Shown here in pieces: positions 1-64,000 of a stretch of 64,000 nt of DNA; position 1 is the stretch's first letter; the number at the start of each line of letters is the position of its first letter. A program made the translations under genes and the position numbers. A model generated the notes under the pieces. That model saw nothing but the letters and a program-made list of their open reading frames with translations. It did not search any database and was not told the origin of the DNA. This DNA comes from Spirosoma foliorum (GTDB lineage Bacteria; Bacteroidota; Bacteroidia; Cytophagales; Spirosomataceae): positions 4,415,001 through 4,479,000 of the forward strand of contig NZ_CP059732.1 in the NCBI RefSeq assembly GCF_014117325.1. Reading direction: 5' to 3'.

Positions 1-341
1 TGGCCGAAAGCGCGTTGTTTATTGTTTGCTGCCTGTCGTTGGGGCTATTGATTTCCAATGTCGCTACCACCCAGCAAACGGCCATGCTGATGTCGATGAT
101 GGGTATGATGTTACCAACTATACTGTTAACGGGCTTCATGTTTCCCCTGGAAAATCTGCCCATTTTCCTGCAGTGGGTTTCCCATATTATTCCGTCCCGC
201 TATTATTACCTGATTGTCAAAGCGGTGATGTTAAAAGGATTAGGTATTGAAGCCGTCTGGAAAGAAACGCTCATTTTAGCCGGCATGACGCTGGCATTGC
301 TGGGCATTAGCCTCAAAAACTTTAACATCCGACTGGCATGA
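1..341 (+). CDS. ABC-2 type transporter permease, 3' part
   Basis: This is the C-terminal part of a membrane permease; the gene starts before the window. About 113 codons are visible, with hydrophobic segments and a run of Met-rich membrane sequence ending in the FPLENLP and IPSRYYY motifs. These are typical of the C-terminal membrane half of ABC2_membrane_3 (YbhS/YhhJ-like) exporters. Its stop overlaps the start of the next permease (ATGA), so the two are translationally coupled and probably form a heterodimer in the inner membrane. The ATPase and membrane-fusion partners would be expected just upstream, outside the window. Confidence 0.85.
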   Translation, partial: AESALFIVCCLSLGLLISNVATTQQTAMLMSMMGMMLPTILLTGFMFPLENLPIFLQWVSHIIPSRYYYLIVKAVMLKGLGIEAVWKETLILAGMTLALLGISLKNFNIRLA

Positions 342-1456
342 GAATCCTCAAATTCATATTGCGTAAGGAGTTCCGGCAGATTTTCCGGGATCGCAGTATT
401 CTGGCAATGATCTTTGCCCTGCCAACGATACAACTGATCATCATGCCGCTGGCGGCTAATTTTGAGGTAAAAGGGATAAATCTGGCGATTGTGGATCATG
501 ACCACAGTTCCTATTCTCAGCAACTGATTTCCAAAATTGGCTCATCGGGTTATTTCCAACTCATTGCGAGTCCTCAGTCCTATAAGCAGGCACTGAAATT
601 GGTAGAAGACAACGAGACTGATGTAATCATGGAAATTCCGGCAGGTTTTGAGCGGAATCTGGTTCGCGAAGGCGCGCAACTGCTTTTCCTATCGGTAGAT
701 GCCATCAACGGAACTAAAGCCAGTTTGGGTGGGGCATATTTGAGTCAGATCATCACCGATTTTAACAGCGCGATTCGACTAGAATGGGGGCAGCCAGATC
801 GCTTTACAACCGGTCCGCCAATTGCCGTAACATCCAGTAGCTGGTTCAATCCTGCCGCTGACTATCATTTTTTTATGGTGCCCGGCATCCTGGTGCTCCT
901 GCTGACGATGGTGGGGGGATTTTTATCGGCGCTCAACATCGTACGGGAAAAAGAAATTGGCACCATCGAACAAATCAATGTCACCCCGATTCAAAAGTGG
1001 CAGTTTATTCTGGGGAAGATGATCCCATTCTGGGTATTGGGTATGGTCGTCTTCACCGTCGGGCTGATCATTGCCCGGCTTATTTACGGAATCGTGCCTA
1101 GTGGTAGTCTGGCCACCCTGTATTTGTTTGCGGGGATATACCTGATCGCCATTCTGGGGTTTGGCTTGTTGGTGTCAACTTACAGTGATACGCAGGTTCA
1201 GGCCATGTTTGTCGCCTTCTTCTTCATGATGATCTTTATTCTGATGAGTGGGCTCTTCACATCCATCGACAGCATGCCTGCCTGGGCACGAGCAATTGCT
1301 CAATTAATACCCGTTACCCATTTCATCGAAGTCATGCGGATGATCATCCTGAAAGGCAGCGGACTGGCCGATGTCAGCCGTCAACTGCTTTATGAGGTAG
1401 GCTTTGCTGTGTTCTTAAATGGCTGGGCAATCTGGAATTACCGAAAAACCAGCTAA
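338..1456 (+). CDS. ABC-2 type transporter permease (YbhR/YhhJ-like)
   Basis: A 372-residue inner-membrane permease of an ABC exporter. It has one N-terminal membrane helix (about residues 20-40), then a large extracytoplasmic domain (about 45-175), then five or six membrane helices to the C terminus. This is the layout of the ABC2_membrane_3 family, which moves drugs or other hydrophobic compounds outward. The conserved EIGTIEQINVTP loop and the IPVTHFIEVMR motif near the end support the family. The start overlaps the stop of the preceding permease by four bases. The substrate cannot be told from sequence. Confidence 0.88.
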   Translation: MRILKFILRKEFRQIFRDRSILAMIFALPTIQLIIMPLAANFEVKGINLAIVDHDHSSYSQQLISKIGSSGYFQLIASPQSYKQALKLVEDNETDVIMEIPAGFERNLVREGAQLLFLSVDAINGTKASLGGAYLSQIITDFNSAIRLEWGQPDRFTTGPPIAVTSSSWFNPAADYHFFMVPGILVLLLTMVGGFLSALNIVREKEIGTIEQINVTPIQKWQFILGKMIPFWVLGMVVFTVGLIIARLIYGIVPSGSLATLYLFAGIYLIAILGFGLLVSTYSDTQVQAMFVAFFFMMIFILMSGLFTSIDSMPAWARAIAQLIPVTHFIEVMRMIILKGSGLADVSRQLLYEVGFAVFLNGWAIWNYRKTS

Positions 1457-1537
1457 GTTTATTTAAACGAATGGACAATGAAAAATTTACTAGTTGAAGT
1501 TGTTTGAACTTTCCCTTTTATAGAAAAATCTAGCCTA

Positions 1538-1624
1538 TTTTTTGTCATCCCGACGCCAGGAGGGATCTCAAGCTTGACTAATATGGAAATTTGAGATCCC
1601 TCCTGGCGTCGGGATGACAAAAAA
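1538..1624. repeat. Long perfect inverted repeat, 34-nt arms (family D)
   Basis: The arms 1538-1571 and 1591-1624 are reverse complements around a 19-nt loop. The core reads GTCATCCCGACGCCAGGAGG and continues GATCTCAA. A closely related half copy lies at 37410-37432, so it is a dispersed element and not a one-off terminator. It sits in the 315-bp gap between convergent genes, and flanking runs of T and A would also let it end transcription from both sides. The rest of the gap (1457-1771) is AT-rich with no gene; it contains a word CATTATTCATTTTACATT (1682-1699) like that of the repeats at 16092 and 30597. Confidence 0.85.
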
Positions 1625-1771
1625 ACACAAACCTCAGTTAGATGATGAAAGTTTAGACAGCTTTATTATCAACCAATTAGCCATTATTCATTTTACATTT
1701 TCCATTTACTTATCTGACGATCAACATAGTTTACAGAATAGACAGTTTGATTAGGCATTTCTCAATCGCTA

Positions 1772-3334
1772 CTAATAATTCATTTTAATGGATTGAATAA
1801 GGCTACGTTCGTTTTGGGTACCTGATACACTCACGCCAATACGTGGTGCCCGGTCCCAGCGCGGCACAAACGATCCGTACAGCGGATTTGCCTTTAAAAG
1901 TTGATTTGGCACGCTATCCACGCCATAACTGAATGTATAAAACTGACCAGCGCCGGTATGTACCTGTAAATTAACCAAAGGTGCCGTTTCGGGTATTGTC
2001 GTCGTTTCGAGCACAGTGCGCACACCATCTTTCACCTGCCAAAGCTCCAACGCACCTTTCCGGGCTCCCAGGCCAAGCCCATTCGCAGCATCACCATAGA
2101 GGCAGATACTTTGCAGTACATCAGCTTTCGGCTTAATGCTGGCCGAGAACGTATAGGTTCCTCTTTTAACAACCAAACCGAGAAAGCTTCCAATTGGATT
2201 CGAGGCTGTATTGGCTAGCTGCAACTGACCTTCCTTAACGGTAAAGGTTGGCTTCGGCAAGCTAACATCCCATACCCACGGAGCGTCGGCATTTGCGTTT
2301 TTGAAATCAACCGATAAACTCGTTACACTGCTCTGGCTAGCACCCAATGGCGACTCTGCCGTAACAGGCGTTGTGGTACCATACCGGAAACTTGGCCACT
2401 GGGTTTTATCATTCCAGACTAATTCGCTCAAAACACCCTGCCGCCCAACCGAGGTAAAGTCGATTCCATTGTAGGCATGGTGTAGATAAAAATAGCGATT
2501 ATCTGGCGTAGTCACTACCGTTCCATGACCAGGGCATTTCCAGGCCGAGTTACTAACTAAAACCGGGTTCCCAGCATACTTTTCCCACGGCCCCTGTAGC
2601 TTTTCGACCCGAGCCAGGCCAACCTGGTAATTACAGCGGGCACCACAGCAGGCATTGCCCGAATAGGTCATGTAAAAATAACGACCATGTTTAAAAATAG
2701 CCTGCCCTTCTAAACCTCCACCCTCCCAGTTGTTCGGATCAGCGGTCAGTAGTGTAGTTGCTTTACCGGTCACTTTGAGTCCATTGTCAGAGAGTTCGGC
2801 CCCCAATAGCTCAATCAACTTACCCTTATCTAAACCGTAGGCTTTCCAGGTAATGTACAACTTTCCCTGATCTTCTATCACAAACGCGTCAATGGCTTCG
2901 CTGGTCCATTCGATCAGTAGGCCGTGATCGGTGAAGCCTTTGCGCAGGTCACGAGTAGAAGCAACACCGATATACGAGCGCTTGTCCGATTTTCGACGGG
3001 CGGTATAATAAACGAAGTAGGTTCCATTCCGGTAGAACAGCTCCGGGGCCCAATAACTGCCCATTGTCCAGGCTGGCGGAGTTTGAAAAACAGGCCCCAT
3101 ATAGGTCCAATTGACCAGATCAGTTGACGTGTAAATTGGATACGCAGGCCCCCACTCCGACGAAGTACCCACGGCATAGTAGGTATTACCAACTCGAATA
3201 ACGGACGGGTCGGCAAAGTCGCCTGCAATGACCGGGTTTCGATACGTAGTGGCTGTTTTGGGCGATTGAACAGACTGTGCCAAACAATTGGCAATGAACA
3301 GACTAGCAACAAGGGCAGTAAAAACAATTCTCAT
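1772..3334 (-). CDS. Secreted glycoside hydrolase family 43 protein
   Basis: 520 residues with an N-terminal signal peptide (hydrophobic residues 3-18, cleavage likely after LAQS). Residues 31-330 form the five-bladed propeller of GH43, which contains beta-xylosidases, arabinofuranosidases and arabinanases. The three family acids are in place: the base in DFADPS (D42), the pKa-modulating Asp in EAIDAF (D149) and the acid in GGLEGQ (E209). Residues 345-520 look like a C-terminal beta-sandwich (GH43_C2/DUF1349-like). The protein probably acts in the periplasm or outside the cell on plant arabinoxylan-type glycans; the exact substrate is not clear. The start codon lies only ten bases after the stop of a decayed enolase-superfamily fragment. 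Confidence 0.88.
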   Translation of the reverse strand: MRIVFTALVASLFIANCLAQSVQSPKTATTYRNPVIAGDFADPSVIRVGNTYYAVGTSSEWGPAYPIYTSTDLVNWTYMGPVFQTPPAWTMGSYWAPELFYRNGTYFVYYTARRKSDKRSYIGVASTRDLRKGFTDHGLLIEWTSEAIDAFVIEDQGKLYITWKAYGLDKGKLIELLGAELSDNGLKVTGKATTLLTADPNNWEGGGLEGQAIFKHGRYFYMTYSGNACCGARCNYQVGLARVEKLQGPWEKYAGNPVLVSNSAWKCPGHGTVVTTPDNRYFYLHHAYNGIDFTSVGRQGVLSELVWNDKTQWPSFRYGTTTPVTAESPLGASQSSVTSLSVDFKNANADAPWVWDVSLPKPTFTVKEGQLQLANTASNPIGSFLGLVVKRGTYTFSASIKPKADVLQSICLYGDAANGLGLGARKGALELWQVKDGVRTVLETTTIPETAPLVNLQVHTGAGQFYTFSYGVDSVPNQLLKANPLYGSFVPRWDRAPRIGVSVSGTQNERSLIQSIKMNY

Positions 3335-3344
3335 TATGAACTAA

Positions 3345-3530
3345 TTATGGCTTTAAAATTGTACCGTCGCTTTTACGAACAGTCCATCGGAATTTTGTAC
3401 CAATCGGATATTTGGCGGCTTCTTTTTCGTTACTATCAATGCTTAAACCGGGCGAGTCGCTTATTTCCTAAAGCGTCGCTATCGGTAGCATCTACCGGTA
3501 TTTGCCAGTATTTCAATATGCACGTGGTTA
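3345..3530 (-). pseudogene. Decayed 3' end of an enolase-superfamily dehydratase gene
   Basis: Translating the minus strand from about 3450 to the TAA at 3345-3347 gives DSPGLSIDSNEKEAAKYPIG followed by TKFRWTVRKSDGTILKP. This matches the C terminus of the intact gene at 48632-49987 (PGLGVDVDEKEAAKYPITT... QVRKMDGTIIRP). In the same frame an amber codon occurs a few codons upstream. Beyond it a piece reading NHVHIEILANTG resembles AHAHIDLAVWNFG of the intact gene, apparently with a small deletion. The rest of the gene is absent, and the ECF sigma gene follows. I read it as the stump of a paralogue that once preceded the GH43 gene. Confidence 0.72.
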
Positions 3531-3600
3531 TGCTGACTGGCACAGCCACGCGCATAGAGTCGTCGATTCGAGTGATACATACGAAAGTCCTGAAATGATA

Positions 3601-3631
3601 AAAGCCCGCATGACACGTCATGACGGGCTTT
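3601..3631 (-). terminator. Hairpin terminator after the ECF sigma gene
   Basis: AAAGCCCG (3601-3608) pairs with CGGGCTTT (3624-3631), with an inner ATGAC/GTCAT stem. It lies about 20 bp beyond the sigma factor stop and could end transcription on the minus strand. Confidence 0.65.
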
Positions 3632-3649
3632 CCAATCAGTTAACTTTAC

Positions 3650-4219
3650 TTAGCTATACGCATATTCACGAGTACAGATTTGGTGCATCCGCTCCCGGCT
3701 TCGCCGTAGACGCATCTTAACCGCACATCCTTTAATGCTGTATAACCGGGCAATTTCCTCGACAGTTAAACCGTCTTCGTATTTCAGTTGCAACAAGGCC
3801 CGATCCTTCGCCGATAGCGTTTGCATCGCCTGTCTAACCAGTTGAACCAGTTCATCTTCCAGCTGATTAGCCTCTAATGCTGGTACTTCCTGTTTCAACA
3901 GGTTATCTAAGGAATCGACCTGGAGTCGCTTGGCCAGCCGGAGCTGGTCTGAACAGTAGTTATACGAAATGGCATAGAGCCAGGTCGAGAAACTAGATCG
4001 TTGCTGAAAGGCATCCAACTTGGAAAACACCTTCAAAAAAATGTCGTGCGTAAAATCCTGGGCTAGTTCATGATTGCGGGTCATGGACAAACACCGACGG
4101 TATACTTTGTTAAAGTACCGTTTGTAAAGCATGTCGAAACATTGCCTGGGCTCGCTGGTAAAAAGCTGAAGAATAACCTCCTCGTCTGTGCATAAAGTGG
4201 TCATAATTAGTAGGTTCAA
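3650..4219 (-). CDS. ECF-type RNA polymerase sigma factor
   Basis: 189 residues, the usual ECF size. Region 2 (about residues 28-95) has the FTHDIFLKVFSKL core and the SSFSTWLYAISYNYCSDQLR segment. Region 4 (about 135-185) has an HTH, LTVEEIARLYSIKGCAVKMRL written in pieces: LTVEEIARLYS, then CAVKMRLRRSRE. Translation could also start at the Met six codons in (4204). No anti-sigma gene is adjacent: upstream is a 360-bp gap and downstream is the decayed fragment. The signal it answers to is unknown. Confidence 0.88.
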   Translation of the reverse strand: MNLLIMTTLCTDEEVILQLFTSEPRQCFDMLYKRYFNKVYRRCLSMTRNHELAQDFTHDIFLKVFSKLDAFQQRSSFSTWLYAISYNYCSDQLRLAKRLQVDSLDNLLKQEVPALEANQLEDELVQLVRQAMQTLSAKDRALLQLKYEDGLTVEEIARLYSIKGCAVKMRLRRSRERMHQICTREYAYS

Positions 4220-4579
4220 TATATGTAAACATCATTTATGGGTTCTATTTAGAGGTACATACACATTCCCATCAGATCGACAGACGCTGCCTAAGACATT
4301 GGTACTGGCGAGTCCTACTAGTCTCGCCCTCTCAGGCTGGCACAAAGAAAAGGTCAGGGAATATTTATACAATCTGGCCAATCAGTGACCTGATTTTGTT
4401 AGCAAAATACAAAAAACTAGAGAATCTCAGCTGTTCTGCGTCAGAAATGGCTGAACATGGTAAACTATATACGTAATTTTATTTAATGGGCCAATTTTCT
4501 AGACTCATGTGCTCTATTCTTCTCTTTAATTGGCTACTTTATCTTCCAACATATAACTAATAATAATTATCTAGCCCGC
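4220..4579. other. Gap without a recognised gene
   Basis: This is 360 bp between the ECF sigma gene and the end of the CheB/CheR gene, both on the minus strand. It is AT-rich. The only structure seen is a short hairpin with GGCGAG at 4307-4312 and its complement CTCGCC near 4323. It probably holds the promoter of the sigma factor, but no confident promoter motif was found. Confidence 0.4.
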
Positions 4580-7500
4580 CTATTTCCCTAAACTCTGCCT
4601 CAAGTCGCTCACATCCATTACGATACTAATCAAAATAGCCGGGTTGTTATGTGTATCCTGCGTCATTCGACCAGAGCCAAGTACATAATGAATGCCTCCA
4701 TCCTGATGGACTACCCGGTACTCCATTCGAAAGTCTCGGTTTTTGGTTATGCATTCCATACCATAGGCCGTCACTCGTTCGCGATCGTCAGGGTGAATCC
4801 GATTAAGCCAGCCACTCTCCGACTTCATTTCCGCATCATCGGCAAACCCAATAATTTCTTTACCTCGCTCATCCCAACTAGTAGCCTGGCTTTCCTGATC
4901 CCACTTGCCCAGCCCGGCCATGCTTGTACTGAGCGCAACACGCAACAATTCGTTGGCCTGCGATAATTCGTGCGTACGCTCCTTAATCTGTTTATTAATC
5001 TCTTGGGTCGTTTCTTTTTGAAGCTGAATGTCAATCGAACTGCCAATATATCCGATAAATGCTTTCTCCCGATCAAACATCGGTTGCGCATTTTCAAGCA
5101 TCCAATGGTAGTCGCCATCGTGCCGACGTAAACGGAATTCTGAATTAAAGGGCTTCAATTCCTTTACCGACGCATCATATTTATCCTGATAACCCGATCG
5201 GTCGTCAGGGTGCAGGCTATTAATCAGGCCCTGACCCATTGCATCCTCTAGCGTACGGCCGGTATAGGTAAGCCAGCTTTTATTCAGATATATAAAGCGA
5301 CCATTAACATCGGTCACCCAAATTAGTGTAGGCGCATTATCGGCAATTTGATGAAACCATTCCTCGCGTTCCTCTAGCATACTTTGTGCCTTTCGGTGTT
5401 CGGTAATGTCTTCAATAGCAAGCAAAATTGACTCTTGCTGGCGAATGACGCGTCGGGCATTGAGCGACAGAATTCGCTCGCCTGTTTCCGGCGATAAGTA
5501 GGTTAACTCAAATCCCTGAAACTGCGTGTCGGAGGTGACAACATCGGTGAGCATAAGCCGCAATTCGGGAATATCCCATTGCCGATGATCCAGTTCGTAG
5601 ATGAGTCGCCGTGCGGTTGTTTCCTCGCTTAGTTTGAATAATCGATAAAAGGCGGGATTGGCACTCTTTACGCGCAAGTCGGTATCGAGCACCAAAGTAG
5701 CCTCACGGATGGTACCAAATATATCTTCGGCAAACTGGTAAGCTTCCGATAACTGGTCATTCCGCACCTGCAACTCCTGGTTTATCGTCAGCAGTTCCTC
5801 GTTTGTCGACTCGATTTCTTCTTTACTGCTTTCGAGTTCTTCATTGATGCTTTGCAACTCTTCATTGCTGCTGATGATTTCCTCATTAGCCGATTGTAAT
5901 TCCTCATTACTGGCCTCCTGTTCTTCAATAATAGAGCGCATATCCTCCCGAAGATTAGCCAGTTCGTTCTCTAACTCTTTAATCCGCCGATTACGGGCGT
6001 CGGCCGATCGGTTGATGGGTACAACGGGAGGCTCAACCTCTTCAAAGATGACCAGAAAAAGCCGCTCTTCGGAGGCAGTATCCAACGGAACAGCCTCAAT
6101 AGCAACATAATGAATCTTGGTTTTTATCCGAATTTCCAATCCGGTCTTGCGCGCAGGCTCGCCCGATTTTTGGGCTTTGTGCACAACGTTCCGTAGTTCA
6201 AATACCAATGATGGACGGGCCATCTTAATCAAATTCAGGCTGGCTTTTCCGGGAGCAGGCTCGAGAAATAAACCCGTTGAGCCTCGGAACTGCAAGATTT
6301 CCAGATCCTGATTCACAACAACGCTGGCCGGTACGTACTGGCTAAGTAGTAAGTTATCAACTACTTTATCCAGATCAGAAACGGAATGGGCTGGTATGGA
6401 TCGGTCGTTAACTGAGTTATCGGTCAAGCCTGGCATTTTAGCATATGCCGACTGACGATAAAAGCCTGAATCGCCATCCAGTTGCCGGGGGAACTTATTA
6501 AACGTCGCCCGGCTATCGACATCATTTTTGCGCGAGAAAACTTTATAGTTTTTTTCCAGCTGTGAAAATAATGGTGCTGAATTACCTACTGCCTCCGATT
6601 TTCCAAGAACCAGATAGCCATTGGCATTCAATGCATAGTGAAACGTCGTGATGGCTTTGCGCTGTAATGTACTGTCCAGATAAATGAGCAGATTTCGGCA
6701 GCTAATCAGATCCAGCCGCGAAAATGGTGGATCTTTCAGAAGATTGTGGGGCGCAAAAACACAGAGATCCCGCACCGATTTATTGATTCGGTAGTGGTCA
6801 TCTACTTTCGTAAAAAAGCGCTGTAAACGCGAGGGCGATACGTCCATCATTTCGCCCCGTGTATAACTCCCGAGCCTAGCTTTGGCCACCGCCGACTCGC
6901 TTAAATCCGTGGCAAACAGCTGAATAGTCCGGTTTAAAGCTCGATCGCCAAGTACCTCCAGCAAAAGCATGGCCAGTGAGTAAGCCTCCTGCCCTGTTGA
7001 ACAGGCGGGCACCCATACACGTATTGGCTCCTGCGCGGGCTTATCGCGGAGTAGTTGAGGCAGTAACACCTTCTGGATGTAATCCATTGTTTCGGGGTCG
7101 CGAAAGAAGCTGGTCACATTAATGAGAAGGTCATCATATAGCAAAGAAGCTTCATCCAGATGGTGCCGCAGGTAGTCGGCGTACTGGTGTAGAGAGTCTA
7201 ACTTATAGAGTAAGACCCGCCGGATAATACGACGCCGGATGGTCGTCATTTTATAATGGCTAAAATCAACACCCGTAGCCCGACGTAGCAATTGAATAAT
7301 GACTTTCAGGTCTTCGGCGGACTCTTTGCTCATATCAATTAGCAACGATTCACTTGTTTCGGGTTCTACCGTTTCCGGTAAGGTTGTCTGCCGAAAAACG
7401 GACGTTTGCTGGCTTAGTCGTTCCAGTTCATGTGCGATATCGGCAGGTGGTAGAACTCGATCTACCACGCCTTCAACAATTGCTGATCGCGGCATGCTCT

Positions 7501-8014
7501 GAAACAACGCCGACTCGTCCTGAGCAAACGTAATTCCCCCGGCCGATTTGATCGCTCGAAGCCCCAGGGTTCCGTCAGATGCCGTTCCGGATAAGACGAT
7601 TGCGATGGCCCCCTCTTTCTGCCGCTCAGCCAATGACAGAAAAAACTGATCGATTGGCATATGAATACCCGAACGGGCCTGAATCGGCAATAAGGTCAGA
7701 GCCCCATCCAGAACTTCCATACCCTGATTGGGTGGAATAACGTAAAGATGATTAGGCTCTACCTGCATCCGGTGTTGCGCTTCTCGAACGGGCATTGCCG
7801 TAGCCTGGCCCAACCTGTCGACCAGGTGGTTTTCCTGAGTTGAGTCCAGGTGCTGAATATAAACGTAGGCGAGCCCGGTAGTAGGCGATAGATGCACCAG
7901 TAATTCTAAAATGGCTTCCTGCCCACCAGCAGATGCACCGATAGCAACAATGGGAACAAGAGGAGATGGAGTCGTTGAATCAGGAGGGTTAAGGGTACTA
8001 TTCTTTTTTGCCAT
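4580..8014 (-). CDS. CheB-CheR-PAS fusion protein, no kinase domain
   Basis: 1144 residues. Residues 20-205 are a CheB methylesterase domain with the triad Ser28 (GASAGG), His55 (QHLD) and Asp147 (TASDGT). Residues 225-495 are a CheR methyltransferase (VWVPACSTGQEAYSLAMLL; ISCRNLLIYL). A linker leads to a long coiled coil (about 655-745) built on repeated NEELQS/NEEL heptads, and then three PAS/PAC units (about 755-870, 880-1000 and 1020-1140). The protein ends right after the last PAC. Such fusions usually continue into a histidine kinase or other output domain. It stands alone, with no chemotaxis genes nearby, so a signalling role other than flagellar chemotaxis is likely. Confidence 0.88.
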   Translation of the reverse strand: MAKKNSTLNPPDSTTPSPLVPIVAIGASAGGQEAILELLVHLSPTTGLAYVYIQHLDSTQENHLVDRLGQATAMPVREAQHRMQVEPNHLYVIPPNQGMEVLDGALTLLPIQARSGIHMPIDQFFLSLAERQKEGAIAIVLSGTASDGTLGLRAIKSAGGITFAQDESALFQSMPRSAIVEGVVDRVLPPADIAHELERLSQQTSVFRQTTLPETVEPETSESLLIDMSKESAEDLKVIIQLLRRATGVDFSHYKMTTIRRRIIRRVLLYKLDSLHQYADYLRHHLDEASLLYDDLLINVTSFFRDPETMDYIQKVLLPQLLRDKPAQEPIRVWVPACSTGQEAYSLAMLLLEVLGDRALNRTIQLFATDLSESAVAKARLGSYTRGEMMDVSPSRLQRFFTKVDDHYRINKSVRDLCVFAPHNLLKDPPFSRLDLISCRNLLIYLDSTLQRKAITTFHYALNANGYLVLGKSEAVGNSAPLFSQLEKNYKVFSRKNDVDSRATFNKFPRQLDGDSGFYRQSAYAKMPGLTDNSVNDRSIPAHSVSDLDKVVDNLLLSQYVPASVVVNQDLEILQFRGSTGLFLEPAPGKASLNLIKMARPSLVFELRNVVHKAQKSGEPARKTGLEIRIKTKIHYVAIEAVPLDTASEERLFLVIFEEVEPPVVPINRSADARNRRIKELENELANLREDMRSIIEEQEASNEELQSANEEIISSNEELQSINEELESSKEEIESTNEELLTINQELQVRNDQLSEAYQFAEDIFGTIREATLVLDTDLRVKSANPAFYRLFKLSEETTARRLIYELDHRQWDIPELRLMLTDVVTSDTQFQGFELTYLSPETGERILSLNARRVIRQQESILLAIEDITEHRKAQSMLEEREEWFHQIADNAPTLIWVTDVNGRFIYLNKSWLTYTGRTLEDAMGQGLINSLHPDDRSGYQDKYDASVKELKPFNSEFRLRRHDGDYHWMLENAQPMFDREKAFIGYIGSSIDIQLQKETTQEINKQIKERTHELSQANELLRVALSTSMAGLGKWDQESQATSWDERGKEIIGFADDAEMKSESGWLNRIHPDDRERVTAYGMECITKNRDFRMEYRVVHQDGGIHYVLGSGRMTQDTHNNPAILISIVMDVSDLRQSLGK

Positions 8015-8412
8015 ATAGGGTAAGCTCCCTTAACTTAAGAAGCAGTAAGGCAGTTAAAGGATTGGGATACGTTGAGTAATCGTTTTTCTATAAAGGTATA
8101 GTTTACGACCAAGATGGCAAAAGAGATCGCGTAGTTCGTGGAGCATTGGCCGGTGGAACCTATCCACTAAACGATTTTTTATACTCTCTCTATCAAGCAT
8201 TTAGAACCTCTTTCCCTACCGTCCAGCATCGGTATCATAGGGCTTATACCTATACCACAAGTTAGCTTGTGACAGAAGCAACGAAAGTCGGTGAAGAATC
8301 TCCCGAGGAAGCTATTCGACGTTTTGGGAAAGCGTCATTCTATTCGAATAATCAAAGAAGCATGTTGCCTGAAGAGACAACAAAGTGGCGTTTGAGCAAT
8401 TTTGGGGAAGAG
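8015..8412 (+). other. Gap with possible relic of a coding sequence
   Basis: This 398-bp gap has two adjoining open stretches on the plus strand, neither with a convincing start. 8080-8266 reads ...VYDQDGKRDRVVRGALAGG then TYPLNDFLYSLYQAF... and ends at TAG. 8269-8427 continues in another frame (VTEATKVGEESPEEAIRRFG... to a TAA). The amino-acid composition looks protein-like, and the two frames could be one gene split by a frameshift. No family was recognised. Confidence 0.25.
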
Positions 8413-8958
8413 CTATGCTCCTTGTAACTTAACCAGTTTTTGCTGCGCTACCTGCTGGCCAGCCTCTGCCTGATTAATGTATTCGCAATAGGTATTGATT
8501 AGTGCATTGTAATGATTAATGAGCGTAATCCGGCACGATTCATTCCGAATCACCTGCTCAGCCCGTTCTCGAAGCAGTCCTAATTGATTGACAACTACAT
8601 TGAATTGAGCGATTCGACCTTCGTAAATCTTTAATTGTTGACAGGTCAATTCGATTTGCCAGTTATTGACTGGCACAACAGCACCAATAGGCTCGTCCAG
8701 AATGGCTTCCCATTCGCCCTCCAGCTGGCGGATGGCATCGGAGAACGGTTGACCGTCAAAGACTTCGGGAGGCAATTCAATTCTGCCCTCTTCATCAATA
8801 ATTTGCGCATTAATAATGGTCTCTCCTTTCAATGTAATCGAACTCAACACATCCAGAGCAACCTCTAGTTCAGGTAACTGGCACCAGAAGTCTCGACGTT
8901 TTTCCTGTTTATCAATAGCGACAAAAGATAGAATCATGACAAAACGGTTTAGTGGCAA
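8413..8958 (-). CDS. Hypothetical protein, about 180 residues
   Basis: I do not recognise the family. The N-terminal half is mixed alpha/beta with acidic stretches (LPELEVALDVLSS; IIDEEGRIELPPEVFDG). The C-terminal half is mainly helical, probably coiled (RIAQFNVVVNQLGLLRERAEQV). There is no signal peptide or membrane segment. Translation could begin at Met1 or at Met8 (8937). It lies 117 bp after the start-distal end of the BatA-like gene, on the same strand, and may be co-transcribed with it. Coding potential is supported by a sustained open frame with normal composition. Confidence 0.55.
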   Translation of the reverse strand: MPLNRFVMILSFVAIDKQEKRRDFWCQLPELEVALDVLSSITLKGETIINAQIIDEEGRIELPPEVFDGQPFSDAIRQLEGEWEAILDEPIGAVVPVNNWQIELTCQQLKIYEGRIAQFNVVVNQLGLLRERAEQVIRNESCRITLINHYNALINTYCEYINQAEAGQQVAQQKLVKLQGA

Positions 8959-9075
8959 CCATGAATAAGGCCCGAAGAGAGCTGTTCAGGAAAGTGCACC
9001 TGAACAAGCAACCGTTTAGCGCTTCAAAAGTTTTTAGAACTTCGCAAAGGGCCATATCGAACTCCCGGATAAGGG

Positions 9076-11173
9076 TTACCCTTTCATAAATCGTACCAAG
9101 CCCGCTTCGACCAGCAGAAAGGCCAATGCCGCCAAAAGGAAATACTTCCACAGGCTTTTGCCTAGATTTTCCTGCTCCAGAACCTGCACAAAATCGCCAT
9201 CCTGAATGCTGTCGAACACTTCTACATTGGGTTGGTTGGCAAAAGCCTTACGCAACTCATCGGCCGAATAAAAATCCATAGCCGATTCCTCATTGCCGTG
9301 ATTAAAAGCCAGCAAACGCTCGGTTTTCCCTTCGCTGTTCAGTAACTCATAGTAGCCTGCTTCCACGTCCTGGCCAGCTGCCAATTCGTTACTTTTCGGC
9401 ATTTCGAGCAAAAGCTGGTTACCCACCACTCGCTGTACCGGAATGATCTCCAGTTTGTCCCGTTTCAGTTTATACACGGAGCGTTCGGATGGATTGCTCA
9501 CCGGAATTGTAATCAGATTATCATCAAAAGAATAAGCTGTTCGTTGGGCACGCACGCTTAGAGCCGCCATTTTATACATAACTGGCACAAACAGCGCGTG
9601 TTCGGCCAGGTTACCGTAAGATGATATCAGTGGACTAGCGAACATGTAAACGTTCCCCGGCGTTGCTCCCCCTACTCTGGACTGAGTCAACAATGGGTTC
9701 CCATCGCGTAAGGTCAACAAGCGCTCACCCGCACTCCATCGCCACACGGGGGCGGCAGTCGGCATATTCAGGGGTTCAGATTGGAAACTCTGCTGAAACA
9801 CATCGCGAAAGTACGGCGTGCGTCGATCAGGATCAGCAATGGGTACAGGAGTTGGAGTAGCTCCCGCAGCCGCCATCACCTGAACACTTCCGATGCCTAA
9901 CGCCCTTAAAAATGGTTCATACGAAGTCGCATTCGGTATAGCAGGCGGAATAATGGCTAAGCTGCCGCCCTGTTTTACAAAGCGTTCCAGCTCGGTTCGA
10001 AGCGTACCATTTATATCGGCAACGCCTTCCAGTAGCACCAAATCCGTTTCTTTTAACTGACCAACATCAAAATTCTGGGCATTGAAGCTCCGACGCACAA
10101 ACAAACTATCGTTCGAATACACCGCATCGATATAACCCGTTGGTCGGCCTGCCGGAGCCGCCTGCTGCTCATATAAATGCAGCACCCGAACAGCTGGAGA
10201 CGCTTCAATCACAAAAAAGTACTGGTTGTCGAAAGTGATTGGATAATCTTCAAATACAATCCGCCCCCGGTGGTATCCTTTTGACGTTACATTGAAATTA
10301 AGCGAAACGGTTGCCGAACCGCCCGGTGCCAGCACAGCCGACGCGGTAGACGTTTGTGTATCATCCAGGTACAGTCGTATGGGCAGGTTCTTCACATTCT
10401 CCCGTCCTGCGTTATTCAATTTCACGTTAATGCTGTTGTTCTGCATTTCGCGAATAAACGGCGTACTAAGCCAGACCGAATCAACATACACATTCTTGGT
10501 CGCCTGCGCATCCAGCGGTACAATAAATAGCCGGTCGGTTGTATCAATTTTCAGCCTGGATAAATCGCCAGCGGTACTTTTCTGAAAATCGGAGAACCAG
10601 AATAGTTGATTGCGACCACCGGGATTAAGCGAACTCAGCAAATTACGCTGCCGTTTGTAAACGGTTTCGAGGGCACGCGGAGTATGGGCAAAGCGAATAG
10701 CCGTAACCCGATCCCGAACCGACTCAGCCGTGCCAGCCTGTTGCTCGGCGGCCGAGAAATCGTTCGGTCAATAATTGAAGCGAGGTCGCATTACGAAATA
10801 ACGTTAGGAGTTCGTCTAGCTTACTGGTAGCAATATCTAAGTAGCGTTTCGTATTGCGCTCATTCTGCATACTGAATGAGTTATCGACATATAGGCTTGT
10901 AACCCCTTGCCGCGACAAACCCAGCTTATTCTTGCTCGGAATAAATGGCTGGGCAAAAGCCAGAACCAGGCACGTCAGGAACAAACAACGACACGCCAGA
11001 ATGAGCCAGTGCTTTAACCTACGAAACGATTTGGTTTCGGTCTGAACGCTCCGGAGCAGGGCAACATTCGAGAAAAACACCCGCCGTGTCCGACGGAAAT
11101 TAAACAGGTGAATGGCAATCGGCACCGAAACGGCCAGCAGGCCAAACAAGAAGGAAGGATAAAGGAAATTCAT
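9076..11173 (-). pseudogene. BatA-domain membrane protein, frameshifted
   Basis: Two adjoining open frames together make one protein of about 698 residues. The first (from 11173) has the BatA N terminus: membrane helix, HLFNFRRTRRVFFSNVALL, second helix, then an SLYVDNSFSM vWA-like start. It reads to LQLLTE. The family continues with TNDFSA..., and that reading appears in the next frame (NDFSAAEQQAGTAES) if one base is dropped at about 10765. From there the frame is open to 9076 and ends in a membrane helix (YFLLAALAFLLVEAGLV). The shift is not in a homopolymer. BatA-like proteins of Bacteroidota are inner-membrane proteins linked to aerotolerance (Bat) loci. It is either a real loss of function or a sequence error. 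Confidence 0.8.
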
Positions 11174-11344
11174 TCAGGCTGAATAGGAAAAGTTAGTTCA
11201 TTGTCCTTCGTAACTTTTGAGCATTAAGCATCTTCGAAACAACGAATAACTGATAATGATCATTATATCGCTACGCAGTGCACGTAACTGAGTATTTTAT
11301 AGTTAACGACCTTGTATGGCCCTTTCGTTTCTTTAGTGCCTAAG

Positions 11345-12049
11345 TTAGTCAGGGATTGTGATTTCGTAAAACGCAGTTTTGGTTTGTAGTACATCGGTAT
11401 ACGTTATTGACCCTTGCTCATTCCCTATTGTCATAAAATCATCGATCGGCGTATGTCCGACAACCTGATGAAAACCAGCTAAATAATCGAATTTAGTCTC
11501 CGATCGATCGGCCCAAATTGGTCCACTAAATGGATCATGGCCGCCACGTCTGGCGCTAACCTCAAACAGCAGATTCCGAAGCGGAGACGGCTCACCATAA
11601 ACTTCATTCAATAATCCGGCCAGATAATAGCCCGGTGTGATCATAAGCGCTTCATTGCCGATTTTTGTCAGAAACCGCATCAGCCATTGATTCGTAATAC
11701 CTGCATGCGTAAACAAATACGTTCCGTGCTGATAGGCCATTTGAAAGAGGTGATAGTGTTTGTCAAATAAATCAGTCAAAGCCGGTTGCGCCCACGCCCG
11801 AAACCCTGAGCAGCGATAGCTGGGAAAATGCAGGTACTGCGCATCATGATTGCCAATTAGCAGGACAAACTTGTCGGGGTTCGACTGTTTTAATTGAATA
11901 ATATCATTCAGATTCGAGTAAATTATCTCATCGTCAACAATATAACTATCTGTATAATCGCCCAGAAAAATGATCTGGTCGTAACGGGTAAAATCAGCTT
12001 CCTTCCAGACTGTCCGTCCATGTAGGTCGCTTATGATCAGAAATTTCAT
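11345..12049 (-). CDS. Calcineurin-like metallophosphoesterase
   Basis: About 234 residues from the chosen start. Metal-binding motifs in order: SDLHG (D8, H10), FLGDYTDS, GNHDAQ, and a late HAGITN / VVGHTP pair. This is the order of two-metal phosphoesterases related to serine/threonine and bis(5'-nucleosyl) phosphatases. The frame stays open 56 codons further upstream, but that extension is Gly/Ala-rich and unlike the family, and MKFLIISDLHG is the normal N terminus. GGAG lies about 13 bases before this ATG. The substrate is unknown, and neighbours give no help. Confidence 0.82.
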   Translation of the reverse strand: MKFLIISDLHGRTVWKEADFTRYDQIIFLGDYTDSYIVDDEIIYSNLNDIIQLKQSNPDKFVLLIGNHDAQYLHFPSYRCSGFRAWAQPALTDLFDKHYHLFQMAYQHGTYLFTHAGITNQWLMRFLTKIGNEALMITPGYYLAGLLNEVYGEPSPLRNLLFEVSARRGGHDPFSGPIWADRSETKFDYLAGFHQVVGHTPIDDFMTIGNEQGSITYTDVLQTKTAFYEITIPD

Positions 12050-12431
12050 GAACAATCTTTTCTCCACCAGATAAAACCATCCAGCACATAATGGGTCATT
12101 TGCGGAAGCGCGAGTAAGGGTACTACCATCGCCAGCACCTACGCGGAAGTATCTGAAACCAGCCAAAAACCGAAGCGTGTTCGCGCCAGGCGAGCCCATC
12201 CCACAATCCTTCTTCAAGATAAGCCAGAATGCTGATCAAACTAAAAAAAATAAACCAATTATAGTTTTTTGATATGAAGTAGTGCTTTTGTTGAGGTTTT
12301 CACTCGAATGCAGCCTCGGTTGCTGAGCTAAATTAGGACCATGTAGGAAATGCCATGCGATAGAACTACTTACTTATCTATCAGTTAGCGAAAGGAGAGT
12401 CAATCTTTTCAGGGCGAGAAAGGCACAAAAA

Positions 12432-12458
12432 AGCCCCAACTGGTTTTCAGTTGGGGCT
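12432..12458 (-). terminator. Rho-independent terminator of the rimP-nusA-infB operon
   Basis: AGCCCCAACTG (12432-12442) pairs with CAGTTGGGGCT (12448-12458) around a 5-nt loop. On the minus strand the stem is followed by TTTTTT. It lies beyond the infB stop and the adjacent long inverted repeat. The remaining part of the 12050-12583 gap shows no gene. Confidence 0.8.
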
Positions 12459-12465
12459 GGTTTCT

Positions 12466-12580
12466 GAACCGGGATTTATGTGATTTGATTGACCGACTTT
12501 GATTTTTTATGATTTTGCTTTCATAAAAAGCCGAAGGCTAAAATCAAGGTCGGTCAGTCAAATCACATAAATCCCGGTTC
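12466..12580. repeat. Long inverted repeat directly after infB
   Basis: The left arm starts GAACCGGGATTTATGTGATT (12466) and the right arm ends with its complement, AATCACATAAATCCCGGTTC (12561-12580). The arms are about 41 nt with one or two mismatches, around a loop of about 33 nt that holds a small AAAAGCC/GGCT stem. It ends three bases before the infB stop codon and precedes a classical terminator, so infB mRNA would carry two successive strong 3' structures. Confidence 0.82.
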
Positions 12581-12583
12581 CGA

Positions 12584-15500
12584 TTATAGCGTACGTTTTA
12601 CTTCTTTCAGTTCGAAGCTTTCGATTACATCACCCACTTCGATGTCATTGAAGTTTTTGATGCTCAAACCACATTCGTAGCCGAACTTCACATCACTAAC
12701 ATCTTCCTTAAAGCGTTTCAGTGCACTGATTTCGCCCGTATGGATAACGATAAAGTCGCGGATAATTCGAATCTTATTGTTTCGCTTGATATTTCCTTCT
12801 GTTACGTAACAACCAGCTACTGTACCGATTTTACTAATCTTAAATACCTCACGAACTTCAATATTACCAACGATCACTTCTTCAACAGTTGGCGCCAGTA
12901 AGCCTTCCATGGCATCGCGCACCTCGTTGATGGCGTCGTAGATAATTGAGTAGAGACGAATTTCGATCTGCTCCTGCTCAGCCAAACGACGGGCACTTGA
13001 TGATGGACGTACCTGGAAGCCAACGATAACCGCATCGGATGCAGAGGCCAGCAGTACGTCTGATTCAGAAATCTGACCAACCGCCTTGTGGATGATGTTC
13101 ACTTGAACCTCTTCCGTAGAAAGTTGAAGCAGCGAATCTGACAGCGCTTCGACCGAACCATCCACGTCACCTTTCACAATCACGTTCAGTTCTTTAAAGG
13201 TACCAATCGCTTTCCGGCGACCAATCTCTTCGAGCGTAATGTGCTTGCGCGTCCGTAGGGTTTGCTCACGCAGGAGTTGCTCCCGTTTGTTCGCAATTTC
13301 GCGGGCCTCGCGGTCCGTTTCCATTATGTTGAACTTATCGCCCGCCTGTGGTGCACCTGGAAGACCCAGAATCTGAACCGGTGTTGATGGGCCAGCTTCT
13401 TTAATCCGCTCACCCCGATCGTTGGTCATTGCCCGAATGCGGCCATAGTGCGCTCCTACGAGCATAATATCACCTTGGCGTAGCGTACCGTTTTCAACCA
13501 ATACAGTCGATACATATCCCCGACCTTTGTCGAGCGAGGCTTCGATAACTGTACCGAGTGCCCGACGACTTGGGTTAGCTTTCAGTTCAAGAAGCTCGGC
13601 TTCGAGCAGAACTTTCTCCAGAAGGTCATCGACACCCAAACCAGATTTCGACGAAATTTCCTGTGCCTGATATTTACCACCCCATTCTTCAACGAGCATG
13701 TTCATAGAAGCCAGCTCAGCTCGAATTTTTTCAGCATCGGCACCTGGTTTATCTACTTTCGAGAAAGCAAATACAATAGGTACACCAGCAACTTGGGCGT
13801 GGTTGATTGCTTCACGCGTTTGTGGCATGATGCTATCATCGGCAGCAATCACAATAATAACAACGTCCGTTACTTTAGCTCCCCGAGCACGCATGGCCGT
13901 AAAGGCTTCGTGACCCGGTGTATCTAAGAATGTAATCATCCGGTCGTCGCTGGTTTTCACGCTATAAGCACCAATGTGCTGCGTAATCCCTCCCGCTTCA
14001 CCAGCCGCTACTTTAGCGCGACGGATGTAGTCAAGTAACGATGTTTTACCGTGGTCAACGTGACCCATGATGGTTACAATTGGCGCACGAGGTTGTAAGT
14101 CATCTGGCTCATCAGCTTCAACATCAATACCGGCTTCGGTTTCGTCTTCAGCTGATATAAATTGAACGTCATAACCAAACTCATCGGCGATAACCGTAAT
14201 GGCTTCTGCATCCAGACGCTGGTTGATCGAAACGAACATACCAAGGTTCAAACAAACCGAGATAACTTCGTTGATCGACACATCCATCAGCGATGCCAAA
14301 TCATTTGCCGAGACGAACTCAGTTACTTTCAGGATTTTTGCTTCCAGTTCCTCCTGCTCATTCAACAAACGACGATCCTCTTCGCGCTGGCTCCGACGAT
14401 CACGTCGGCGGTCGGCACCACGGTTAGGCGTATTGCCCTGCATCCGGGCGTTGGTTTGCTGAATCGCCTTCCGAACATCGGCTTGTGTTGGTGCTTCACG
14501 GCGATTTCCACCACCTCGGTTAGCGTTGTTACCTCCGCCACTTCGGTTTTGGCCCTGGCCAGTTCCACCCCGATTGGCGTTATTACCGCCACCGCCTGAG
14601 CGATTATTATTGTTGGTATTGTTGCCAGCACCAGCTTGACCTCCACCCCGATTAGCGGTGTTTGCATTCTGATTCTGACCACCGCCCCCGTTGTTACGGT
14701 TGCCAGCAGCCTGGTTACGATCCCCTTCACGTGGAGCGCCCTGGCCTTGACCTTGCTGACGATTTCCGTCACGCGGTGCGGTGTTGCCGCCCGTCTGATT
14801 ACGATCACCTTGCGGACGATCACCAGGGGTACGATTGGCTGGGCCACGGTCGCCTTCACGCGGACCACGGTCATTCCGGTTGTTACCGCCCTGACCTTGT
14901 TGACCACCACCTTGGCCTGGCTGTGCTGTGCTACCAACAGCACCTTCACGACCACCACGAATCCGTTTACGTTTTTTCTTATCGGCGTTGCTGTTACCAC
15001 CCCCTTGACGTGGGTTGTTAACAGGCAATTCAATCTTGCCAAGAATTTTCAGCCCACCAAGTTGATGGCTACCAGCCGCTCGAATGGTTTCCGTTGGGGC
15101 TTCCTCTTCGTTATCAGCCGGTTTTGCCTGTGGTGTTTCTGGTTTTGGTTTGACCTCTGCTGGCTTCGGCGCTTCAGTCCGAGCAGCAGGCTTTTGTACC
15201 TCAGGGGTAACAGCAGGCTTCGGCGCTTCAACTTTGGGCGCCGGAGTCTCAATTACCTTTGGCTCAACAACAGCTACTGGCGGTGCTGGAACCTCTTTAG
15301 GAACTACAGGGGTTTCGACCGGAGCTGGTGCTGCTACCTGAACAGGTGCAACCGGTGCTGGCTTCACCTCAACAGGCGCAACCGGTGCTGGCACTACAGG
15401 TTTTACGGCTTCTACCTCTGGCTTAACGACAGGGGCAACTGGTGGTTGCACCACTGCTGGTTTAGGCGTTTCCGTTGCGACAGGTGTCGGTGTAACCGGG

Positions 15501-16009
15501 GCAACTGTTGGTTTCGGGGTTTCAACTGGTTTCACCTCCTGTGGTGGCGTCACTTTTGCTTGCGGCACAGAGGAAGTAACTCCTGCTGGTTTGGCATTCA
15601 AATCAATTTTACCCACAACTTTCAATCCTGGCAAACCGGTCTGAGCAGTTTGTACGATTGGTTTCGACTCTACTGGAGCCGTTGTAGGTACTTCAGCCGG
15701 AGCTGATTCTGGTTTGTTTTCGACAATTGGACGTCTCGCGTCATCACGACGGTACAAAACGACATCCTCCTCCTTTGAACGCGGTGGCTCGGCGACCGCA
15801 ACCGGCGGTTCGGCCCGGCGAGCTCCGTTCAGGAGTTCCGTTGATTTATACTCCTTCGCTAACACCTCCAACTGTTCCATGTTGATTTTGGTGTTAGGAT
15901 TAATTTCAACCTTAAACCCCTTGGCAGACAGACTACCCGCAACAGAGGATAACCCCTTGTTGAGAATTTTTGCCACTTGGCTTAGGCGCATTGACTTTTC
16001 TTCTGCCAT
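12584..16009 (-). CDS. infB: Translation initiation factor IF-2
   Basis: About 1141 residues from [11 protein letters not shown], which is the family's N terminus; an in-frame Met 18 codons upstream is less likely. It brings initiator tRNA to the 30S subunit and hydrolyses GTP on subunit joining. Order: N-terminal IF2_N helix bundle, a Pro/Val/Ala/Lys-rich tract (about 85-320), a Gly/Asn/Arg/Gln-rich tract (about 330-540), a second IF2_N unit, then the G domain with GHVDHGKTS (G1) and DTPGHEAF (G3), and domains II-IV to VKRTL. The G4 motif, normally NKxD, reads SKVD (13751-13762). Last gene of rimP-nusA-infB. Confidence 0.96.
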
Positions 16010-16091
16010 ACTTCGGTCTATATTCCGCAAATTTAATGGTTGTTGGTATCTTATGAACACCACTTACCACAATAAAAATCCCGCACTTTGA

Positions 16092-16168
16092 TAATGTATA
16101 ATGAATAATGCAAAATTGATAATGCCTTACAGACCAATTATCCATTTTACATTATTCATTATACATTA
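16092..16168. repeat. Inverted repeat between nusA and infB (family A)
   Basis: The left arm starts TAATGTATAATGAATAATGC (16092). The right arm ends with the complement, CATTATTCATTATACATTA (16150-16168). The outer 19-20 nt match well and the inner part is degenerate. The word AATGTATAATGAATAATGCA recurs at 30598, so this is a dispersed family. It lies within the rimP-nusA-infB operon and could weaken read-through from nusA into infB. Confidence 0.8.
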
Positions 16169-16172
16169 ATTT

Positions 16173-17417
16173 TTACTCAAACTCCTGTTTCAAAATATTC
16201 ACAATTTCTTCAACAGTATCTTCTTCCAAATCGGTTCGGCGAACAAGTTCTTCTTTGCTAAGCGCCAGTACACTCTTGGCTGTGTCGAGACCTACTTTGC
16301 GAAGTTCGTTGATCATCCACTCGTCGATTTCATCGGAGAATTCCATCAGATCGACATCCTCATCGTCTTCCTGGCCTTCATTGTCGCGGAATACATCGAT
16401 TTCCATATCAACCAGTCGGCCAGCCAGTTTGATGTTCTGACCACCCTTACCAATTGCCAACGAAACCTGATCCGGTTTCAGGAATACGGATACACGCTTG
16501 GTGTCCCGGTCAATCTGCATCGTGCTAATTTTAGCTGGGCTAAGTGCCCGACTAATCAGCAGTTCGAGATTTTCGGTGTAATTGATCACGTCGATGTTTT
16601 CGTTGCCTAACTCACGGACAATGCCATGAATCCGGGAACCCTTCATACCTACGCAGGCACCTACAGGGTCAATCCGATCGTCATACGATTCAACAGCTAC
16701 TTTTGCCCGTTCGCCTGGCTCCCGAACAATTTTGCGAATTGAAATCAGACCGTCATAAATTTCGGGCACCTCAATTTCAAACAAACGCTCTAAAAATACG
16801 GGCGACGTCCGCGACAACACAATTTTGGGTGTTCCGTTGATCATCTCTACCCGGCTAATCACCGCTTTCACGGCTTCACCTTTACGATAGCGATCTTTTG
16901 GAATTTGCTCTGTGCGGGGCAAACTCAACTCGTTACTTTCGGAATCAACCAGAATGATTTCGTGCTTCAGTAATTGATAGACTTCAGCACCAACCAAATC
17001 ACCTACCTGATCTTTATACTTCTGATAAAGGAGCTCTTTTTCCATGTCCTTTATCTTCTGTATAAGCGTCTGGCGGGCAGTTTGAACTACCCGACGGCCG
17101 AAATCTTCCAGTTTTACTTCTTCAGCAACCTGTTCGCCTACTTCAAAGTCATCCTGAATTTTACGCGCTTCGGCGAGAGGTATTTTGTCATAATCCCAAA
17201 TATCTTCGGAGTCATCATCTACGATTTCGCGTGTACGCCACATTTCCAGGTCGCCACTTTCAGCATTGATGATCACATCGAAATTCTCGTCAGTACCATA
17301 CTTTTTCCGAATCATTGTCCGGAAGACTTCTTCCAGTATGGCGATCATGGTGGGCCGATCAATATTTTTCGACCGAGCGAAATCAGCAAACGATTCGATT
17401 AATAGTCCACTGGTCAT
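16173..17417 (-). CDS. nusA: Transcription termination/antitermination factor NusA
   Basis: 414 residues. An N-terminal RNA-polymerase-binding domain (1-125) is followed by an S1 domain (about 135-200), and then two KH domains (about 205-345) with the GMKGSRIHGI and AIGKGGQNIKLA RNA-binding loops. A short acidic C-terminal segment with a helix-hairpin-helix-like end (LRKVGLDTAKSVLALSKEEL) completes it. It binds RNA polymerase and nascent RNA to modulate pausing and termination. Length is normal for Bacteroidota, which lack the two full C-terminal repeats of E. coli. Middle gene of rimP-nusA-infB. Confidence 0.96.
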   Translation of the reverse strand: MTSGLLIESFADFARSKNIDRPTMIAILEEVFRTMIRKKYGTDENFDVIINAESGDLEMWRTREIVDDDSEDIWDYDKIPLAEARKIQDDFEVGEQVAEEVKLEDFGRRVVQTARQTLIQKIKDMEKELLYQKYKDQVGDLVGAEVYQLLKHEIILVDSESNELSLPRTEQIPKDRYRKGEAVKAVISRVEMINGTPKIVLSRTSPVFLERLFEIEVPEIYDGLISIRKIVREPGERAKVAVESYDDRIDPVGACVGMKGSRIHGIVRELGNENIDVINYTENLELLISRALSPAKISTMQIDRDTKRVSVFLKPDQVSLAIGKGGQNIKLAGRLVDMEIDVFRDNEGQEDDEDVDLMEFSDEIDEWMINELRKVGLDTAKSVLALSKEELVRRTDLEEDTVEEIVNILKQEFE

Positions 17418-17427
17418 TTTCTATTCG

Positions 17428-17522
17428 TAGTTTGTCGTTTGAAGTTTGTTGTTTGAAGTTCGTAGTTGACAGATGCTTCGTGTATTTGTCAACTACGAAC
17501 TTCAAACAACAAACTTCAAACT
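17428..17522. repeat. Inverted repeat between rimP and nusA (family F)
   Basis: The central arms 17441-17471 and 17487-17517 are reverse complements (31 nt) around a 15-nt loop. The outer part continues imperfectly to 17428 and 17522. Each arm is itself made of repeats of the words TTTGAAG and TTTGTTG. It fills the gap between the two genes and touches the rimP stop codon. Confidence 0.85.
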
Positions 17523-18033
17523 ATTTAAATGATACTTCTACATTCGCTTTTTTTATCTCCCCGAATGCAATTGGCGTTGGGCCAACTGGTGGTGCCTCGG
17601 TAGTTAAATCAGCATCCTTTTTCTTTTTACTCTTCGACTTCTTTTCGGGTTCTATATCCAGCACGATATGATCGTCGGCAACGGATTCCAGCTTACCTTT
17701 TCGGGTAGTTCCTTCATTAAGCGTAACAAGTAACTGCCGCCCAACATTACGAACAAACTGCCGCGGAAATGTTAGTGGATAGTCGACGCCCGGTGATGAA
17801 ACTTCGAGTGTAAACGGGGCTTCACCAAAAAAATTCATTTCATCCATTTGTGTACCCAGCTTGCGGCTGATATTGGCACACTCATCGATGGTAATACCAG
17901 CATCACTATCTAACAAAATCGTCACTTTAATGCGACCACCCTGGCGCCCAACTACCTGTACATCAACGATGTAAAGTTGGTCGTTATTCAGATAAGGCTG
18001 AAGTAATTCGGTTATTTTTGCTTTGTCGTCCAT
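17521..18033 (-). CDS. rimP: Ribosome maturation factor RimP
   Basis: 170 residues, close to the family length. The N-terminal alpha/beta domain (1-85) has VVGRQGGRIKVTILLDSDAG and the ISRKLGTQMDE helix. The C-terminal SH3-like domain (about 90-135) has LEVSSPGVDYPL, PRQFVRNVGRQL and a lysine-rich tail. It assists late 30S subunit assembly. First gene of the conserved rimP-nusA-infB operon. A promoter and a hairpin are visible directly upstream. Confidence 0.95.
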   Translation of the reverse strand: MDDKAKITELLQPYLNNDQLYIVDVQVVGRQGGRIKVTILLDSDAGITIDECANISRKLGTQMDEMNFFGEAPFTLEVSSPGVDYPLTFPRQFVRNVGRQLLVTLNEGTTRKGKLESVADDHIVLDIEPEKKSKSKKKKDADLTTEAPPVGPTPIAFGEIKKANVEVSFK

Positions 18034-18047
18034 AAGGTAAGGCTAAC

Positions 18048-18074
18048 AAAAAAGGGAGTGCGACTCCCTTTTTT
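18048..18074 (-). terminator. Terminator-like hairpin in the rimP leader
   Basis: GGGAGT (18054-18059) pairs with ACTCCC (18063-18068) around a 3-nt loop, flanked by A6 and T6, so it works as a terminator in either direction. On the minus strand it lies between the candidate promoter at 18102-18132 and the rimP start at 18033, so it would sit in the operon's 5' leader and could act as an attenuator. No gene ends here from either side, which argues against an ordinary terminator. Confidence 0.7.
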
Positions 18075-18101
18075 GATCAATGCCATATGGTTTTTGTGCC
18101 A

Positions 18102-18132
18102 CAAAGATAATATGTTTCTGCGTGCATAGCAA
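18102..18132 (-). promoter_or_regulatory. Candidate promoter of rimP-nusA-infB
   Basis: On the minus strand TATCTTTG (18102-18109) matches the Bacteroidota -7 consensus TAnnTTTG. A TTG (18130-18132) lies 20 bases upstream, matching the -33 element. The start of transcription would be around 18095-18098, giving a leader of about 62-65 nt that contains the hairpin at 18048-18074. Confidence 0.6.
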
Positions 18133-18223
18133 GCTCTCAATTTGGACCAGCTCTGTGCATTCCAGTCATTATAGCTTATTTTTGATTTTTTACAAGGTAT
18201 CTGTCTTGCGCAAAGACGACAGT

Positions 18224-19342
18224 ATGGCAATAAGAATGCAAGTCGGGAAACTCATAGCCTTTTTTTTTCGGTCGCTGTTATGGTCGCTTAACCTGCTTCT
18301 GGCATTGTACACCTGCCTGGCCTATTGGCTACTGTATAGCCTACAAACCGAACACTGGCTGGCAGGTATGCTCATGATTTCAATACCCGTTGCCTGGTTT
18401 CTAAACTTTATCACTGTTTTTCTGTGGCTTCCCACACGTCCCTGGCGAAGTTGGCTATCTGGCATTACGTTACTGATTGGCATTTTATTATTCGGCTCCC
18501 GAACCTTCGTCTGGCACCAGCCTGCTGAATCAGCTAACCAAGGAACTACCCTGAAAGTATTCAGCTATAATGTGCAGTCTTTTGGCGAGATGGAGTACAT
18601 AGGGCTACCGCAGAGTTCGCCCCGTATTCGACGCACCCTTAATTATATAGTACGCTACGATGCGCCCATTAAGTGTTTTCAGGAATTTTATTCATCAACC
18701 AATCTACCCGATTACGACATTGTTGGGCGGTTTCAGAAAGCGGGCTATTCTTATTCTGCTTTTTTATATCCAGAACTGGCTCATGTAGCCAATGGTGATA
18801 TTGGGGTCGCCATCTTTTCTATTTACCCTATTATCGAGTCTGGGCGCGAATTATTCGAGATGCATAACGGTGTGGTTTGGGCTGATGTAAAAGTGGGTAA
18901 TGATACCATTCGCATCATCAATGTGCATTTACATTCAATGGGGATTCGGGTGGGTAAGGTGTTGCGTCAAAAACAAATAAAAGGGGTGCAGCATGAAACC
19001 AGGGGCGTATTGAGCGCACTCCGGACCGGGTTTATCGACCGAAACGAAGAAGTTCGTAAGGTTGAAGAATATATAAAGAACAGTCCATATCCCGTTATTG
19101 TAACCGGCGACTATAACGATACCCCTTATAGTGTGGTCTACGAACGACTGCATCGGATACTACCCAATGCCTTCGAAGAGGCAGGCCGAGGGTTTGGCTT
19201 TAGTTATAATCGCCTACCCGGTTTTATACGAATCGACAATCAATTCCACGATCCGAAATTACCCGTTTTAAATTTCGAAACGATCAACTACATCAAGTAC
19301 TCCGATCATTATCCTATTGTGGGAACGTACTTAGTGAAATGA
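18224..19342 (+). CDS. Membrane-anchored endonuclease/exonuclease/phosphatase family protein
   Basis: About 372 residues from MAIRMQVGK; the frame is open further upstream, but that part crosses the rimP promoter and is not protein-like. Three N-terminal membrane helices (about 15-110) are followed by an EEP catalytic domain: FSYNVQSFGE, KCFQEFYSS, IINVHLHS, VTGDYNDTPYS and the final SDHYPI. The Asn, Glu, Asp and His residues of the DNase I/phosphatase fold are present. In Bacteroidota this type is widespread; substrates could be phospholipids or sugar phosphates at the membrane, which is inference. It is divergent from rimP and convergent with moaE. Confidence 0.85.
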   Translation: MAIRMQVGKLIAFFFRSLLWSLNLLLALYTCLAYWLLYSLQTEHWLAGMLMISIPVAWFLNFITVFLWLPTRPWRSWLSGITLLIGILLFGSRTFVWHQPAESANQGTTLKVFSYNVQSFGEMEYIGLPQSSPRIRRTLNYIVRYDAPIKCFQEFYSSTNLPDYDIVGRFQKAGYSYSAFLYPELAHVANGDIGVAIFSIYPIIESGRELFEMHNGVVWADVKVGNDTIRIINVHLHSMGIRVGKVLRQKQIKGVQHETRGVLSALRTGFIDRNEEVRKVEEYIKNSPYPVIVTGDYNDTPYSVVYERLHRILPNAFEEAGRGFGFSYNRLPGFIRIDNQFHDPKLPVLNFETINYIKYSDHYPIVGTYLVK

Positions 19343-19410
19343 TGTATGAAGTAGGACGTATGATATATGGCGGTGTTTTATAGATCATACATCCTACTTC
19401 ATACATCATT
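19339..19410. repeat. Inverted repeat overlapping two convergent stop codons (family E)
   Basis: AATGATGTATGAAGTAGGA (from 19338) pairs with TCCTACTTCATACATCATT (19392-19410); the match continues inward with mismatches. The left arm contains the TGA of the EEP gene and the right arm touches the moaE stop. It can serve as a bidirectional terminator for the convergent pair. Similar words recur at 63596-63660. Confidence 0.8.
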
Positions 19411-19820
19411 TACGGGTGTGCATTCACCCACTCTTCTCCATCAAGAAATACTTCTTTTTTCCAGATGGGTACGGTTTGTTTGATGGTATCAATAATATAA
19501 CGACAAGCCTCAAAGGCATCAGCCCGATGCGCCGTCGATACACCGATTAAAACAGCCATTTCACCAATTTTCAACGTGCCTTTGCGATGGATAATGGCAT
19601 AGCGTAGAATGGGCCAGCGTTGTTGAGCGGCATCAGCAATCTTCTCCATTTCAGTAATGGCCATGCGATCGTAGGCTTCATACTCAAGCCGATCGACCGG
19701 GCGCTCCTGTGTATTATCGCGAACAACACCTAGAAATAAATCAATTGCGCCTGCCTGATCTGATTGTAAATAGACCATAGCTGCAGCAACATCAATAGGA
19801 TCAGCAGTAATCGTAATCAT
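19410..19820 (-). CDS. moaE: Molybdopterin synthase catalytic subunit
   Basis: 136 residues, a normal MoaE. Motifs: GAIDLFLGVVRDNTQ, LEYEAYDRMA, IIHRKGTLKIGEMAVLIGV and the late WKKEVFLDGEEW, with the active-site lysines in the last two. It transfers sulfur from MoaD to precursor Z to make molybdopterin. It lies 83 bp after moaD on the same strand, so the two subunits are co-expressed. The other moa/moe genes are not in the window. Confidence 0.94.
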   Translation of the reverse strand: MITITADPIDVAAAMVYLQSDQAGAIDLFLGVVRDNTQERPVDRLEYEAYDRMAITEMEKIADAAQQRWPILRYAIIHRKGTLKIGEMAVLIGVSTAHRADAFEACRYIIDTIKQTVPIWKKEVFLDGEEWVNAHP

Positions 19821-19903
19821 GGAAATAATGGAAAATGTGTAATGGACAGTTAAGGCTCCTGTGCGGAACAGACAACAGCATGCCTTCTGGATTATCCATT
19901 GAT

Positions 19904-20152
19904 CTACCCTCCACTAACGGGGGGGATCAGCGCAATTTCGTCGTTCCGATTCAATAACTGATCAGGCTCAGCATATTCTCCATTGACAGCCACTAACAAC
20001 GAGCGAATACCAGCTAAAGCAGGAAATTGTTGATGCAACTGACTCAGTAGATCACGAACCTGAGCATCCTGGTTTAGAGAAATCGAAATAGCCGACTGTC
20101 CCGTTAAATCGCGGGTTATGCCGAATAAAAGTACTGAAACAGGTAAATCCAT
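19904..20152 (-). CDS. moaD: Molybdopterin synthase sulfur-carrier subunit
   Basis: 82 residues with a ubiquitin-like beta-grasp fold (VSVLLFGITRDLTG; LLVAVNGEYAEPDQLLNRND) and the C-terminal double glycine (PPVSGG) that is thiocarboxylated. It donates sulfur to precursor Z in the MoaE active site. Directly precedes moaE. Confidence 0.93.
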   Translation of the reverse strand: MDLPVSVLLFGITRDLTGQSAISISLNQDAQVRDLLSQLHQQFPALAGIRSLLVAVNGEYAEPDQLLNRNDEIALIPPVSGG

Positions 20153-20230
20153 AGATTAATGACAACTCAATAATAAAGCTAAATAGAGAACGCTACAACG
20201 GTTGATTGAAGTTCGCCTTGGTCCAATAAA

Positions 20231-20264
20231 AAAGGTGCCACTATTTTTAGCTAGTGGCACCTTT
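20231..20264 (-). terminator. Hairpin terminator after the small secreted protein gene
   Basis: AAAGGTGCCACTA (20231-20243) pairs with TAGTGGCACCTTT (20252-20264), a 13-bp perfect stem with an 8-nt loop; on the minus strand a T-rich stretch follows (TTTTTTATTGG). Confidence 0.8.
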
Positions 20265-20282
20265 GTAATGTAGAATCGATGT

Positions 20283-20564
20283 TTATTTCGAATCGTTCAT
20301 CTTCTTTTCGGCCTTCTTCATTTTCCGATCAGCCTTATCGAGGGCTTTGTCGGTTCCCTCTTTTACGTCTTCTTTGGTATTTTTAGCTGCTTTTGAGACT
20401 TTATCGCCTGCTTTATCAGCCTCCCGTCCTATTTTCTTACCCGTTGCTTTAGTCGTTTCTTTTGCCTGATGGGCGGCTTCTTTCGCTTTTTCTTTTGTAT
20501 CCTGAGCGAATAAAACTGCTGTTGAAAGAACTAGCGTAAAAGCCAGCATCATTATCTTTTTCAT
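20283..20564 (-). CDS. Small secreted Lys/Ala-rich helical protein
   Basis: 93 residues. Signal peptide at 1-20 (MKKIMMLAFTLVLST...FAQ). The mature part is a single, highly charged amphipathic helix with loose 11-residue periodicity (KEKAKEAAHQAKETTKATGKK; DKAGDKVSKAAKNTKEDV), resembling LEA/apolipoprotein-like stress proteins. No catalytic motif. It has its own terminator and lies downstream of the protease and sigma factor genes on the same strand, so it could be part of that response; this is inference. Confidence 0.7.
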   Translation of the reverse strand: MKKIMMLAFTLVLSTAVLFAQDTKEKAKEAAHQAKETTKATGKKIGREADKAGDKVSKAAKNTKEDVKEGTDKALDKADRKMKKAEKKMNDSK

Positions 20565-20666
20565 GGTCGTTGAGTAACTAGTTTCGTTCTCAACAACACC
20601 CTGAACGAGTCAAATGTTTAAGGGGGCAAAAACTTCCGCAGTATGAAGTTCGGCCCTCCTCGTATC

Positions 20667-21680
20667 TTACTCCTTGTGTTTGAACACTTTAACCTGATAT
20701 ACGTAATCCTGCATCCGCTTAATTTGCTTTTTTCGGGGCAGCTTCGCTAACGTATTTTTCTTGTTCAGGCGCAGCGGCTGACCTCTCAGCGAATCTGGGG
20801 GAATATTGTTCAGGGCTTCGAGCAGGAAATTGGTTTTTACCGCAAAACTCACACCCTCCGACGTAGTTTGTTTACCGCTGATAATGCCAATAACATTTCC
20901 CTGTTCGTCTAACAACGGGCCTCCTGAGTTACCTGGGTTCACCCCAATAGCAACCTGATAGGCCGTCGAATCGCCCCGATAACCTGTGCCAGAACTCAGA
21001 TAACCTTCGCCATAAACGATTTCTTCGCGCGGATACCCTAGTGTATAAACGCGTTCGCCAAGGTCAGAAGGGCGAACCTCGAAACCATAAGGAACAGGCG
21101 GAAGAGTACGAAATGCACTATCGTCGCAAAGTTGTAAAAATGCCAGGTCGTGCGTTTTATCGGTGTAAACTACGCGAGCTTTATACACCTCACCTTTGGT
21201 GCTTTGCACATAAACCGAGTCGGCATCCCGAACAATGTGATTGTTCGTTACAAAATACCCATCGCCAGTTAGTAAAAAGCCCGAACCCGATACTTGGGCC
21301 GGATTAATGCTCAAGCCACGCCCCCGGCCATTCAAATCACTCTGCATTTTACGCTGATATGATTTAACTGCCTGAATCTCTTTACTTAACTGACTATATT
21401 GTTGTTCTTGCTGATGGCTTTGCTGATAGGAACGATATAGGAAAATTGAGCCGAACGTAGTTATAATAGCGGCCGATGCGGCTACTGCCAATGTGGTACG
21501 GTAAGCATGCCACATATTACGAACTTTTCCAGGCTGCTCCGCTTCAGACTGATAAGCATCAGCTTCACGGCGCATCGCGTTCATATCAACTCCGGCCTGA
21601 ATTTTCGCTAACCGTTGCTTGAACCGAATTCGTTCGCCATAAGCCCGGAGCGCGTTCTCAATGTCTTTTTCCTCGTTCAT
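20667..21680 (-). CDS. Membrane-anchored trypsin-like serine protease
   Basis: 337 residues. A cytoplasmic N-terminal stretch (1-60) comes first, then one membrane helix (about 62-82) and a short coiled segment (85-118). The trypsin-like domain (about 128-295) has a full triad: His148 (TNNHIV), Asp178 (THDLAFL) and Ser252 (NPGNSGGP). There is no PDZ domain and the C terminus is basic. It lies 98 bp after an ECF sigma gene, where an anti-sigma factor would be expected. Its N-terminal segment before the helix could bind the sigma factor. The catalytic domain would be periplasmic, as in HtrA-type proteases. Confidence 0.85.
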   Translation of the reverse strand: MNEEKDIENALRAYGERIRFKQRLAKIQAGVDMNAMRREADAYQSEAEQPGKVRNMWHAYRTTLAVAASAAIITTFGSIFLYRSYQQSHQQEQQYSQLSKEIQAVKSYQRKMQSDLNGRGRGLSINPAQVSGSGFLLTGDGYFVTNNHIVRDADSVYVQSTKGEVYKARVVYTDKTHDLAFLQLCDDSAFRTLPPVPYGFEVRPSDLGERVYTLGYPREEIVYGEGYLSSGTGYRGDSTAYQVAIGVNPGNSGGPLLDEQGNVIGIISGKQTTSEGVSFAVKTNFLLEALNNIPPDSLRGQPLRLNKKNTLAKLPRKKQIKRMQDYVYQVKVFKHKE

Positions 21681-21690
21681 CTCTGTAAAG

Positions 21691-21753
21691 AGTTGTAGAG
21701 TTATAATGTTGAAAAGGTATATAGTTTTTCCATTGGAGCCACACTCTACAACT
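21691..21753. repeat. Inverted repeat between sigma factor and protease genes
   Basis: AGTTGTAGAGT (21691-21701) pairs with ACTCTACAACT (21743-21753). Further degenerate words (TTATAATG, TATAACT) extend on both sides. It fills the gap between the two genes. Confidence 0.65.
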
Positions 21754-21778
21754 ACATGACTTCATAACTATATAACTT

Positions 21779-22366
21779 TCACTGTTTGTACTCCGAAAAG
21801 AAGAGTCGCTTCAGGCGCATCAGGCATTTATACTTCTGCGTCTTGGCGTTATCGGCATTGGTATAGCCAAACTTTTCGGTAATCTCCTGCATACTCAGAT
21901 GCTGGATGTAAAAATCATCTAATAACGTCCGACAAGGCTCACCAAGCCGGTCGAGTGAGTCAGCCATCAGGTCAAATTGCCGATCACGCTCTTCATGATC
22001 AGCCAGATCATCGTTCAGGTTGTCGACTGCCAGTTCATTCGAAACCGGAGTTTCCACATCACGCACGACAAATCGATTTCGCTGAGCCAGCTGTTTGAGC
22101 CACAACCGTCTGCCTATCGAATACAAGTAGGTTTTCAATTGGCAATGCAACTCCAACGAACCACTTCTCACCTTCTCATACAGCACAATTAACGACTCCT
22201 GGTAAATATCCTTGGCATCATCTTCGCTCCCATTGTTACTGGTTACAAAGTGAAGTACCATCGGAAAGTACCGGCGGTATAACTGCGTCAAGGCGCTGTC
22301 GGAGCCACTGGCTAAACCCGTAAGCAACTCCTCATCCGTTAATATGGGCTGCCTACCTTCCTTCAT
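21779..22366 (-). CDS. ECF-type RNA polymerase sigma factor
   Basis: 195 residues. Region 2 (about 25-95): ALTQLYRRYFPMVLHFV, DDAKDIYQESLIVLYEKV and the LKTYLYSIGRRLWLKQL helix. Region 4 (about 130-190): LGEPCRTLLDDFYIQHLSMQ then EITEKFGYTNADNAKTQKYK, recognising the -35 element. It belongs to a Bacteroidota ECF type with the NADNAKTQK motif. The following gene is the membrane-anchored protease, which may be both target and partner. An inverted repeat with GTAACC arms lies just upstream. Confidence 0.9.
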   Translation of the reverse strand: MKEGRQPILTDEELLTGLASGSDSALTQLYRRYFPMVLHFVTSNNGSEDDAKDIYQESLIVLYEKVRSGSLELHCQLKTYLYSIGRRLWLKQLAQRNRFVVRDVETPVSNELAVDNLNDDLADHEERDRQFDLMADSLDRLGEPCRTLLDDFYIQHLSMQEITEKFGYTNADNAKTQKYKCLMRLKRLFFSEYKQ

Positions 22367-22404
22367 TGAGTCGAGTCATTACTTAATACAAAAGTGGCTG
22401 AAAC

Positions 22405-22439
22405 GTAACCCAAAAAAAATTTAAAAAATATTGGGTTAC
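22405..22439. promoter_or_regulatory. Palindrome between divergent sigma factor and lipoprotein genes
   Basis: GTAACCCAA (22405-22413) and TTGGGTTAC (22431-22439) flank 17 bases of A and T. It lies 38 bp before the sigma gene start and 69 bp before the lipoprotein start. GTAACC resembles the -35 element of many ECF promoters, and here it occurs facing both directions. It is a candidate shared control site; correct -10 elements were not found. Confidence 0.4.
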
Positions 22440-22508
22440 CTTTTTCTCTATGGAGTATTAACACTGACATTAATCAGTAATCACTTAAACGAAAACATTT
22501 CCAAAACT

Positions 22509-22700
22509 ATGAAAGCAATCACGAAATCCGCCTTCTTTTTCATGGCTATGATCGCCCTGGCTACGTCTTGCAGCTCGAAAAAGACCGAAACCACCGAAAC
22601 GACCACCACCGCGACGACAGATTCTTCTTCGACGATGGCTACGGATTCGACGATGGCTACGGATTCTGCTTCGACGATGTCTGCTGATAGCGCGAAGTAA
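22509..22700 (+). CDS. Small Thr/Ser-rich lipoprotein
   Basis: 63 residues from MKAITKSAFF; the frame is open upstream but the lipoprotein signal fixes the start. Signal peptide 1-21 with the lipobox ALATSC (Cys22). The mature part is a low-complexity string of Thr, Ser, Ala, Met and Asp (TETTETTTTATTDSSST and repeats of MATDS), likely a disordered surface or periplasmic anchor. No domain is recognised. It has its own terminator and is divergent from the ECF sigma gene. Confidence 0.7.
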   Translation: MKAITKSAFFFMAMIALATSCSSKKTETTETTTTATTDSSSTMATDSTMATDSASTMSADSAK

Positions 22701-22758
22701 TTTTTTGCTAAGGCACAACTGCCGGTAAATTTTGCCGACACCGCTATAACGATATAAG

Positions 22759-22788
22759 AGCCTCTTGATTCGTCAGGAGGCTTTTTTA
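22759..22788 (+). terminator. Rho-independent terminator of the small lipoprotein gene
   Basis: AGCCTCTTGA (22759-22768) pairs with TCAGGAGGCT (22773-22782) around TTCG, followed by TTTTTTATT. Confidence 0.85.
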
Positions 22789-22790
22789 TT

Positions 22791-22841
22791 GTTTCAGGTT
22801 CAATGCTTCAAGCTCCTTCCTGCAAACTTGGAACCTGAAAC
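22791..22841. repeat. Inverted repeat with GTTTCAGGTTC ends (family B)
   Basis: GTTTCAGGTTC (22791-22801) pairs with GAACCTGAAAC (22831-22841); the interior (CTTCAAGC ... CAAACTTG) is a decayed continuation. The same words build the larger repeat at 34817-34898. It lies between convergent genes, next to a normal terminator. Confidence 0.75.
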
Positions 22842-22848
22842 AATATTT

Positions 22849-23853
22849 TCACATCAACAATCCCTTCAACACATTCATTTCGCCAGTTGGAGCTGCCCGT
22901 TCGTACAAAATGTTGTAAACGGCATTTGTAATGGGCATATCGACTCCAAATTTCCGATTGATTTCATAAATGCTCTTAACAGCATAGTATCCCTCGGCAA
23001 TCATATTCATTTCTGCCTGAGCTGATTGAATGGTATACCCCCGCCCAATTAAGGTACCAAATGTACGATTTCGGCTAAAAGGTGAGTAGGCCGTTACGAG
23101 TAAGTCGCCGAGATAGGCCGAGCCACTTAGGTCACGATGTTTGGGATAAATGGCATCGACAAACCGTTTGATTTCCTGCATGGCATTAGATACTAACACG
23201 GCCTGAAAATTATCGCCATAGCCTAGCCCGCGCGTGATACCACAAGCCAGCGCAATGATATTTTTCATAACAGCGCTGTACTCAATTCCATAAATATCAT
23301 CCACAGGCGTTGTTTGCACAAAGCGGCATCGTAGTAAGTTGGCAACGCGTTCTGCACAGGTGGGATCTTGCGAAGCAATGGTTAAATAAGACTGCTTTTC
23401 AAGAGCGACCTCTTCTGCGTGGCAGGGGCCAGCAATGACCGCCATCTGGCCGGTTGGCACGTTATATTGTTCACTAACCCAATCGGTTACTAATTGATTG
23501 GCACCCGGAATCATGCCTTTAATGGCCGATACGACCGACTTTTCGGCAAAATGTTCTGGTTTCAGACCTGTAAGCGCATCCCCTATAAAAGCCGCCGGTA
23601 CCGCCAGAATAATATACTCACTATCCCGAAAAGCCTCCCGAATTTTCGTACAAACCTTTACTTTACGGGTGTTGATCTGCACATCACTCAGGTAACTGGG
23701 GTTGTGCCCGAATTTCTTGATGTGTTCCGCGTCAGACGATTTGCGAAGCCACCATTTAACGCTGACGTTATTTTCGGAGAGAATTTTGACGAGTGCAGTG
23801 GCCCAGCTTCCTCCTCCTACCATTGTCAGCCGAATGGGTTGAGTTACTTTCAT
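22849..23853 (-). CDS. gpsA: Glycerol-3-phosphate dehydrogenase [NAD(P)+]
   Basis: 334 residues, normal length. The N-terminal Rossmann domain begins with GGGSWATALVKIL. Conserved ILAVPAAFIG and GPCHAEEVA follow, and the catalytic lysine lies in YSAVMKNIIALACG. It reduces dihydroxyacetone phosphate to sn-glycerol 3-phosphate for phospholipid synthesis in the cytoplasm. It stands alone on the minus strand, divergent from the DUF2339 gene. Confidence 0.95.
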   Translation of the reverse strand: MKVTQPIRLTMVGGGSWATALVKILSENNVSVKWWLRKSSDAEHIKKFGHNPSYLSDVQINTRKVKVCTKIREAFRDSEYIILAVPAAFIGDALTGLKPEHFAEKSVVSAIKGMIPGANQLVTDWVSEQYNVPTGQMAVIAGPCHAEEVALEKQSYLTIASQDPTCAERVANLLRCRFVQTTPVDDIYGIEYSAVMKNIIALACGITRGLGYGDNFQAVLVSNAMQEIKRFVDAIYPKHRDLSGSAYLGDLLVTAYSPFSRNRTFGTLIGRGYTIQSAQAEMNMIAEGYYAVKSIYEINRKFGVDMPITNAVYNILYERAAPTGEMNVLKGLLM

Positions 23854-24046
23854 AAGGCAAAGTAAGGAAGAAAGGCGGAGAGTCGGTACAGTCTCTATTG
23901 GTTGTCGGTTCGGTTGGTGCTGGTCTTAAAAGGAATAGCTGAATGAAACCTATTAAATGGCATCTGCTTACCGAAGACTAAGTTGTGTGGCTTATGAGAC
24001 GGTAGTTCATCAGGCTGGTGGCTATTTTTTGCATATTTACTCACGT

Positions 24047-24061
24047 ACTATCGTCGATAGT
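24047..24061. promoter_or_regulatory. Short perfect palindrome upstream of the DUF2339 gene
   Basis: ACTATCGTCGATAGT, with 7-bp arms and a one-base centre, 26 bp before the start codon at 24088. It could be an operator or a small mRNA hairpin; no regulator is known. Confidence 0.3.
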
Positions 24062-24087
24062 CTTCTAAACCTGCCACTTACACGATC

Positions 24088-26571
24088 ATGGAGCTATTTC
24101 TGCTTGTACTGTTATTGATATTGGTTGTTGTTGGAAATAAACAGTTTAGCGCCGTTAAAGACGCTGTTAATCTCCAGAATACGGTAATAAGCCAGTTACG
24201 TGCTGAATTACTGGCGTTTCAGAAAGAGCTACGTAGTCGACCTGCTTCAGTAGCTGAACAACCAATTGAGCCTATCGTTGAACAGGCCCCAGTAGCGGTT
24301 GTCGTACCACTCACGCCACCGATAATAGAGCCAACTACAGAACCCGAACCACAGCCTATTCTCGCGACGGAACCGGTAGCCATACACGAAATATCACCTC
24401 AATCTGAGCCCGTTCCCGTTCAGACAGCTGCCTCCGAACCCGCTGTTCAACCAACTCCGAAACCTTCATTTTTCCAGCGTTTCCTCGCCGAAAACCCAGA
24501 TCTCGAAAAATTTATTGGCGAAAATCTCATCAACAAAATTGGGATCGCGATTCTGGTGGCTGGTATTGGGTACTTCGTAAAATTTGCCATCGATCAGCAT
24601 TGGATCAATGAAATTGGTCGAGTATTCATTGGTGTTCTGGCGGGCGGATTATTGTTGGGAATCGCCCATCGAATTCGGAACACATTTACAGCCTTTAGTT
24701 CGGTGTTGGTGGCGGGTGGCCTGTCTGTACTTTATTTCACGATTGCCATTGCTTTTTCTGACTACAAGATTTTTAGTCAAACAGCCGCTTTTCTGATCAT
24801 GATCGTGATAACAGGCTTTGCTGTTCTGTTGTCCATTAGCTATAACCGTTCAGAATTGGCTGTAATGTCGCTCATTGGTGGGTTTGCCACGCCTTTTATG
24901 GTAAGCTCTGGCGACGGAAACTATGTTGTGCTCCTTACCTATATCCTCATTTTAGACTGCGGAATGCTGGTGCTGGCCTATTTCAAGAAGTGGACGATTG
25001 TTCATTTTGTGGCTTACGGGTTCACCGTATTACTCTATAGTCTATTTCTGGGCGGAGAAATTCAGGGACAAGCGAATGCACCTTATGCTGGTGGATTGAT
25101 CTTCGCCACGCTATTCTACGCTGTTTTTATGGCGATGAACCTGATTTATAACCTAAAACAACAAGCTAAATTTTCGGCGGTGGAGATTAGCCTGCTCTTG
25201 AGCAATACGGCTTTTTATTACGCAGCCGGTATGTATCTTCTGGCGCATGTGAATCAGGGTGCTTATCAGGGGCTGTTTACGGCCGGACTAGCCGTTGTCA
25301 ATTTTGGTCTCGCCACTTTCCTCTATCGACGCGAGGCAATTGATCGCACACTGATTTATTTGTTAATCGGCCTGGTCGTTACATTTGCCAGCCTGACAAT
25401 TCCGGTCCAACTAGATGGCAATTTCATCACCATGTTCTGGGCGCTGGAGGCTGTCCTGTTACTATGGTTAGCCCAGCGATCTGGCTTAGCGATGCTGGCA
25501 ACTGCGTCTATACTTGTTATGGGCCTGATGCTTATTAGTTTGCTAATGGACTGGACGACGCTTTATCTGGATGAAACAACTCCCCTACTTCGGATCGTAT
25601 TCAACAAAGCATTTGTCACCAGCCTGATTGCTATTAGTAGTCTGGTAACAACCCATCGATTACTCCAAAGCCAGCGTTCGCCATTTCAATTCTGGTTAGG
25701 TCAATTGAGTGTAACCACGTACCAATACGTCATCAGCTACCTGACGATTATTCTCGTTTATTTTTCAGGTGTATGTGAGCTTGATTATCAGGCCACTCAT
25801 GCGTTTGGGTTCGATGCCAACCGCAAGGTTCTATTGGGAACGTATAATTTACTCTTTGCTGTAGGTTTGTTACTAATTGCCCGTCGAGACACGTTACGGA
25901 GCAGTTTACTGCAGGCTTCTGGATTCGGGGTTAGTCTTCTAATCTTATTCGTAATTTATTTTGATCCAGCCCTACATGATTCGTTAGCCGCTTATTTTCA
26001 GGGAGATGACGCCAGCCTTATTGGTTTCCCAGTCCATTACCTAAGCCTACTTTGTGTCATTGGCCTGCTAGTTCTGTTAAATACACTTCGGCCCCAGTTA
26101 GAACCACTTCCCTCGTTTGTTAGGCATATCTGGCCCTGGTTTATGGGATTCGTGTTGGTCTATACGGCCAGTTCGGAATTGTATGCGCATGTGGTGTATT
26201 TCCATTTTTCAGGAACGATTATACCGACGTCGAACACGCAAAAAATTGATGTCTATACCGAATATTATGCGCTGTTGGAACAAATCAACAAAGTAGGCTT
26301 ACCGATTTTGTGGGGCATTTGCGCGTTTGTCTTTATGTATCTGGGGTTCAGGCTCAAGAATCGTCAGTTTCGTATCATCTCACTGAGCCTATTCGCCTTA
26401 ACGCTCCTGAAGCTGTTCCTTCATGACCTTAATGGTATTTCAGAAGGTGGACGAATCGCAGCCTTTATTTCTCTGGGAGTGCTGCTGCTCCTTATTTCGT
26501 TTATGTATCAACGTATCAAACGATTGATTCTTGACGTCGATTCCACACAATCCACTCCTGAAGAACTATGA
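24088..26571 (+). CDS. DUF2339 multi-spanning membrane protein
   Basis: 827 residues. An N-terminal membrane helix (1-16) and short coiled coil (20-50) lead to a Pro/Glu/Val-rich linker (55-130). FIGENLINKIGIAILVAGIGYFVKFA, the hallmark entry to DUF2339, then follows (quoted here by position, about residues 139-165), and about twenty membrane helices to the end. The function of this family is unknown. Its stop overlaps the start of the DUF3999 gene (ATGA), and this pairing is common, so the two proteins probably form one inner-membrane system. Confidence 0.85.
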   Translation: MELFLLVLLLILVVVGNKQFSAVKDAVNLQNTVISQLRAELLAFQKELRSRPASVAEQPIEPIVEQAPVAVVVPLTPPIIEPTTEPEPQPILATEPVAIHEISPQSEPVPVQTAASEPAVQPTPKPSFFQRFLAENPDLEKFIGENLINKIGIAILVAGIGYFVKFAIDQHWINEIGRVFIGVLAGGLLLGIAHRIRNTFTAFSSVLVAGGLSVLYFTIAIAFSDYKIFSQTAAFLIMIVITGFAVLLSISYNRSELAVMSLIGGFATPFMVSSGDGNYVVLLTYILILDCGMLVLAYFKKWTIVHFVAYGFTVLLYSLFLGGEIQGQANAPYAGGLIFATLFYAVFMAMNLIYNLKQQAKFSAVEISLLLSNTAFYYAAGMYLLAHVNQGAYQGLFTAGLAVVNFGLATFLYRREAIDRTLIYLLIGLVVTFASLTIPVQLDGNFITMFWALEAVLLLWLAQRSGLAMLATASILVMGLMLISLLMDWTTLYLDETTPLLRIVFNKAFVTSLIAISSLVTTHRLLQSQRSPFQFWLGQLSVTTYQYVISYLTIILVYFSGVCELDYQATHAFGFDANRKVLLGTYNLLFAVGLLLIARRDTLRSSLLQASGFGVSLLILFVIYFDPALHDSLAAYFQGDDASLIGFPVHYLSLLCVIGLLVLLNTLRPQLEPLPSFVRHIWPWFMGFVLVYTASSELYAHVVYFHFSGTIIPTSNTQKIDVYTEYYALLEQINKVGLPILWGICAFVFMYLGFRLKNRQFRIISLSLFALTLLKLFLHDLNGISEGGRIAAFISLGVLLLLISFMYQRIKRLILDVDSTQSTPEEL

Positions 26572-27806
26572 CTAAACGAATCTGCCTCTTACTATCAGGC
26601 TTGCTGATATCAATAGCTGGGCAAGCGCAATCATTCCGGTTTCAGGCTTTGGTCAATCCTGTTCAGCAGTCAGGTTTTCAGCGAATTCTGTTGCCGCCTG
26701 ATGTAGTTGGCCATTTAAATGCCAACCTGACCGATATCCGGCTTTATGACGATCAACATCAGGAAACCCCTTACCAACTGATCCGGGAACAGCCCACCTC
26801 AAAAGTACCTTTTACCGACTATGAGCTGGTCAGTAAACAATCACGCCCAAATGTGTCGACGATACTAGTAATTCGAAACCAAACAAAACGACCTATTAAT
26901 GTACTGGAGCTTGCCATCAAGAATACGAATGTGCGTAAAAAGGTCCAGCTAAGTGGCAGTTCGGATGCGAAAAGCTGGTATGGCATCGACGACGATATTT
27001 GGATAAGCCCAAGTCAGAATTCGACGACAACAATACAGATGAAGCAAATTAGCTTCCCGTTGAGCGATTACACGTATTACAAGCTGATAATCAACGATTC
27101 TCTCAGTACTCCGTTAAATATTCTGCGAATCGGCTACTATCAGTCAGTAGTTTCTTCGGGCGCTTACACAGCTATTCCAAACTTGTCGTTTGCCCAACGC
27201 GACAGTAGCGACCGACACTCATATATTCGTCTGACGCCTGCAAAGAGTGCCCGATTTGATAAGCTTACAATTTTCGTTAAAGCCACTGCTCCTTTCCGTC
27301 GTCAGGCCAGTATTGGGCAGTTTCGCTCCCGCAAGATAAAGCGTGGTCGTATTGACCATTGGTTCGAGGTCATTCGAACGTTTGACTTGAGTTCAGTCGA
27401 TAGTAACGAGGTAGATATTCCTGGTATAAAAGCTAACGATTTGTTTCTCGTCATAGCCAACGATGATAACCCTCCACTCGTTATTCAGGACGTTCGGGCA
27501 TATCAGTTAACGACCTATCTGCTGGCGAATCTAACGGCTGGGCAATCCTATCAGCTTTATCTCTCAGCAGACAACATGGCTGATCCAATTTATGATCTGA
27601 CCCCGTTTAAGCCGATTACCCCTGCTAGTCAGCCTGTTATTAACGTTGGCCCTTTGAGGCCAATTGATTCCAATCATCAACAACCGGGTTCATTTTTCAC
27701 CGATAGTCGAATTATCTGGCCTGCTCTCGGTTTGGTCTTGCTGCTATTGGGCGTAATGTCGTATCGGATGCTCCGGGAGATGGGCGCTCATCAGTCAAAT
27801 TCATAG
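26568..27806 (+). CDS. DUF3999 family protein
   Basis: 412 residues with a signal peptide (1-20, SIAGQAQS), a periplasmic beta-rich body starting FRFQALVNPVQQSGFQRILL, and a single C-terminal membrane helix (about 380-400) with a short cytoplasmic tail. It overlaps the upstream DUF2339 gene by four bases. The N-terminal motif with DIRLYDDQHQETPYQL is typical of DUF3999. The function is unknown. Its arrangement suggests a periplasmic partner of the DUF2339 membrane protein. Confidence 0.8.
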   Translation: MTKRICLLLSGLLISIAGQAQSFRFQALVNPVQQSGFQRILLPPDVVGHLNANLTDIRLYDDQHQETPYQLIREQPTSKVPFTDYELVSKQSRPNVSTILVIRNQTKRPINVLELAIKNTNVRKKVQLSGSSDAKSWYGIDDDIWISPSQNSTTTIQMKQISFPLSDYTYYKLIINDSLSTPLNILRIGYYQSVVSSGAYTAIPNLSFAQRDSSDRHSYIRLTPAKSARFDKLTIFVKATAPFRRQASIGQFRSRKIKRGRIDHWFEVIRTFDLSSVDSNEVDIPGIKANDLFLVIANDDNPPLVIQDVRAYQLTTYLLANLTAGQSYQLYLSADNMADPIYDLTPFKPITPASQPVINVGPLRPIDSNHQQPGSFFTDSRIIWPALGLVLLLLGVMSYRMLREMGAHQSNS

Positions 27807-27825
27807 AATAATTCTTAAACAATTT

Positions 27826-27866
27826 ATCCTTGCAAATTATAAGTTTAGTTAGCAATTTGCAAGGAT
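27826..27866 (+). promoter_or_regulatory. Palindrome overlapping the ATPase start codon
   Basis: ATCCTTGCAAATT (27826-27838) and AATTTGCAAGGAT (27854-27866) are perfect 13-nt complements around a 15-nt loop. The right arm ends within the ATG at 27865-27867 and includes an AAGGA that could be the ribosome binding site. As DNA it could be an operator; as RNA it would hide the start. Confidence 0.6.
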
Positions 27867-29037
27867 GATAGATAGAGCAATAATCACCAGAGTTAAGGAG
27901 AATTTAACTTTTTTCCCTATTGTGAGTATTATTGGCCCACGACAGGTTGGCAAAACAACGCTTGCAAAACAATTAAGTGGTCAACTAAGCAAACCAACGC
28001 TTTATCTTGATCTTGAACTCGCAACAGACGCTCAAAAACTGGAAGATGCCCAAACGTATTTACAGCAAAACACCAGCAAATGTGTGATTCTGGACGAGAT
28101 TCAGCGTATGCCCCATTTGTTTCCTCTGCTTCGCGCCTTAGTCGACCAGCAACGCGAACCTGCTCGTTTCGTTTTACTTGGCTCCTCTTCGCCCGATTTA
28201 ATCCGCGAGAGTTCAGAGAGTCTGGCTGGGCGTATTAGTTATATAGAATTAATGCCATTTTCCTGGCCGGAAGTGATGTTTTCTGGCACAATGGCTATGC
28301 ATTGGCTTAAAGGAGGGTTTCCTGAAGCATTTTTAGCCCCTCGCCTAATATTAACATTTCGTTGGTTATCAAGCTTTGTTCAAACTTATATTGAACGCGA
28401 CATTAGGGCTTTAGGTTATGAATTGTCTGGGCCTATACTCAACAAACTACTATCAATGATTGCCCACATTAATAGTAGCATTCTCAATGTGAGTGACCTA
28501 GCCCGCTCTTTAGGTGTATCTCAACCAACCGTTAACCGTTATCTTGATCTACTGGAAGGTAGTTTTGTTATTCATCGCTTACCTCCCTATTTCGCGAATG
28601 TGAGTAAACGTTTGGTAAAATCCCCCAAATTATACCTTCGCGACTCAGGTCTCCTCCATCAACTCGCGCAGGTTATTAGCTACGACGTGCTTTTAGGGCA
28701 TCCGGTTGTTGGAGCATCCTGGGAAGGGTACGTTATCGAGCAAACACGCAGAGTTGTTGGAACAGAATGGTCATTCTACTACTACCGCACGGCCGCTGGT
28801 GCTGAAATCGACTTATTATTGATAGCTCCTAATGGAAAAAAAATAGCCATTGAAATCAAGTTATCTAATGCGCCCACTGTCTCCAAAGGCTTTTATCAGA
28901 GCATCGCTGACATTAATCCTGATTATTCATTCATCGTTATTCCTGATGGAGATAGTTACCCTAAAGCTGATGGTCTTTGGGTTTGTAATCTAACGGAGTT
29001 TTTAATAGTACGGTTACCAACTATTTATAGTAACTGA
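27865..29037 (+). CDS. AAA-family ATPase with DUF4143 domain
   Basis: 390 residues. Walker A GPRQVGKTTL (about 24-33), Walker B CVILDEIQ (about 73-80) and the sensor FVLLGSSSP. A winged-helix region follows (VSDLARSLGVSQPTVNRYLD). Then comes a C-terminal DUF4143 part with a nuclease-like EIDLLL/IEIKLS motif (about 310-330), the D...ExK pattern of PD-(D/E)xK folds. Such genes are abundant, often single and mobile, and their role is not settled. It stands between two structured repeats, which fits a self-contained accessory gene. Confidence 0.85.
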   Translation: MIDRAIITRVKENLTFFPIVSIIGPRQVGKTTLAKQLSGQLSKPTLYLDLELATDAQKLEDAQTYLQQNTSKCVILDEIQRMPHLFPLLRALVDQQREPARFVLLGSSSPDLIRESSESLAGRISYIELMPFSWPEVMFSGTMAMHWLKGGFPEAFLAPRLILTFRWLSSFVQTYIERDIRALGYELSGPILNKLLSMIAHINSSILNVSDLARSLGVSQPTVNRYLDLLEGSFVIHRLPPYFANVSKRLVKSPKLYLRDSGLLHQLAQVISYDVLLGHPVVGASWEGYVIEQTRRVVGTEWSFYYYRTAAGAEIDLLLIAPNGKKIAIEIKLSNAPTVSKGFYQSIADINPDYSFIVIPDGDSYPKADGLWVCNLTEFLIVRLPTIYSN

Positions 29038-29048
29038 TTGATATAATT

Positions 29049-29120
29049 GAGGCTGCTTGCAGAACTATGCTTTATACGCCATATCTTATAGACATAAAGC
29101 ACAGTTCTACGAGCAGCCTC
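29049..29120. repeat. Long inverted repeat / bidirectional terminator
   Basis: The left arm 29049-29075 starts GAGGCTGCTTGCAGAACT and the right arm 29094-29120 ends AGTTCTACGAGCAGCCTC, a 27-nt stem with two or three mismatches. It lies between the convergent ATPase and adaptor genes. Confidence 0.78.
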
Positions 29121-29175
29121 CTTACAATTAGCTCTTACACTCATAAGCCAGATAACTCTGCTTATGGGAGTGAAA

Positions 29176-30588
29176 TTACTCTTTCTCCTCTTCCTTCTTC
29201 TTATTCTTCTTAGGGTCTCGCTTAACGACGAGTTCACCGTTTTTAAGTTTCTTTGATACGGCGATGAACGGGCCTGAAACAATCTGTTCGCCCTCTTTCA
29301 GGCCCGATAGAACTTCGATGTTCTCAAAATCGCTGATACCCGTTTTTACCTCACGCAGGGTAGCCTTACCGCCTATATTCACGAAGACAATTTCTTTAGG
29401 CTTGTCTTTCTTTTCAGCCTGAGCAACGGGTTTTTCTTCAACCGTGCCATTACTATTGTCCTTCATCTTCTCCGTATCGATGGCCGTTGAATCGGCCCCT
29501 CGGGTTGTGACGGCAGCAATTGGCACTGATAACACATTTGATTTCCGATCTGTCAGGATTTCCACCGAAGCCGTCATTCCTGGCTTAAAGGGATAGCCTT
29601 TTTTATCTTTTTCAGCGAGCAAATCAGCGTACGAATTATTCAGGATTTTCACTTTCACCTCAAACTCAGTTACTGCATCGGTCGATATTGATGAGGCAGC
29701 CCCAGAGGCACTGGTCAGCCCATTGGCGGTATTGCCAATTTCGTAGACGACGCCTTTGAATTTGCGCCCGGCTGTTGTATACGAATCCACCTCAATATCA
29801 GCTGTATCGCCCAGGTTCACACGAACAATATCATTTTCATTGACATTCACCCGAACCTCCATATTCTGAAGATTGGCGATTCGCATGATTTCGGTACCGG
29901 CCATTTGCGAGGTACCTACTACCCGTTCGCCCAGCTCGACATTCAGTTTCGATACGGTTCCGTTTACAGGTGAATAGATTGTCGTTTTACGTAGGTTCTC
30001 TGTTGCATCGCGCAGGCTGGCTTCCGCACTCTGAATGTTAAACTGCGATGCCCGAACGTTGGCATTGGACGCTTCAACTTCCTGCTTGGCTACATTATAA
30101 TTGGCTTCACTGGTCTCCAGATCGGAGGAAGAAATTACCTTATCGGCGAATAGTTTACGATTACGGTCATAATCGGCTTTAGCTCGGATAAGTCGTGCAG
30201 CAGACTGAGCCACCGATGCCTTCGATTGTTCGAGCTGCGCCCGGCTTTGATTGACGGTGGCCTTGGCCCGTGCCAGTAGCGACTCGTAGTTATCGGGTCG
30301 AATACGGCATAACAACTGACCGGCTTTAACCGGATCGCCTTCATTGACATAAAGGCCAATAATTTCACCCGATACATCGGGACTTATTTTTACCTCAACT
30401 TGCGGCTGAACACGACCCGAAGCACTGACTCGCTCCGTAATATCGAGCCGTTTAACCGATGCAAAATCAACTTCTGTTGCTTGTGGTTTCCCGATTAATC
30501 CAGTCTGCTTAGCAGCAAACAGACCACCTACAATCAGGACAACCAGTCCTCCTAATATCCACCAAATACGATTTGACTTCTTCTTCAT
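29176..30588 (-). CDS. Efflux periplasmic adaptor (HlyD/MacA-like)
   Basis: 470 residues. An N-terminal membrane anchor (about 8-27) is followed by the barrel-sandwich half VSASGRVQPQVEVKISPDVS (about 55-75) with GLYVNEGDPVKAGQLLC, and a long alpha-hairpin (about 105-185). The second lipoyl half begins TIYSPVNGTVSKLNV. The beta-barrel and membrane-proximal domains follow, and the tail is Lys/Glu-rich. It links an inner-membrane transporter to a TolC-like channel. The TolC gene follows upstream on the same strand and an ABC ATPase is nearby, so a MacAB-type macrolide/peptide exporter is likely; the permease is not in the window. Confidence 0.87.
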   Translation of the reverse strand: MKKKSNRIWWILGGLVVLIVGGLFAAKQTGLIGKPQATEVDFASVKRLDITERVSASGRVQPQVEVKISPDVSGEIIGLYVNEGDPVKAGQLLCRIRPDNYESLLARAKATVNQSRAQLEQSKASVAQSAARLIRAKADYDRNRKLFADKVISSSDLETSEANYNVAKQEVEASNANVRASQFNIQSAEASLRDATENLRKTTIYSPVNGTVSKLNVELGERVVGTSQMAGTEIMRIANLQNMEVRVNVNENDIVRVNLGDTADIEVDSYTTAGRKFKGVVYEIGNTANGLTSASGAASSISTDAVTEFEVKVKILNNSYADLLAEKDKKGYPFKPGMTASVEILTDRKSNVLSVPIAAVTTRGADSTAIDTEKMKDNSNGTVEEKPVAQAEKKDKPKEIVFVNIGGKATLREVKTGISDFENIEVLSGLKEGEQIVSGPFIAVSKKLKNGELVVKRDPKKNKKKEEEKE

Positions 30589-30596
30589 AGTAGGGA

Positions 30597-30667
30597 AATG
30601 TATAATGAATAATGCAAAATGTAAAATGGTTTGCCCAAGCTAGAGCAGCATTATTCATTATACATTT
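30597..30667. repeat. Inverted repeat between adaptor and TolC genes (family A)
   Basis: AAATGTATAATGAATAATGC (30597-30616) and its exact complement (30648-30667), with a 31-nt loop. The same 20-nt word starts the arm of the repeat at 16092. Confidence 0.85.
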
Positions 30668-30674
30668 CTCATTA

Positions 30675-32189
30675 TTAATTAAAACTAAGCGGTTTATTTT
30701 GGTAAAAATCTAAAATTTTGGTTCGAAACACATAATCGTATTTAGCCTGCACTAATTGCGCACGGGCATTATCGTATCGAAGCTTGGCGAGGCTATAATC
30801 AACGGCATTGATCGCTCCGGCATTGAAACGACTTTCAGCCGCTTTAAACGCCCGCTCCAGCGACGAAACCGATGCATCCGTAGCCCGATAACGGTTCGAC
30901 GCAGCTAGCAAGTTGGTGTAAGCCGTTTCGATTTGCTGACGTAGCTGCAGACGCGTATTATCCGCAGTGAGTTGTGCATTCTGCTGTTGGATAATAGCCG
31001 TGGTTACGTTTGTGCGGTACTGGCGATTCGTAAAAATAGGAATGTTCAGGTTAAGCGACACCCCCCGGTTGAGCGTATTCGTCAATTGCTCAAAAAATCC
31101 ATAAGTCTGATAAGTCCCTCCTGGCGACGTGGTGATGATGGTAACGGGTTGTGTTGTACCAGCAATCTCAACATTTGCATCTGTTCTATTCTGTGTCGTT
31201 GTTCCATCAGCAACAAACCGGGAAAGACCTACTGTTGAATAAATCGACGATAAATTACCACTAAGGCTTAGCCGTGGATAAAGGCCCGCTTTGGCTACAT
31301 CAATACCAATACGTGCACTTTCGGTACGAAGGTCGGCAGCAATAATCTGAGGTTGTGTTGCCAGTGCGGCTTCATAAACCTGCAACGCGGTGGCGGTATA
31401 CCCTTCTATACGAGGATCAGGCAATTTGATATACTCGATTTCAAAAGCCTGGCCACCGGGCAAATTCATTGCCTGAAGCAACGCTAATTTTGCCAGATCA
31501 ACTGTATTCTGTGCGTTTACTACAGCGAGTTCATCATTGGCCAGGGTAGCCTTGATTTCAAACAGGTTCGCTTCGGGTGCCGAACCAGCATTCACTAATT
31601 TCTGGGTACGTTCTACCTGTAGTTGTGATGTTTCGGCCTGCCGTTTCGCAACTGTCAATTGCTCAGCCCCTGTCAGCACAGCTAAATATTGCTGAATGAC
31701 GTTGAGAATAACGGTGTTTTCAGTTGCGTCCAGTTCTTTTTCACTCGCCTTAACGATGGTCTGATTTTGGCGAATCAGGTTTCGTAATTGGTATCCCTGA
31801 AAAACAGGCATCGAACCCGAAAGCTGAAAGTTATTCGACCGAACCCCTACATCGACGAACTGGTTCGTACTGGGGTTAATGTTACGACCCGAGCTAAAGC
31901 CCTGCGAAGCAAAGCCATTGACCGAAGGCAGTTGGTTAAATTTGGATTGTTTTAATTGCAGTTGGCTGCTTTGTACCTGCAATTGTCCCTGACGAACGGT
32001 GATGTTATTTTTTAGGGCAATGTCGATACACTGCGGTAAACTCAGCACGGGTAACGTATCCGCTTTGCCGGTAGTCGCGCCTGGCGATACGGCTCCCGGT
32101 ACGCTCTGCGCCTGTAAGCCTGTTACGCTTACCGACAGCAAACAACCCACGATTCCGATTCCTAAAAAAAGCTTGCGCTGCATACACAT
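30675..32189 (-). CDS. TolC family outer-membrane efflux protein
   Basis: 504 residues, with a signal peptide (about 1-28; starts at Met1 or Met3 are both possible). Two repeated helical hairpin units follow, each with the LPQCIDIALKNN / TVRQGQLQVQSSQLQLKQSK pattern and the later QLTVAKRQAETSQLQVERTQ. These form the trans-periplasmic alpha-barrel, with short beta strands for the outer membrane. It pairs with the periplasmic adaptor on the same strand, 86 bp apart across an inverted repeat. Confidence 0.9.
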   Translation of the reverse strand: MCMQRKLFLGIGIVGCLLSVSVTGLQAQSVPGAVSPGATTGKADTLPVLSLPQCIDIALKNNITVRQGQLQVQSSQLQLKQSKFNQLPSVNGFASQGFSSGRNINPSTNQFVDVGVRSNNFQLSGSMPVFQGYQLRNLIRQNQTIVKASEKELDATENTVILNVIQQYLAVLTGAEQLTVAKRQAETSQLQVERTQKLVNAGSAPEANLFEIKATLANDELAVVNAQNTVDLAKLALLQAMNLPGGQAFEIEYIKLPDPRIEGYTATALQVYEAALATQPQIIAADLRTESARIGIDVAKAGLYPRLSLSGNLSSIYSTVGLSRFVADGTTTQNRTDANVEIAGTTQPVTIITTSPGGTYQTYGFFEQLTNTLNRGVSLNLNIPIFTNRQYRTNVTTAIIQQQNAQLTADNTRLQLRQQIETAYTNLLAASNRYRATDASVSSLERAFKAAESRFNAGAINAVDYSLAKLRYDNARAQLVQAKYDYVFRTKILDFYQNKPLSFN

Positions 32190-32263
32190 AATTTTGATGG
32201 TTCAATGTTACAAACTTACCTTCGGCGCAGCTATCGTTTTAGGATAAACGGCGCAAACTAAGC

Positions 32264-33107
32264 ATGTTTCTGGTTTATAATTCGGATATACTTTCTGAAA
32301 ATGATTTTTGCCTACTGGCAAACGACCGTGCGTTCCAGTATGGCGACGGTCTTTTTGAAACGATTCGATACGAGAATGGACAGGTTTGGTTCTGGCCTGA
32401 TCACTTTGCTCGCCTGACAGCTGGGATGGCAACCATGCAGCTCAATCGACCGGATGGGTTCAATAGCGAAGCCGTTGAGCAGCGCATTCACTACTTACTT
32501 TCAGCCAACGAGTTAACCAATCAGACTGCCCGCATCAAAATTCAGGTTTGGCGACAGGCTGGTGGACTTTATACCCCTACGACCAATGACATCAATGTCT
32601 TGATTACAGCTCGGGCCGGTCAAGGTTTTTCGTTAACAGAAAAAGCGCCAACGGGCATTTATGACTTGTTTCGATTGACGCCTTCACCGATTTCGGCCTT
32701 CAAAACGCTGAACGCCCTCCCCCTATGTGCTGGCTGGCCTTTACAAACAGCAGTATACATTTGATGACGTTATTCTGCTTGATACAAATGGCAACCTTGC
32801 CGAATGCCTTGCCTCAAACCTGTTCTGGTATGGAAATCAAACCCTGTTTACTCCTTCACTTCAAACGGGTTGTATCAATGGCATCATCCGTCGACAATTG
32901 CTCCGATTAGCCCCTTCCGTCGGTATTACCGTTTCTGAAGTAACTTATAAACCAGCCGTACTGACGCAAGCTGAAGCTGTGTTTTGCGCGAACGTAATGG
33001 GCATTCAGTCCTTGCGTCAGATAAGCAGTTTAGTCAATCTCCATCAGGAATCAGTCTTTTTTACCGACCCTTTACTTAACGCCCTGTTCGCTCAACTTCA
33101 CCGCTGA
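32264..33107 (+). pseudogene. Aminotransferase class IV (pabC-like), frameshifted
   Basis: Two frames make one class IV PLP enzyme of about 280 residues. The first reads NDRAFQYGDGLFETIRY (21-37) and has the PLP lysine in SAFKTLNALP (K147). It then shifts in a C5 run at 32719-32723. With one C removed, reading goes on as PYVLAGLYKQQYTFDDVILL and NLAECLASNLFWYGN, where the usual cofactor contacts are found. It would be a 4-amino-4-deoxychorismate lyase or a branched-chain aminotransferase relative; the short length and AECLASN favour the pabC type, making p-aminobenzoate for folate. The tail overlaps the convergent ABC ATPase gene by 36 bp. Confidence 0.8.
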
Positions 33108-33770
33108 GTCTTCCAGCCAGCCATCTTTCAGCCGAATCACCCGTGAGCCGTATTCGGCGTTGAGTTCGGAGTGAGTTACCTGTACAATGGTCACGCCGTC
33201 TTTTTGATTAAGTTCGCGGAATAACTCCATAATATCGCGAGCCTGATCGGAGTGTAGGTTGCCCGTTGGTTCATCGGCGAAAATAACGCTTGGTTCGGCC
33301 GCCAACGCTCGTGCAATACCCACCAACTGCTGTTGGCCACCTGATAGTTGCGCTGGAAACAAGTCTTTTTTAGCCACCATATTGAATCGGTCAAGCAATT
33401 CGGCAACCCGGCTCTTCCGTTCAGAACTACTCAATCCTTTGTACAGAAGTGGCGTTTCAATGTTTTCATACACTGTCAGTTCATCAATCAGGTGATAGGC
33501 CTGAAAAACAAAGCCAATCCGTGTTCGGTGAAGTTCGGTACGTCTTTTTTCAGATAACTTTTGAACTGGCTGGTCGTCAAATAGATATTCACCTTCGGAA
33601 GGTTCTTCCAGTAATCCTAAGATATGTAGCAACGTAGATTTGCCCGATCCAGAAGGTCCCATAATCGATACGAACTCGCCCTGATTGATTTCGAGGTTGA
33701 TGTTACGCAACACATACACCCGACCAAAACCAGCGGGGTAGAATTTCGAGACGTTGCGGAGTTGAATCAT
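33072..33770 (-). CDS. ABC transporter ATP-binding protein (MacB/LolD-like)
   Basis: 232 residues. Walker [10 protein letters not shown] (about 39-47), Q-loop FVFQAYHL, signature LSGGQQQ, Walker [12 protein letters not shown] and the H-loop VTHS. The family is that of MacB, LolD and FtsE ATPases, which drive periplasmic remodelling or efflux rather than membrane import. Together with the nearby adaptor and TolC-like proteins it would complete a tripartite exporter; the permease must be elsewhere. Confidence 0.88.
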
Positions 33771-34110
33771 ATTTAATTACTTTAGTAACGGTTTTAGTTA
33801 AGTTAAGCTGATTGTCGTCAGGGTGTTTACTGTTCAGAAACCAATTCGTATAAGCAAATATCGCAAAGCAATTGAGCATTCATAGCGTATTCTGTTTATA
33901 CCAATCTATTCGATTTGCTATAGGCGGCTCAAGCGTCATGCCAAACTCATAGATTACTGATTAATAGAATTTTACAGTAAGCAACACTAGTCACAGCGTC
34001 CGTTACCGGACAAAGATATCCTTAAAACCGGACATCTTTTTTCGGGTTACCATGCAACACTGGTTCTCTTTTTTGCATCTACTAATAAATCGAATCAAAC
34101 ACCTTCACCA
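33771..34110. other. Gap without a recognised gene
   Basis: This is 340 bp between the divergent ABC ATPase and GIN-domain genes. Two CCGGACA words stand at 34006 and 34029, and a TATCTTTG (a -7-like box on the minus strand, 34011-34018) has no good -33 partner. Promoters for both genes are expected here but could not be fixed. Confidence 0.35.
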
Positions 34111-34815
34111 ATGAAAGCACTAGTAGCAGGAATTTTCATATTTACAGCCAGCTTTAACTCAGCCAGCACCGACGATTGGAAGAAAGATCGTAGCGTTTCA
34201 GGCTTTTCGGGCCTGAGTGTCAGCAGCGGCATCGATGTTTATTTGACTCAGGGTAACTCCGAAAAACTAACTCTCGAAGCCAAAGGCGTCGATGAAGATC
34301 GGGTCATTTCGGAAGTTAAAAACGGGACTTTGAAATTGTATATTGAGCGCAAAGGCTTTAGTGGCTGGAATTTTGGCCGCAACAGCTATGTAAAAGCGTA
34401 CCTGACGTTCAAACAGTTAAATAACTTGCAAGCATCGGGTGGAGCCGATGTATTTGGCCAGGGTAAACTATCGTTCGACGACCTGAATCTGGACGCATCG
34501 GGCGGCTCGGATGTTAAACTGGACCTTAAAGCCGACAAATTAAACGTATCCGCATCTGGTGGGGCCGATGCCGTTCTGCAAGGATCAGCCCGGACCCTGA
34601 ATGCGAATGGTTCAGGCGGTGCCGATCTCGATGCCCGCAAACTAACTGTCGATATCTGTAATGCCAATTCGTCGGGCGGTTCTGATGTGTATGTCAACGC
34701 CAGTAGAGAGTTGACCATGAAAGCATCCGGCGGGGCTGATATTTATTATTACGGCTCGGCCAAAGTACTGTCCAAAAGCGAATCTGGCGGGGCAGATATT
34801 AAGCGAAAGGATTGA
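34111..34815 (+). CDS. Head GIN domain (DUF2807) secreted protein
   Basis: 234 residues. Signal peptide (1-18). The rest is a right-handed beta-helix of DUF2807 type built from imperfect repeats, with ASGGAD or SSGGSD at about every 20-25 residues (ASGGADVFG, ASGGSDVKL, ASGGADAVL, GSGGADLDA, SSGGSDVYV, ASGGADIYY, ESGGADIKR). The domain is common in Bacteroidota and may act as an adhesin head or extracytoplasmic sensor. No partner sensor gene is adjacent. Confidence 0.88.
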   Translation: MKALVAGIFIFTASFNSASTDDWKKDRSVSGFSGLSVSSGIDVYLTQGNSEKLTLEAKGVDEDRVISEVKNGTLKLYIERKGFSGWNFGRNSYVKAYLTFKQLNNLQASGGADVFGQGKLSFDDLNLDASGGSDVKLDLKADKLNVSASGGADAVLQGSARTLNANGSGGADLDARKLTVDICNANSSGGSDVYVNASRELTMKASGGADIYYYGSAKVLSKSESGGADIKRKD

Positions 34816-34816
34816 T

Positions 34817-34898
34817 GTTTCAGGTTCAAAGTTTCAGGTTCAAGGTTCAGAGTTGGCTACATGCGTTAACTTTGGACTTTGAACTTGAAACCTGAAAC
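34817..34898. repeat. Inverted repeat before purK (family B)
   Basis: The left arm (34817-34854) is made of GTTTCAGGTTCAA words in tandem, and the right arm (34868-34898) ends CCTGAAAC. The arms are imperfect because the tandem words are unequal. The right arm runs into the region just before purK and would be translated if an upstream TTG were used as start. Same family as 22791-22841. Confidence 0.8.
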
Positions 34899-34902
34899 AA
34901 AA

Positions 34903-36042
34903 TTGACACCTACTATTGGCATTCTCGGCGGTGGCCAGCTTGGCCTGATGCTTCTGCAAGCCGCCATCGACTGGAATCTTCGTGTTCATATTCTCGATCC
35001 CGACGCTGAGGCTCCCTGTCGCCATCTCTGTACCCAGTTTACACAAGGCTCGCTCACCGATTACGATACAGTTTATCAATTCGGGCAGTCGGTCGATGTG
35101 CTAACCATTGAAATTGAGCGCGTTAACGTTGAGGCATTGGAAGCCCTTGAACGTGAAGGCAAACGCGTGTTTCCGCAACCATCCGTTATCCGAACAATTC
35201 AGGACAAACGGCTTCAGAAACAGTTTTACCGCGACCACAATCTGCCCACTGCCGATTTTATTCTGACTGAAAATCGGGCCGATGTAGCCCTGGTCGAAAT
35301 CTATCAGCCTGATTTTTTCCCAGCCTTTCATAAACTTGGTCGCGATGGCTACGATGGTCGGGGTGTTCAACGAATTGCAACTGTGGAAGATGTTGGCAAA
35401 GCCTTCGATGCGCCTGGCGTATTGGAAAAAGCCGTCGATTTCGCGAAAGAACTGGCCGTCATTGTGGCCCGAAACGAGCGGGGTGACGTGCACACCTTTC
35501 CAACCGTTGAGATGGTCTTCCATCCCGAGTTAAATCTGGTCGAATACCTGTTTGCCCCCGCCGAAATCTCGGACGAAATCAATCAACAAGCGCAGGACAT
35601 TGCCCGCCGAACTGCCGACGCCTTCGGTATTGTAGGCTTACTGGCCGTCGAGTTATTCCTGGATAAGTCTGGTAATGTGCTGATTAACGAAGTGGCACCC
35701 CGCCCACACAACAGCGGCCACCAGTCGATCAGAGCCAACGTAACATCTCAGTTTGAGCAGCACTGGCGCGCCATCCTGAATTATCCCCTCGGCGACACAT
35801 CCGCTTACCAGCCTGCTGCAATGATCAATCTTTTAGGCGAAGATGGACATACGGGCCCAGCCGTTTACGAAGGCTTAGAAAACTTATTGGCTATGCCTGG
35901 CGTCTTCCCCTTTTTCTACGGCAAAGCCATTACGAAGCCTTTTCGCAAAATGGGCCACGTAACAGTCATGGACGATTCTCTGGATGCGTTACGGGAGAAA
36001 GTAGCCGAGGTTAAGTCGGGCATTCGTGTGGTAAGTGCTTAA
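34903..36042 (+). CDS. purK: N5-carboxyaminoimidazole ribonucleotide synthase
   Basis: About 379 residues. It is an ATP-grasp enzyme that uses ATP and bicarbonate to convert AIR to N5-CAIR in purine synthesis. N terminus IGILGGGQLGLML, middle KLGRDGYDGRGV, C-terminal EVAPRPHNSGHQSIRA. There is no ATG near the family start. TTG at 34903 (giving MTPTIGILGGGQ) fits best; TTG codons at 34879 and 34885 would add residues encoded by the repeat. No purE is next to it. Confidence 0.93.
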   Translation: MTPTIGILGGGQLGLMLLQAAIDWNLRVHILDPDAEAPCRHLCTQFTQGSLTDYDTVYQFGQSVDVLTIEIERVNVEALEALEREGKRVFPQPSVIRTIQDKRLQKQFYRDHNLPTADFILTENRADVALVEIYQPDFFPAFHKLGRDGYDGRGVQRIATVEDVGKAFDAPGVLEKAVDFAKELAVIVARNERGDVHTFPTVEMVFHPELNLVEYLFAPAEISDEINQQAQDIARRTADAFGIVGLLAVELFLDKSGNVLINEVAPRPHNSGHQSIRANVTSQFEQHWRAILNYPLGDTSAYQPAAMINLLGEDGHTGPAVYEGLENLLAMPGVFPFFYGKAITKPFRKMGHVTVMDDSLDALREKVAEVKSGIRVVSA

Positions 36043-36053
36043 TCCGTCAAGAA

Positions 36054-37358
36054 TTAGACTAGTTCCGTTACCTCAATCGCTTTAGTTTTTCGGGTTAGCA
36101 GGTGAATAATCAGCCAGGCTGTCAGGTACGTAAAGCCGCAAATGGTAAACAGGATATTGTACCCTTCTGCCAGATTTCCGCTGGCTTTGTACTTATCCAG
36201 TAGGTTACCCACCAGCATGGGAAACAGGATACCCCCCAAAGCACCAGCTGTTCCGCCTATGCCTACAACAGAACTAACCGCCTGTTTCGGAAACATATCG
36301 GAGGCTAAGGTAAAGATATTGGTGGCCCAGGCCTGATGCAGCGCAACAGCCAGACTGATAAGCCCTACAGCAACCCAGACGCCTGTAGCGAATTGAGCCA
36401 GAATAATTGAAAGTTCCAGGGTGGCTAATACCAGCAGCACCGTTTTGCGGGCTTTTATGGTAGGCCACCCTTTTTTAATTAATGAGGAAGACAAATAACC
36501 TCCTCCGATACTACCTAGCGTAGTAGCGGTATAAATCAGCATTAACTCCAGACTTGGTTTCTTTAGATCCAGGTTAAAGGTGGACGAAAAATACGAGGGA
36601 AGCCAGAACAGGAAGAACCAGTAAATAGGGTCGATCAAGCCTTTGCCCGTAATGTAAGCCCAAGTTTGCGGATAGGTAAATAGCTTAAACCAATTGACGG
36701 ACTGTTTAGCTGACGTTGCACTTTCTGCTAACTCCTGACCACTCTGAATGTAGTCTAGTTCTTCGGCAGTTAGACGGCTTTGTTTTGTAGGAATATCGTA
36801 GAATAACAGCCAGAAAATAAGCCAGATAAAGCCCAGGGCTCCTGTAATCCAGAATACTTCGTGCCAGCCGTATTGATTTAATATCCAGGGCACAATAAGC
36901 ACCGCTACCACCACACCAATACTTGTACCCGCGTTAAAGAGTCCGGTGGCTAAACCGCGCTCTTTTTTCGGAAACCACTCCGCCACCGTTTTTACCGCAG
37001 CCGGATAGTTACCGGCTTCGCCAATACCCAGGCCAATTCGGGCCAGACTAAATCCCGTAACGCTCCGGGCAACCGCATGCAACATACCGGCAATGCTCCA
37101 GATAATAATGGTGATGGCGTAACCCGCTTTTGTACCGATTTTGTCAATAATCCACCCGAACAGTAAAAGCCCGACGGCATAGGCGGCCGTGAAGGCCATA
37201 ACGATATGCGCAAAATCGGTTTCGCTCCAGTTGAATTCCTTCTCCAGAATTGGCTTCAGTAAACCAATTATTTGCCGGTCGAGGTAGTTGATTGTCGTTG
37301 CAACAAATAGCAGAAAAACGATAAACCAGCGATAGTTTTTAATTTTCAAGTTGAGCAT
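36054..37358 (-). CDS. MFS sugar-acid transporter (ExuT/DgoT-like)
   Basis: 434 residues, twelve membrane helices. The ACS-family N terminus ATTINYLDRQIIGLLKPILE and the GEAGNYPAAVKTVAEWFPKK motif after helix 4 are characteristic of anion:proton symporters for hexuronates, galactonate and glucarate. It is the last gene of the minus-strand sugar-acid operon, next to the KDPGal aldolase and kinase. It would carry an aldonate or 2-keto-3-deoxy acid into the cytoplasm. The substrate is inferred from neighbours. Confidence 0.87.
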   Translation of the reverse strand: MLNLKIKNYRWFIVFLLFVATTINYLDRQIIGLLKPILEKEFNWSETDFAHIVMAFTAAYAVGLLLFGWIIDKIGTKAGYAITIIIWSIAGMLHAVARSVTGFSLARIGLGIGEAGNYPAAVKTVAEWFPKKERGLATGLFNAGTSIGVVVAVLIVPWILNQYGWHEVFWITGALGFIWLIFWLLFYDIPTKQSRLTAEELDYIQSGQELAESATSAKQSVNWFKLFTYPQTWAYITGKGLIDPIYWFFLFWLPSYFSSTFNLDLKKPSLELMLIYTATTLGSIGGGYLSSSLIKKGWPTIKARKTVLLVLATLELSIILAQFATGVWVAVGLISLAVALHQAWATNIFTLASDMFPKQAVSSVVGIGGTAGALGGILFPMLVGNLLDKYKASGNLAEGYNILFTICGFTYLTAWLIIHLLTRKTKAIEVTELV

Positions 37359-37407
37359 TATAGCACAAGGTTAAACGGGGGCTAACTAATATTTTCATAA
37401 GGTTTTT

Positions 37408-37468
37408 TTGTCATCCCGACGCAGGAGGGATCTTTGTCGTGGTGTCGGTTTTGAGAAACCGACACCAC
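37408..37468. repeat. Repeat half copy (family D) plus hairpin
   Basis: GTCATCCCGACGCAGGAGGG (37410-37429) followed by ATCT is nearly the arm of the inverted repeat at 1538-1624, but without its partner arm. A 13-bp stem follows, GTGGTGTCGGTTT (37439-37451) with AAACCGACACCAC (37456-37468). It lies between the aldolase and MFS genes. Confidence 0.75.
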
Positions 37469-37519
37469 ATCGGTAAACGTTAAGCCAGTTAAATGATTGA
37501 TTTCTCTGTGCCTCTGTGT

Positions 37520-38155
37520 TTAATGAATTTGCTTGACAAACTGCGCAAAATGGTCTTTCAAACCAGACCAGTTTTTCTGCTGAATAAGCGTTTTATCAAA
37601 CAGGTGACTACCAATGCCCACGCCATCGGCACCGGCCTTAAAGTAGGTAGCTATATTATCGAGGCTTATACCCCCCGTTGGAATTAATTTCAATTGATTC
37701 AGAGGAGCTTTAACGTCTTTTATATAATCTGGGCCTAATGACGTAGCGGGATAAACCTTGACCATTGATGCCCCAAATGACCAGGCATTATAAATTTCGG
37801 AGGGAGTAAAAGCGCCAGGGAAAATGGGCACGTTACGCTTTACGCAGGCCTTGATCACCTTCTTATTGACAACGGGTGTGACAATAAACTGCGCCCCCGC
37901 ATCCAGTGCCCTGTCAAGATCGTCTTTTGTACAAACCGTCCCCGCGCCAATATTTAGTCCTTCACTGCTCGTTTCCAGGGCCTGTTTAATCATGGCTTCG
38001 GCTCCCGGTGTATTCATCGTTATCTCAATGGTAGTCAGACCAGCTTCACGATAAACAGGGAGAATCTGGGCAACTACCTCGGCTGATAGACCTCTAATAA
38101 TTCCAACAATAGGAGCCTTTTGGAATAGCTCCCAGGAGAATGCATTTTGTGCCAT
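37520..38155 (-). CDS. 2-dehydro-3-deoxyphosphogluconate/-galactonate aldolase
   Basis: 211 residues, class I KDPG/KDPGal aldolase. IVGIIRGLS at the start, catalytic Glu44 (IEITMN), Schiff-base Lys133 (MVKVYPA) and phosphate site PTGGIS. It splits a 2-keto-3-deoxy-6-phosphohexonate into pyruvate and glyceraldehyde 3-phosphate. It begins a few bases after the 2-keto-3-deoxygalactonokinase gene (5-bp gap), so the kinase product is its substrate. A dgoA-type role is likely, though eda-type enzymes look alike. Confidence 0.92.
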   Translation of the reverse strand: MAQNAFSWELFQKAPIVGIIRGLSAEVVAQILPVYREAGLTTIEITMNTPGAEAMIKQALETSSEGLNIGAGTVCTKDDLDRALDAGAQFIVTPVVNKKVIKACVKRNVPIFPGAFTPSEIYNAWSFGASMVKVYPATSLGPDYIKDVKAPLNQLKLIPTGGISLDNIATYFKAGADGVGIGSHLFDKTLIQQKNWSGLKDHFAQFVKQIH

Positions 38156-38160
38156 ACTAT

Positions 38161-39168
38161 TTATTTACTTAGAGATACTAGCTGGTTCTTCGCTATTTTT
38201 ACTTGTCCGGCAATCGTTGCTTTATCAATTAAATCGGCTGAAATTGTGATAGTTCGGTTCACTAAATGAAGCTCTACAATTGCCTGCTTGTACAATTCGT
38301 ATAGATTGTTTCCACTACATAAAATCAATTGAGAATCAGGCTGCTTTAGTAGTGATTTAAGCTCGTTGCCAATTAATAAACCACTTAAATAAAGGGCATT
38401 CTGGCGCTTGGTTAACTGGCCGAATAGTTGATTTGTCCTTACCCTAAATAGGCTATTTAGAATAGATGATTGATGAGCTTCGTGAATGCCTCTTTTGAAG
38501 GCCTCTAATCCACTTTCATCAAAGGCAACCAGACTTGTTGGCTCGACCGAATCTTTTAAGATACTGTAGTGCGACATGAGATTGAATACTTCTCCTGTCA
38601 TAAACGTTTGCAGATCCGTAACCTGCTGATTCTTAATATAGATGTGTTTCGAATGCGTACCCGGAAAGATTAAAATCGATTCTTCGCTCGTAAACTGCAG
38701 GTTCTCCAATAACGTGAGCAAACCAATTAATTGGGTCTCCTCCCCACGCATCACGTCGTGCTCTGTTCTAACGCCCGATATAAGGATAATATCGTGGGCA
38801 AAATCAGCCTGGGTATTAAGTCTCTTAATGCTGGCCCGACTTCCATCGATTGGAAATGGCAGAGTAGCATACGGTACTTCGTCCATACCAATAGAGGATG
38901 ACGCCATACCCGAAATGACAACCGGAATATTGTCCAGATTAATGGCCAGTTTCTTCGCCAGTAAATTAATTTGTCGTTGTAACTGTACCCGAAAAAACTG
39001 TTCTCGGGAGATTCCTTTGGCTTCACTATTTGCCTTCCAGCGTGTGAATGTATTCGCGACACCCTCCTGAGACGTAATTTCTCCGACGAGTTGCAGATCG
39101 CTACTAGTTATGAGTCGTAGGCGGAAAGAGGACGTGCCCCAGTCACAACCTAATAGATAGGATTTCAT
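38161..39168 (-). CDS. dgoK: 2-dehydro-3-deoxygalactonokinase
   Basis: 335 residues, DgoK family: ASKHA-fold start LLGCDWGTSSFRLRL, then RGEETQLIGLL and IFPGTHSKHI, with LSGLLIGNEL near the end. It phosphorylates 2-keto-3-deoxy-galactonate at C6 using ATP. It is tightly coupled to the downstream aldolase gene. Its presence points to galactonate, or an acid converging on the same intermediate. Confidence 0.92.
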   Translation of the reverse strand: MKSYLLGCDWGTSSFRLRLITSSDLQLVGEITSQEGVANTFTRWKANSEAKGISREQFFRVQLQRQINLLAKKLAINLDNIPVVISGMASSSIGMDEVPYATLPFPIDGSRASIKRLNTQADFAHDIILISGVRTEHDVMRGEETQLIGLLTLLENLQFTSEESILIFPGTHSKHIYIKNQQVTDLQTFMTGEVFNLMSHYSILKDSVEPTSLVAFDESGLEAFKRGIHEAHQSSILNSLFRVRTNQLFGQLTKRQNALYLSGLLIGNELKSLLKQPDSQLILCSGNNLYELYKQAIVELHLVNRTITISADLIDKATIAGQVKIAKNQLVSLSK

Positions 39169-39193
39169 TATGGCTATCGTTTTCTTGTACTAC

Positions 39194-41428
39194 TTACGGC
39201 AATGCAAAGGCAACATAAGACCCGCCTGGTTTTAAGCCATATCGGGTACCGCCAGCAGCAATTACTATGTATTGCTTTCCATTGGCCATATAGGTAATTG
39301 GTGTGGCAAATCCTCCGGCGGGCAGTTTATATTCCCAGACGACTTTACCCGTCTTTTTGTCAAAAGCGCGAAGCTTTTCATCGTACGTAGCCGCGATAAA
39401 AAGTAGGCCTCCCGCCGTTACAATTGGACCACCGTGATTCTCTGTCCCCGTGGGCGCTAAGCCTTGTTTGGTAAGTTCGGGAAATTCGCCCAGGGGTACT
39501 TGCCACAAATATTCGCCAGTGTTCAGGTTAATCGCATTCAGCGTTCCCCAGGGTGGTTTGATGGCTGGGTAATTATCCTGATCCCGAAACTGCGTGTTCC
39601 CATTATTTAAATAAGGAGGCATGTATGGGAAGTCAGCGCCTTTGGCCACGGGGGATGTAACAACCGAGCTATGAATATCTGGCGCAGCGGGCTTGGCTTC
39701 TGTCTTCAGCAAAAAGTTGATGATCGCGTCACGGTCCTCTTTGGAGAGATGCCCGAAGGATGGCATTCGACCGCGGCCGGTTGCTAAAAGCGTGCTGATT
39801 TGCTCGCGGTCAAGGCGCTTGCCCACATCGGTCAAATCAGGGTAGGCTTGCGTTGCCGACGCGCTCGCTTTGGTGTCAGCGCTTCCTTTCCCGTTCATGG
39901 CGTGACAAACGGAACAGTTCGTATTAAACAAAGATGAACCGCGCGTCATGGCTACATTTTTTTCCTGCATACGGCTATCCCGCATCTTGAGCCACCAAAG
40001 CATGGTGTTGGCATTCTGGTATAAAATACCCTCAGGATCAGCCGCATTCCCACCCCATTCGGCTCCGCCACCAAATCCATAATACAACGTTCCTTCTTCG
40101 CTTGGAGGCATGTATTTACTGCCTTTGCGACTATCCTGGAACCGTTCCAATACATATTTGTGGGCTTCGGGCGTGCGGGTTGTGATTTCGTTTTCCGTCA
40201 ACTCCTGCCGAACAAACGGTGCGGGTTTAGTCGGAACGGGTTGCGTTGGCCAGGGTTTTTCGCCGGGCAAAGCGGGCGATGTTGGCACCTTCACTTCATT
40301 GACAGGAAACAACGGTTTTCCGGTATCCCGGTCAAATACAAACACATAACCATCTTTCGTCGCCTGCGCTACCGCATCAACCATTTTTCCATTGTGCTTA
40401 ACCGTGATCAGGTTTGGTGGACAAGGCAAATCACGGTCCCACAAATCGTGGTGAATGGTCTGAAAATGCCATACGCGCTTGCCGGTTTCTGCATTCAGCG
40501 CAATTACACAGTTGGCAAATAGATTCTGACCCGGCCGGGCACCCCCATAAAAATCAACAGAAGGGGAGCCAGTACCCGCATAAACCATACCCCGCTTTTC
40601 GTCGATAACCATACCGGCCCAACAGTTCGCTCCACCCAGTTTTTTGTACGAATCTTTTGCCCACGTTTCATACCCATACTCACCCGGCAGCGGGATGGTG
40701 TGGAATACCCAGGCCAGCTTACCCGTACGAACATTAAACGCCCGGATGTAGCCCGGGGGAGCATCGCCCCCTTCATTAACGGCAGAACCGGTAATCAATA
40801 AATCTTTGTAGATGACGCCGGGCGTTGTCACGCGGATTGAAAAGTTATTGACGTCGTAACCTAGTGTTTCTTTATCGCCAAGTCCTTCGTGCAAATCCAC
40901 TTCGCCGTTCTTGCCAAAGCTCTCAATCGGTTTACCCGTTTCGGCATTTACAGCGTACAGTGACGACCCAACTGAATAGAGTATACGTTTATCCCGAGAG
41001 TCGGCCCCATCTTCCCAATAAACCACCCCACGAACAGGATGGAATCGAGGCTTTTTCTCGGGATTTGCGAACGGGTCGAATTGCCAGAGCTGCTTTCCAG
41101 TAGCGGCATTCACAGCAAAGAGTTTCATTCGGGGGGATGTGCCATAAAGCACGCCTTTTATGACAATCGGCTGACACTGAATGTCCATACCGCGTTGGCC
41201 GGGCGTGTTATTATCGCCAGTGTCATAAGTCCAGGCCAGTGTCAGATTCTTGACATTCTGGGTATTGATCTGCGTTAGCTTTGAGTATCGGTTACCAGCA
41301 TTATTGCCGCCATAAGTAGGCCAGTCGTCGGCTGGCAACTGCGGTTTAACCACGTTGCTATTCCAGTTAGCCGACAGGAAGCCTCCCAGAATCAGGGTTC
41401 CGAAGCAGGATTTCAGGAAGAAATTCAT
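39194..41428 (-). CDS. Secreted PQQ-dependent dehydrogenase with cytochrome c domain
   Basis: 744 residues with a signal peptide (about 1-20). The eight-bladed quinoprotein propeller begins DDWPTYGGNNAGNRYSKL and has W-motif blades throughout (YAVNAETGKPIE; LNAETGKRVWHFQ; GYVFVFDRDTGKPLF). A cytochrome c domain is inserted before the last blades, with heme motif CSVCH (about residue 503) and a late Met ligand. The last blade is closed by VAFALP. It oxidises an aldose or polyol in the periplasm and passes electrons via heme to the respiratory chain. PQQ-making genes are not in the window. Confidence 0.9.
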   Translation of the reverse strand: MNFFLKSCFGTLILGGFLSANWNSNVVKPQLPADDWPTYGGNNAGNRYSKLTQINTQNVKNLTLAWTYDTGDNNTPGQRGMDIQCQPIVIKGVLYGTSPRMKLFAVNAATGKQLWQFDPFANPEKKPRFHPVRGVVYWEDGADSRDKRILYSVGSSLYAVNAETGKPIESFGKNGEVDLHEGLGDKETLGYDVNNFSIRVTTPGVIYKDLLITGSAVNEGGDAPPGYIRAFNVRTGKLAWVFHTIPLPGEYGYETWAKDSYKKLGGANCWAGMVIDEKRGMVYAGTGSPSVDFYGGARPGQNLFANCVIALNAETGKRVWHFQTIHHDLWDRDLPCPPNLITVKHNGKMVDAVAQATKDGYVFVFDRDTGKPLFPVNEVKVPTSPALPGEKPWPTQPVPTKPAPFVRQELTENEITTRTPEAHKYVLERFQDSRKGSKYMPPSEEGTLYYGFGGGAEWGGNAADPEGILYQNANTMLWWLKMRDSRMQEKNVAMTRGSSLFNTNCSVCHAMNGKGSADTKASASATQAYPDLTDVGKRLDREQISTLLATGRGRMPSFGHLSKEDRDAIINFLLKTEAKPAAPDIHSSVVTSPVAKGADFPYMPPYLNNGNTQFRDQDNYPAIKPPWGTLNAINLNTGEYLWQVPLGEFPELTKQGLAPTGTENHGGPIVTAGGLLFIAATYDEKLRAFDKKTGKVVWEYKLPAGGFATPITYMANGKQYIVIAAGGTRYGLKPGGSYVAFALP

Positions 41429-41469
41429 TAAAAAGTTGAGTTGGGTCTAGGGTAAGGTGACAGGTTGCT

Positions 41470-42447
41470 TTACTGCTTCTGTTTTTCGTAAAACTCGTAG
41501 GCTATTTTCCACTTTATTTCCTCACCAGGTGCTGCTTTCAATTGTATATATGGTTCTGGGCAAGAGGTAGTTGCGCAGGCCCAGTACACTAATTTTTGTA
41601 GGGGCCGATCGCCAGTAATGTGCACTCCTGCTCCTGTTTTCTGATTTTCGACGCGTATGTCATAATCGGCTGATGAAGTTCCAAAGCCTTGCAGGCCAGC
41701 GCTATACACCTGTTCTTTTTTGTCCAGTGCCCGCGAATAAAGTAGCTGTTTTCCTTGTGGCAGAATGGTACTGCCGAAGCCTTTTCCTTCGCCTTTCACC
41801 TCAAACGGAAATTCGATTGCGACGGTTGGGCCAGTGGGCTGTTTGTCAATGATGAAGAAGTTGTGATCATAGGTGCTCGTTTCGATGGGCAGCTTGCCCG
41901 TATTTTTCAAACTGTGTTCCAGTACGAGCTCAGGTTTGCCCTTGGTGAGTTTTACCATTTTGCGATACACGTACCCGTAACCAGTTGGACTAGTGAGTTC
42001 GTGGGTAAACTCCAGATAATCTTTGTGCTTTTTTACGTTCCAGTTTCCTTGTTCTACGATGTCGTAATATTTCGCGAAGACATAAGCTTTATCATCGGGT
42101 TTGCGGAGTACGCCTACCCCTATCTTCACAAACGTATCACCGGGTTTTGCTTCCGTGTAACCCAGTGGCGTAAATTCTTCTACAGGTCCACTGATGGCGT
42201 CGTGCAGTTTGGGGTCGTAGTTTTCGAACCAGGGCTCAATGAAGCTGTGACCTTTGTAAGTCAGGTCTTTAAACGCCCCCGACCAGTCGAAACGAGTTCC
42301 CTGGTAATAACCCTGACTGGCATCGGGAAGGTATAAGCTTGTCTGAATAAGGCCGTTGGACAGTTCAGCCTGTGGCCATTCGGCTAAAGGCATTATGTTG
42401 CTACACAGGCCCAAAACAGCAAAAGTAGAAATGAGTGCCTTTTTCAA
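41470..42447 (-). CDS. Secreted mutarotase-like (galactose mutarotase fold) protein
   Basis: 325 residues with a signal peptide (about 1-20). The body is a beta-sandwich related to aldose 1-epimerases: LSNGLIQTSLYLPDA, YYQGTRFDWSG, then VLEHSLKNTGKLPI and YDHNFFIID. A His occurs in DHNF where the family has its catalytic His region. The closing WACATTSCPEPYIQLKAAP part carries two Cys. In this locus it may interconvert sugar anomers or act on a lactone before or after the PQQ dehydrogenase; this is inference. Confidence 0.72.
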   Translation of the reverse strand: MKKALISTFAVLGLCSNIMPLAEWPQAELSNGLIQTSLYLPDASQGYYQGTRFDWSGAFKDLTYKGHSFIEPWFENYDPKLHDAISGPVEEFTPLGYTEAKPGDTFVKIGVGVLRKPDDKAYVFAKYYDIVEQGNWNVKKHKDYLEFTHELTSPTGYGYVYRKMVKLTKGKPELVLEHSLKNTGKLPIETSTYDHNFFIIDKQPTGPTVAIEFPFEVKGEGKGFGSTILPQGKQLLYSRALDKKEQVYSAGLQGFGTSSADYDIRVENQKTGAGVHITGDRPLQKLVYWACATTSCPEPYIQLKAAPGEEIKWKIAYEFYEKQKQ

Positions 42448-42473
42448 CGTAAAGTCAGTTAGGGATAAGAAAT

Positions 42474-42550
42474 AGAACGCAGATTCTTAAGATAATTTAA
42501 GATTATGATAATCAGCGATTAATCATACTGATCTTAAAAATCTGCGTTCT
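42474..42550. repeat. Inverted repeat between SusD and the mutarotase-like gene
   Basis: AGAACGCAGATTCTTAAGAT (42474-42493) pairs with ATCTTAAAAATCTGCGTTCT (42531-42550), one mismatch in 20. Inside, GATTATGATAATCAGCGATT adds a further small stem. It probably reduces transcription beyond susD. Confidence 0.85.
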
Positions 42551-42561
42551 ATCGTTTCCTA

Positions 42562-44034
42562 CTATAAATTCGGATTTATCGACGTATCCGTATACGGAAG
42601 TGTGAACCAGTAATTAGCCTTGGTGATTGGTTTGATCGGCTGTAAATCATCTGGACTTTTGGCTGCGTTGGCTGCTTCTACCTGTTCGAGACGAATCAAA
42701 TCAAACCAGCGGGTACGTTCACAGGCAAATTCCCAGGCACGCTCCTGAACTACCGCATCCGCAAATTGAGCGGCTGTCAGGCCATCCCCCGTCGTAAGAG
42801 ATTTGGTTCCAGCTGGTAAACCACGCAAGCGAACGGCATTTAATGCATCATACGCAGCCTGATCTGGGCCACCTGTTCCACGGGCTTTCGCTTCAGCATA
42901 AATGGTCAACACGTGTGGATAACGCATCATGACGGATGGCAATGAAATACTAGAGGTATTAATGTTGCCTTTGATATACCATTTTTGGTAATACGGGTGT
43001 TTCGTCAAACTGCTCTGCCACGGAATAGTTGTGCTACCTGAAGTAAACTGCGTACGGAATGTAGCATCTTTTCGGGGACCAGCCGGGAAGTTTTTGAAGA
43101 AATTCAGTTCAGCAAACATATCGTCCCAACCACCTTCTTCACCGGGCATCGTTGTGCTGCCATAGGTCGCATTGGCGGTACCGCTGCCGCCTGTAAAGCC
43201 GTTGATCTGAAACACTGATTCTGGAATAATGGCAACGGCCGGATCATTGGCAAAAACCTCGGCAAAAGTTGGCATCAGCGCAAAGCCATAGGTAGCACGG
43301 TTGTCAATCACCTCTTTGGCTTTAGCAGCTGCCAAATCGTATTTGTCGGTTTGCTTCAGCGGCCAGCCTGCCATCGTCAGATACACATCGGCCAGGAAAG
43401 CCTTTGCCGAACCTGCGTTTGGCCGACCCGGATCGCGCCGAGTGTTAGGCAACATTGTTTCCGCTTTTTTCAAATCCGCAACGATCAGATCGTACACCTC
43501 AGCTGGTGTCGATTTTTTGATGGTGAGCAGATCAGCCGAATATTCACCTGCTGTAACCAGTGGAATATTGCCGTAAAAACGGGTTAACCAATAATACGAG
43601 AATCCACGAATGAAGAAGGCTTCGCCCGCAATAATGTCGATCGTGGCCTTTGTCCCAACTGTTTTCGAGTAGTTATTGATTACGTTGTTTGCCCCCTGAA
43701 TGGCTTTATAACAACCCGTGTAAACGGCACCTGAACGCTGATTCGTGGTCGATACGTTAAATTGATCAAATTCACGCCAGTCGGCTTTGTTACTGGCTGG
43801 GTGCGTCGTTACGTCATCGCTACCAATTGTCGCGGCATTGGCCGATGGGTGCAGAAACCCATACGTCCATTGGTTACCCAGACCACGATAAGCGCCGGTC
43901 AGAGCCGACTCCAGTCCGTCCTGGGTTGAGAGAACGTTCCCGCCATAAAGCAGGCCCGTTGTATCTTCTTCGAGATAACCCTTACAGCCAACTGTGAGCA
44001 TGGCTGCCATTCCAAGTATCACTAATTTTTTCAT
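42562..44034 (-). CDS. SusD/RagB family nutrient-binding outer-membrane lipoprotein
   Basis: 490 residues. Lipoprotein signal with Cys17 (MLTVGCKGYL). SusD fold: an N-terminal TPR-like part with LSTQDGLESALTGAYRGL and a C-terminal part with PVERA-like QERAWEFACERTRWFDLIRL, the standard family end motif. It caps the SusC barrel and captures sugars or oligosaccharides at the cell surface. It follows susC by 99 bp. Confidence 0.94.
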   Translation of the reverse strand: MKKLVILGMAAMLTVGCKGYLEEDTTGLLYGGNVLSTQDGLESALTGAYRGLGNQWTYGFLHPSANAATIGSDDVTTHPASNKADWREFDQFNVSTTNQRSGAVYTGCYKAIQGANNVINNYSKTVGTKATIDIIAGEAFFIRGFSYYWLTRFYGNIPLVTAGEYSADLLTIKKSTPAEVYDLIVADLKKAETMLPNTRRDPGRPNAGSAKAFLADVYLTMAGWPLKQTDKYDLAAAKAKEVIDNRATYGFALMPTFAEVFANDPAVAIIPESVFQINGFTGGSGTANATYGSTTMPGEEGGWDDMFAELNFFKNFPAGPRKDATFRTQFTSGSTTIPWQSSLTKHPYYQKWYIKGNINTSSISLPSVMMRYPHVLTIYAEAKARGTGGPDQAAYDALNAVRLRGLPAGTKSLTTGDGLTAAQFADAVVQERAWEFACERTRWFDLIRLEQVEAANAAKSPDDLQPIKPITKANYWFTLPYTDTSINPNL

Positions 44035-44045
44035 GATTCGTTTAG

Positions 44046-44128
44046 AGGTTTTCGGTTCTCGGTTTATGGTTTACGGTTGGGCGGATACGATCATGCGTCA
44101 GCTACCGAAAACAAAAAACTGAAAACCT
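44046..44128. repeat. Inverted repeat between SusC and SusD genes (family G)
   Basis: AGGTTTTCGGTTCTCGGTTT (44046-44065) faces CCGAAAACAAAAAACTGAAA (from 44105), ending at 44128. The arms are built from GGTTTTCGG/GGTTTA words and pair imperfectly. Confidence 0.7.
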
Positions 44129-44133
44129 ATTTT

Positions 44134-47124
44134 TTAGAAGCCCAGGTTGATACCGAGCGTATACTGTTTGGCGTTTGGATAGGAACCGTAATCAATACCA
44201 ATGGCGGTATCGGTGGCTGAACCAACCCGAGCTGACTCTGGATCTGGACCGGTGTATTTCGTGAATGTGAGCAGGTTTGTAGCGCTGACAAATACCTTAA
44301 CGGCCGCTTTGTTATGAATGAAACCGTTTGGCACATTGTACGAAAGGCTCACGTTTTTCAGACGAACGAAGCTACCGTTTTCGATGAACCGGCTCGACTG
44401 TGTGAAGGGCTGATACGTTGTGGTAAAGGCTGGCACATTCGACGTTTCATTACCTGGCCGGTAGTAATCCCGGATTTCAGACAGAATGAATTGCCGTGCA
44501 TCGCCCGCGCCCGACATAGCTGCTGCCCGAGTGTAGTTGAGTTTATCGACCCCAAACACCCCGTTAAAGAATACGTTCAGCGTAAATCCTTTGTAGGTAA
44601 AGGTGTTGTTCCAGCCACCTGTTACTTTGGGGAACGCCCGACCTATGATCTGGAAGTCATCTGTTGTGATTGCGTTGTCGCCGTTCAGGTCCTGATAATG
44701 TGGGTCACCTGGTACGCGACCTTGTTTGGCTGCGGCATCAGCTTCGTTGGGCTTCCAGGTACCCAGATACTTCAGGCCCCAGTACGAACCCAGTGGCTCG
44801 CCGGGTATCAGCATAAACTCATTGGTTGTAGACATTCCACCGCCTACACCCGTACCCTGGCCCAGTCGTGGCAGACCACCCAAACTGATTACTTTGTTTT
44901 GTAAGGTGGAGATATTAAAGTTCGTCTCCCAACGGAAACCACCTGCTACCACAGGAGCGCCACCGATCGAGAATTCGAAGCCTTTGTTCTCAACTTCACC
45001 CACGTTCCGGGCCTGTGTTCCGCCACCGGCATAGCTTGGGATCGCTACGTTCAGGAGCAGGTCGGTCGTATTTTTCTTATAGTAATCGGCTTCAATATGC
45101 AGTCGACCGTTCAGGAATTCCATTTCTAGACCTACATCCACCTGCTTGGTTGTTTCCCATTTGAGATCCGGGTTGCCGGGGTTACCCAGAATTACCCCAG
45201 ACGTAGCGGCTGAGTTGTTGTAGGCGACAGCGCCTGTGCTATAGGTTGATATCGTAGCGTAAGGGTTAATGGCCTGGCTACCCGTCATACCCCAGCTACC
45301 CCGCAGTTTCAGGTTATTAAAGATGTTCAGTTTTTTGATAAACTCCTCTTCCGATAAGCGCCAGCCCAAAGCAACGGATGGGAATACGCTATATCGGTTG
45401 GCAGTAGCAAACTTGGATGATCCGTCGCGACGAACGGCTGCCGATACCAGGTACTTGTCTTTGTATCCGTAGTTTACGCGTCCCAACAACGATAATAACG
45501 TCCATTTTTGATAGCTCGAAGCCACTGTTGCGGCTGTATTGAGGCCAATGTTGTCGTAGCCCAATTGGGGGAATCGTAATCCCGAAGCCGAAGCAGTAAA
45601 GTCTCGGCTCGTAAATTGCTGCGTTTCCAGAACGGCAACGGCATTAATCGAGTGATTCCCGATTTTGACGTCGTAGTTCAAATTATTCGTGTTTTGCAGG
45701 GTTACCTGCTCTGCCGAATACCGGCTTGCCGTCGGGACGTTGTTCGACAGACGCTTGCCCGTCAAATTCAGGTTTTGCACGTTCAGATAGTTGACGGCAT
45801 ATTGCAAATCGACAGACAGCCCTTTGATTGGAAGTTTATAGTTTAAGCCGCCGTTGGCGTTGAGCCCACTCTTGTTCGCATCAATCGATTGATCATACAA
45901 ATAATCGAGCGGGTTACGATAAACCGAACCAATTGGATCGGTAAACGTCGGCTGACCATCGGCACCATAGGCAGGTGTTGTCGGTGCCCAGGCCAGCGCC
46001 TGAACAATGGCTCCACCATCGACTGTGTTATGGTTTTGCGACCGTGTACCCCACAGATTCAAGCGCACAGAAAGCTTATCATTAATCTGTGTGTTGATAT
46101 TGGTTCGCAGGTTATACCGCTTAAATCCGCTGTTGTTCACGATACCATTCTGATTCAGGTAGTTTCCCGAAATCAGAAAGGTCGTTTTGTCGCTTCCACC
46201 CGAAAGCGTAATCTGGTGCTGTTGACCTGACCCTTTTCGGAATACCAGGCTCTGCCAATCAGTGCCGCCATTTTGTTTATACTGCGCGATTTGGTCGGCA
46301 GTAAACGGCAAACCCGAACCAACAGCCGTAGCACGGGCATTCACAATTTCGGCGAACTCACCCGCAGGCAATACGTCGTATTTTTTGATAATTTCCGACG
46401 TACTAAACTGCCCTTCGTAGTTGACCTTCAGCCCTTTTGAGCCTTTCTTGGTCGTGATGATCACAACGCCATTGGCACCACGACTACCGTAAATAGACGT
46501 CGATGCGGCATCTTTCAAGATTTGGATGGTCTCAATATCGCTGGGGTTTACGAAGTTAAAATCAGCCCCAACGAAGCCGTCGACAATGTACAGGGGGTTG
46601 TTGCTGCCCAATACCGAGTTCGCTCCCCGAATCCGGATACGGGCGTCACCACCTGGCGCGCCGTTCGTCTGGCTCACCTGCACACCCGCAGCACGTCCTT
46701 GCAGAACCTGGTCCAGACGGGTAACGGGTTGTTGGGCAAATTCTTTGGTTGAAATGGCCGTCAGCGCACCCGTAACATCGGTTTTCTTCTGCGTACCGTA
46801 TCCAACCACAACCACTTCGTTCAACGTTTTCTGATCCTCGGCTAACTGCACATTGATAACCGAGCGTCCATTAACCGGTATTGTTTGACCTACATAGCCA
46901 ATAGTCGAAAATACCAGCGAGGCATTACTCGCAGCATTTAACGAAAAATTACCCGATGCATCGGTAGATGTACCGATTGTTGTACCACTTACCTGAATAT
47001 TGACCCCAGGCAAGCCCTGGCTGTCGGGACCGGTTACTTTACCGGTCACTCTGGCATTCTGGGCGAAGGCATAGCTATACCCCAGAAGCAGTAGTAAAAC
47101 CCATAGTTTTACAGTTTTTTTCAT
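44134..47124 (-). CDS. SusC/RagA family TonB-linked outer-membrane transporter
   Basis: 996 residues. Signal peptide (1-21), a carboxypeptidase-like domain (about 25-100; VTGKVTGPDSQGLPGVNIQV), TonB-linked plug with LNEVVVVGYGTQKKTDVTG and LQGRAAGVQV (about 112-160) and IRIRGANSVLGSNNPLYIVD. Then a 22-strand beta-barrel ending in LGINLGF with the terminal Phe. With SusD it imports the locus substrate in a TonB-dependent way. It precedes susD. Confidence 0.95.
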   Translation of the reverse strand: MKKTVKLWVLLLLLGYSYAFAQNARVTGKVTGPDSQGLPGVNIQVSGTTIGTSTDASGNFSLNAASNASLVFSTIGYVGQTIPVNGRSVINVQLAEDQKTLNEVVVVGYGTQKKTDVTGALTAISTKEFAQQPVTRLDQVLQGRAAGVQVSQTNGAPGGDARIRIRGANSVLGSNNPLYIVDGFVGADFNFVNPSDIETIQILKDAASTSIYGSRGANGVVIITTKKGSKGLKVNYEGQFSTSEIIKKYDVLPAGEFAEIVNARATAVGSGLPFTADQIAQYKQNGGTDWQSLVFRKGSGQQHQITLSGGSDKTTFLISGNYLNQNGIVNNSGFKRYNLRTNINTQINDKLSVRLNLWGTRSQNHNTVDGGAIVQALAWAPTTPAYGADGQPTFTDPIGSVYRNPLDYLYDQSIDANKSGLNANGGLNYKLPIKGLSVDLQYAVNYLNVQNLNLTGKRLSNNVPTASRYSAEQVTLQNTNNLNYDVKIGNHSINAVAVLETQQFTSRDFTASASGLRFPQLGYDNIGLNTAATVASSYQKWTLLSLLGRVNYGYKDKYLVSAAVRRDGSSKFATANRYSVFPSVALGWRLSEEEFIKKLNIFNNLKLRGSWGMTGSQAINPYATISTYSTGAVAYNNSAATSGVILGNPGNPDLKWETTKQVDVGLEMEFLNGRLHIEADYYKKNTTDLLLNVAIPSYAGGGTQARNVGEVENKGFEFSIGGAPVVAGGFRWETNFNISTLQNKVISLGGLPRLGQGTGVGGGMSTTNEFMLIPGEPLGSYWGLKYLGTWKPNEADAAAKQGRVPGDPHYQDLNGDNAITTDDFQIIGRAFPKVTGGWNNTFTYKGFTLNVFFNGVFGVDKLNYTRAAAMSGAGDARQFILSEIRDYYRPGNETSNVPAFTTTYQPFTQSSRFIENGSFVRLKNVSLSYNVPNGFIHNKAAVKVFVSATNLLTFTKYTGPDPESARVGSATDTAIGIDYGSYPNAKQYTLGINLGF

Positions 47125-47185
47125 AAGTATTAATTTATTAAGGGAAAAAGAAAATTAGATTATTGAGATTCGTTGGGTCCTGTGT

Positions 47186-47243
47186 TTCTCATTGATTCTT
47201 TGGCTATTGCGTGTCAACAGAATCCAAAGAATCAATAGAGTCC
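47186..47243. repeat. Inverted repeat between the DgoD-like and SusC genes
   Basis: ATTGATTCTTTGG (47191-47203) pairs with CCAAAGAATCAAT (47224-47236), with outer imperfect continuation (GTGTTTCTC / GAGTCCAGCAC). Confidence 0.75.
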
Positions 47244-47250
47244 AGCACGA

Positions 47251-48486
47251 TTACCAGTCTACTACGGAGCCATCGAGGGCATTATAAGCCTCAGGATTTT
47301 TCCAGTCGTGACCGATTTTATCTTTCATGAGCGCATCGTCCAGCTCAACGCCCAGGCCCGGTCCTTTAGGAATCAAGACCGTACCGTCGCTTTGTAGTTT
47401 GAACGGATTTTTGATGTAGCCATCCCCCAACGAAACCTGCTCCTGTACCAGAAAATTGGGTACGCTGGCTGCCAGATGAAGACCTACTGCTAATGAAATT
47501 GGCCCCATTGGGTTATGAGGAGCAATGGGTACGTAATACGCTTCGGCCATGCCTGCAATAAGACGCCCCTCCGTAATGCCACCAGCGTGGCAGAGATCGG
47601 GTTGAACGATGCTGACAGCCTTCTTTTCAAGCAGCTCCCGGAATCCCCATTTGGTGAAAATGCGTTCTCCGGCCGCTATAGGGAGGTGCGTTCCTCGTGC
47701 GATGTCAGCCAAAACATCCACGTTCTGCGCCTGACAGGGTTCCTCTACAAACATGGGCTGAAACGGCTCCAGCTGCTTGATCAGCACTTTAGCCGTTTGG
47801 GGTGAGATGTTCCCATGAAAGTCAATAGCAATGTCCATCTCGGGTCCACCGGCTTCCCGTAACGATGCGAAGTTGTCGACTGCGTACTTGATGAATTGGG
47901 GGTTCTCGACAATATTGGCGGGGTTCTTATGCGCAACGCCCGTTTTGATAACTGTGAATCCCTCCGCTTTTCGTTTCTTAATGTCCTCCGCGTTACTAGC
48001 CCGACCGTAAATTCGAACCCGATCGCGGGTTGGGCCGCCGAGTAATTCATAAACCGGTACGTTCAGCAGTTTGCCTTTGATATCCCAAAGCGCATGATCA
48101 ATACCGCTCAGGGCACTCGTTAGAATCGGGCCACCGCGATAAAAAGCATGTCGATAAATAGCCTGCCAGTGATGAACAATATGGCGCGGATCTTTCCCGA
48201 TCAGGTAAGGCTCTATCTCTTTAATGGCGGTTTGGATAGTGAGAGCCCTGCCTTCGAGCAGTGGTTCGCCAAGGCCGTGAACACCCACATTCGTGTGAAT
48301 TTTAAGGAACACCCACCGAGGTTTAACCAGAAACGTTTCGAGTTTGGTAATCTTCACATTGCTGTAATCGGCAAAATGACCGGGACTGGCAGAATAAGAT
48401 GTTTTTGGCAATACCATCGTACTCATACCAGCAACACCCAATACGGATTGTATGACGCTACGTCGGGACACGCCTGTTTTTTTCAT
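47251..48486 (-). CDS. Exported enolase-superfamily dehydratase, DgoD-like
   Basis: 411 residues. Twin-arginine signal SRRSVIQSVLGVAGMS at 8-23. The catalytic domain matches galactonate dehydratase: DFHG metal and His motif, FVEEP, AGERIF as the three metal ligands, QPDLCHAGG, and APHNPMGP with the second catalytic His. It would dehydrate D-galactonate to 2-keto-3-deoxygalactonate. The Tat signal puts this step in the periplasm, which is unlike the cytoplasmic E. coli enzyme. A LacI-like palindrome lies 23 bp before its start. Confidence 0.88.
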   Translation of the reverse strand: MKKTGVSRRSVIQSVLGVAGMSTMVLPKTSYSASPGHFADYSNVKITKLETFLVKPRWVFLKIHTNVGVHGLGEPLLEGRALTIQTAIKEIEPYLIGKDPRHIVHHWQAIYRHAFYRGGPILTSALSGIDHALWDIKGKLLNVPVYELLGGPTRDRVRIYGRASNAEDIKKRKAEGFTVIKTGVAHKNPANIVENPQFIKYAVDNFASLREAGGPEMDIAIDFHGNISPQTAKVLIKQLEPFQPMFVEEPCQAQNVDVLADIARGTHLPIAAGERIFTKWGFRELLEKKAVSIVQPDLCHAGGITEGRLIAGMAEAYYVPIAPHNPMGPISLAVGLHLAASVPNFLVQEQVSLGDGYIKNPFKLQSDGTVLIPKGPGLGVELDDALMKDKIGHDWKNPEAYNALDGSVVDW

Positions 48487-48508
48487 ACGTTTTATTCGGC
48501 AAAGGTTT

Positions 48509-48524
48509 ATTTAATCGATTAAGC
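48509..48524. promoter_or_regulatory. Candidate LacI operator
   Basis: The core TTAATCGATTAA (48511-48522) is a perfect palindrome with a central CG, as in LacI-family operators. It lies just before the DgoD-like gene. It resembles the sites at 51505 and 52600. Confidence 0.5.
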
Positions 48525-48631
48525 AGTTCTAGAAAAAGAAGGGTTAAGTACAAGTTTACGGTGGTCTTACCAACCTATGTAAGTTCGTGATGTCAGGTTA
48601 CAAACCCGACGCCGTGTAGTTATGCTGTTAA

Positions 48632-49987
48632 TTACGGCCGGATAATCGTACCGTCCATTTTGCGGACCTGCCAGTTCGATTTAGTTGTGATGGGATATTT
48701 AGCCGCTTCCTTTTCGTCAACATCGACCCCTAAACCGGGCACCTCGTTAACCGACATGTAGCCTTTATTCATAGTCGGGCAACCGCTAAACACGGCCTGC
48801 GTTTTCTCGGAGAATTGTACGGCTTCCTGGATACCGAAATTCCACACGGCCAGATCGATGTGCGCATGAGCCGCGTGACCTACCGGCGAGACGTCGCCCG
48901 GACCGTGCCAGGCGGTGCGAATGTTGAACCACTCCCCTAACCTCGCTACTTTCATAGCTGGCGAAATACCACCAATTTGCGAGACGTGAATTCGGATAAA
49001 ATCGAACCATTGGTTGACCATCGGCTCTTTGAACTCATTGATATTATTGAACAATTCGCCCATTGCAATCGGCACAGAAGTCGCCTGTCGGAGTTGCGCA
49101 AACCACTTCATATTCTCTGGTGAGAAGGGGTCTTCAATAAAGAAAGGCCGATATTCTTCAACCCGCTTAATCATATTGATGGCATCGATAGGTTGCACCC
49201 GCTCATGTATGTCGTGGAGCAACTCAATTTCATCCCCGCACTCCTTCCGAACGACTTCGAACATTTTGGGCACCGATTTCAGATAGAGCCGCTCGTTCAT
49301 GTAGTTGTCGGTTTCTCCTCCGAAGCCAGCCACTTTGAAATCGGGTTTGTCGGCAGTGGCTCCCACCGCTCCATAACCTCCTTGCTGAATACGGATATAT
49401 TTGAAACCATCAGCCATGAACTTCTTGACACTATCAGCTGCGGCTTCTGGGGTATTGCCTCCCGCGTGGGTATAGCAGGGAATCGCAAAGCGTACTTTGC
49501 CGCCAAGTAATTGATACACTGGCATTTTCGCCCGTTTCCCTTTGATATCCCAAAGCGCCTGATCAAGTCCCGAAAGTGCGTTGTTGAGCACGGGGCCGTT
49601 ACGCCAGTACGAACTGACATAGGTCGACTGCCACATATCCTCGATATTGTCCACGTCTTTGCCGACACAAAACTCATTCAGATACGTGTTGATAGCCACG
49701 ATAACCGCAGCGGCTCGTTGGGTAAACGTAGCACAGCCAAGCCCATAGAGTCCCGGTTCCGTTGTTTCAACCTTAACGACAATCAGGTTAGAACCCTGGG
49801 GCGCCGTGGCAATAGCCTTGACACTTTTGATTTTAACGGGTGGCGCACCAACGGCATACGGGGGCTTGCCTTGCTGTTCACGAGCTTCGGCAGTAGAGAC
49901 GCCACCAAACAAACCGAGTAGTCCGGCTGATGAGCCAAATCCCAGCATTTTTAAGGTGTCCCGGCGGCTTTGGTCAAGGTGATTCAT
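48632..49987 (-). CDS. Exported enolase-superfamily dehydratase, mannonate dehydratase-like
   Basis: 451 residues. Tat signal SRRDTLKMLGFGSSAGLL at 7-24. ManD/RspA-type features: HDIHERV (Asp, His), FFIEDPF, AMGELFNN and TAWHGPGDVSPVGHAAH with the catalytic His. A loop rich in Gly/Tyr (about 200-230) corresponds to the ManD active-site loop. It probably dehydrates a C6 acid sugar to 2-keto-3-deoxygluconate in the periplasm. Its C-terminal sequence matches the decayed fragment beside the GH43 gene at 3345. Confidence 0.85.
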   Translation of the reverse strand: MNHLDQSRRDTLKMLGFGSSAGLLGLFGGVSTAEAREQQGKPPYAVGAPPVKIKSVKAIATAPQGSNLIVVKVETTEPGLYGLGCATFTQRAAAVIVAINTYLNEFCVGKDVDNIEDMWQSTYVSSYWRNGPVLNNALSGLDQALWDIKGKRAKMPVYQLLGGKVRFAIPCYTHAGGNTPEAAADSVKKFMADGFKYIRIQQGGYGAVGATADKPDFKVAGFGGETDNYMNERLYLKSVPKMFEVVRKECGDEIELLHDIHERVQPIDAINMIKRVEEYRPFFIEDPFSPENMKWFAQLRQATSVPIAMGELFNNINEFKEPMVNQWFDFIRIHVSQIGGISPAMKVARLGEWFNIRTAWHGPGDVSPVGHAAHAHIDLAVWNFGIQEAVQFSEKTQAVFSGCPTMNKGYMSVNEVPGLGVDVDEKEAAKYPITTKSNWQVRKMDGTIIRP

Positions 49988-50224
49988 AAGAAAAAGAAAA
50001 GGGTTTAGAGACAGTATAGGGCAGTGAGAAGACTAAAAAAAGTCGATTTATCACTAATAAATAGAGTCAAAATCTAATTTTTGTAGAGGCAAAAAAATAG
50101 GTACCCATTCAGAACAAAGTTCCATGCGTCTATTTCCAGTTTAGGTTTTGAATCGGTTTCCGGACTTCTTTTGCTGCTTATATCTTTATCGCCTATCCTC
50201 TGCGAGCAATAAAGAACCGTGTCC

Positions 50225-51466
50225 TTACCAGTTATGAATCGCTCCGTCCGGGCTTTTCAAAACGGGGTGCGGGAACTGTGTTTTGGTTGTAACTTCCATA
50301 ACGAACGTTGCTTTTTTAGGATCGAATTTCACTCCCAACCCTGGGTTTGGATTCAGGTATAACTTACCATTTTTGAAGTTTATGAAATCCTCATTGAAGT
50401 AAGCCGGACGTTCAGGTTCGCCCCCACCCAATTCCATCAGACAGCGATTTGGACTGCTAGATCCTAGAACGTGCACCAAAGCAGCCGTTGATAAAGGCCC
50501 TGTAAAGTGCGGAATCATACCTGCGTAATGCGTCTCGCAGAGGGAAGCTATCTTTTTAAATTCGCCAATGCCGCCGGTATTAGGTAGTGTAACGCGCGTG
50601 TAATCGATCAAGCGCTGTTCAATTAATTCATTAATATCCCAGCGATCGCCAAATTGCTCACCAACCGCAATGGGTACGTTGGTCATCTGACGCACCGTTT
50701 TGTAGACGCCTGGGTTTTCAGAACGAACAATATCCTCTACGAAATAAGGCTCCAGATTTTCAAGCGCCTTGCAGATTTTGATGCCCTCCGTTAAGTCAAA
50801 CCGAGTATGCAGATCAAGTGCCCATTTGCCACCACCGCCCACGGCAGCGTCGATACGCTTACAGAATTCAATTGTCTTTTTGGCGTTATCGTAGAAATCA
50901 AACGGTTGCTCCCCATTGCCTCCCGTTGGCCCAATCCGATAGGCGCGTAAACCAGCTTCTATGCAATCTCTGGCCCGTTCTTCTTCCGTTTTGGCTTTCG
51001 ACGCTCGGAAACCAGTCGCATAACATTCAACATAATCGCGGGTAGCACCGCCCAGCAAATCATAGACGGGTACGCCCAGAGCCTTTCCTTTAATATCCCA
51101 CAGGGCCATTTCAAGCGCTCCTAAGGCGTGGAGTTTTTCGCGGCCCGGCGGATAAAACATACCCCGGTATACATTCTGCCAAAGGTGCTCTACGCGGAAC
51201 GGATCTTCGCCAATGATCATCTGGGCACACTGCTCAATCATGTCTTTGGAGCCACCTTCGCCAATGCCGATAATGCCCCCATCGGTCTCGATTTCAACAA
51301 TTCCACGAGCCTGATTAAACAAAGGTTTGTTGTACCCAGGCGCTGCGTAATACCGGATTTTGGTGATTTTTAACTTAGGTGCAGCCAGCGCAAGATTTAA
51401 TGGTAGGCCAGCGACAATAGCCGCTGACCCGACAACAGAGGATTTAAGAAAGTTTCTACGTTGCAT
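50225..51466 (-). CDS. Exported enolase-superfamily protein (mandelate racemase group)
   Basis: 413 residues. Tat signal RRNFLKSSVVGSAAIVAG at 3-20. Catalytic set: ALDLHTRFDL, FVEDIV, AVGEQFGD and IPHFTGPLS, with Asp, Glu, Glu and His in the expected order. It is close to neither DgoD nor ManD; the acid-sugar substrate is unknown. It precedes the other two dehydratases in the operon and follows the LacI gene by 66 bp, where a LacI-like palindrome lies. Confidence 0.83.
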   Translation of the reverse strand: MQRRNFLKSSVVGSAAIVAGLPLNLALAAPKLKITKIRYYAAPGYNKPLFNQARGIVEIETDGGIIGIGEGGSKDMIEQCAQMIIGEDPFRVEHLWQNVYRGMFYPPGREKLHALGALEMALWDIKGKALGVPVYDLLGGATRDYVECYATGFRASKAKTEEERARDCIEAGLRAYRIGPTGGNGEQPFDFYDNAKKTIEFCKRIDAAVGGGGKWALDLHTRFDLTEGIKICKALENLEPYFVEDIVRSENPGVYKTVRQMTNVPIAVGEQFGDRWDINELIEQRLIDYTRVTLPNTGGIGEFKKIASLCETHYAGMIPHFTGPLSTAALVHVLGSSSPNRCLMELGGGEPERPAYFNEDFINFKNGKLYLNPNPGLGVKFDPKKATFVMEVTTKTQFPHPVLKSPDGAIHNW

Positions 51467-51504
51467 GTACTGTTAAGAGTAAGGAATAGTCGAGTCAAGG
51501 ATTA

Positions 51505-51520
51505 GCTTAAACGATTAAGC
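51505..51520. promoter_or_regulatory. Candidate LacI operator
   Basis: GCTTAAACGATTAAGC: 6-bp arms GCTTAA/TTAAGC around ACGA. It lies 38 bp before the enolase-superfamily gene and 12 bp after the LacI stop. Confidence 0.55.
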
Positions 51521-51532
51521 AAATGGGTAAAT

Positions 51533-52573
51533 TTAAGTATGAACAAGCTGCTTTGTTTTTGAAGACGCTCGTATAATCAGTTCTGCTTCCATTAATATCT
51601 GCGATGGTTCTGCCTGTGGGTGCTTCAATTTCTTCATTAAAAATTCAACTGCTGTTTTGCCCAAAAGTCCAATGGGTTGTTTTACATACGTTATTGGACA
51701 ATAGTATAGGTCAAATGCTTCTGCCTGCCCAAAACTGACGATGCCCAAATCGGCGGGCACATTCAGATCTAATTCATTAATATATTTTAGTCCCGTAACG
51801 GCCAAGCTGTACGTGGCAAAAACAATTGAATCAATTGGCTCCTTAGCCGCCAGCATTTCATTGATAGCTGCTTTAACGCCCTGTTCAATGGCACTGATAC
51901 GCACCTGCTTTAACCATTGCGGTTGAAAGGATACGTTATTGTCAGCTAATGCTTCCTTATAGCCTCTAATCCGTTCCTGCATATGGAAAAGTTGCGAATC
52001 ATAGGCAATCATTCCAATACGCTTGTACTCACTTTTTACTAAATGTTCGCCAGCGGTATAGGCCGCTTTATAGTGATCGGTGGATACGAAATCAGTTTGT
52101 ATATCCGGGAAATACCGGTCTAGCAAAACAAATGGAATATTTTTCGCCTGTAGGTCCCGCACTTGCTCAGCCGAGTCTTCAGAGGAAACGATAATAAATC
52201 CATCTACCTGCCGATTAATCAATACGTCTAATAAATCCCGTGATTTCTCGGCGTTTTCGTCTGAGCTGCCGATAATAACGGTATAGCCATTTCGCTTTGC
52301 TTCGTCTTCAACTACCCGGGCGATATTCGCAAAAAACGGGTTCGATATATCTGCAATAATTAACCCAATGGTATGTGTTTTGCCGCTTCGCAAACTTTTC
52401 GCTAAGTGGTTAGGCTGGTAGTTAAGTTCTTTGGCTATTTGCCTGATCTTAGCAGCAATTTCCTGCCCTACCCGACTCTCTTTTTCTTTTCCATTCAGAA
52501 CATAAGACACAAGTGCCATAGAAACACCCGCTCGTTGCGCTATATCCTTTAACGAAGTTTTTTTAGCACTCAT
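51533..52573 (-). CDS. LacI family transcriptional regulator
   Basis: 346 residues. N-terminal HTH (TSLKDIAQRAGVSMALVSYV) with hinge helix (HLAKSLRSGKT), then the periplasmic-binding-protein-like effector domain with TIGLIIADISNPFF at about 67-80 and the late YVKQPIGLLGKTAVEFL. It likely represses the sugar-acid locus and is released by an acid or 2-keto-3-deoxy acid. Candidate operators stand on both sides of the gene and before the DgoD-like gene. Confidence 0.92.
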   Translation of the reverse strand: MSAKKTSLKDIAQRAGVSMALVSYVLNGKEKESRVGQEIAAKIRQIAKELNYQPNHLAKSLRSGKTHTIGLIIADISNPFFANIARVVEDEAKRNGYTVIIGSSDENAEKSRDLLDVLINRQVDGFIIVSSEDSAEQVRDLQAKNIPFVLLDRYFPDIQTDFVSTDHYKAAYTAGEHLVKSEYKRIGMIAYDSQLFHMQERIRGYKEALADNNVSFQPQWLKQVRISAIEQGVKAAINEMLAAKEPIDSIVFATYSLAVTGLKYINELDLNVPADLGIVSFGQAEAFDLYYCPITYVKQPIGLLGKTAVEFLMKKLKHPQAEPSQILMEAELIIRASSKTKQLVHT

Positions 52574-52599
52574 CTAGTAACAATTGCGCTCAAATCTAT

Positions 52600-52615
52600 G
52601 CTTAAACCTTTAAAC
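52600..52615. promoter_or_regulatory. Candidate LacI operator / autoregulatory site
   Basis: GCTTAAACCTTTAAAC: arms TTAAA/TTTAA around CC, 27 bp before the LacI start codon, similar to the sites at 51505 and 48511. A half-site TAAACGAATA also occurs at 52651. Confidence 0.4.
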
Positions 52616-52764
52616 AAAAAAGAATTTGCCAATATTTTTTTAATGATTTTTAAACGAATAGTACTATTTGTGACAGAAACGTGATGATCTATCCACTTAT
52701 GGGGGCCACATATAGTGGGACCATGCTGTTTTCGCCCAGTCGATAACCCATTCATTAAAAATAA

Positions 52765-52836
52765 ATGGGAGCCCCAAGAAAGTATTTTCCCGAAGCTCCC
52801 ATACCATTCTCGCCGGGTTAAAACCCGGCGAGAATG
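52765..52836. terminator. Two adjacent hairpins in the FAH-LacI gap
   Basis: ATGGGAGC (52765-52772) pairs with GCTCCCAT (52795-52802). CATTCTCGCCGGGTT (52805-52819) pairs with AACCCGGCGAGAATG (52822-52836), a 15-bp perfect stem. They should end transcription of the FAH gene before the LacI gene. The rest of this 317-bp gap shows no gene. Confidence 0.7.
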
Positions 52837-52890
52837 AGAAATAAAGAGAAGATTATCTAGGCGAATCTAGCTCACTAAGCACTGGGCTTC

Positions 52891-53727
52891 TTAAGCAACT
52901 ATATTCGTCAATGTTCCGATTTCATCAATACTAATGCTGATTTCGTCGCCAGAACGTAGCGTAAAATCATCGGGTGGAACAATACCAGTGCCTGTCATCA
53001 GGAAACACCCCTGCGCGAACGAACATTCTCGATAGAGAAATTCCACGAGTTCTGTGTGTTGCCGTTTCATCTGGTTAATGGCGATACTATTTGTAAAAAC
53101 AGCCTGTTGATCCCGGATGATTTCCAGCCGAATTTGCGTTTCGGGAGCGATTGGCGTTTGCGGAACATACAAGCATGGACCTAAAGCGGCACTTCCATCA
53201 TAACTCTTTGCCTGAGGTAAATACAACGGGTTTTCGCCCTCAATGCTTCGCGAACTCATGTCATTGCCACAAGTATACCCCACAATTTTACCCGACGATG
53301 TAATAAACAACGTCAGTTCAGGTTCGGGCACATTCCAGGTCGAATCGGCGCGGATACGAACGTCGGCACCAGGCCCGACAACCCGTTCGGGCGTAGCTTT
53401 GAAGAACAGTTCGGGGCGGTCGGCATCGTAAACGCGATCATAGAAATTGTCGCCCCCCGATTTTTTGGATTCTTCCATCCGGGCGTTACGGCTACGCAGA
53501 TAGGTAACTCCCGATGCCCATACTTCCTGCCGTCCAATGGGGGCTAGTAAGCTGGTTTGGGTCCAGGCTTGATATTCTTCTGACGGTTGAGAAATGGCAG
53601 TCGAAGTGACTAAAAAGTCATGCAAATTATCGCGATTGATCAATTCATCCCAATCCTCAGCGAGGATGGAATAAAACTGATTTTCAAATTCTGCGACGAT
53701 ACCGGAGCGGGTTTTGTAGAGTTTCAT
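52891..53727 (-). CDS. FAH-family protein, 2-keto-3-deoxy-acid dehydratase-like
   Basis: 278 residues. The C-terminal FAH fold has [44 protein letters not shown] (metal Glu ligands), [20 protein letters not shown] and [10 protein letters not shown]. This arrangement is that of the COG3970 group, which includes 2-keto-3-deoxy-arabinonate dehydratase, an enzyme that yields alpha-ketoglutarate semialdehyde. Its place just before the LacI gene suggests a role for pentonic acids beside the hexonate branch. It is separated from LacI by strong hairpins. Confidence 0.75.
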
Positions 53728-53817
53728 GAAAGGCTAATTTATCGGCAATTATAGCGCACTTAGGCGACTTTTTACAGTAAAAAGTGTTATATTAGATAGT
53801 TTACTGCTTTCCAGGAA

Positions 53818-54510
53818 ATGCTGCAAAAAACCCGGGGTCTTGCCCTTAGCTACCTTCGTTACCGCGAAACGTCGATCATCGCCCGCATCTACACCGAAGA
53901 ATTCGGCTTACAGAGTTATATTGTCAATAGTGTCCGTACGGCCCGAAGCAAGAATAACAAAATAGCGTTGTTTCAACCGTTAACGTTGCTGGATATGGTC
54001 GTTTACAACAAGGATGATCGCGACCTGCACCGGCTTTCGGAGGTTAAAACCAGCTACCCATTTCAAAGCTTACCATTCGAAGTTGCGAAGTCAACCATCG
54101 CGATGTTCGTGACGGAAATGCTTAACAAAGTGTTGAAGGAAGAAGCCAGCAGTCCGCAGCTGTTTCGATTTCTGGTCGATTCGGTTCTATTCCTGGAAGA
54201 AGCCCGAACAAACTACGAAAATTTCCACCTTGCTTTTTTACTCAAGTTGTCGTTTTTCTTAGGATTTGGCCCAGAATCGGCCCGCGAATTTGACGATCAG
54301 CTTCGCGAAAATTCATACCCATTCCTGCCAGACAATGAAATGGAAACGGCGCTGAATATCATGCTACGCTACCCACTCGGAACGCCCATTAAACTCCAGC
54401 GATCGTCAAGAAATGAGCTACTGGATGCGTTAGTGGCGTACTACCAAATTCACATTGATTCAGTAGGCGAAGTAAAATCGCTGCCAGTGTTGAGAGAAGT
54501 GTTGGGGTAA
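53818..54510 (+). CDS. recO: DNA repair protein RecO
   Basis: 230 residues. N-terminal OB fold (TRGLALSYLRYRETSIIARI, FGLQSYIVNSVRT) and an all-helical C-terminal domain. There is no CxxC zinc motif, as in other Bacteroidota RecO proteins. It loads RecA on SSB-coated single-stranded DNA with RecR. It is alone on the plus strand, with a repeat downstream. Confidence 0.88.
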   Translation: MLQKTRGLALSYLRYRETSIIARIYTEEFGLQSYIVNSVRTARSKNNKIALFQPLTLLDMVVYNKDDRDLHRLSEVKTSYPFQSLPFEVAKSTIAMFVTEMLNKVLKEEASSPQLFRFLVDSVLFLEEARTNYENFHLAFLLKLSFFLGFGPESAREFDDQLRENSYPFLPDNEMETALNIMLRYPLGTPIKLQRSSRNELLDALVAYYQIHIDSVGEVKSLPVLREVLG

Positions 54511-54515
54511 GTATT

Positions 54516-54574
54516 GTACCCACGGGCTTCAGCCCGTGTTTTAGGTAAATTCATGGGCTGAAGCCCGTGAGTAC
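54516..54574. repeat. Nested inverted repeat (family C)
   Basis: GTACCCACGGGCTTCAGCCC (54516-54535) followed by GTG faces CATGGGCTGAAGCCCGTGAG (54552-54571) followed by TAC. Each arm is also self-complementary (CGGGCT-TC-AGCCCG). It lies between convergent recO and lptB. Confidence 0.85.
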
Positions 54575-54579
54575 AAGTG

Positions 54580-55311
54580 CTAAATCTTACGTTTCAATTC
54601 AAAATGCTGTCCCAGATAAACCCGCCGAACCTGATCGTCATTGGCTAGATCTTCGGCAGTACCCTGTTTTAGAATTTTACCTTCGAATAACAAGTACGCC
54701 CGGTCGGTGATGGAGAGGGTTTCGTTTACGTTGTGATCCGTTATAAGGATACCAATGTTGCGGTGCTTCAATTTGGCAACAATGCTCTGAATATCTTCAA
54801 CCGCAATTGGGTCAACGCCCGCGAAAGGCTCATCTAGAAGAATAAATTTAGGATCAACGGCTAGCGCGCGAGCAATTTCAGTGCGTCGACGTTCACCACC
54901 AGAAAGCACCTTGCCTTTACTCTTCCGAACGTGCGTAAGACTGAACTCTTCCAGCAGTTCCTCTACTTTTTCTTTTTGTTGCTTCTTCGGCAACGACGTC
55001 ATTTCAAGCACTGCCAACACATTTTCCTCAACGCTCAAATCACGAAAAACGGACGCTTCCTGCGCCAGGTATCCCAAACCAAGCCGTGCCCGCTTGTACA
55101 TGGGCAAGTCGGTTACGTCTAAATCATCAATAAAAACCTTACCGCTGTTGGGCTTTACCAGTCCAACAGCCATATAGAACGACGTTGTTTTACCTGCACC
55201 ATTGGGTCCAAGCAGCCCAACAATTTCTCCCGTTTCAACTTGGTAAGACACATTGTTGTTGACCAACCGCGACCCGTATTTCTTAATTAAATTTTCTGTT
55301 CTGAGAAGCAT
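54580..55311 (-). CDS. lptB: LPS export ABC transporter ATP-binding protein
   Basis: 243 residues. Walker [10 protein letters not shown] (about 35-43), signature LSGGERRR, Walker [15 protein letters not shown]-loop ITDHNV. The close match to the LptB type ([19 protein letters not shown]) sets it apart from other ATPases. It powers lipopolysaccharide transport to the outer membrane with LptF/LptG, which are not in the window. Confidence 0.93.
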
Positions 55312-55329
55312 GTAGTTTTGTTGTTAGTC

Positions 55330-55402
55330 ACTGTACCTACGGGCTTCAGCCCGTATTTTACTTAATTGGAATAAAACACGGGCTGAAGCCCGTGGGTACA
55401 GT
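55330..55402. repeat. Nested inverted repeat (family C)
   Basis: ACTGTACCTACGGGCTTCAG (55330-55349) followed by CCCGT faces ACGGGCTGAAGCCCGTGGGT (55378-55397) followed by ACAGT. The CGGGCTTCAGCCCG core is the same as at 54516. It ends two bases before the recJ stop. Confidence 0.87.
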
Positions 55403-55404
55403 AA

Positions 55405-57144
55405 CTACACTTTTAAATCTTTAAGCATTAACTGCAAAGAGACATTTCCGTTAAAAAAATTCTGCTCTACCTGATAACAGATTGAAAAAGGTCTGCCGGC
55501 CCTGAGCTGATCTGCCATGTGCGCAAACCCAAACCCGATGGCCGTCAATGTGTGCCCCGATCTTCCCTGCCGTACACTTATTTTCAGATGCTTTTCCTTC
55601 ATAATAATGGGTTCGGCAGCCAGATACACATCGTTTGTCATAAAGGTCGGTTGCAGGTTATGTGGACCAAAAGGCCCCATCTGCTTCACAATCCGGACAA
55701 GCTTATCGCTAATTTCACTGAAGTCCAATGGGAGGTCAATGTCAATTAGCGGAGTTAGGTGTTCTTCTTTAATCGTCCGGGCAACAACCTCTTCAAACTT
55801 CCGCCGAAACGCATCAATATTGCTAACCGACATGGTCATACCTGCTGCAAACGTGTGACCGCCAAACTGTTCCAGCAAATCGGCACATTCTTCAATAGCT
55901 TCGTACACATCAAACCCCGGCACCGACCGTGCTGATCCAGCCGCCTTATCGTTCGACTGGGTCAGGATAATCGTTGGCCGATGAAAATGCTCGATACAGC
56001 GCGACGCCACAATGCCAATTACCCCTTTATGCCAGCTGGCATCAAACAAAACCGTACTCTTGGCATGAGTTAGCACATCACTCTCCCGAATCATTGCCAA
56101 CGCCTGTTCGGTAATGCTACTATCGAATTCGCGTCGGCTATTGTTATGCTTATTAATTGCCATCGCAAACTCGTCGGCTTCTTCCTCCGATTCGGCCAAC
56201 AGTAGTTGAACAGCCGCTTTCGCATGCTGAATTCGGCCAGCTGCGTTGATTCGCGGCCCTAAACCAAAAACCACATTCGTAATGTCCAGCTCCCGCGTAA
56301 AGCCCGCTATTTTGATTAACGCTTTCAGCCCAGTTCGTGGTTCTGCGTTAAGATATTTTAAGCCATAGTACGCCAACACCCTATTCTCGCCCGTAAGCGG
56401 TACAATGTCTGAGGCAATACTAACGGCTACTAAATCGAGGCAGGGATAGAGTTTTTCAGGTTCAATGCCCTTGTGCATGCAAAACGCCTGAAGCAGCTTA
56501 AAGCCAACTCCACATCCACTCAACTCTTTATAAGGATACGAGCAATCAGCGCGTTTAGGGTCCAGCACAGCAGCCGCATCGGGTAGTTCGTCGCCAGGGC
56601 GGTGGTGATCGCAGATAATAAAATCGACGCCAAGCGCTTTCGCTTCGGCCACACGCTCAATTGATTTAATGCCACAGTCGAGGGCAATAATCAACGAAAA
56701 CCCATTCTCGGCGGCCCACTCGATTCCCTGTCGTGAGATCCCGTAACCTTCCTTATATCGGTCGGGAATATAATAATCTATCTTTGTGTGATAGTTTTTC
56801 AGAAAGCCATATACCAATGCTACCGAAGTCGTGCCGTCTACATCGTAGTCGCCATAGATCAGGATTTTCTCCTCCCGTTCGGGCAGCATGGCCATTTGAA
56901 GGCGCATAATAGCCCGATCCATATCCTTCATCTCGAACGGATTATGCAAATGACTAATTTCGGGCCGAAAAAAAACGCGCGCATCATCGTAGGTTGTGAC
57001 ACCTCGCTGAACCAGCAAAGCCGCCAGAAATGGACTGATGCCCAATGACTGCGTTAACGACTGAATAGCAGTTTGCTGCTCCTTCGAGTCAGGGAACGGT
57101 TTGGGTATCCATCGTTTAGGTGGTGGGGACGGCTGGGCTATCAT
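55405..57144 (-). CDS. recJ: Single-stranded-DNA-specific exonuclease RecJ
   Basis: 579 residues. DHH phosphoesterase motifs: IYGDYDVDGTTS (about 98-109), ALDCG, CDHHRPGDELP and VSIASDIVPL; then the DHHA1 part (INAAGRIQHA) and the C-terminal OB domain. It degrades single-stranded DNA 5' to 3' in recombination and mismatch repair. Starts 40 bp from the divergent DUF2141 gene. Confidence 0.95.
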   Translation of the reverse strand: MIAQPSPPPKRWIPKPFPDSKEQQTAIQSLTQSLGISPFLAALLVQRGVTTYDDARVFFRPEISHLHNPFEMKDMDRAIMRLQMAMLPEREEKILIYGDYDVDGTTSVALVYGFLKNYHTKIDYYIPDRYKEGYGISRQGIEWAAENGFSLIIALDCGIKSIERVAEAKALGVDFIICDHHRPGDELPDAAAVLDPKRADCSYPYKELSGCGVGFKLLQAFCMHKGIEPEKLYPCLDLVAVSIASDIVPLTGENRVLAYYGLKYLNAEPRTGLKALIKIAGFTRELDITNVVFGLGPRINAAGRIQHAKAAVQLLLAESEEEADEFAMAINKHNNSRREFDSSITEQALAMIRESDVLTHAKSTVLFDASWHKGVIGIVASRCIEHFHRPTIILTQSNDKAAGSARSVPGFDVYEAIEECADLLEQFGGHTFAAGMTMSVSNIDAFRRKFEEVVARTIKEEHLTPLIDIDLPLDFSEISDKLVRIVKQMGPFGPHNLQPTFMTNDVYLAAEPIIMKEKHLKISVRQGRSGHTLTAIGFGFAHMADQLRAGRPFSICYQVEQNFFNGNVSLQLMLKDLKV

Positions 57145-57184
57145 AACTGCAAGATAAATCCGTTTTTAGAAAAACGCTCTGTCT

Positions 57185-57613
57185 ATGTTCTTTTTGCTTT
57201 CAATTCTTACGCTCTTGTCTCCGGGTTATAGTCCTGTAATTTCATCATCGAAAGCGACCTTAACCATTGATATTCATAATATCCGCTCTCAGAAAGGGTC
57301 TGTTTATATTGCGATCTATAAACCGAACAGTGGATTTCCGGACGGTAAGCCAATTGATGGAAAAAAAACTGAAATAAAAGGAACGAGCGCACAAACAACC
57401 TTTTCCATTGAACCGGGCGAGTATGCCGTAGCGGTTTTTCATGATGAAAACGACAATGGAGTACTGGATAAGCGGATGTTTGGTATTCCTAAAGAACCCT
57501 ACGGATTTAGCAATAATTTTCGTCCCCGAATGTCAGCCCCAAAGTTCAAAGATTGTCAGTTCACGGTTGGCAACCACGACAAGACTATCAGTATAAAGCT
57601 GGATTCTTTCTGA
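57185..57613 (+). CDS. DUF2141 secreted protein
   Basis: 142 residues. Signal peptide (about 1-20). The small beta-sandwich of DUF2141 has ATLTIDIHNIRSQKGSVYIA, FSIEPGEYAVAVFHDENDNG and the MFGIPKEPYGFSNN motif typical of the family. The function is unknown; a periplasmic or surface binding role is possible. It is divergent from recJ. Confidence 0.86.
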   Translation: MFFLLSILTLLSPGYSPVISSSKATLTIDIHNIRSQKGSVYIAIYKPNSGFPDGKPIDGKKTEIKGTSAQTTFSIEPGEYAVAVFHDENDNGVLDKRMFGIPKEPYGFSNNFRPRMSAPKFKDCQFTVGNHDKTISIKLDSF

Positions 57614-57635
57614 ATTTGGATTCGTCTGATTGAAC

Positions 57636-57738
57636 TGATTTTTATGATTTATTTAGCCATAAATGACTTACTCTTTGCTGCTAATAGCCAAGTCGTAAGC
57701 GTTTCAATTAATAAGAATTAACAAAATCATAAAAATCA
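57636..57738. repeat. Inverted repeat before guaB
   Basis: TGATTTTTATGATTT (57636-57650) pairs with AAATCATAAAAATCA (57724-57738) across 73 nt of loop. Wider imperfect pairing goes on outside. It lies between two plus-strand genes. Confidence 0.65.
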
Positions 57739-57793
57739 TTTTCATCAAAAAAATCCTACCGGGTTGCCGCTGCAATTCAGATTTTTTTTGTAA

Positions 57794-59302
<1,509 letters not shown>

Positions 59303-59308
59303 GCGACT

Positions 59309-59341
59309 TAAGGTCAGGGAAGTTACGATTTCTCTGACCTT
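59309..59341. terminator. Bidirectional hairpin between guaB and the M36 peptidase gene
   Basis: TAAGGTCAG (59309-59317) pairs with CTGACCTTA (59333-59341). It overlaps the stop of the convergent peptidase gene by two bases. Confidence 0.65.
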
Positions 59342-62300
59342 AATTTCCAATAATAACTCGTCCAGTTCCTTCCTGAATGAGTTTCCCCGCCCCCCAAAAT
59401 TGAATTCCCTTAGCCAGCCCTGTATAGGCATTGGGAATTGTAACCGAATGCCCGTCCATAATCTGAACAGGTAGTGTACCATCAGGAATACAAGTGCAAT
59501 TCCAGGTAGTTGGCGAATTCCAATTGCCACTTCTAATCGAATAGACTCCCGTAGGGACAACTACCGTTACAGTTACATTCTCACTTTTATCGCTCAGACA
59601 AACCTTAGTACCCGTCGTTCGCTCACAGCGGGCGTAGTATTGGGTGGTACCGGTTGGCGAAACCGGCATACTAATGGCTACATCATCGGCAGTCTGATAC
59701 CATTTTAGGACAGAGCCCGTATCTGTACAACCGGTGGCATTGAGTGTAATTGACCCACCAGCCGTAATGGTTGTACTCGTACTGGTAACAACAGGCGGAG
59801 CGGTACTTAAAATGGTAAACGTAGTAGCAACACGGCAGACACTTCGTTCGGGAGTTGACACATAAAACGTGGTGGTGCCAGGCGTGGCTGTATTAGGAAT
59901 GCCGGAGCCCGCTACCCCTACCGGATTGAACGTTGGGATTACAGCTATTGGCGTAGTACTCGTAAGGCTAGTAAACCAGGTTGGCGTGCCCGTGAAAAAG
60001 ACAGGGGCGCTTCCCTGTAAAGTAAAGCTACCTGTTACATTGCTAGAATAGGTAGCCACAACCAAAATGTAAGTTACGCCCTGCGTAAGTGAATGAGTTA
60101 ACTGAGACAGATAGGCTGGGCCACTATCGTCATCGCCATGCAGAAAATTAGTAGCTGGGCTTGCGGGATTAAAGGATGTTTGATACAATGATAGATATGT
60201 ATCATTATAGCCATCACTCAAAGTAGCTGATGTAATCCCAAACGTTTGCGTACCACTCGAAGGCGCTGTAAACGTAAACGCCTGATAATAAACCGAACGA
60301 CCGGCCGTGTAGCTCGTTACGTCATCCCCTGAAGCACGAGTATATATTGGCGAACTGGTTGATAGCGTTCGGGTAACCGTATTGGTTTCTACAATTGCTA
60401 CACTGAGGCCTCCATCACTAGGCACAGTAGCATTCTGACAAACCGAATACGAGCCGACAATAGGAGTTACAACAGGGTTGACTATAACATCAACTGGCAA
60501 ACGTGAGGGACCTGCTCCACAACCACTTGGACTTATTGAGAAGGTATACCGAACCGTGATCGGCTGATCAGTTGTATTGATCAGTGTTTCGTTAACTATC
60601 GCCGAACTGCCCACCGCACTGGCATTAGTAATGCCCGCCACAACAGCACGAGTCCAGCTAAAACTAACGCCCGTTGTGCTTGAGGTGGCCGTATAGGTAA
60701 ATGAAGATCCTGAACAGGCGGTTGCTGTTGCCGGTGAGCTGAGCGTATTTCCCCCAATCAGGGTATAGTCCTCGGTCACAATCCGATCGTCTGATGAAAC
60801 ACCCGTCGAGGCATTAGCTCCTAAACCCCGTCGGGCAAAAGCTCGACCGATAGCGCAACGATATCGTCCTCCAAACAAGAGCTGGTCGGCCTGTAGAATG
60901 GCGTCGCGAGATTGCACAAAACTGGGGCTACAGGGTTGTAAACGTAAGCCTTCGGTCACCAACTTTAGAGCCGCTATGTTGCCCTGCATAGCCGTTACGC
61001 TGGTGGGTGTATCGTAGATGTTAGCGGTAATCTGGTTATCCTGCAAGATAATTTCCCAGGTCATATCCCACAACATGGTAGCCCAGATGGTGCCAATTCC
61101 GTGCGGTATCGAAAAATTCGTATCGCCTACTTTGGCATACGTAACAGCACTATTGACATTGGCCATATCGTAGGAATAGGGATATTGGCGGATACCCAGT
61201 CCGATGGTCGGCTCCCCACTGGCATACGTTCCTATTCCCCGTGGTAGATTAGCGCTGGCCACATTGGCACTCAACGATGACCAGGGGGTTGTCATCATCA
61301 ACGCCAGGTAATCGCTCCACCCCTCTCCTCCTTGTTCAGCGTTTTGCAGACAAGTTGAATTGGCTGGCCCTCCTGTCAGTCGGGCTGACCAACCATGCCC
61401 GTATTCGTGCGAAATAATGCCATTATCAAAATCACCATCTGGCTGGTACGTATTCGCATTACTCCAGAGGTACATCTGCATACGGCCATTTACCCCATCT
61501 TCGGGCACATAAAAATTGGCGTTATCCAAACCACCCCCATCCTGTGCATCGGCAAGTACATAGTCGTTGCCAAGCCCACCACGTCCCTGATTATTGTTCT
61601 GAAAGTTGCCGCTTGGCTCATCGAAACCAAATTTCCACAGTACGTCGTGAAGCAGGTTATTCCAATAAAATAGATTGGTAATGGCTGCATTCTGATTACC
61701 TGCAGCTGTATTTAAACCCTGTGTATAGGGGTAATTAAATTCCAGCGTAGCCGATGAAGGACTAGCCCCTACCTCATTGTTGTTATCGGTATCTTCCTGT
61801 GCCCAAACGTTATTTCCCCGTGTTGTTATATAGTCGACACTACCATCGTTATGCCAACCATTCGTTGCTCCGGGACCCGTGCCAGTGGGTACAAAGCGTG
61901 CGTATGGATTGACCGACTCCGTACGCGAACCGTGATTGGGACTTTCGAGCGGGTAATCAAAAACGGTATAGCCATTGGGCGACAAACTCTCTTTTCTGAA
62001 TCCAAAATAAGCCGATGAACTGGGGCAATTATGAGGGGTGGTCAGGTGATCAGGTGTGCCAAAGTTACAATGAACAACGTCATCTTTTTTCTTGAGTATC
62101 TCACCCGAAAACGCATCGACATGGATATTCCAACCGTTTTTGGCATCTTTTGTCAGGAAGCGTACATTCCAGGTAAGCGCCAGTTTTTCAACGAGTTTCT
62201 GTCCTTTCTGATCAGCCTCGACCGGAAGCCAGTACAGTTTTACATCAATTTTTTCGTCAGACAGATCGGGAATCAAATAGGTACTTTTTGTAAGCGTCCC

Positions 62301-62804
62301 ATCGGTTAGCTTTGTAATCGTTGGTGCCTGCGTTTGTGCCAAATTAGCGGAGGCCAGTCCTACGTTGGCAGTAGCTTTCTGCAAAGCGTCGAACGGAGTA
62401 ATGGTGCCTTTTAGCGCACTCGTTCTCGGTAAAAGGTTGATACCAGGAATAAAATTGTGATTCAGAGCGGCTACCTGACCACCGATCAGGACAATACTCA
62501 TGACCCGATTATACACCTCTACCGACTGATAACCCTGATTAAAATAAACGTGATACCAACCTGTGGTGGGCGACCGATAGGTGCTTGACACGACCAGCCC
62601 ATTCACATCGGCAGCTGTTAATTTTTGCTGCTCTATGGTAGAAAGCACGTATTTCCGGGCAGTTTCTACTTCAACCTGCGCATATACCTGAACCGGGTTA
62701 ATTAGCCATAAGCTAAGCAAAGTGAGCCATATACCCAGATATTTACTAGCCTGTGCGTAAACCTGTTCCATCATTGGCAGAACGATGTGTGTGAAGAGCT
62801 TCAA
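59340..62804 (-). CDS. Secreted M36-family (fungalysin) metallopeptidase
   Basis: 1154 residues; starts at Met11 or Met12 (62774/62771) would leave a cleaner signal peptide. An N-terminal FTP propeptide (about 50-250) precedes the peptidase M36 domain, with zinc motif HEYGH (about residue 465) and the downstream Glu in GEGWSDY. Next come Ig/PKD-like repeats, a PPC domain (about 850-960) with FTAPSSGTQTF, and an end with SGNWNSPTTWNCTCIPDG. No usual type IX secretion signal was seen at the C terminus. It probably digests proteins outside the cell. Confidence 0.88.
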   Translation of the reverse strand: MKLFTHIVLPMMEQVYAQASKYLGIWLTLLSLWLINPVQVYAQVEVETARKYVLSTIEQQKLTAADVNGLVVSSTYRSPTTGWYHVYFNQGYQSVEVYNRVMSIVLIGGQVAALNHNFIPGINLLPRTSALKGTITPFDALQKATANVGLASANLAQTQAPTITKLTDGTLTKSTYLIPDLSDEKIDVKLYWLPVEADQKGQKLVEKLALTWNVRFLTKDAKNGWNIHVDAFSGEILKKKDDVVHCNFGTPDHLTTPHNCPSSSAYFGFRKESLSPNGYTVFDYPLESPNHGSRTESVNPYARFVPTGTGPGATNGWHNDGSVDYITTRGNNVWAQEDTDNNNEVGASPSSATLEFNYPYTQGLNTAAGNQNAAITNLFYWNNLLHDVLWKFGFDEPSGNFQNNNQGRGGLGNDYVLADAQDGGGLDNANFYVPEDGVNGRMQMYLWSNANTYQPDGDFDNGIISHEYGHGWSARLTGGPANSTCLQNAEQGGEGWSDYLALMMTTPWSSLSANVASANLPRGIGTYASGEPTIGLGIRQYPYSYDMANVNSAVTYAKVGDTNFSIPHGIGTIWATMLWDMTWEIILQDNQITANIYDTPTSVTAMQGNIAALKLVTEGLRLQPCSPSFVQSRDAILQADQLLFGGRYRCAIGRAFARRGLGANASTGVSSDDRIVTEDYTLIGGNTLSSPATATACSGSSFTYTATSSTTGVSFSWTRAVVAGITNASAVGSSAIVNETLINTTDQPITVRYTFSISPSGCGAGPSRLPVDVIVNPVVTPIVGSYSVCQNATVPSDGGLSVAIVETNTVTRTLSTSSPIYTRASGDDVTSYTAGRSVYYQAFTFTAPSSGTQTFGITSATLSDGYNDTYLSLYQTSFNPASPATNFLHGDDDSGPAYLSQLTHSLTQGVTYILVVATYSSNVTGSFTLQGSAPVFFTGTPTWFTSLTSTTPIAVIPTFNPVGVAGSGIPNTATPGTTTFYVSTPERSVCRVATTFTILSTAPPVVTSTSTTITAGGSITLNATGCTDTGSVLKWYQTADDVAISMPVSPTGTTQYYARCERTTGTKVCLSDKSENVTVTVVVPTGVYSIRSGNWNSPTTWNCTCIPDGTLPVQIMDGHSVTIPNAYTGLAKGIQFWGAGKLIQEGTGRVIIGN

Positions 62805-62857
62805 ATATTCTGCAGTTAAGATGGGGCAATAAGCTAATTTTCTCAGCAGAGTTCAGT

Positions 62858-63590
62858 TCAGATATAATGCACCGCACTAGTCGTGCCATGCGTAGAAAGG
62901 TTAATTTCGCGGATACCGATACGATAATGATCAACGGCAAATTCCGGAGTATCCTGTCTCATCTGGTAGAACGTTGACGGCGAAAGCAACACCAGCAGAT
63001 TACCGCGCTGCACAATTTTATCGACATGATAATGGCCACAAACAACCGTTACATGACAAGGTAATTCGTGGACTAGCTCAAGGAATTCATCACTTTGCCG
63101 GAACGGATACTTGGTATCCATAAATTCTACATCGGCCGGAAGGGGCGGATGATGCATCATAATCAGCACATTCGTATCGCGCAATGCGGCTAAATAATCA
63201 CGTAGCCAGGTCCACTGAGCTGACGAAAATTCGCCTTTTGATGAATCCAAAAACAAAGCTGGTCGACCCTCGAGCGGCAATGCATAATATAATTCATTGC
63301 TATTCAGATCATGTTTTTTTTGAAATACATCGGCCAGTATAGCCGTATCATCATGATTACCTGCAATCACGTAATGCGGGATGGGCAATTCGTCAAGGTG
63401 CTTTTTTACCCATTCGTAAATAGACCGATCGCCGTGTGCATTACACAAATCTCCCCCCCACGACTAAACAATTGGGTTTCAAACTTCTCACGAATTCCAG
63501 GGCTTTCAGAAAATTCTGCCGGACATCAACACCCTGCATCTTTTCGCCCTCAGCACCAATATGTATGTCTGTTATAAAGGCTATACGCAT
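62858..63590 (-). pseudogene. Metallophosphoesterase, frameshifted in a G7 run
   Basis: The start at 63590 gives MRIAFITDIHIGAEGEKMQG and reads through to NCLVVG. A run of seven G (minus strand, 63453-63459) then throws the frame. With six G the reading continues as CLVVGGDLCNAHG, then AGNHDD and CGHYHVD, to the stop at 62858, about 244 residues. These are the metal motifs of 3',5'-cyclic nucleotide (CpdA-like) phosphoesterases. The break removes the first Asp/His pair from the remaining frame. It may be a sequence error or a phase-variable tract. Confidence 0.82.
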
Positions 63591-63595
63591 AATTT

Positions 63596-63660
63596 ATGTA
63601 TGATATAGGATATAGTAAGTATGAGGGTCAGAATATATCATATACCCTACATCATATATC
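63596..63660. repeat. Imperfect inverted repeat (family E-like)
   Basis: ATGTATGATATAGGATATAG (63596-63615) faces TATATCATATACCCTACATC (63634-63653); words resemble those at 19339-19410. It lies between the metallophosphoesterase and mazG, and overlaps the mazG stop region. Confidence 0.6.
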
Positions 63661-64000
63661 TTTCTTCGCTTCGTTCCAGTACACGTCCATCTCAGCTAAT
63701 GTCATATCATTCAACGTTTTGCCATTAGCACGAGCTTGTTCCTCCAGGTACTGAAATCGTTTGATGAATTTTTTATTGGTACGTTCGAGAGCCGTTTCGG
63801 GATTGATATCGATGAAACGGGCATAATTGACCAACGAGAACAAGAGATCCCCGAACTCGCCTTCGGCCCGCTCGTGGTTAATTGCTTCGTTGCTCTCGGC
63901 ATTAAATTCAGCCTTGAACTCCTGCATTTCTTCCTCTACCTTTTCCCAGACCTGTTGTTTCTCGTCCCAGTCGAAACCAGCGCCACGGGCCTTTTCCTGG
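63652..64000 (-). CDS. mazG: Nucleoside triphosphate pyrophosphohydrolase MazG, 3' part
   Basis: About 116 codons of the C-terminal MazG domain; the 5' part is beyond the window. FDWDEKQQVWEKVEEEMQEF and GEFGDLLFSLVNYAR contain the Glu/Asp metal-binding EExxE/ExxD motifs. ERTNKKFIKRFQYLEEQA follows. It hydrolyses NTPs to NMPs and pyrophosphate, cleaning the nucleotide pool. It lies on the minus strand upstream of the metallophosphoesterase gene. Confidence 0.92.
   Translation of the reverse strand, partial: QEKARGAGFDWDEKQQVWEKVEEEMQEFKAEFNAESNEAINHERAEGEFGDLLFSLVNYARFIDINPETALERTNKKFIKRFQYLEEQARANGKTLNDMTLAEMDVYWNEAKKDI

Follow-up and report, generated by a model that had tools for sequence, protein, structure and literature searches.

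A gene cluster of Spirosoma foliorum that may place sugar-acid oxidation and dehydration in the periplasm

A cluster of Spirosoma foliorum genes likely encodes a periplasmic front end of the De Ley-Doudoroff/Entner-Doudoroff type, in which oxidation and dehydration would both take place in the periplasm and be followed by uptake of the 2-keto-3-deoxy acid. The cluster (positions 36054-53727; Table 1) lies in a window of 64,000 nucleotides, the whole stretch of DNA analysed here, taken from a genome of 8.85 Mb. A preliminary description of this DNA had proposed the same scheme, with the MFS carrier as importer, and it is supported by the conserved twin-arginine N-termini of the dehydratases, a TatC gene, the conserved gene set and the linkage between the PQQ dehydrogenase (PQQDH) and the dehydratase D2. 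Family assignments confirmed the gene content as first described: SusC/SusD, a mutarotase-fold protein (MutL), a PQQDH, three enolase-superfamily dehydratases (D1, D2 and D3), an MFS carrier, DgoK and a KDPG aldolase. The cluster also carries genes for a LacI-type regulator and for an FAH-family protein, whose nearest solved relative is a 2-keto-3-deoxy-D-arabinonate dehydratase (2q18, E 5e-54). No lactonase was recognised within the locus.

Table 1. Features of the locus (positions are those of the window)
Feature	Position	Strand	Evidence or remark
MFS carrier, DgoT-like	36054..37358	-	profile matches; E. coli DgoT 26% identity, 393 columns
KDPG/KDPGal aldolase, without export signal	37520..38155	-	TIGR01182 above cut-off; E. 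coli DgoA 34% over 176
DgoK, 2-keto-3-deoxygalactonokinase family, without export signal	38161..39168	-	PF05035 above cut-off; E. coli DgoK 33% over 226
PQQ dehydrogenase with a propeller like that of glucose dehydrogenase and an inserted c-type cytochrome domain	39194..41428	-	E. coli Gcd alignment
MutL, mutarotase-fold protein, hydrophobic N-terminus	41470..42447	-	TTG start according to the ORF list; true start uncertain
SusD-like outer-membrane lipoprotein	42562..44034	-	PF14322, PF07980 above cut-off
SusC-like TonB-dependent transporter	44134..47124	-	PF00593, PF07715, PF13715 above cut-off
D3, D-galactonate-dehydratase-like, twin-arginine signal SRRSVIQ	47251..48486	-	NF010624; E. coli DgoD
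Palindrome resembling a LacI-type operator, 23-38 bp before D3	48509..48524	.	two mismatches
D2, ManD/gluconate-dehydratase-like, twin-arginine signal SRRDTLK	48632..49987	-	PDB 3tw9, 3t6c, 4ihc closest
D1, divergent enolase-superfamily dehydratase, twin-arginine signal QRRNFLK	50225..51466	-	profile matches
Palindrome resembling a LacI-type operator, 39-54 bp before D1	51505..51520	.	one mismatch
LacI-family regulator	51533..52573	-	PF00356, PF00532
FAH-family protein, accessory	52891..53727	-	nearest solved relative 2q18, E 5e-54

The active-site residues known from E. coli DgoD and RspA are retained in all three dehydratases; in the alignment, these include D183, H185, E209, E235, H285 and E310 of DgoD, which we take to be metal ligands and catalytic residues. 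By profile and alignment, D3 is D-galactonate-dehydratase-like, since it passes the equivalog model NF010624 for this activity (441 bits, cut-off 311) and shares 46% identity with E. coli DgoD over 386 positions. D2 resembles the ManD/gluconate-dehydratase subgroup (3tw9, 3t6c, 4ihc; E. coli RspA): it aligns with these closest PDB chains over its whole mature length, but falls below the ManD cut-offs (NF043051, 392.1 versus 550; NF011654, 384.9 versus 430) and has a twin-arginine N-terminus that is absent from RspA, the PDB chains being constructs in which signals are not shown. Its substrate is probably D-gluconate and/or D-mannonate. The best model for D1 is again NF010624 (204.7 versus 311), so that in the profile search D1, like D2, missed every named dehydratase cut-off.

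The three dehydratases had been described as bearing export signals, and their twin-arginine N-termini are indeed conserved in related loci. We scored a twin arginine followed by an uncharged hydrophobic stretch (the Tat rule), an author-made rule that, combined with conservation, stands in for SignalP/TatP. Among the best 80 of at least 577 candidate loci, which are thus the closest relatives and an uneven sample, the rule is satisfied by 77/80 D3, 47/50 D2 and 55/55 D1 proteins, as compared with PQQDH 0/31, MutL 0/15, DgoK 0/35, aldolase 0/36 and LacI 1/41 (1/112 for the last three pooled); dehydratase hits below 60% identity, other hits below 40%, and hits under half length were left uncounted. 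The D3 exceptions are L026, whose frame looks broken, and L063 and L097, in which an RR motif is visible by eye; those of D2 are L022 and L088, whose start lies off the stretch, and L063, with a short frame. In the loci of family genomes, the rule is satisfied by 30/30 D2 and 30/30 D1 proteins. E. coli DgoD and RspA fail the rule and E. coli Gcd, a membrane protein, scores positive, so that the rule alone is not specific. In eight further stretches of the same genome, six of the 79 ORFs that reach 250 aa were positive: four belong to the enolase superfamily, and two look like false positives, one being SusD-like and the other a membrane-like ORF. When the first 44 residues after the initial M were shuffled 5000 times, the pattern arose in 125 (D1), 45 (D2) and 23 (D3) cases, rates too low to account for the conservation, and chance was rejected as the origin of these signals. 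Together with the TatC gene of the genome, these N-termini suggest that D1-D3 are exported via Tat.

A more ordinary arrangement would have the PQQDH make aldonates in the periplasm and the MFS carrier import them for dehydration in the cytoplasm, the N-terminal extensions exporting nothing or only a minor share of the enzymes. The model nearest to the MFS carrier is that of the galactonate transporter and its identity with DgoT is 26%, and the curated Tat models stay below cut-off on the dehydratases of the window (D1, 20.8 versus 22.7 and 14.7 versus 16.7; D2, 15.1 versus 16.7; D3, no match). A cytoplasmic bypass is also conceivable via L170, an IlvD/EDD protein encoded outside the locus, because it is signal-less and resembles sugar-acid dehydratases; the cut-offs for galactonate, gluconate, mannonate and phosphogluconate dehydratases are all missed by the six signal-less MR_MLE and the two IlvD/EDD proteins of the genome. 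We nevertheless regard this arrangement as improbable, given the retention of RR and hydrophobic extensions at the frequencies reported above for the closest loci, and the phylogeny of the D3 extension. In a tree of 53 rows, the signal-bearing DgoD-like proteins fall into a single group (100/99) separate from the signal-less DgoD; they come from four phyla (Bacteroidota and members of Acidobacteriota, Planctomycetota and Omnitrophota). None of 15 more remote DgoD-like loci in other Bacteroidota passes the Tat rule. For this tree, near-duplicates were thinned to 54 rows, from which the program dropped L244; L063 and L097 were entered as signal-bearing by eye, and D3 residues before position 30 were removed to keep the greater part of the signal from influencing the topology. 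Long-branch warnings concerned EcRspA, L242, L241, EcDgoD and L232.

The PQQDH aligns with E. coli Gcd in two segments (34% identity over 473 columns and 45% over 130). Its quinoprotein propeller scores above the PF01011 cut-off, and D466 and K493 of Gcd, presumably the active-site Asp and Lys of quinoprotein dehydrogenases, are matched by D and K; Gcd H262 has no match in this alignment. Residues D331, K358, C505, C508 and H509 of the Spirosoma protein are invariant across 13 sequences. The N-terminal part of Gcd, its membrane domain, is unmatched, and the membrane PQQ glucose dehydrogenase model TIGR03074 is missed (484.9 versus 832.65), with a match beginning at profile position 147. Read by eye, the N-terminus of the PQQDH is Sec-like. 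The predicted structure of this protein is poor (mean pLDDT 65.1). MutL has the galactose-mutarotase fold, and its residues H82, H195 and E298, invariant in 11 sequences, are candidate counterparts of the catalytic His, His and Glu of GalM. As for the cofactor, PQQ is probably scavenged from outside, because no PQQ synthesis gene was found above its cut-off: the genome has eight weak PqqE matches, none over the cut-off, and no PqqC match. PqqC exceeded its cut-off in 0/198 Bacteroidota genomes (13 with weak matches); no control genome gave a match above the cut-off either, which makes the apparent lack of PQQ synthesis tentative.

The gene set recurs in other genomes, where the preliminary description had suggested looking for it, and the PQQDH-D2 pairing is also found at other loci. 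In 121 family genomes, at least 41 of 51 D2-type genes have a same-strand PQQDH gene within 12 kb, and the spacing is below 500 bp in 18 of these 41 pairs; all 51 D2-type hits and 60 PQQDH hits (53 best and 7 others) were considered, and 41/51 is a lower bound because weaker PQQDH hits were omitted. No partner was found within 12 kb for 10/51 D2-type genes and 13/53 best PQQDH genes. The S. foliorum genome itself contains two further SusCD-MutL-PQQDH-D2 clusters. Around D1, the 35 neighbourhoods from family genomes (36 full-length orthologues minus that of the window, the fragmented G067 also being left out) include D3 in 27, MFS in 27, PQQDH in 24, and D2, DgoK and aldolase in 23 each; since these stretches span at most 19.8 kb, three being shorter at contig ends, aldolase and MFS genes are cut off in some of them. 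The FAH gene is found in 2/80 loci (the best 80 of at least 577, many of these ending short of its position) and 0/35 family stretches.

This linkage also bears on another reading, in which D1-D3 are periplasmic and act on substrates other than PQQDH products, such as aldonates or aldonate-ended oligosaccharides entering via SusC/SusD, with the PQQDH as a separate electron source. PQQDH and MutL are missing from the Larkinella D1/D3 stretches (a D2-PQQDH pair apparently lies at another place in these genomes), and the Daejeonella stretch L060 carries a run of five enolase-superfamily genes with one more close by, and no PQQDH relative in 21 kb; the scores of D1 and D2 against the named dehydratase models fit such substrates as well. 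Against these points stand the close D2-PQQDH linkage and the presence of DgoK beside D3, and we give this reading little credence.

An operator-like palindrome of the LacI type was found at 62 sites in 38/82 loci, as against 0.8 expected from mononucleotide shuffles: 24 before D1, 12 before LacI, 2 before D3 and 24 elsewhere. When up to three mismatches are allowed, the window holds three matches, of which one lies within D1; 1/100 shuffles did equally well. Genome-wide, the site is not enriched: allowing up to two mismatches gave six places, as many as in the reversed control, and two of the six belong to the locus. In L191 and L192, which are paralogous clusters, there is no such site within three mismatches. 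The LacI-type regulator is a candidate for the control of at least D1 and D3.

In the periplasmic scheme that we favour, SusC/SusD would bring sugars or oligosaccharides across the outer membrane and the secreted mutarotase-fold protein would equilibrate their anomers. The secreted PQQDH would oxidize aldoses, perhaps galactose, glucose or both, to lactones or aldonates, passing electrons through its own cytochrome c to the respiratory chain. D1-D3, exported in folded form by Tat, would then dehydrate D-galactonate (D3), probably D-gluconate and/or D-mannonate (D2), and another aldonate (D1). The MFS carrier would take the 2-keto-3-deoxy acid into the cytoplasm, for putative phosphorylation by DgoK and cleavage by the aldolase into pyruvate and glyceraldehyde 3-phosphate.

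To our knowledge, enolase-superfamily aldonate dehydratases are regarded as cytoplasmic enzymes. The locus shares with the E. coli De Ley-Doudoroff operon dgoTDAKR a clustered galactonate dehydratase, DgoK, KDPGal aldolase and DgoT-like MFS carrier, and differs in its twin-arginine dehydratases, three in number, in oxidation by a PQQDH and in its LacI-type regulator, DgoR of E. coli being of the GntR type. A periplasmic 3-dehydroquinate dehydratase operates in acetic acid bacteria. Quinate oxidation in these bacteria, by a quinate dehydrogenase and then 3-dehydroquinate dehydratase, shares with the locus a membrane/quinoprotein oxidation followed by a dehydratase, but this dehydratase and its substrate are unrelated to those of the locus (PMC9171043). 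Periplasmic sugar oxidation followed by uptake of the sugar acid likewise combines oxidation outside the inner membrane with acid transport; the cargo there is the sugar acid, as opposed to the dehydrated 2-keto-3-deoxy acid proposed for Spirosoma (PMC12076931). This mode is also treated in papers on Pseudomonas. Nothing on exported aldonate dehydratases was found in the open-licence full-text literature, judged mostly by titles and abstract openings.

It appears somewhat better than an even bet that such a front end is widespread, in Bacteroidota and, with the DgoD-like enzyme, in some Acidobacteriota, Planctomycetota and Omnitrophota, so that these bacteria would oxidize and/or dehydrate sugar acids before the inner membrane, a DgoT-like MFS carrier having turned into a 2-keto-3-deoxy-acid importer and the committed intermediate of catabolism entering the cell in place of the sugar. 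Seven of the 14 enolase-superfamily proteins of S. foliorum satisfy the Tat rule (an eighth, L007, shows the motif only), and if this wider reading is true, the periplasm would therefore be a main site of sugar-acid chemistry. Two catabolic steps would shift outside the inner membrane and the cargo of the carrier would change, a half-digested product being imported rather than a sugar or a sugar acid. In these phyla, the annotation of 'galactonate dehydratases' and DgoT-like carriers may then be misleading, and the predicted dependence on external PQQ would constitute a cross-feeding link.

The locus lies on the single 8.85-Mb contig of the genome, and identification of its members bore out the gene set of the preliminary description. 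The DgoD-like dehydratase D3, 97% identical to a Spirosoma arboris protein, exceeds the cut-off of the curated galactonate-dehydratase equivalog. The ManD models are nearest to D2, which scores below their cut-offs, and the divergent D1 falls below the cut-off of every named curated model. D-gluconate is the favoured substrate of D2, because the 3tw9-group and 3t6c structures include entries with bound gluconate.

Positions of the locus and of the stretches compared with it
Stretch	Position	Content
Window, locus	53727 to 36054, minus strand	FAH-family protein, LacI regulator, D1, D2, D3, SusC, SusD, mutarotase-fold protein (MutL), PQQ dehydrogenase with inserted cytochrome c (PQQDH), DgoK, KDPG aldolase, MFS
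Window, FAH-family gene	52891-53727	Closest to 2-keto-3-deoxy-D-arabinonate dehydratase; scarce among relatives; may belong to a side branch for pentoses
L191, own genome	C1:1701001-1721000	SusC-SusD-MutL-PQQDH-D2; D2 95%, PQQDH 63% identical to window
L192, own genome	C1:4272001-4292000	SusC-SusD-x-PQQDH-MutL-D2; D2 73%, PQQDH 58% identical to window
L196, own genome	9423-12299	Signal-bearing enolase-superfamily gene L002 adjoining an MFS gene (51% identity to window's MFS)
L197, own genome	9883-11142	Twin-arginine enolase-superfamily gene L004 among sulfatase-looking proteins (by eye)
L060, Daejeonella/Pedobacter-type	3929-11260, 13426-15042	Five enolase-superfamily genes in a row, with twin-arginine N-termini (by eye), a sixth close by; SusC-like gene adjacent
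L056, L057, L059		Further clusters of the L060 type
L144, Larkinella-type D3 stretch	9352-10218	PQQDH and secreted mutarotase-fold gene absent; DUF4380 gene (PF14315) between D3 and DgoK
L026, Spirosoma telluris	near 10001	D3 and PQQDH frames broken in public contig; could be an assembly error

The twin-arginine signals previously noticed on all three dehydratases proved to be conserved. A simple rule of our own (RR among residues 1-40, followed by an uncharged run of 13 or more residues that has a hydrophobic core) was applied to the best 80 of 577 candidate loci, where it was satisfied by 77/80 D3, 47/50 D2 and 55/55 D1 proteins; in these same best 80 loci the counts were 0/31 for PQQDH, 0/15 for MutL, 0/35 for DgoK, 0/36 for the aldolase and 1/41 for LacI. 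Loci of family genomes, from strains partly shared with this set, gave 30/30 for both D2 and D1. TatC is encoded in the genome; against curated Tat models, D1 and D2 score close to the cut-off but below it, and D3 is unmatched.

Of 296 Bacteroidota genomes drawn, 13 contain a D3 relative at E 1e-60. Among the matches listed, all 15 D3-like places outside the family, at most 51% identical to D3, fail the twin-arginine rule (two are one sequence twice and two have an in-frame stop). In a tree of 53 rows, built after removal of the residues preceding D3 position 30, a single branch (support 100/99; present in 100% of 200 bootstrap trees) splits 38 signal-bearing from 15 signal-less sequences. The signal-bearing side comprises Bacteroidota, Acidobacteriota (two rows), Planctomycetota (one) and Omnitrophota (two). 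The signal is therefore an old, retained feature and did not arise by accident in this genome.

The gene set is also conserved in other genomes, as the preliminary description had proposed to check. The neighbours of 35 family D1 orthologues, three of them on shorter contigs, include LacI (28), D3 and MFS (27 each), PQQDH (24), D2, DgoK and aldolase (23 each) and MutL (20), with SusC/SusD close by in seven. Across 121 family genomes, at least 41 of 51 D2-type genes have a PQQDH within 12 kb, every pair on the same strand; conversely, a D2-type gene accompanies 40 of the 53 best PQQDH. The dehydratases of L191 and L192 are likewise signal-bearing and ManD-like. One family genome has a compact D2-D1-MutL-PQQDH-aldolase-MFS arrangement (L155) without D3 and DgoK, and DgoK was never seen without D3 in the 35 D1 neighbourhoods, a pattern consistent with a putative branch for galactose (D3, DgoK) that would have been added onto a putative core unit for oxidation and dehydration (PQQDH, MutL, D2).

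A TGCTTAATCGWTTAAGCA-like palindrome lies 39-54 bp upstream of D1 and 23-38 bp upstream of D3 in the window, with a weaker copy, seen by eye, upstream of LacI. Allowing up to three mismatches, 62 sites occur in 38 of 82 loci, where mononucleotide shuffles give 0.8. Of the 62 sites, 24 precede D1, 12 LacI and two D3, in each case by 39-286 bp. The other 24 lie elsewhere; in 12 loci, mostly Dyadobacter, one of these is situated ~180-430 bp upstream of the SusC gene preceding D2. The palindrome shows no genome-wide enrichment in the S. foliorum genome.

This genome encodes 14 MR_MLE_C proteins, of which seven satisfy the twin-arginine rule; an eighth, L007, has the motif followed by too short an uncharged stretch. 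The six without a signal have epimerase, racemase, muconate-type, MenC and glucarate-dehydratase models as best matches, all below cut-off, and the PDB matches of the glucarate-like one are putative isomerases and glucarate dehydratases. There are two IlvD/EDD proteins: L169 exceeds the IlvD cut-off, and L170 that of a dihydroxy-acid-dehydratase subfamily, with L-arabinonate dehydratase slightly below (826.7 of 882) and PDB matches to enzymes of this kind. Within these two families, L170 is the plausible candidate for a cytoplasmic bypass.

Profile searches, run with no positive control, found neither PqqE nor PqqC above cut-off in this genome and PqqC in 0/198 genomes of the phylum. PQQDH relatives (E 1e-100) occur in 115/121 family genomes, and six are encoded in this one; provisionally, PQQ is therefore probably acquired from other organisms.

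The nearest described logic that we found, in extracts of the two sources, is the periplasmic conversion of sugars into sugar acids ahead of transport (PMC12076931) and the oxidation and then dehydration of quinate in acetic acid bacteria (PMC9171043); the De Ley-Doudoroff reconstructions in the available part of PMC5507952 make no mention of exported dehydratases. Beyond what the window had suggested by itself, conservation, phylogeny and gene linkage support a model in which oxidation and dehydration would both take place in the periplasm, the MFS carrier then importing the 2-keto-3-deoxy acid.
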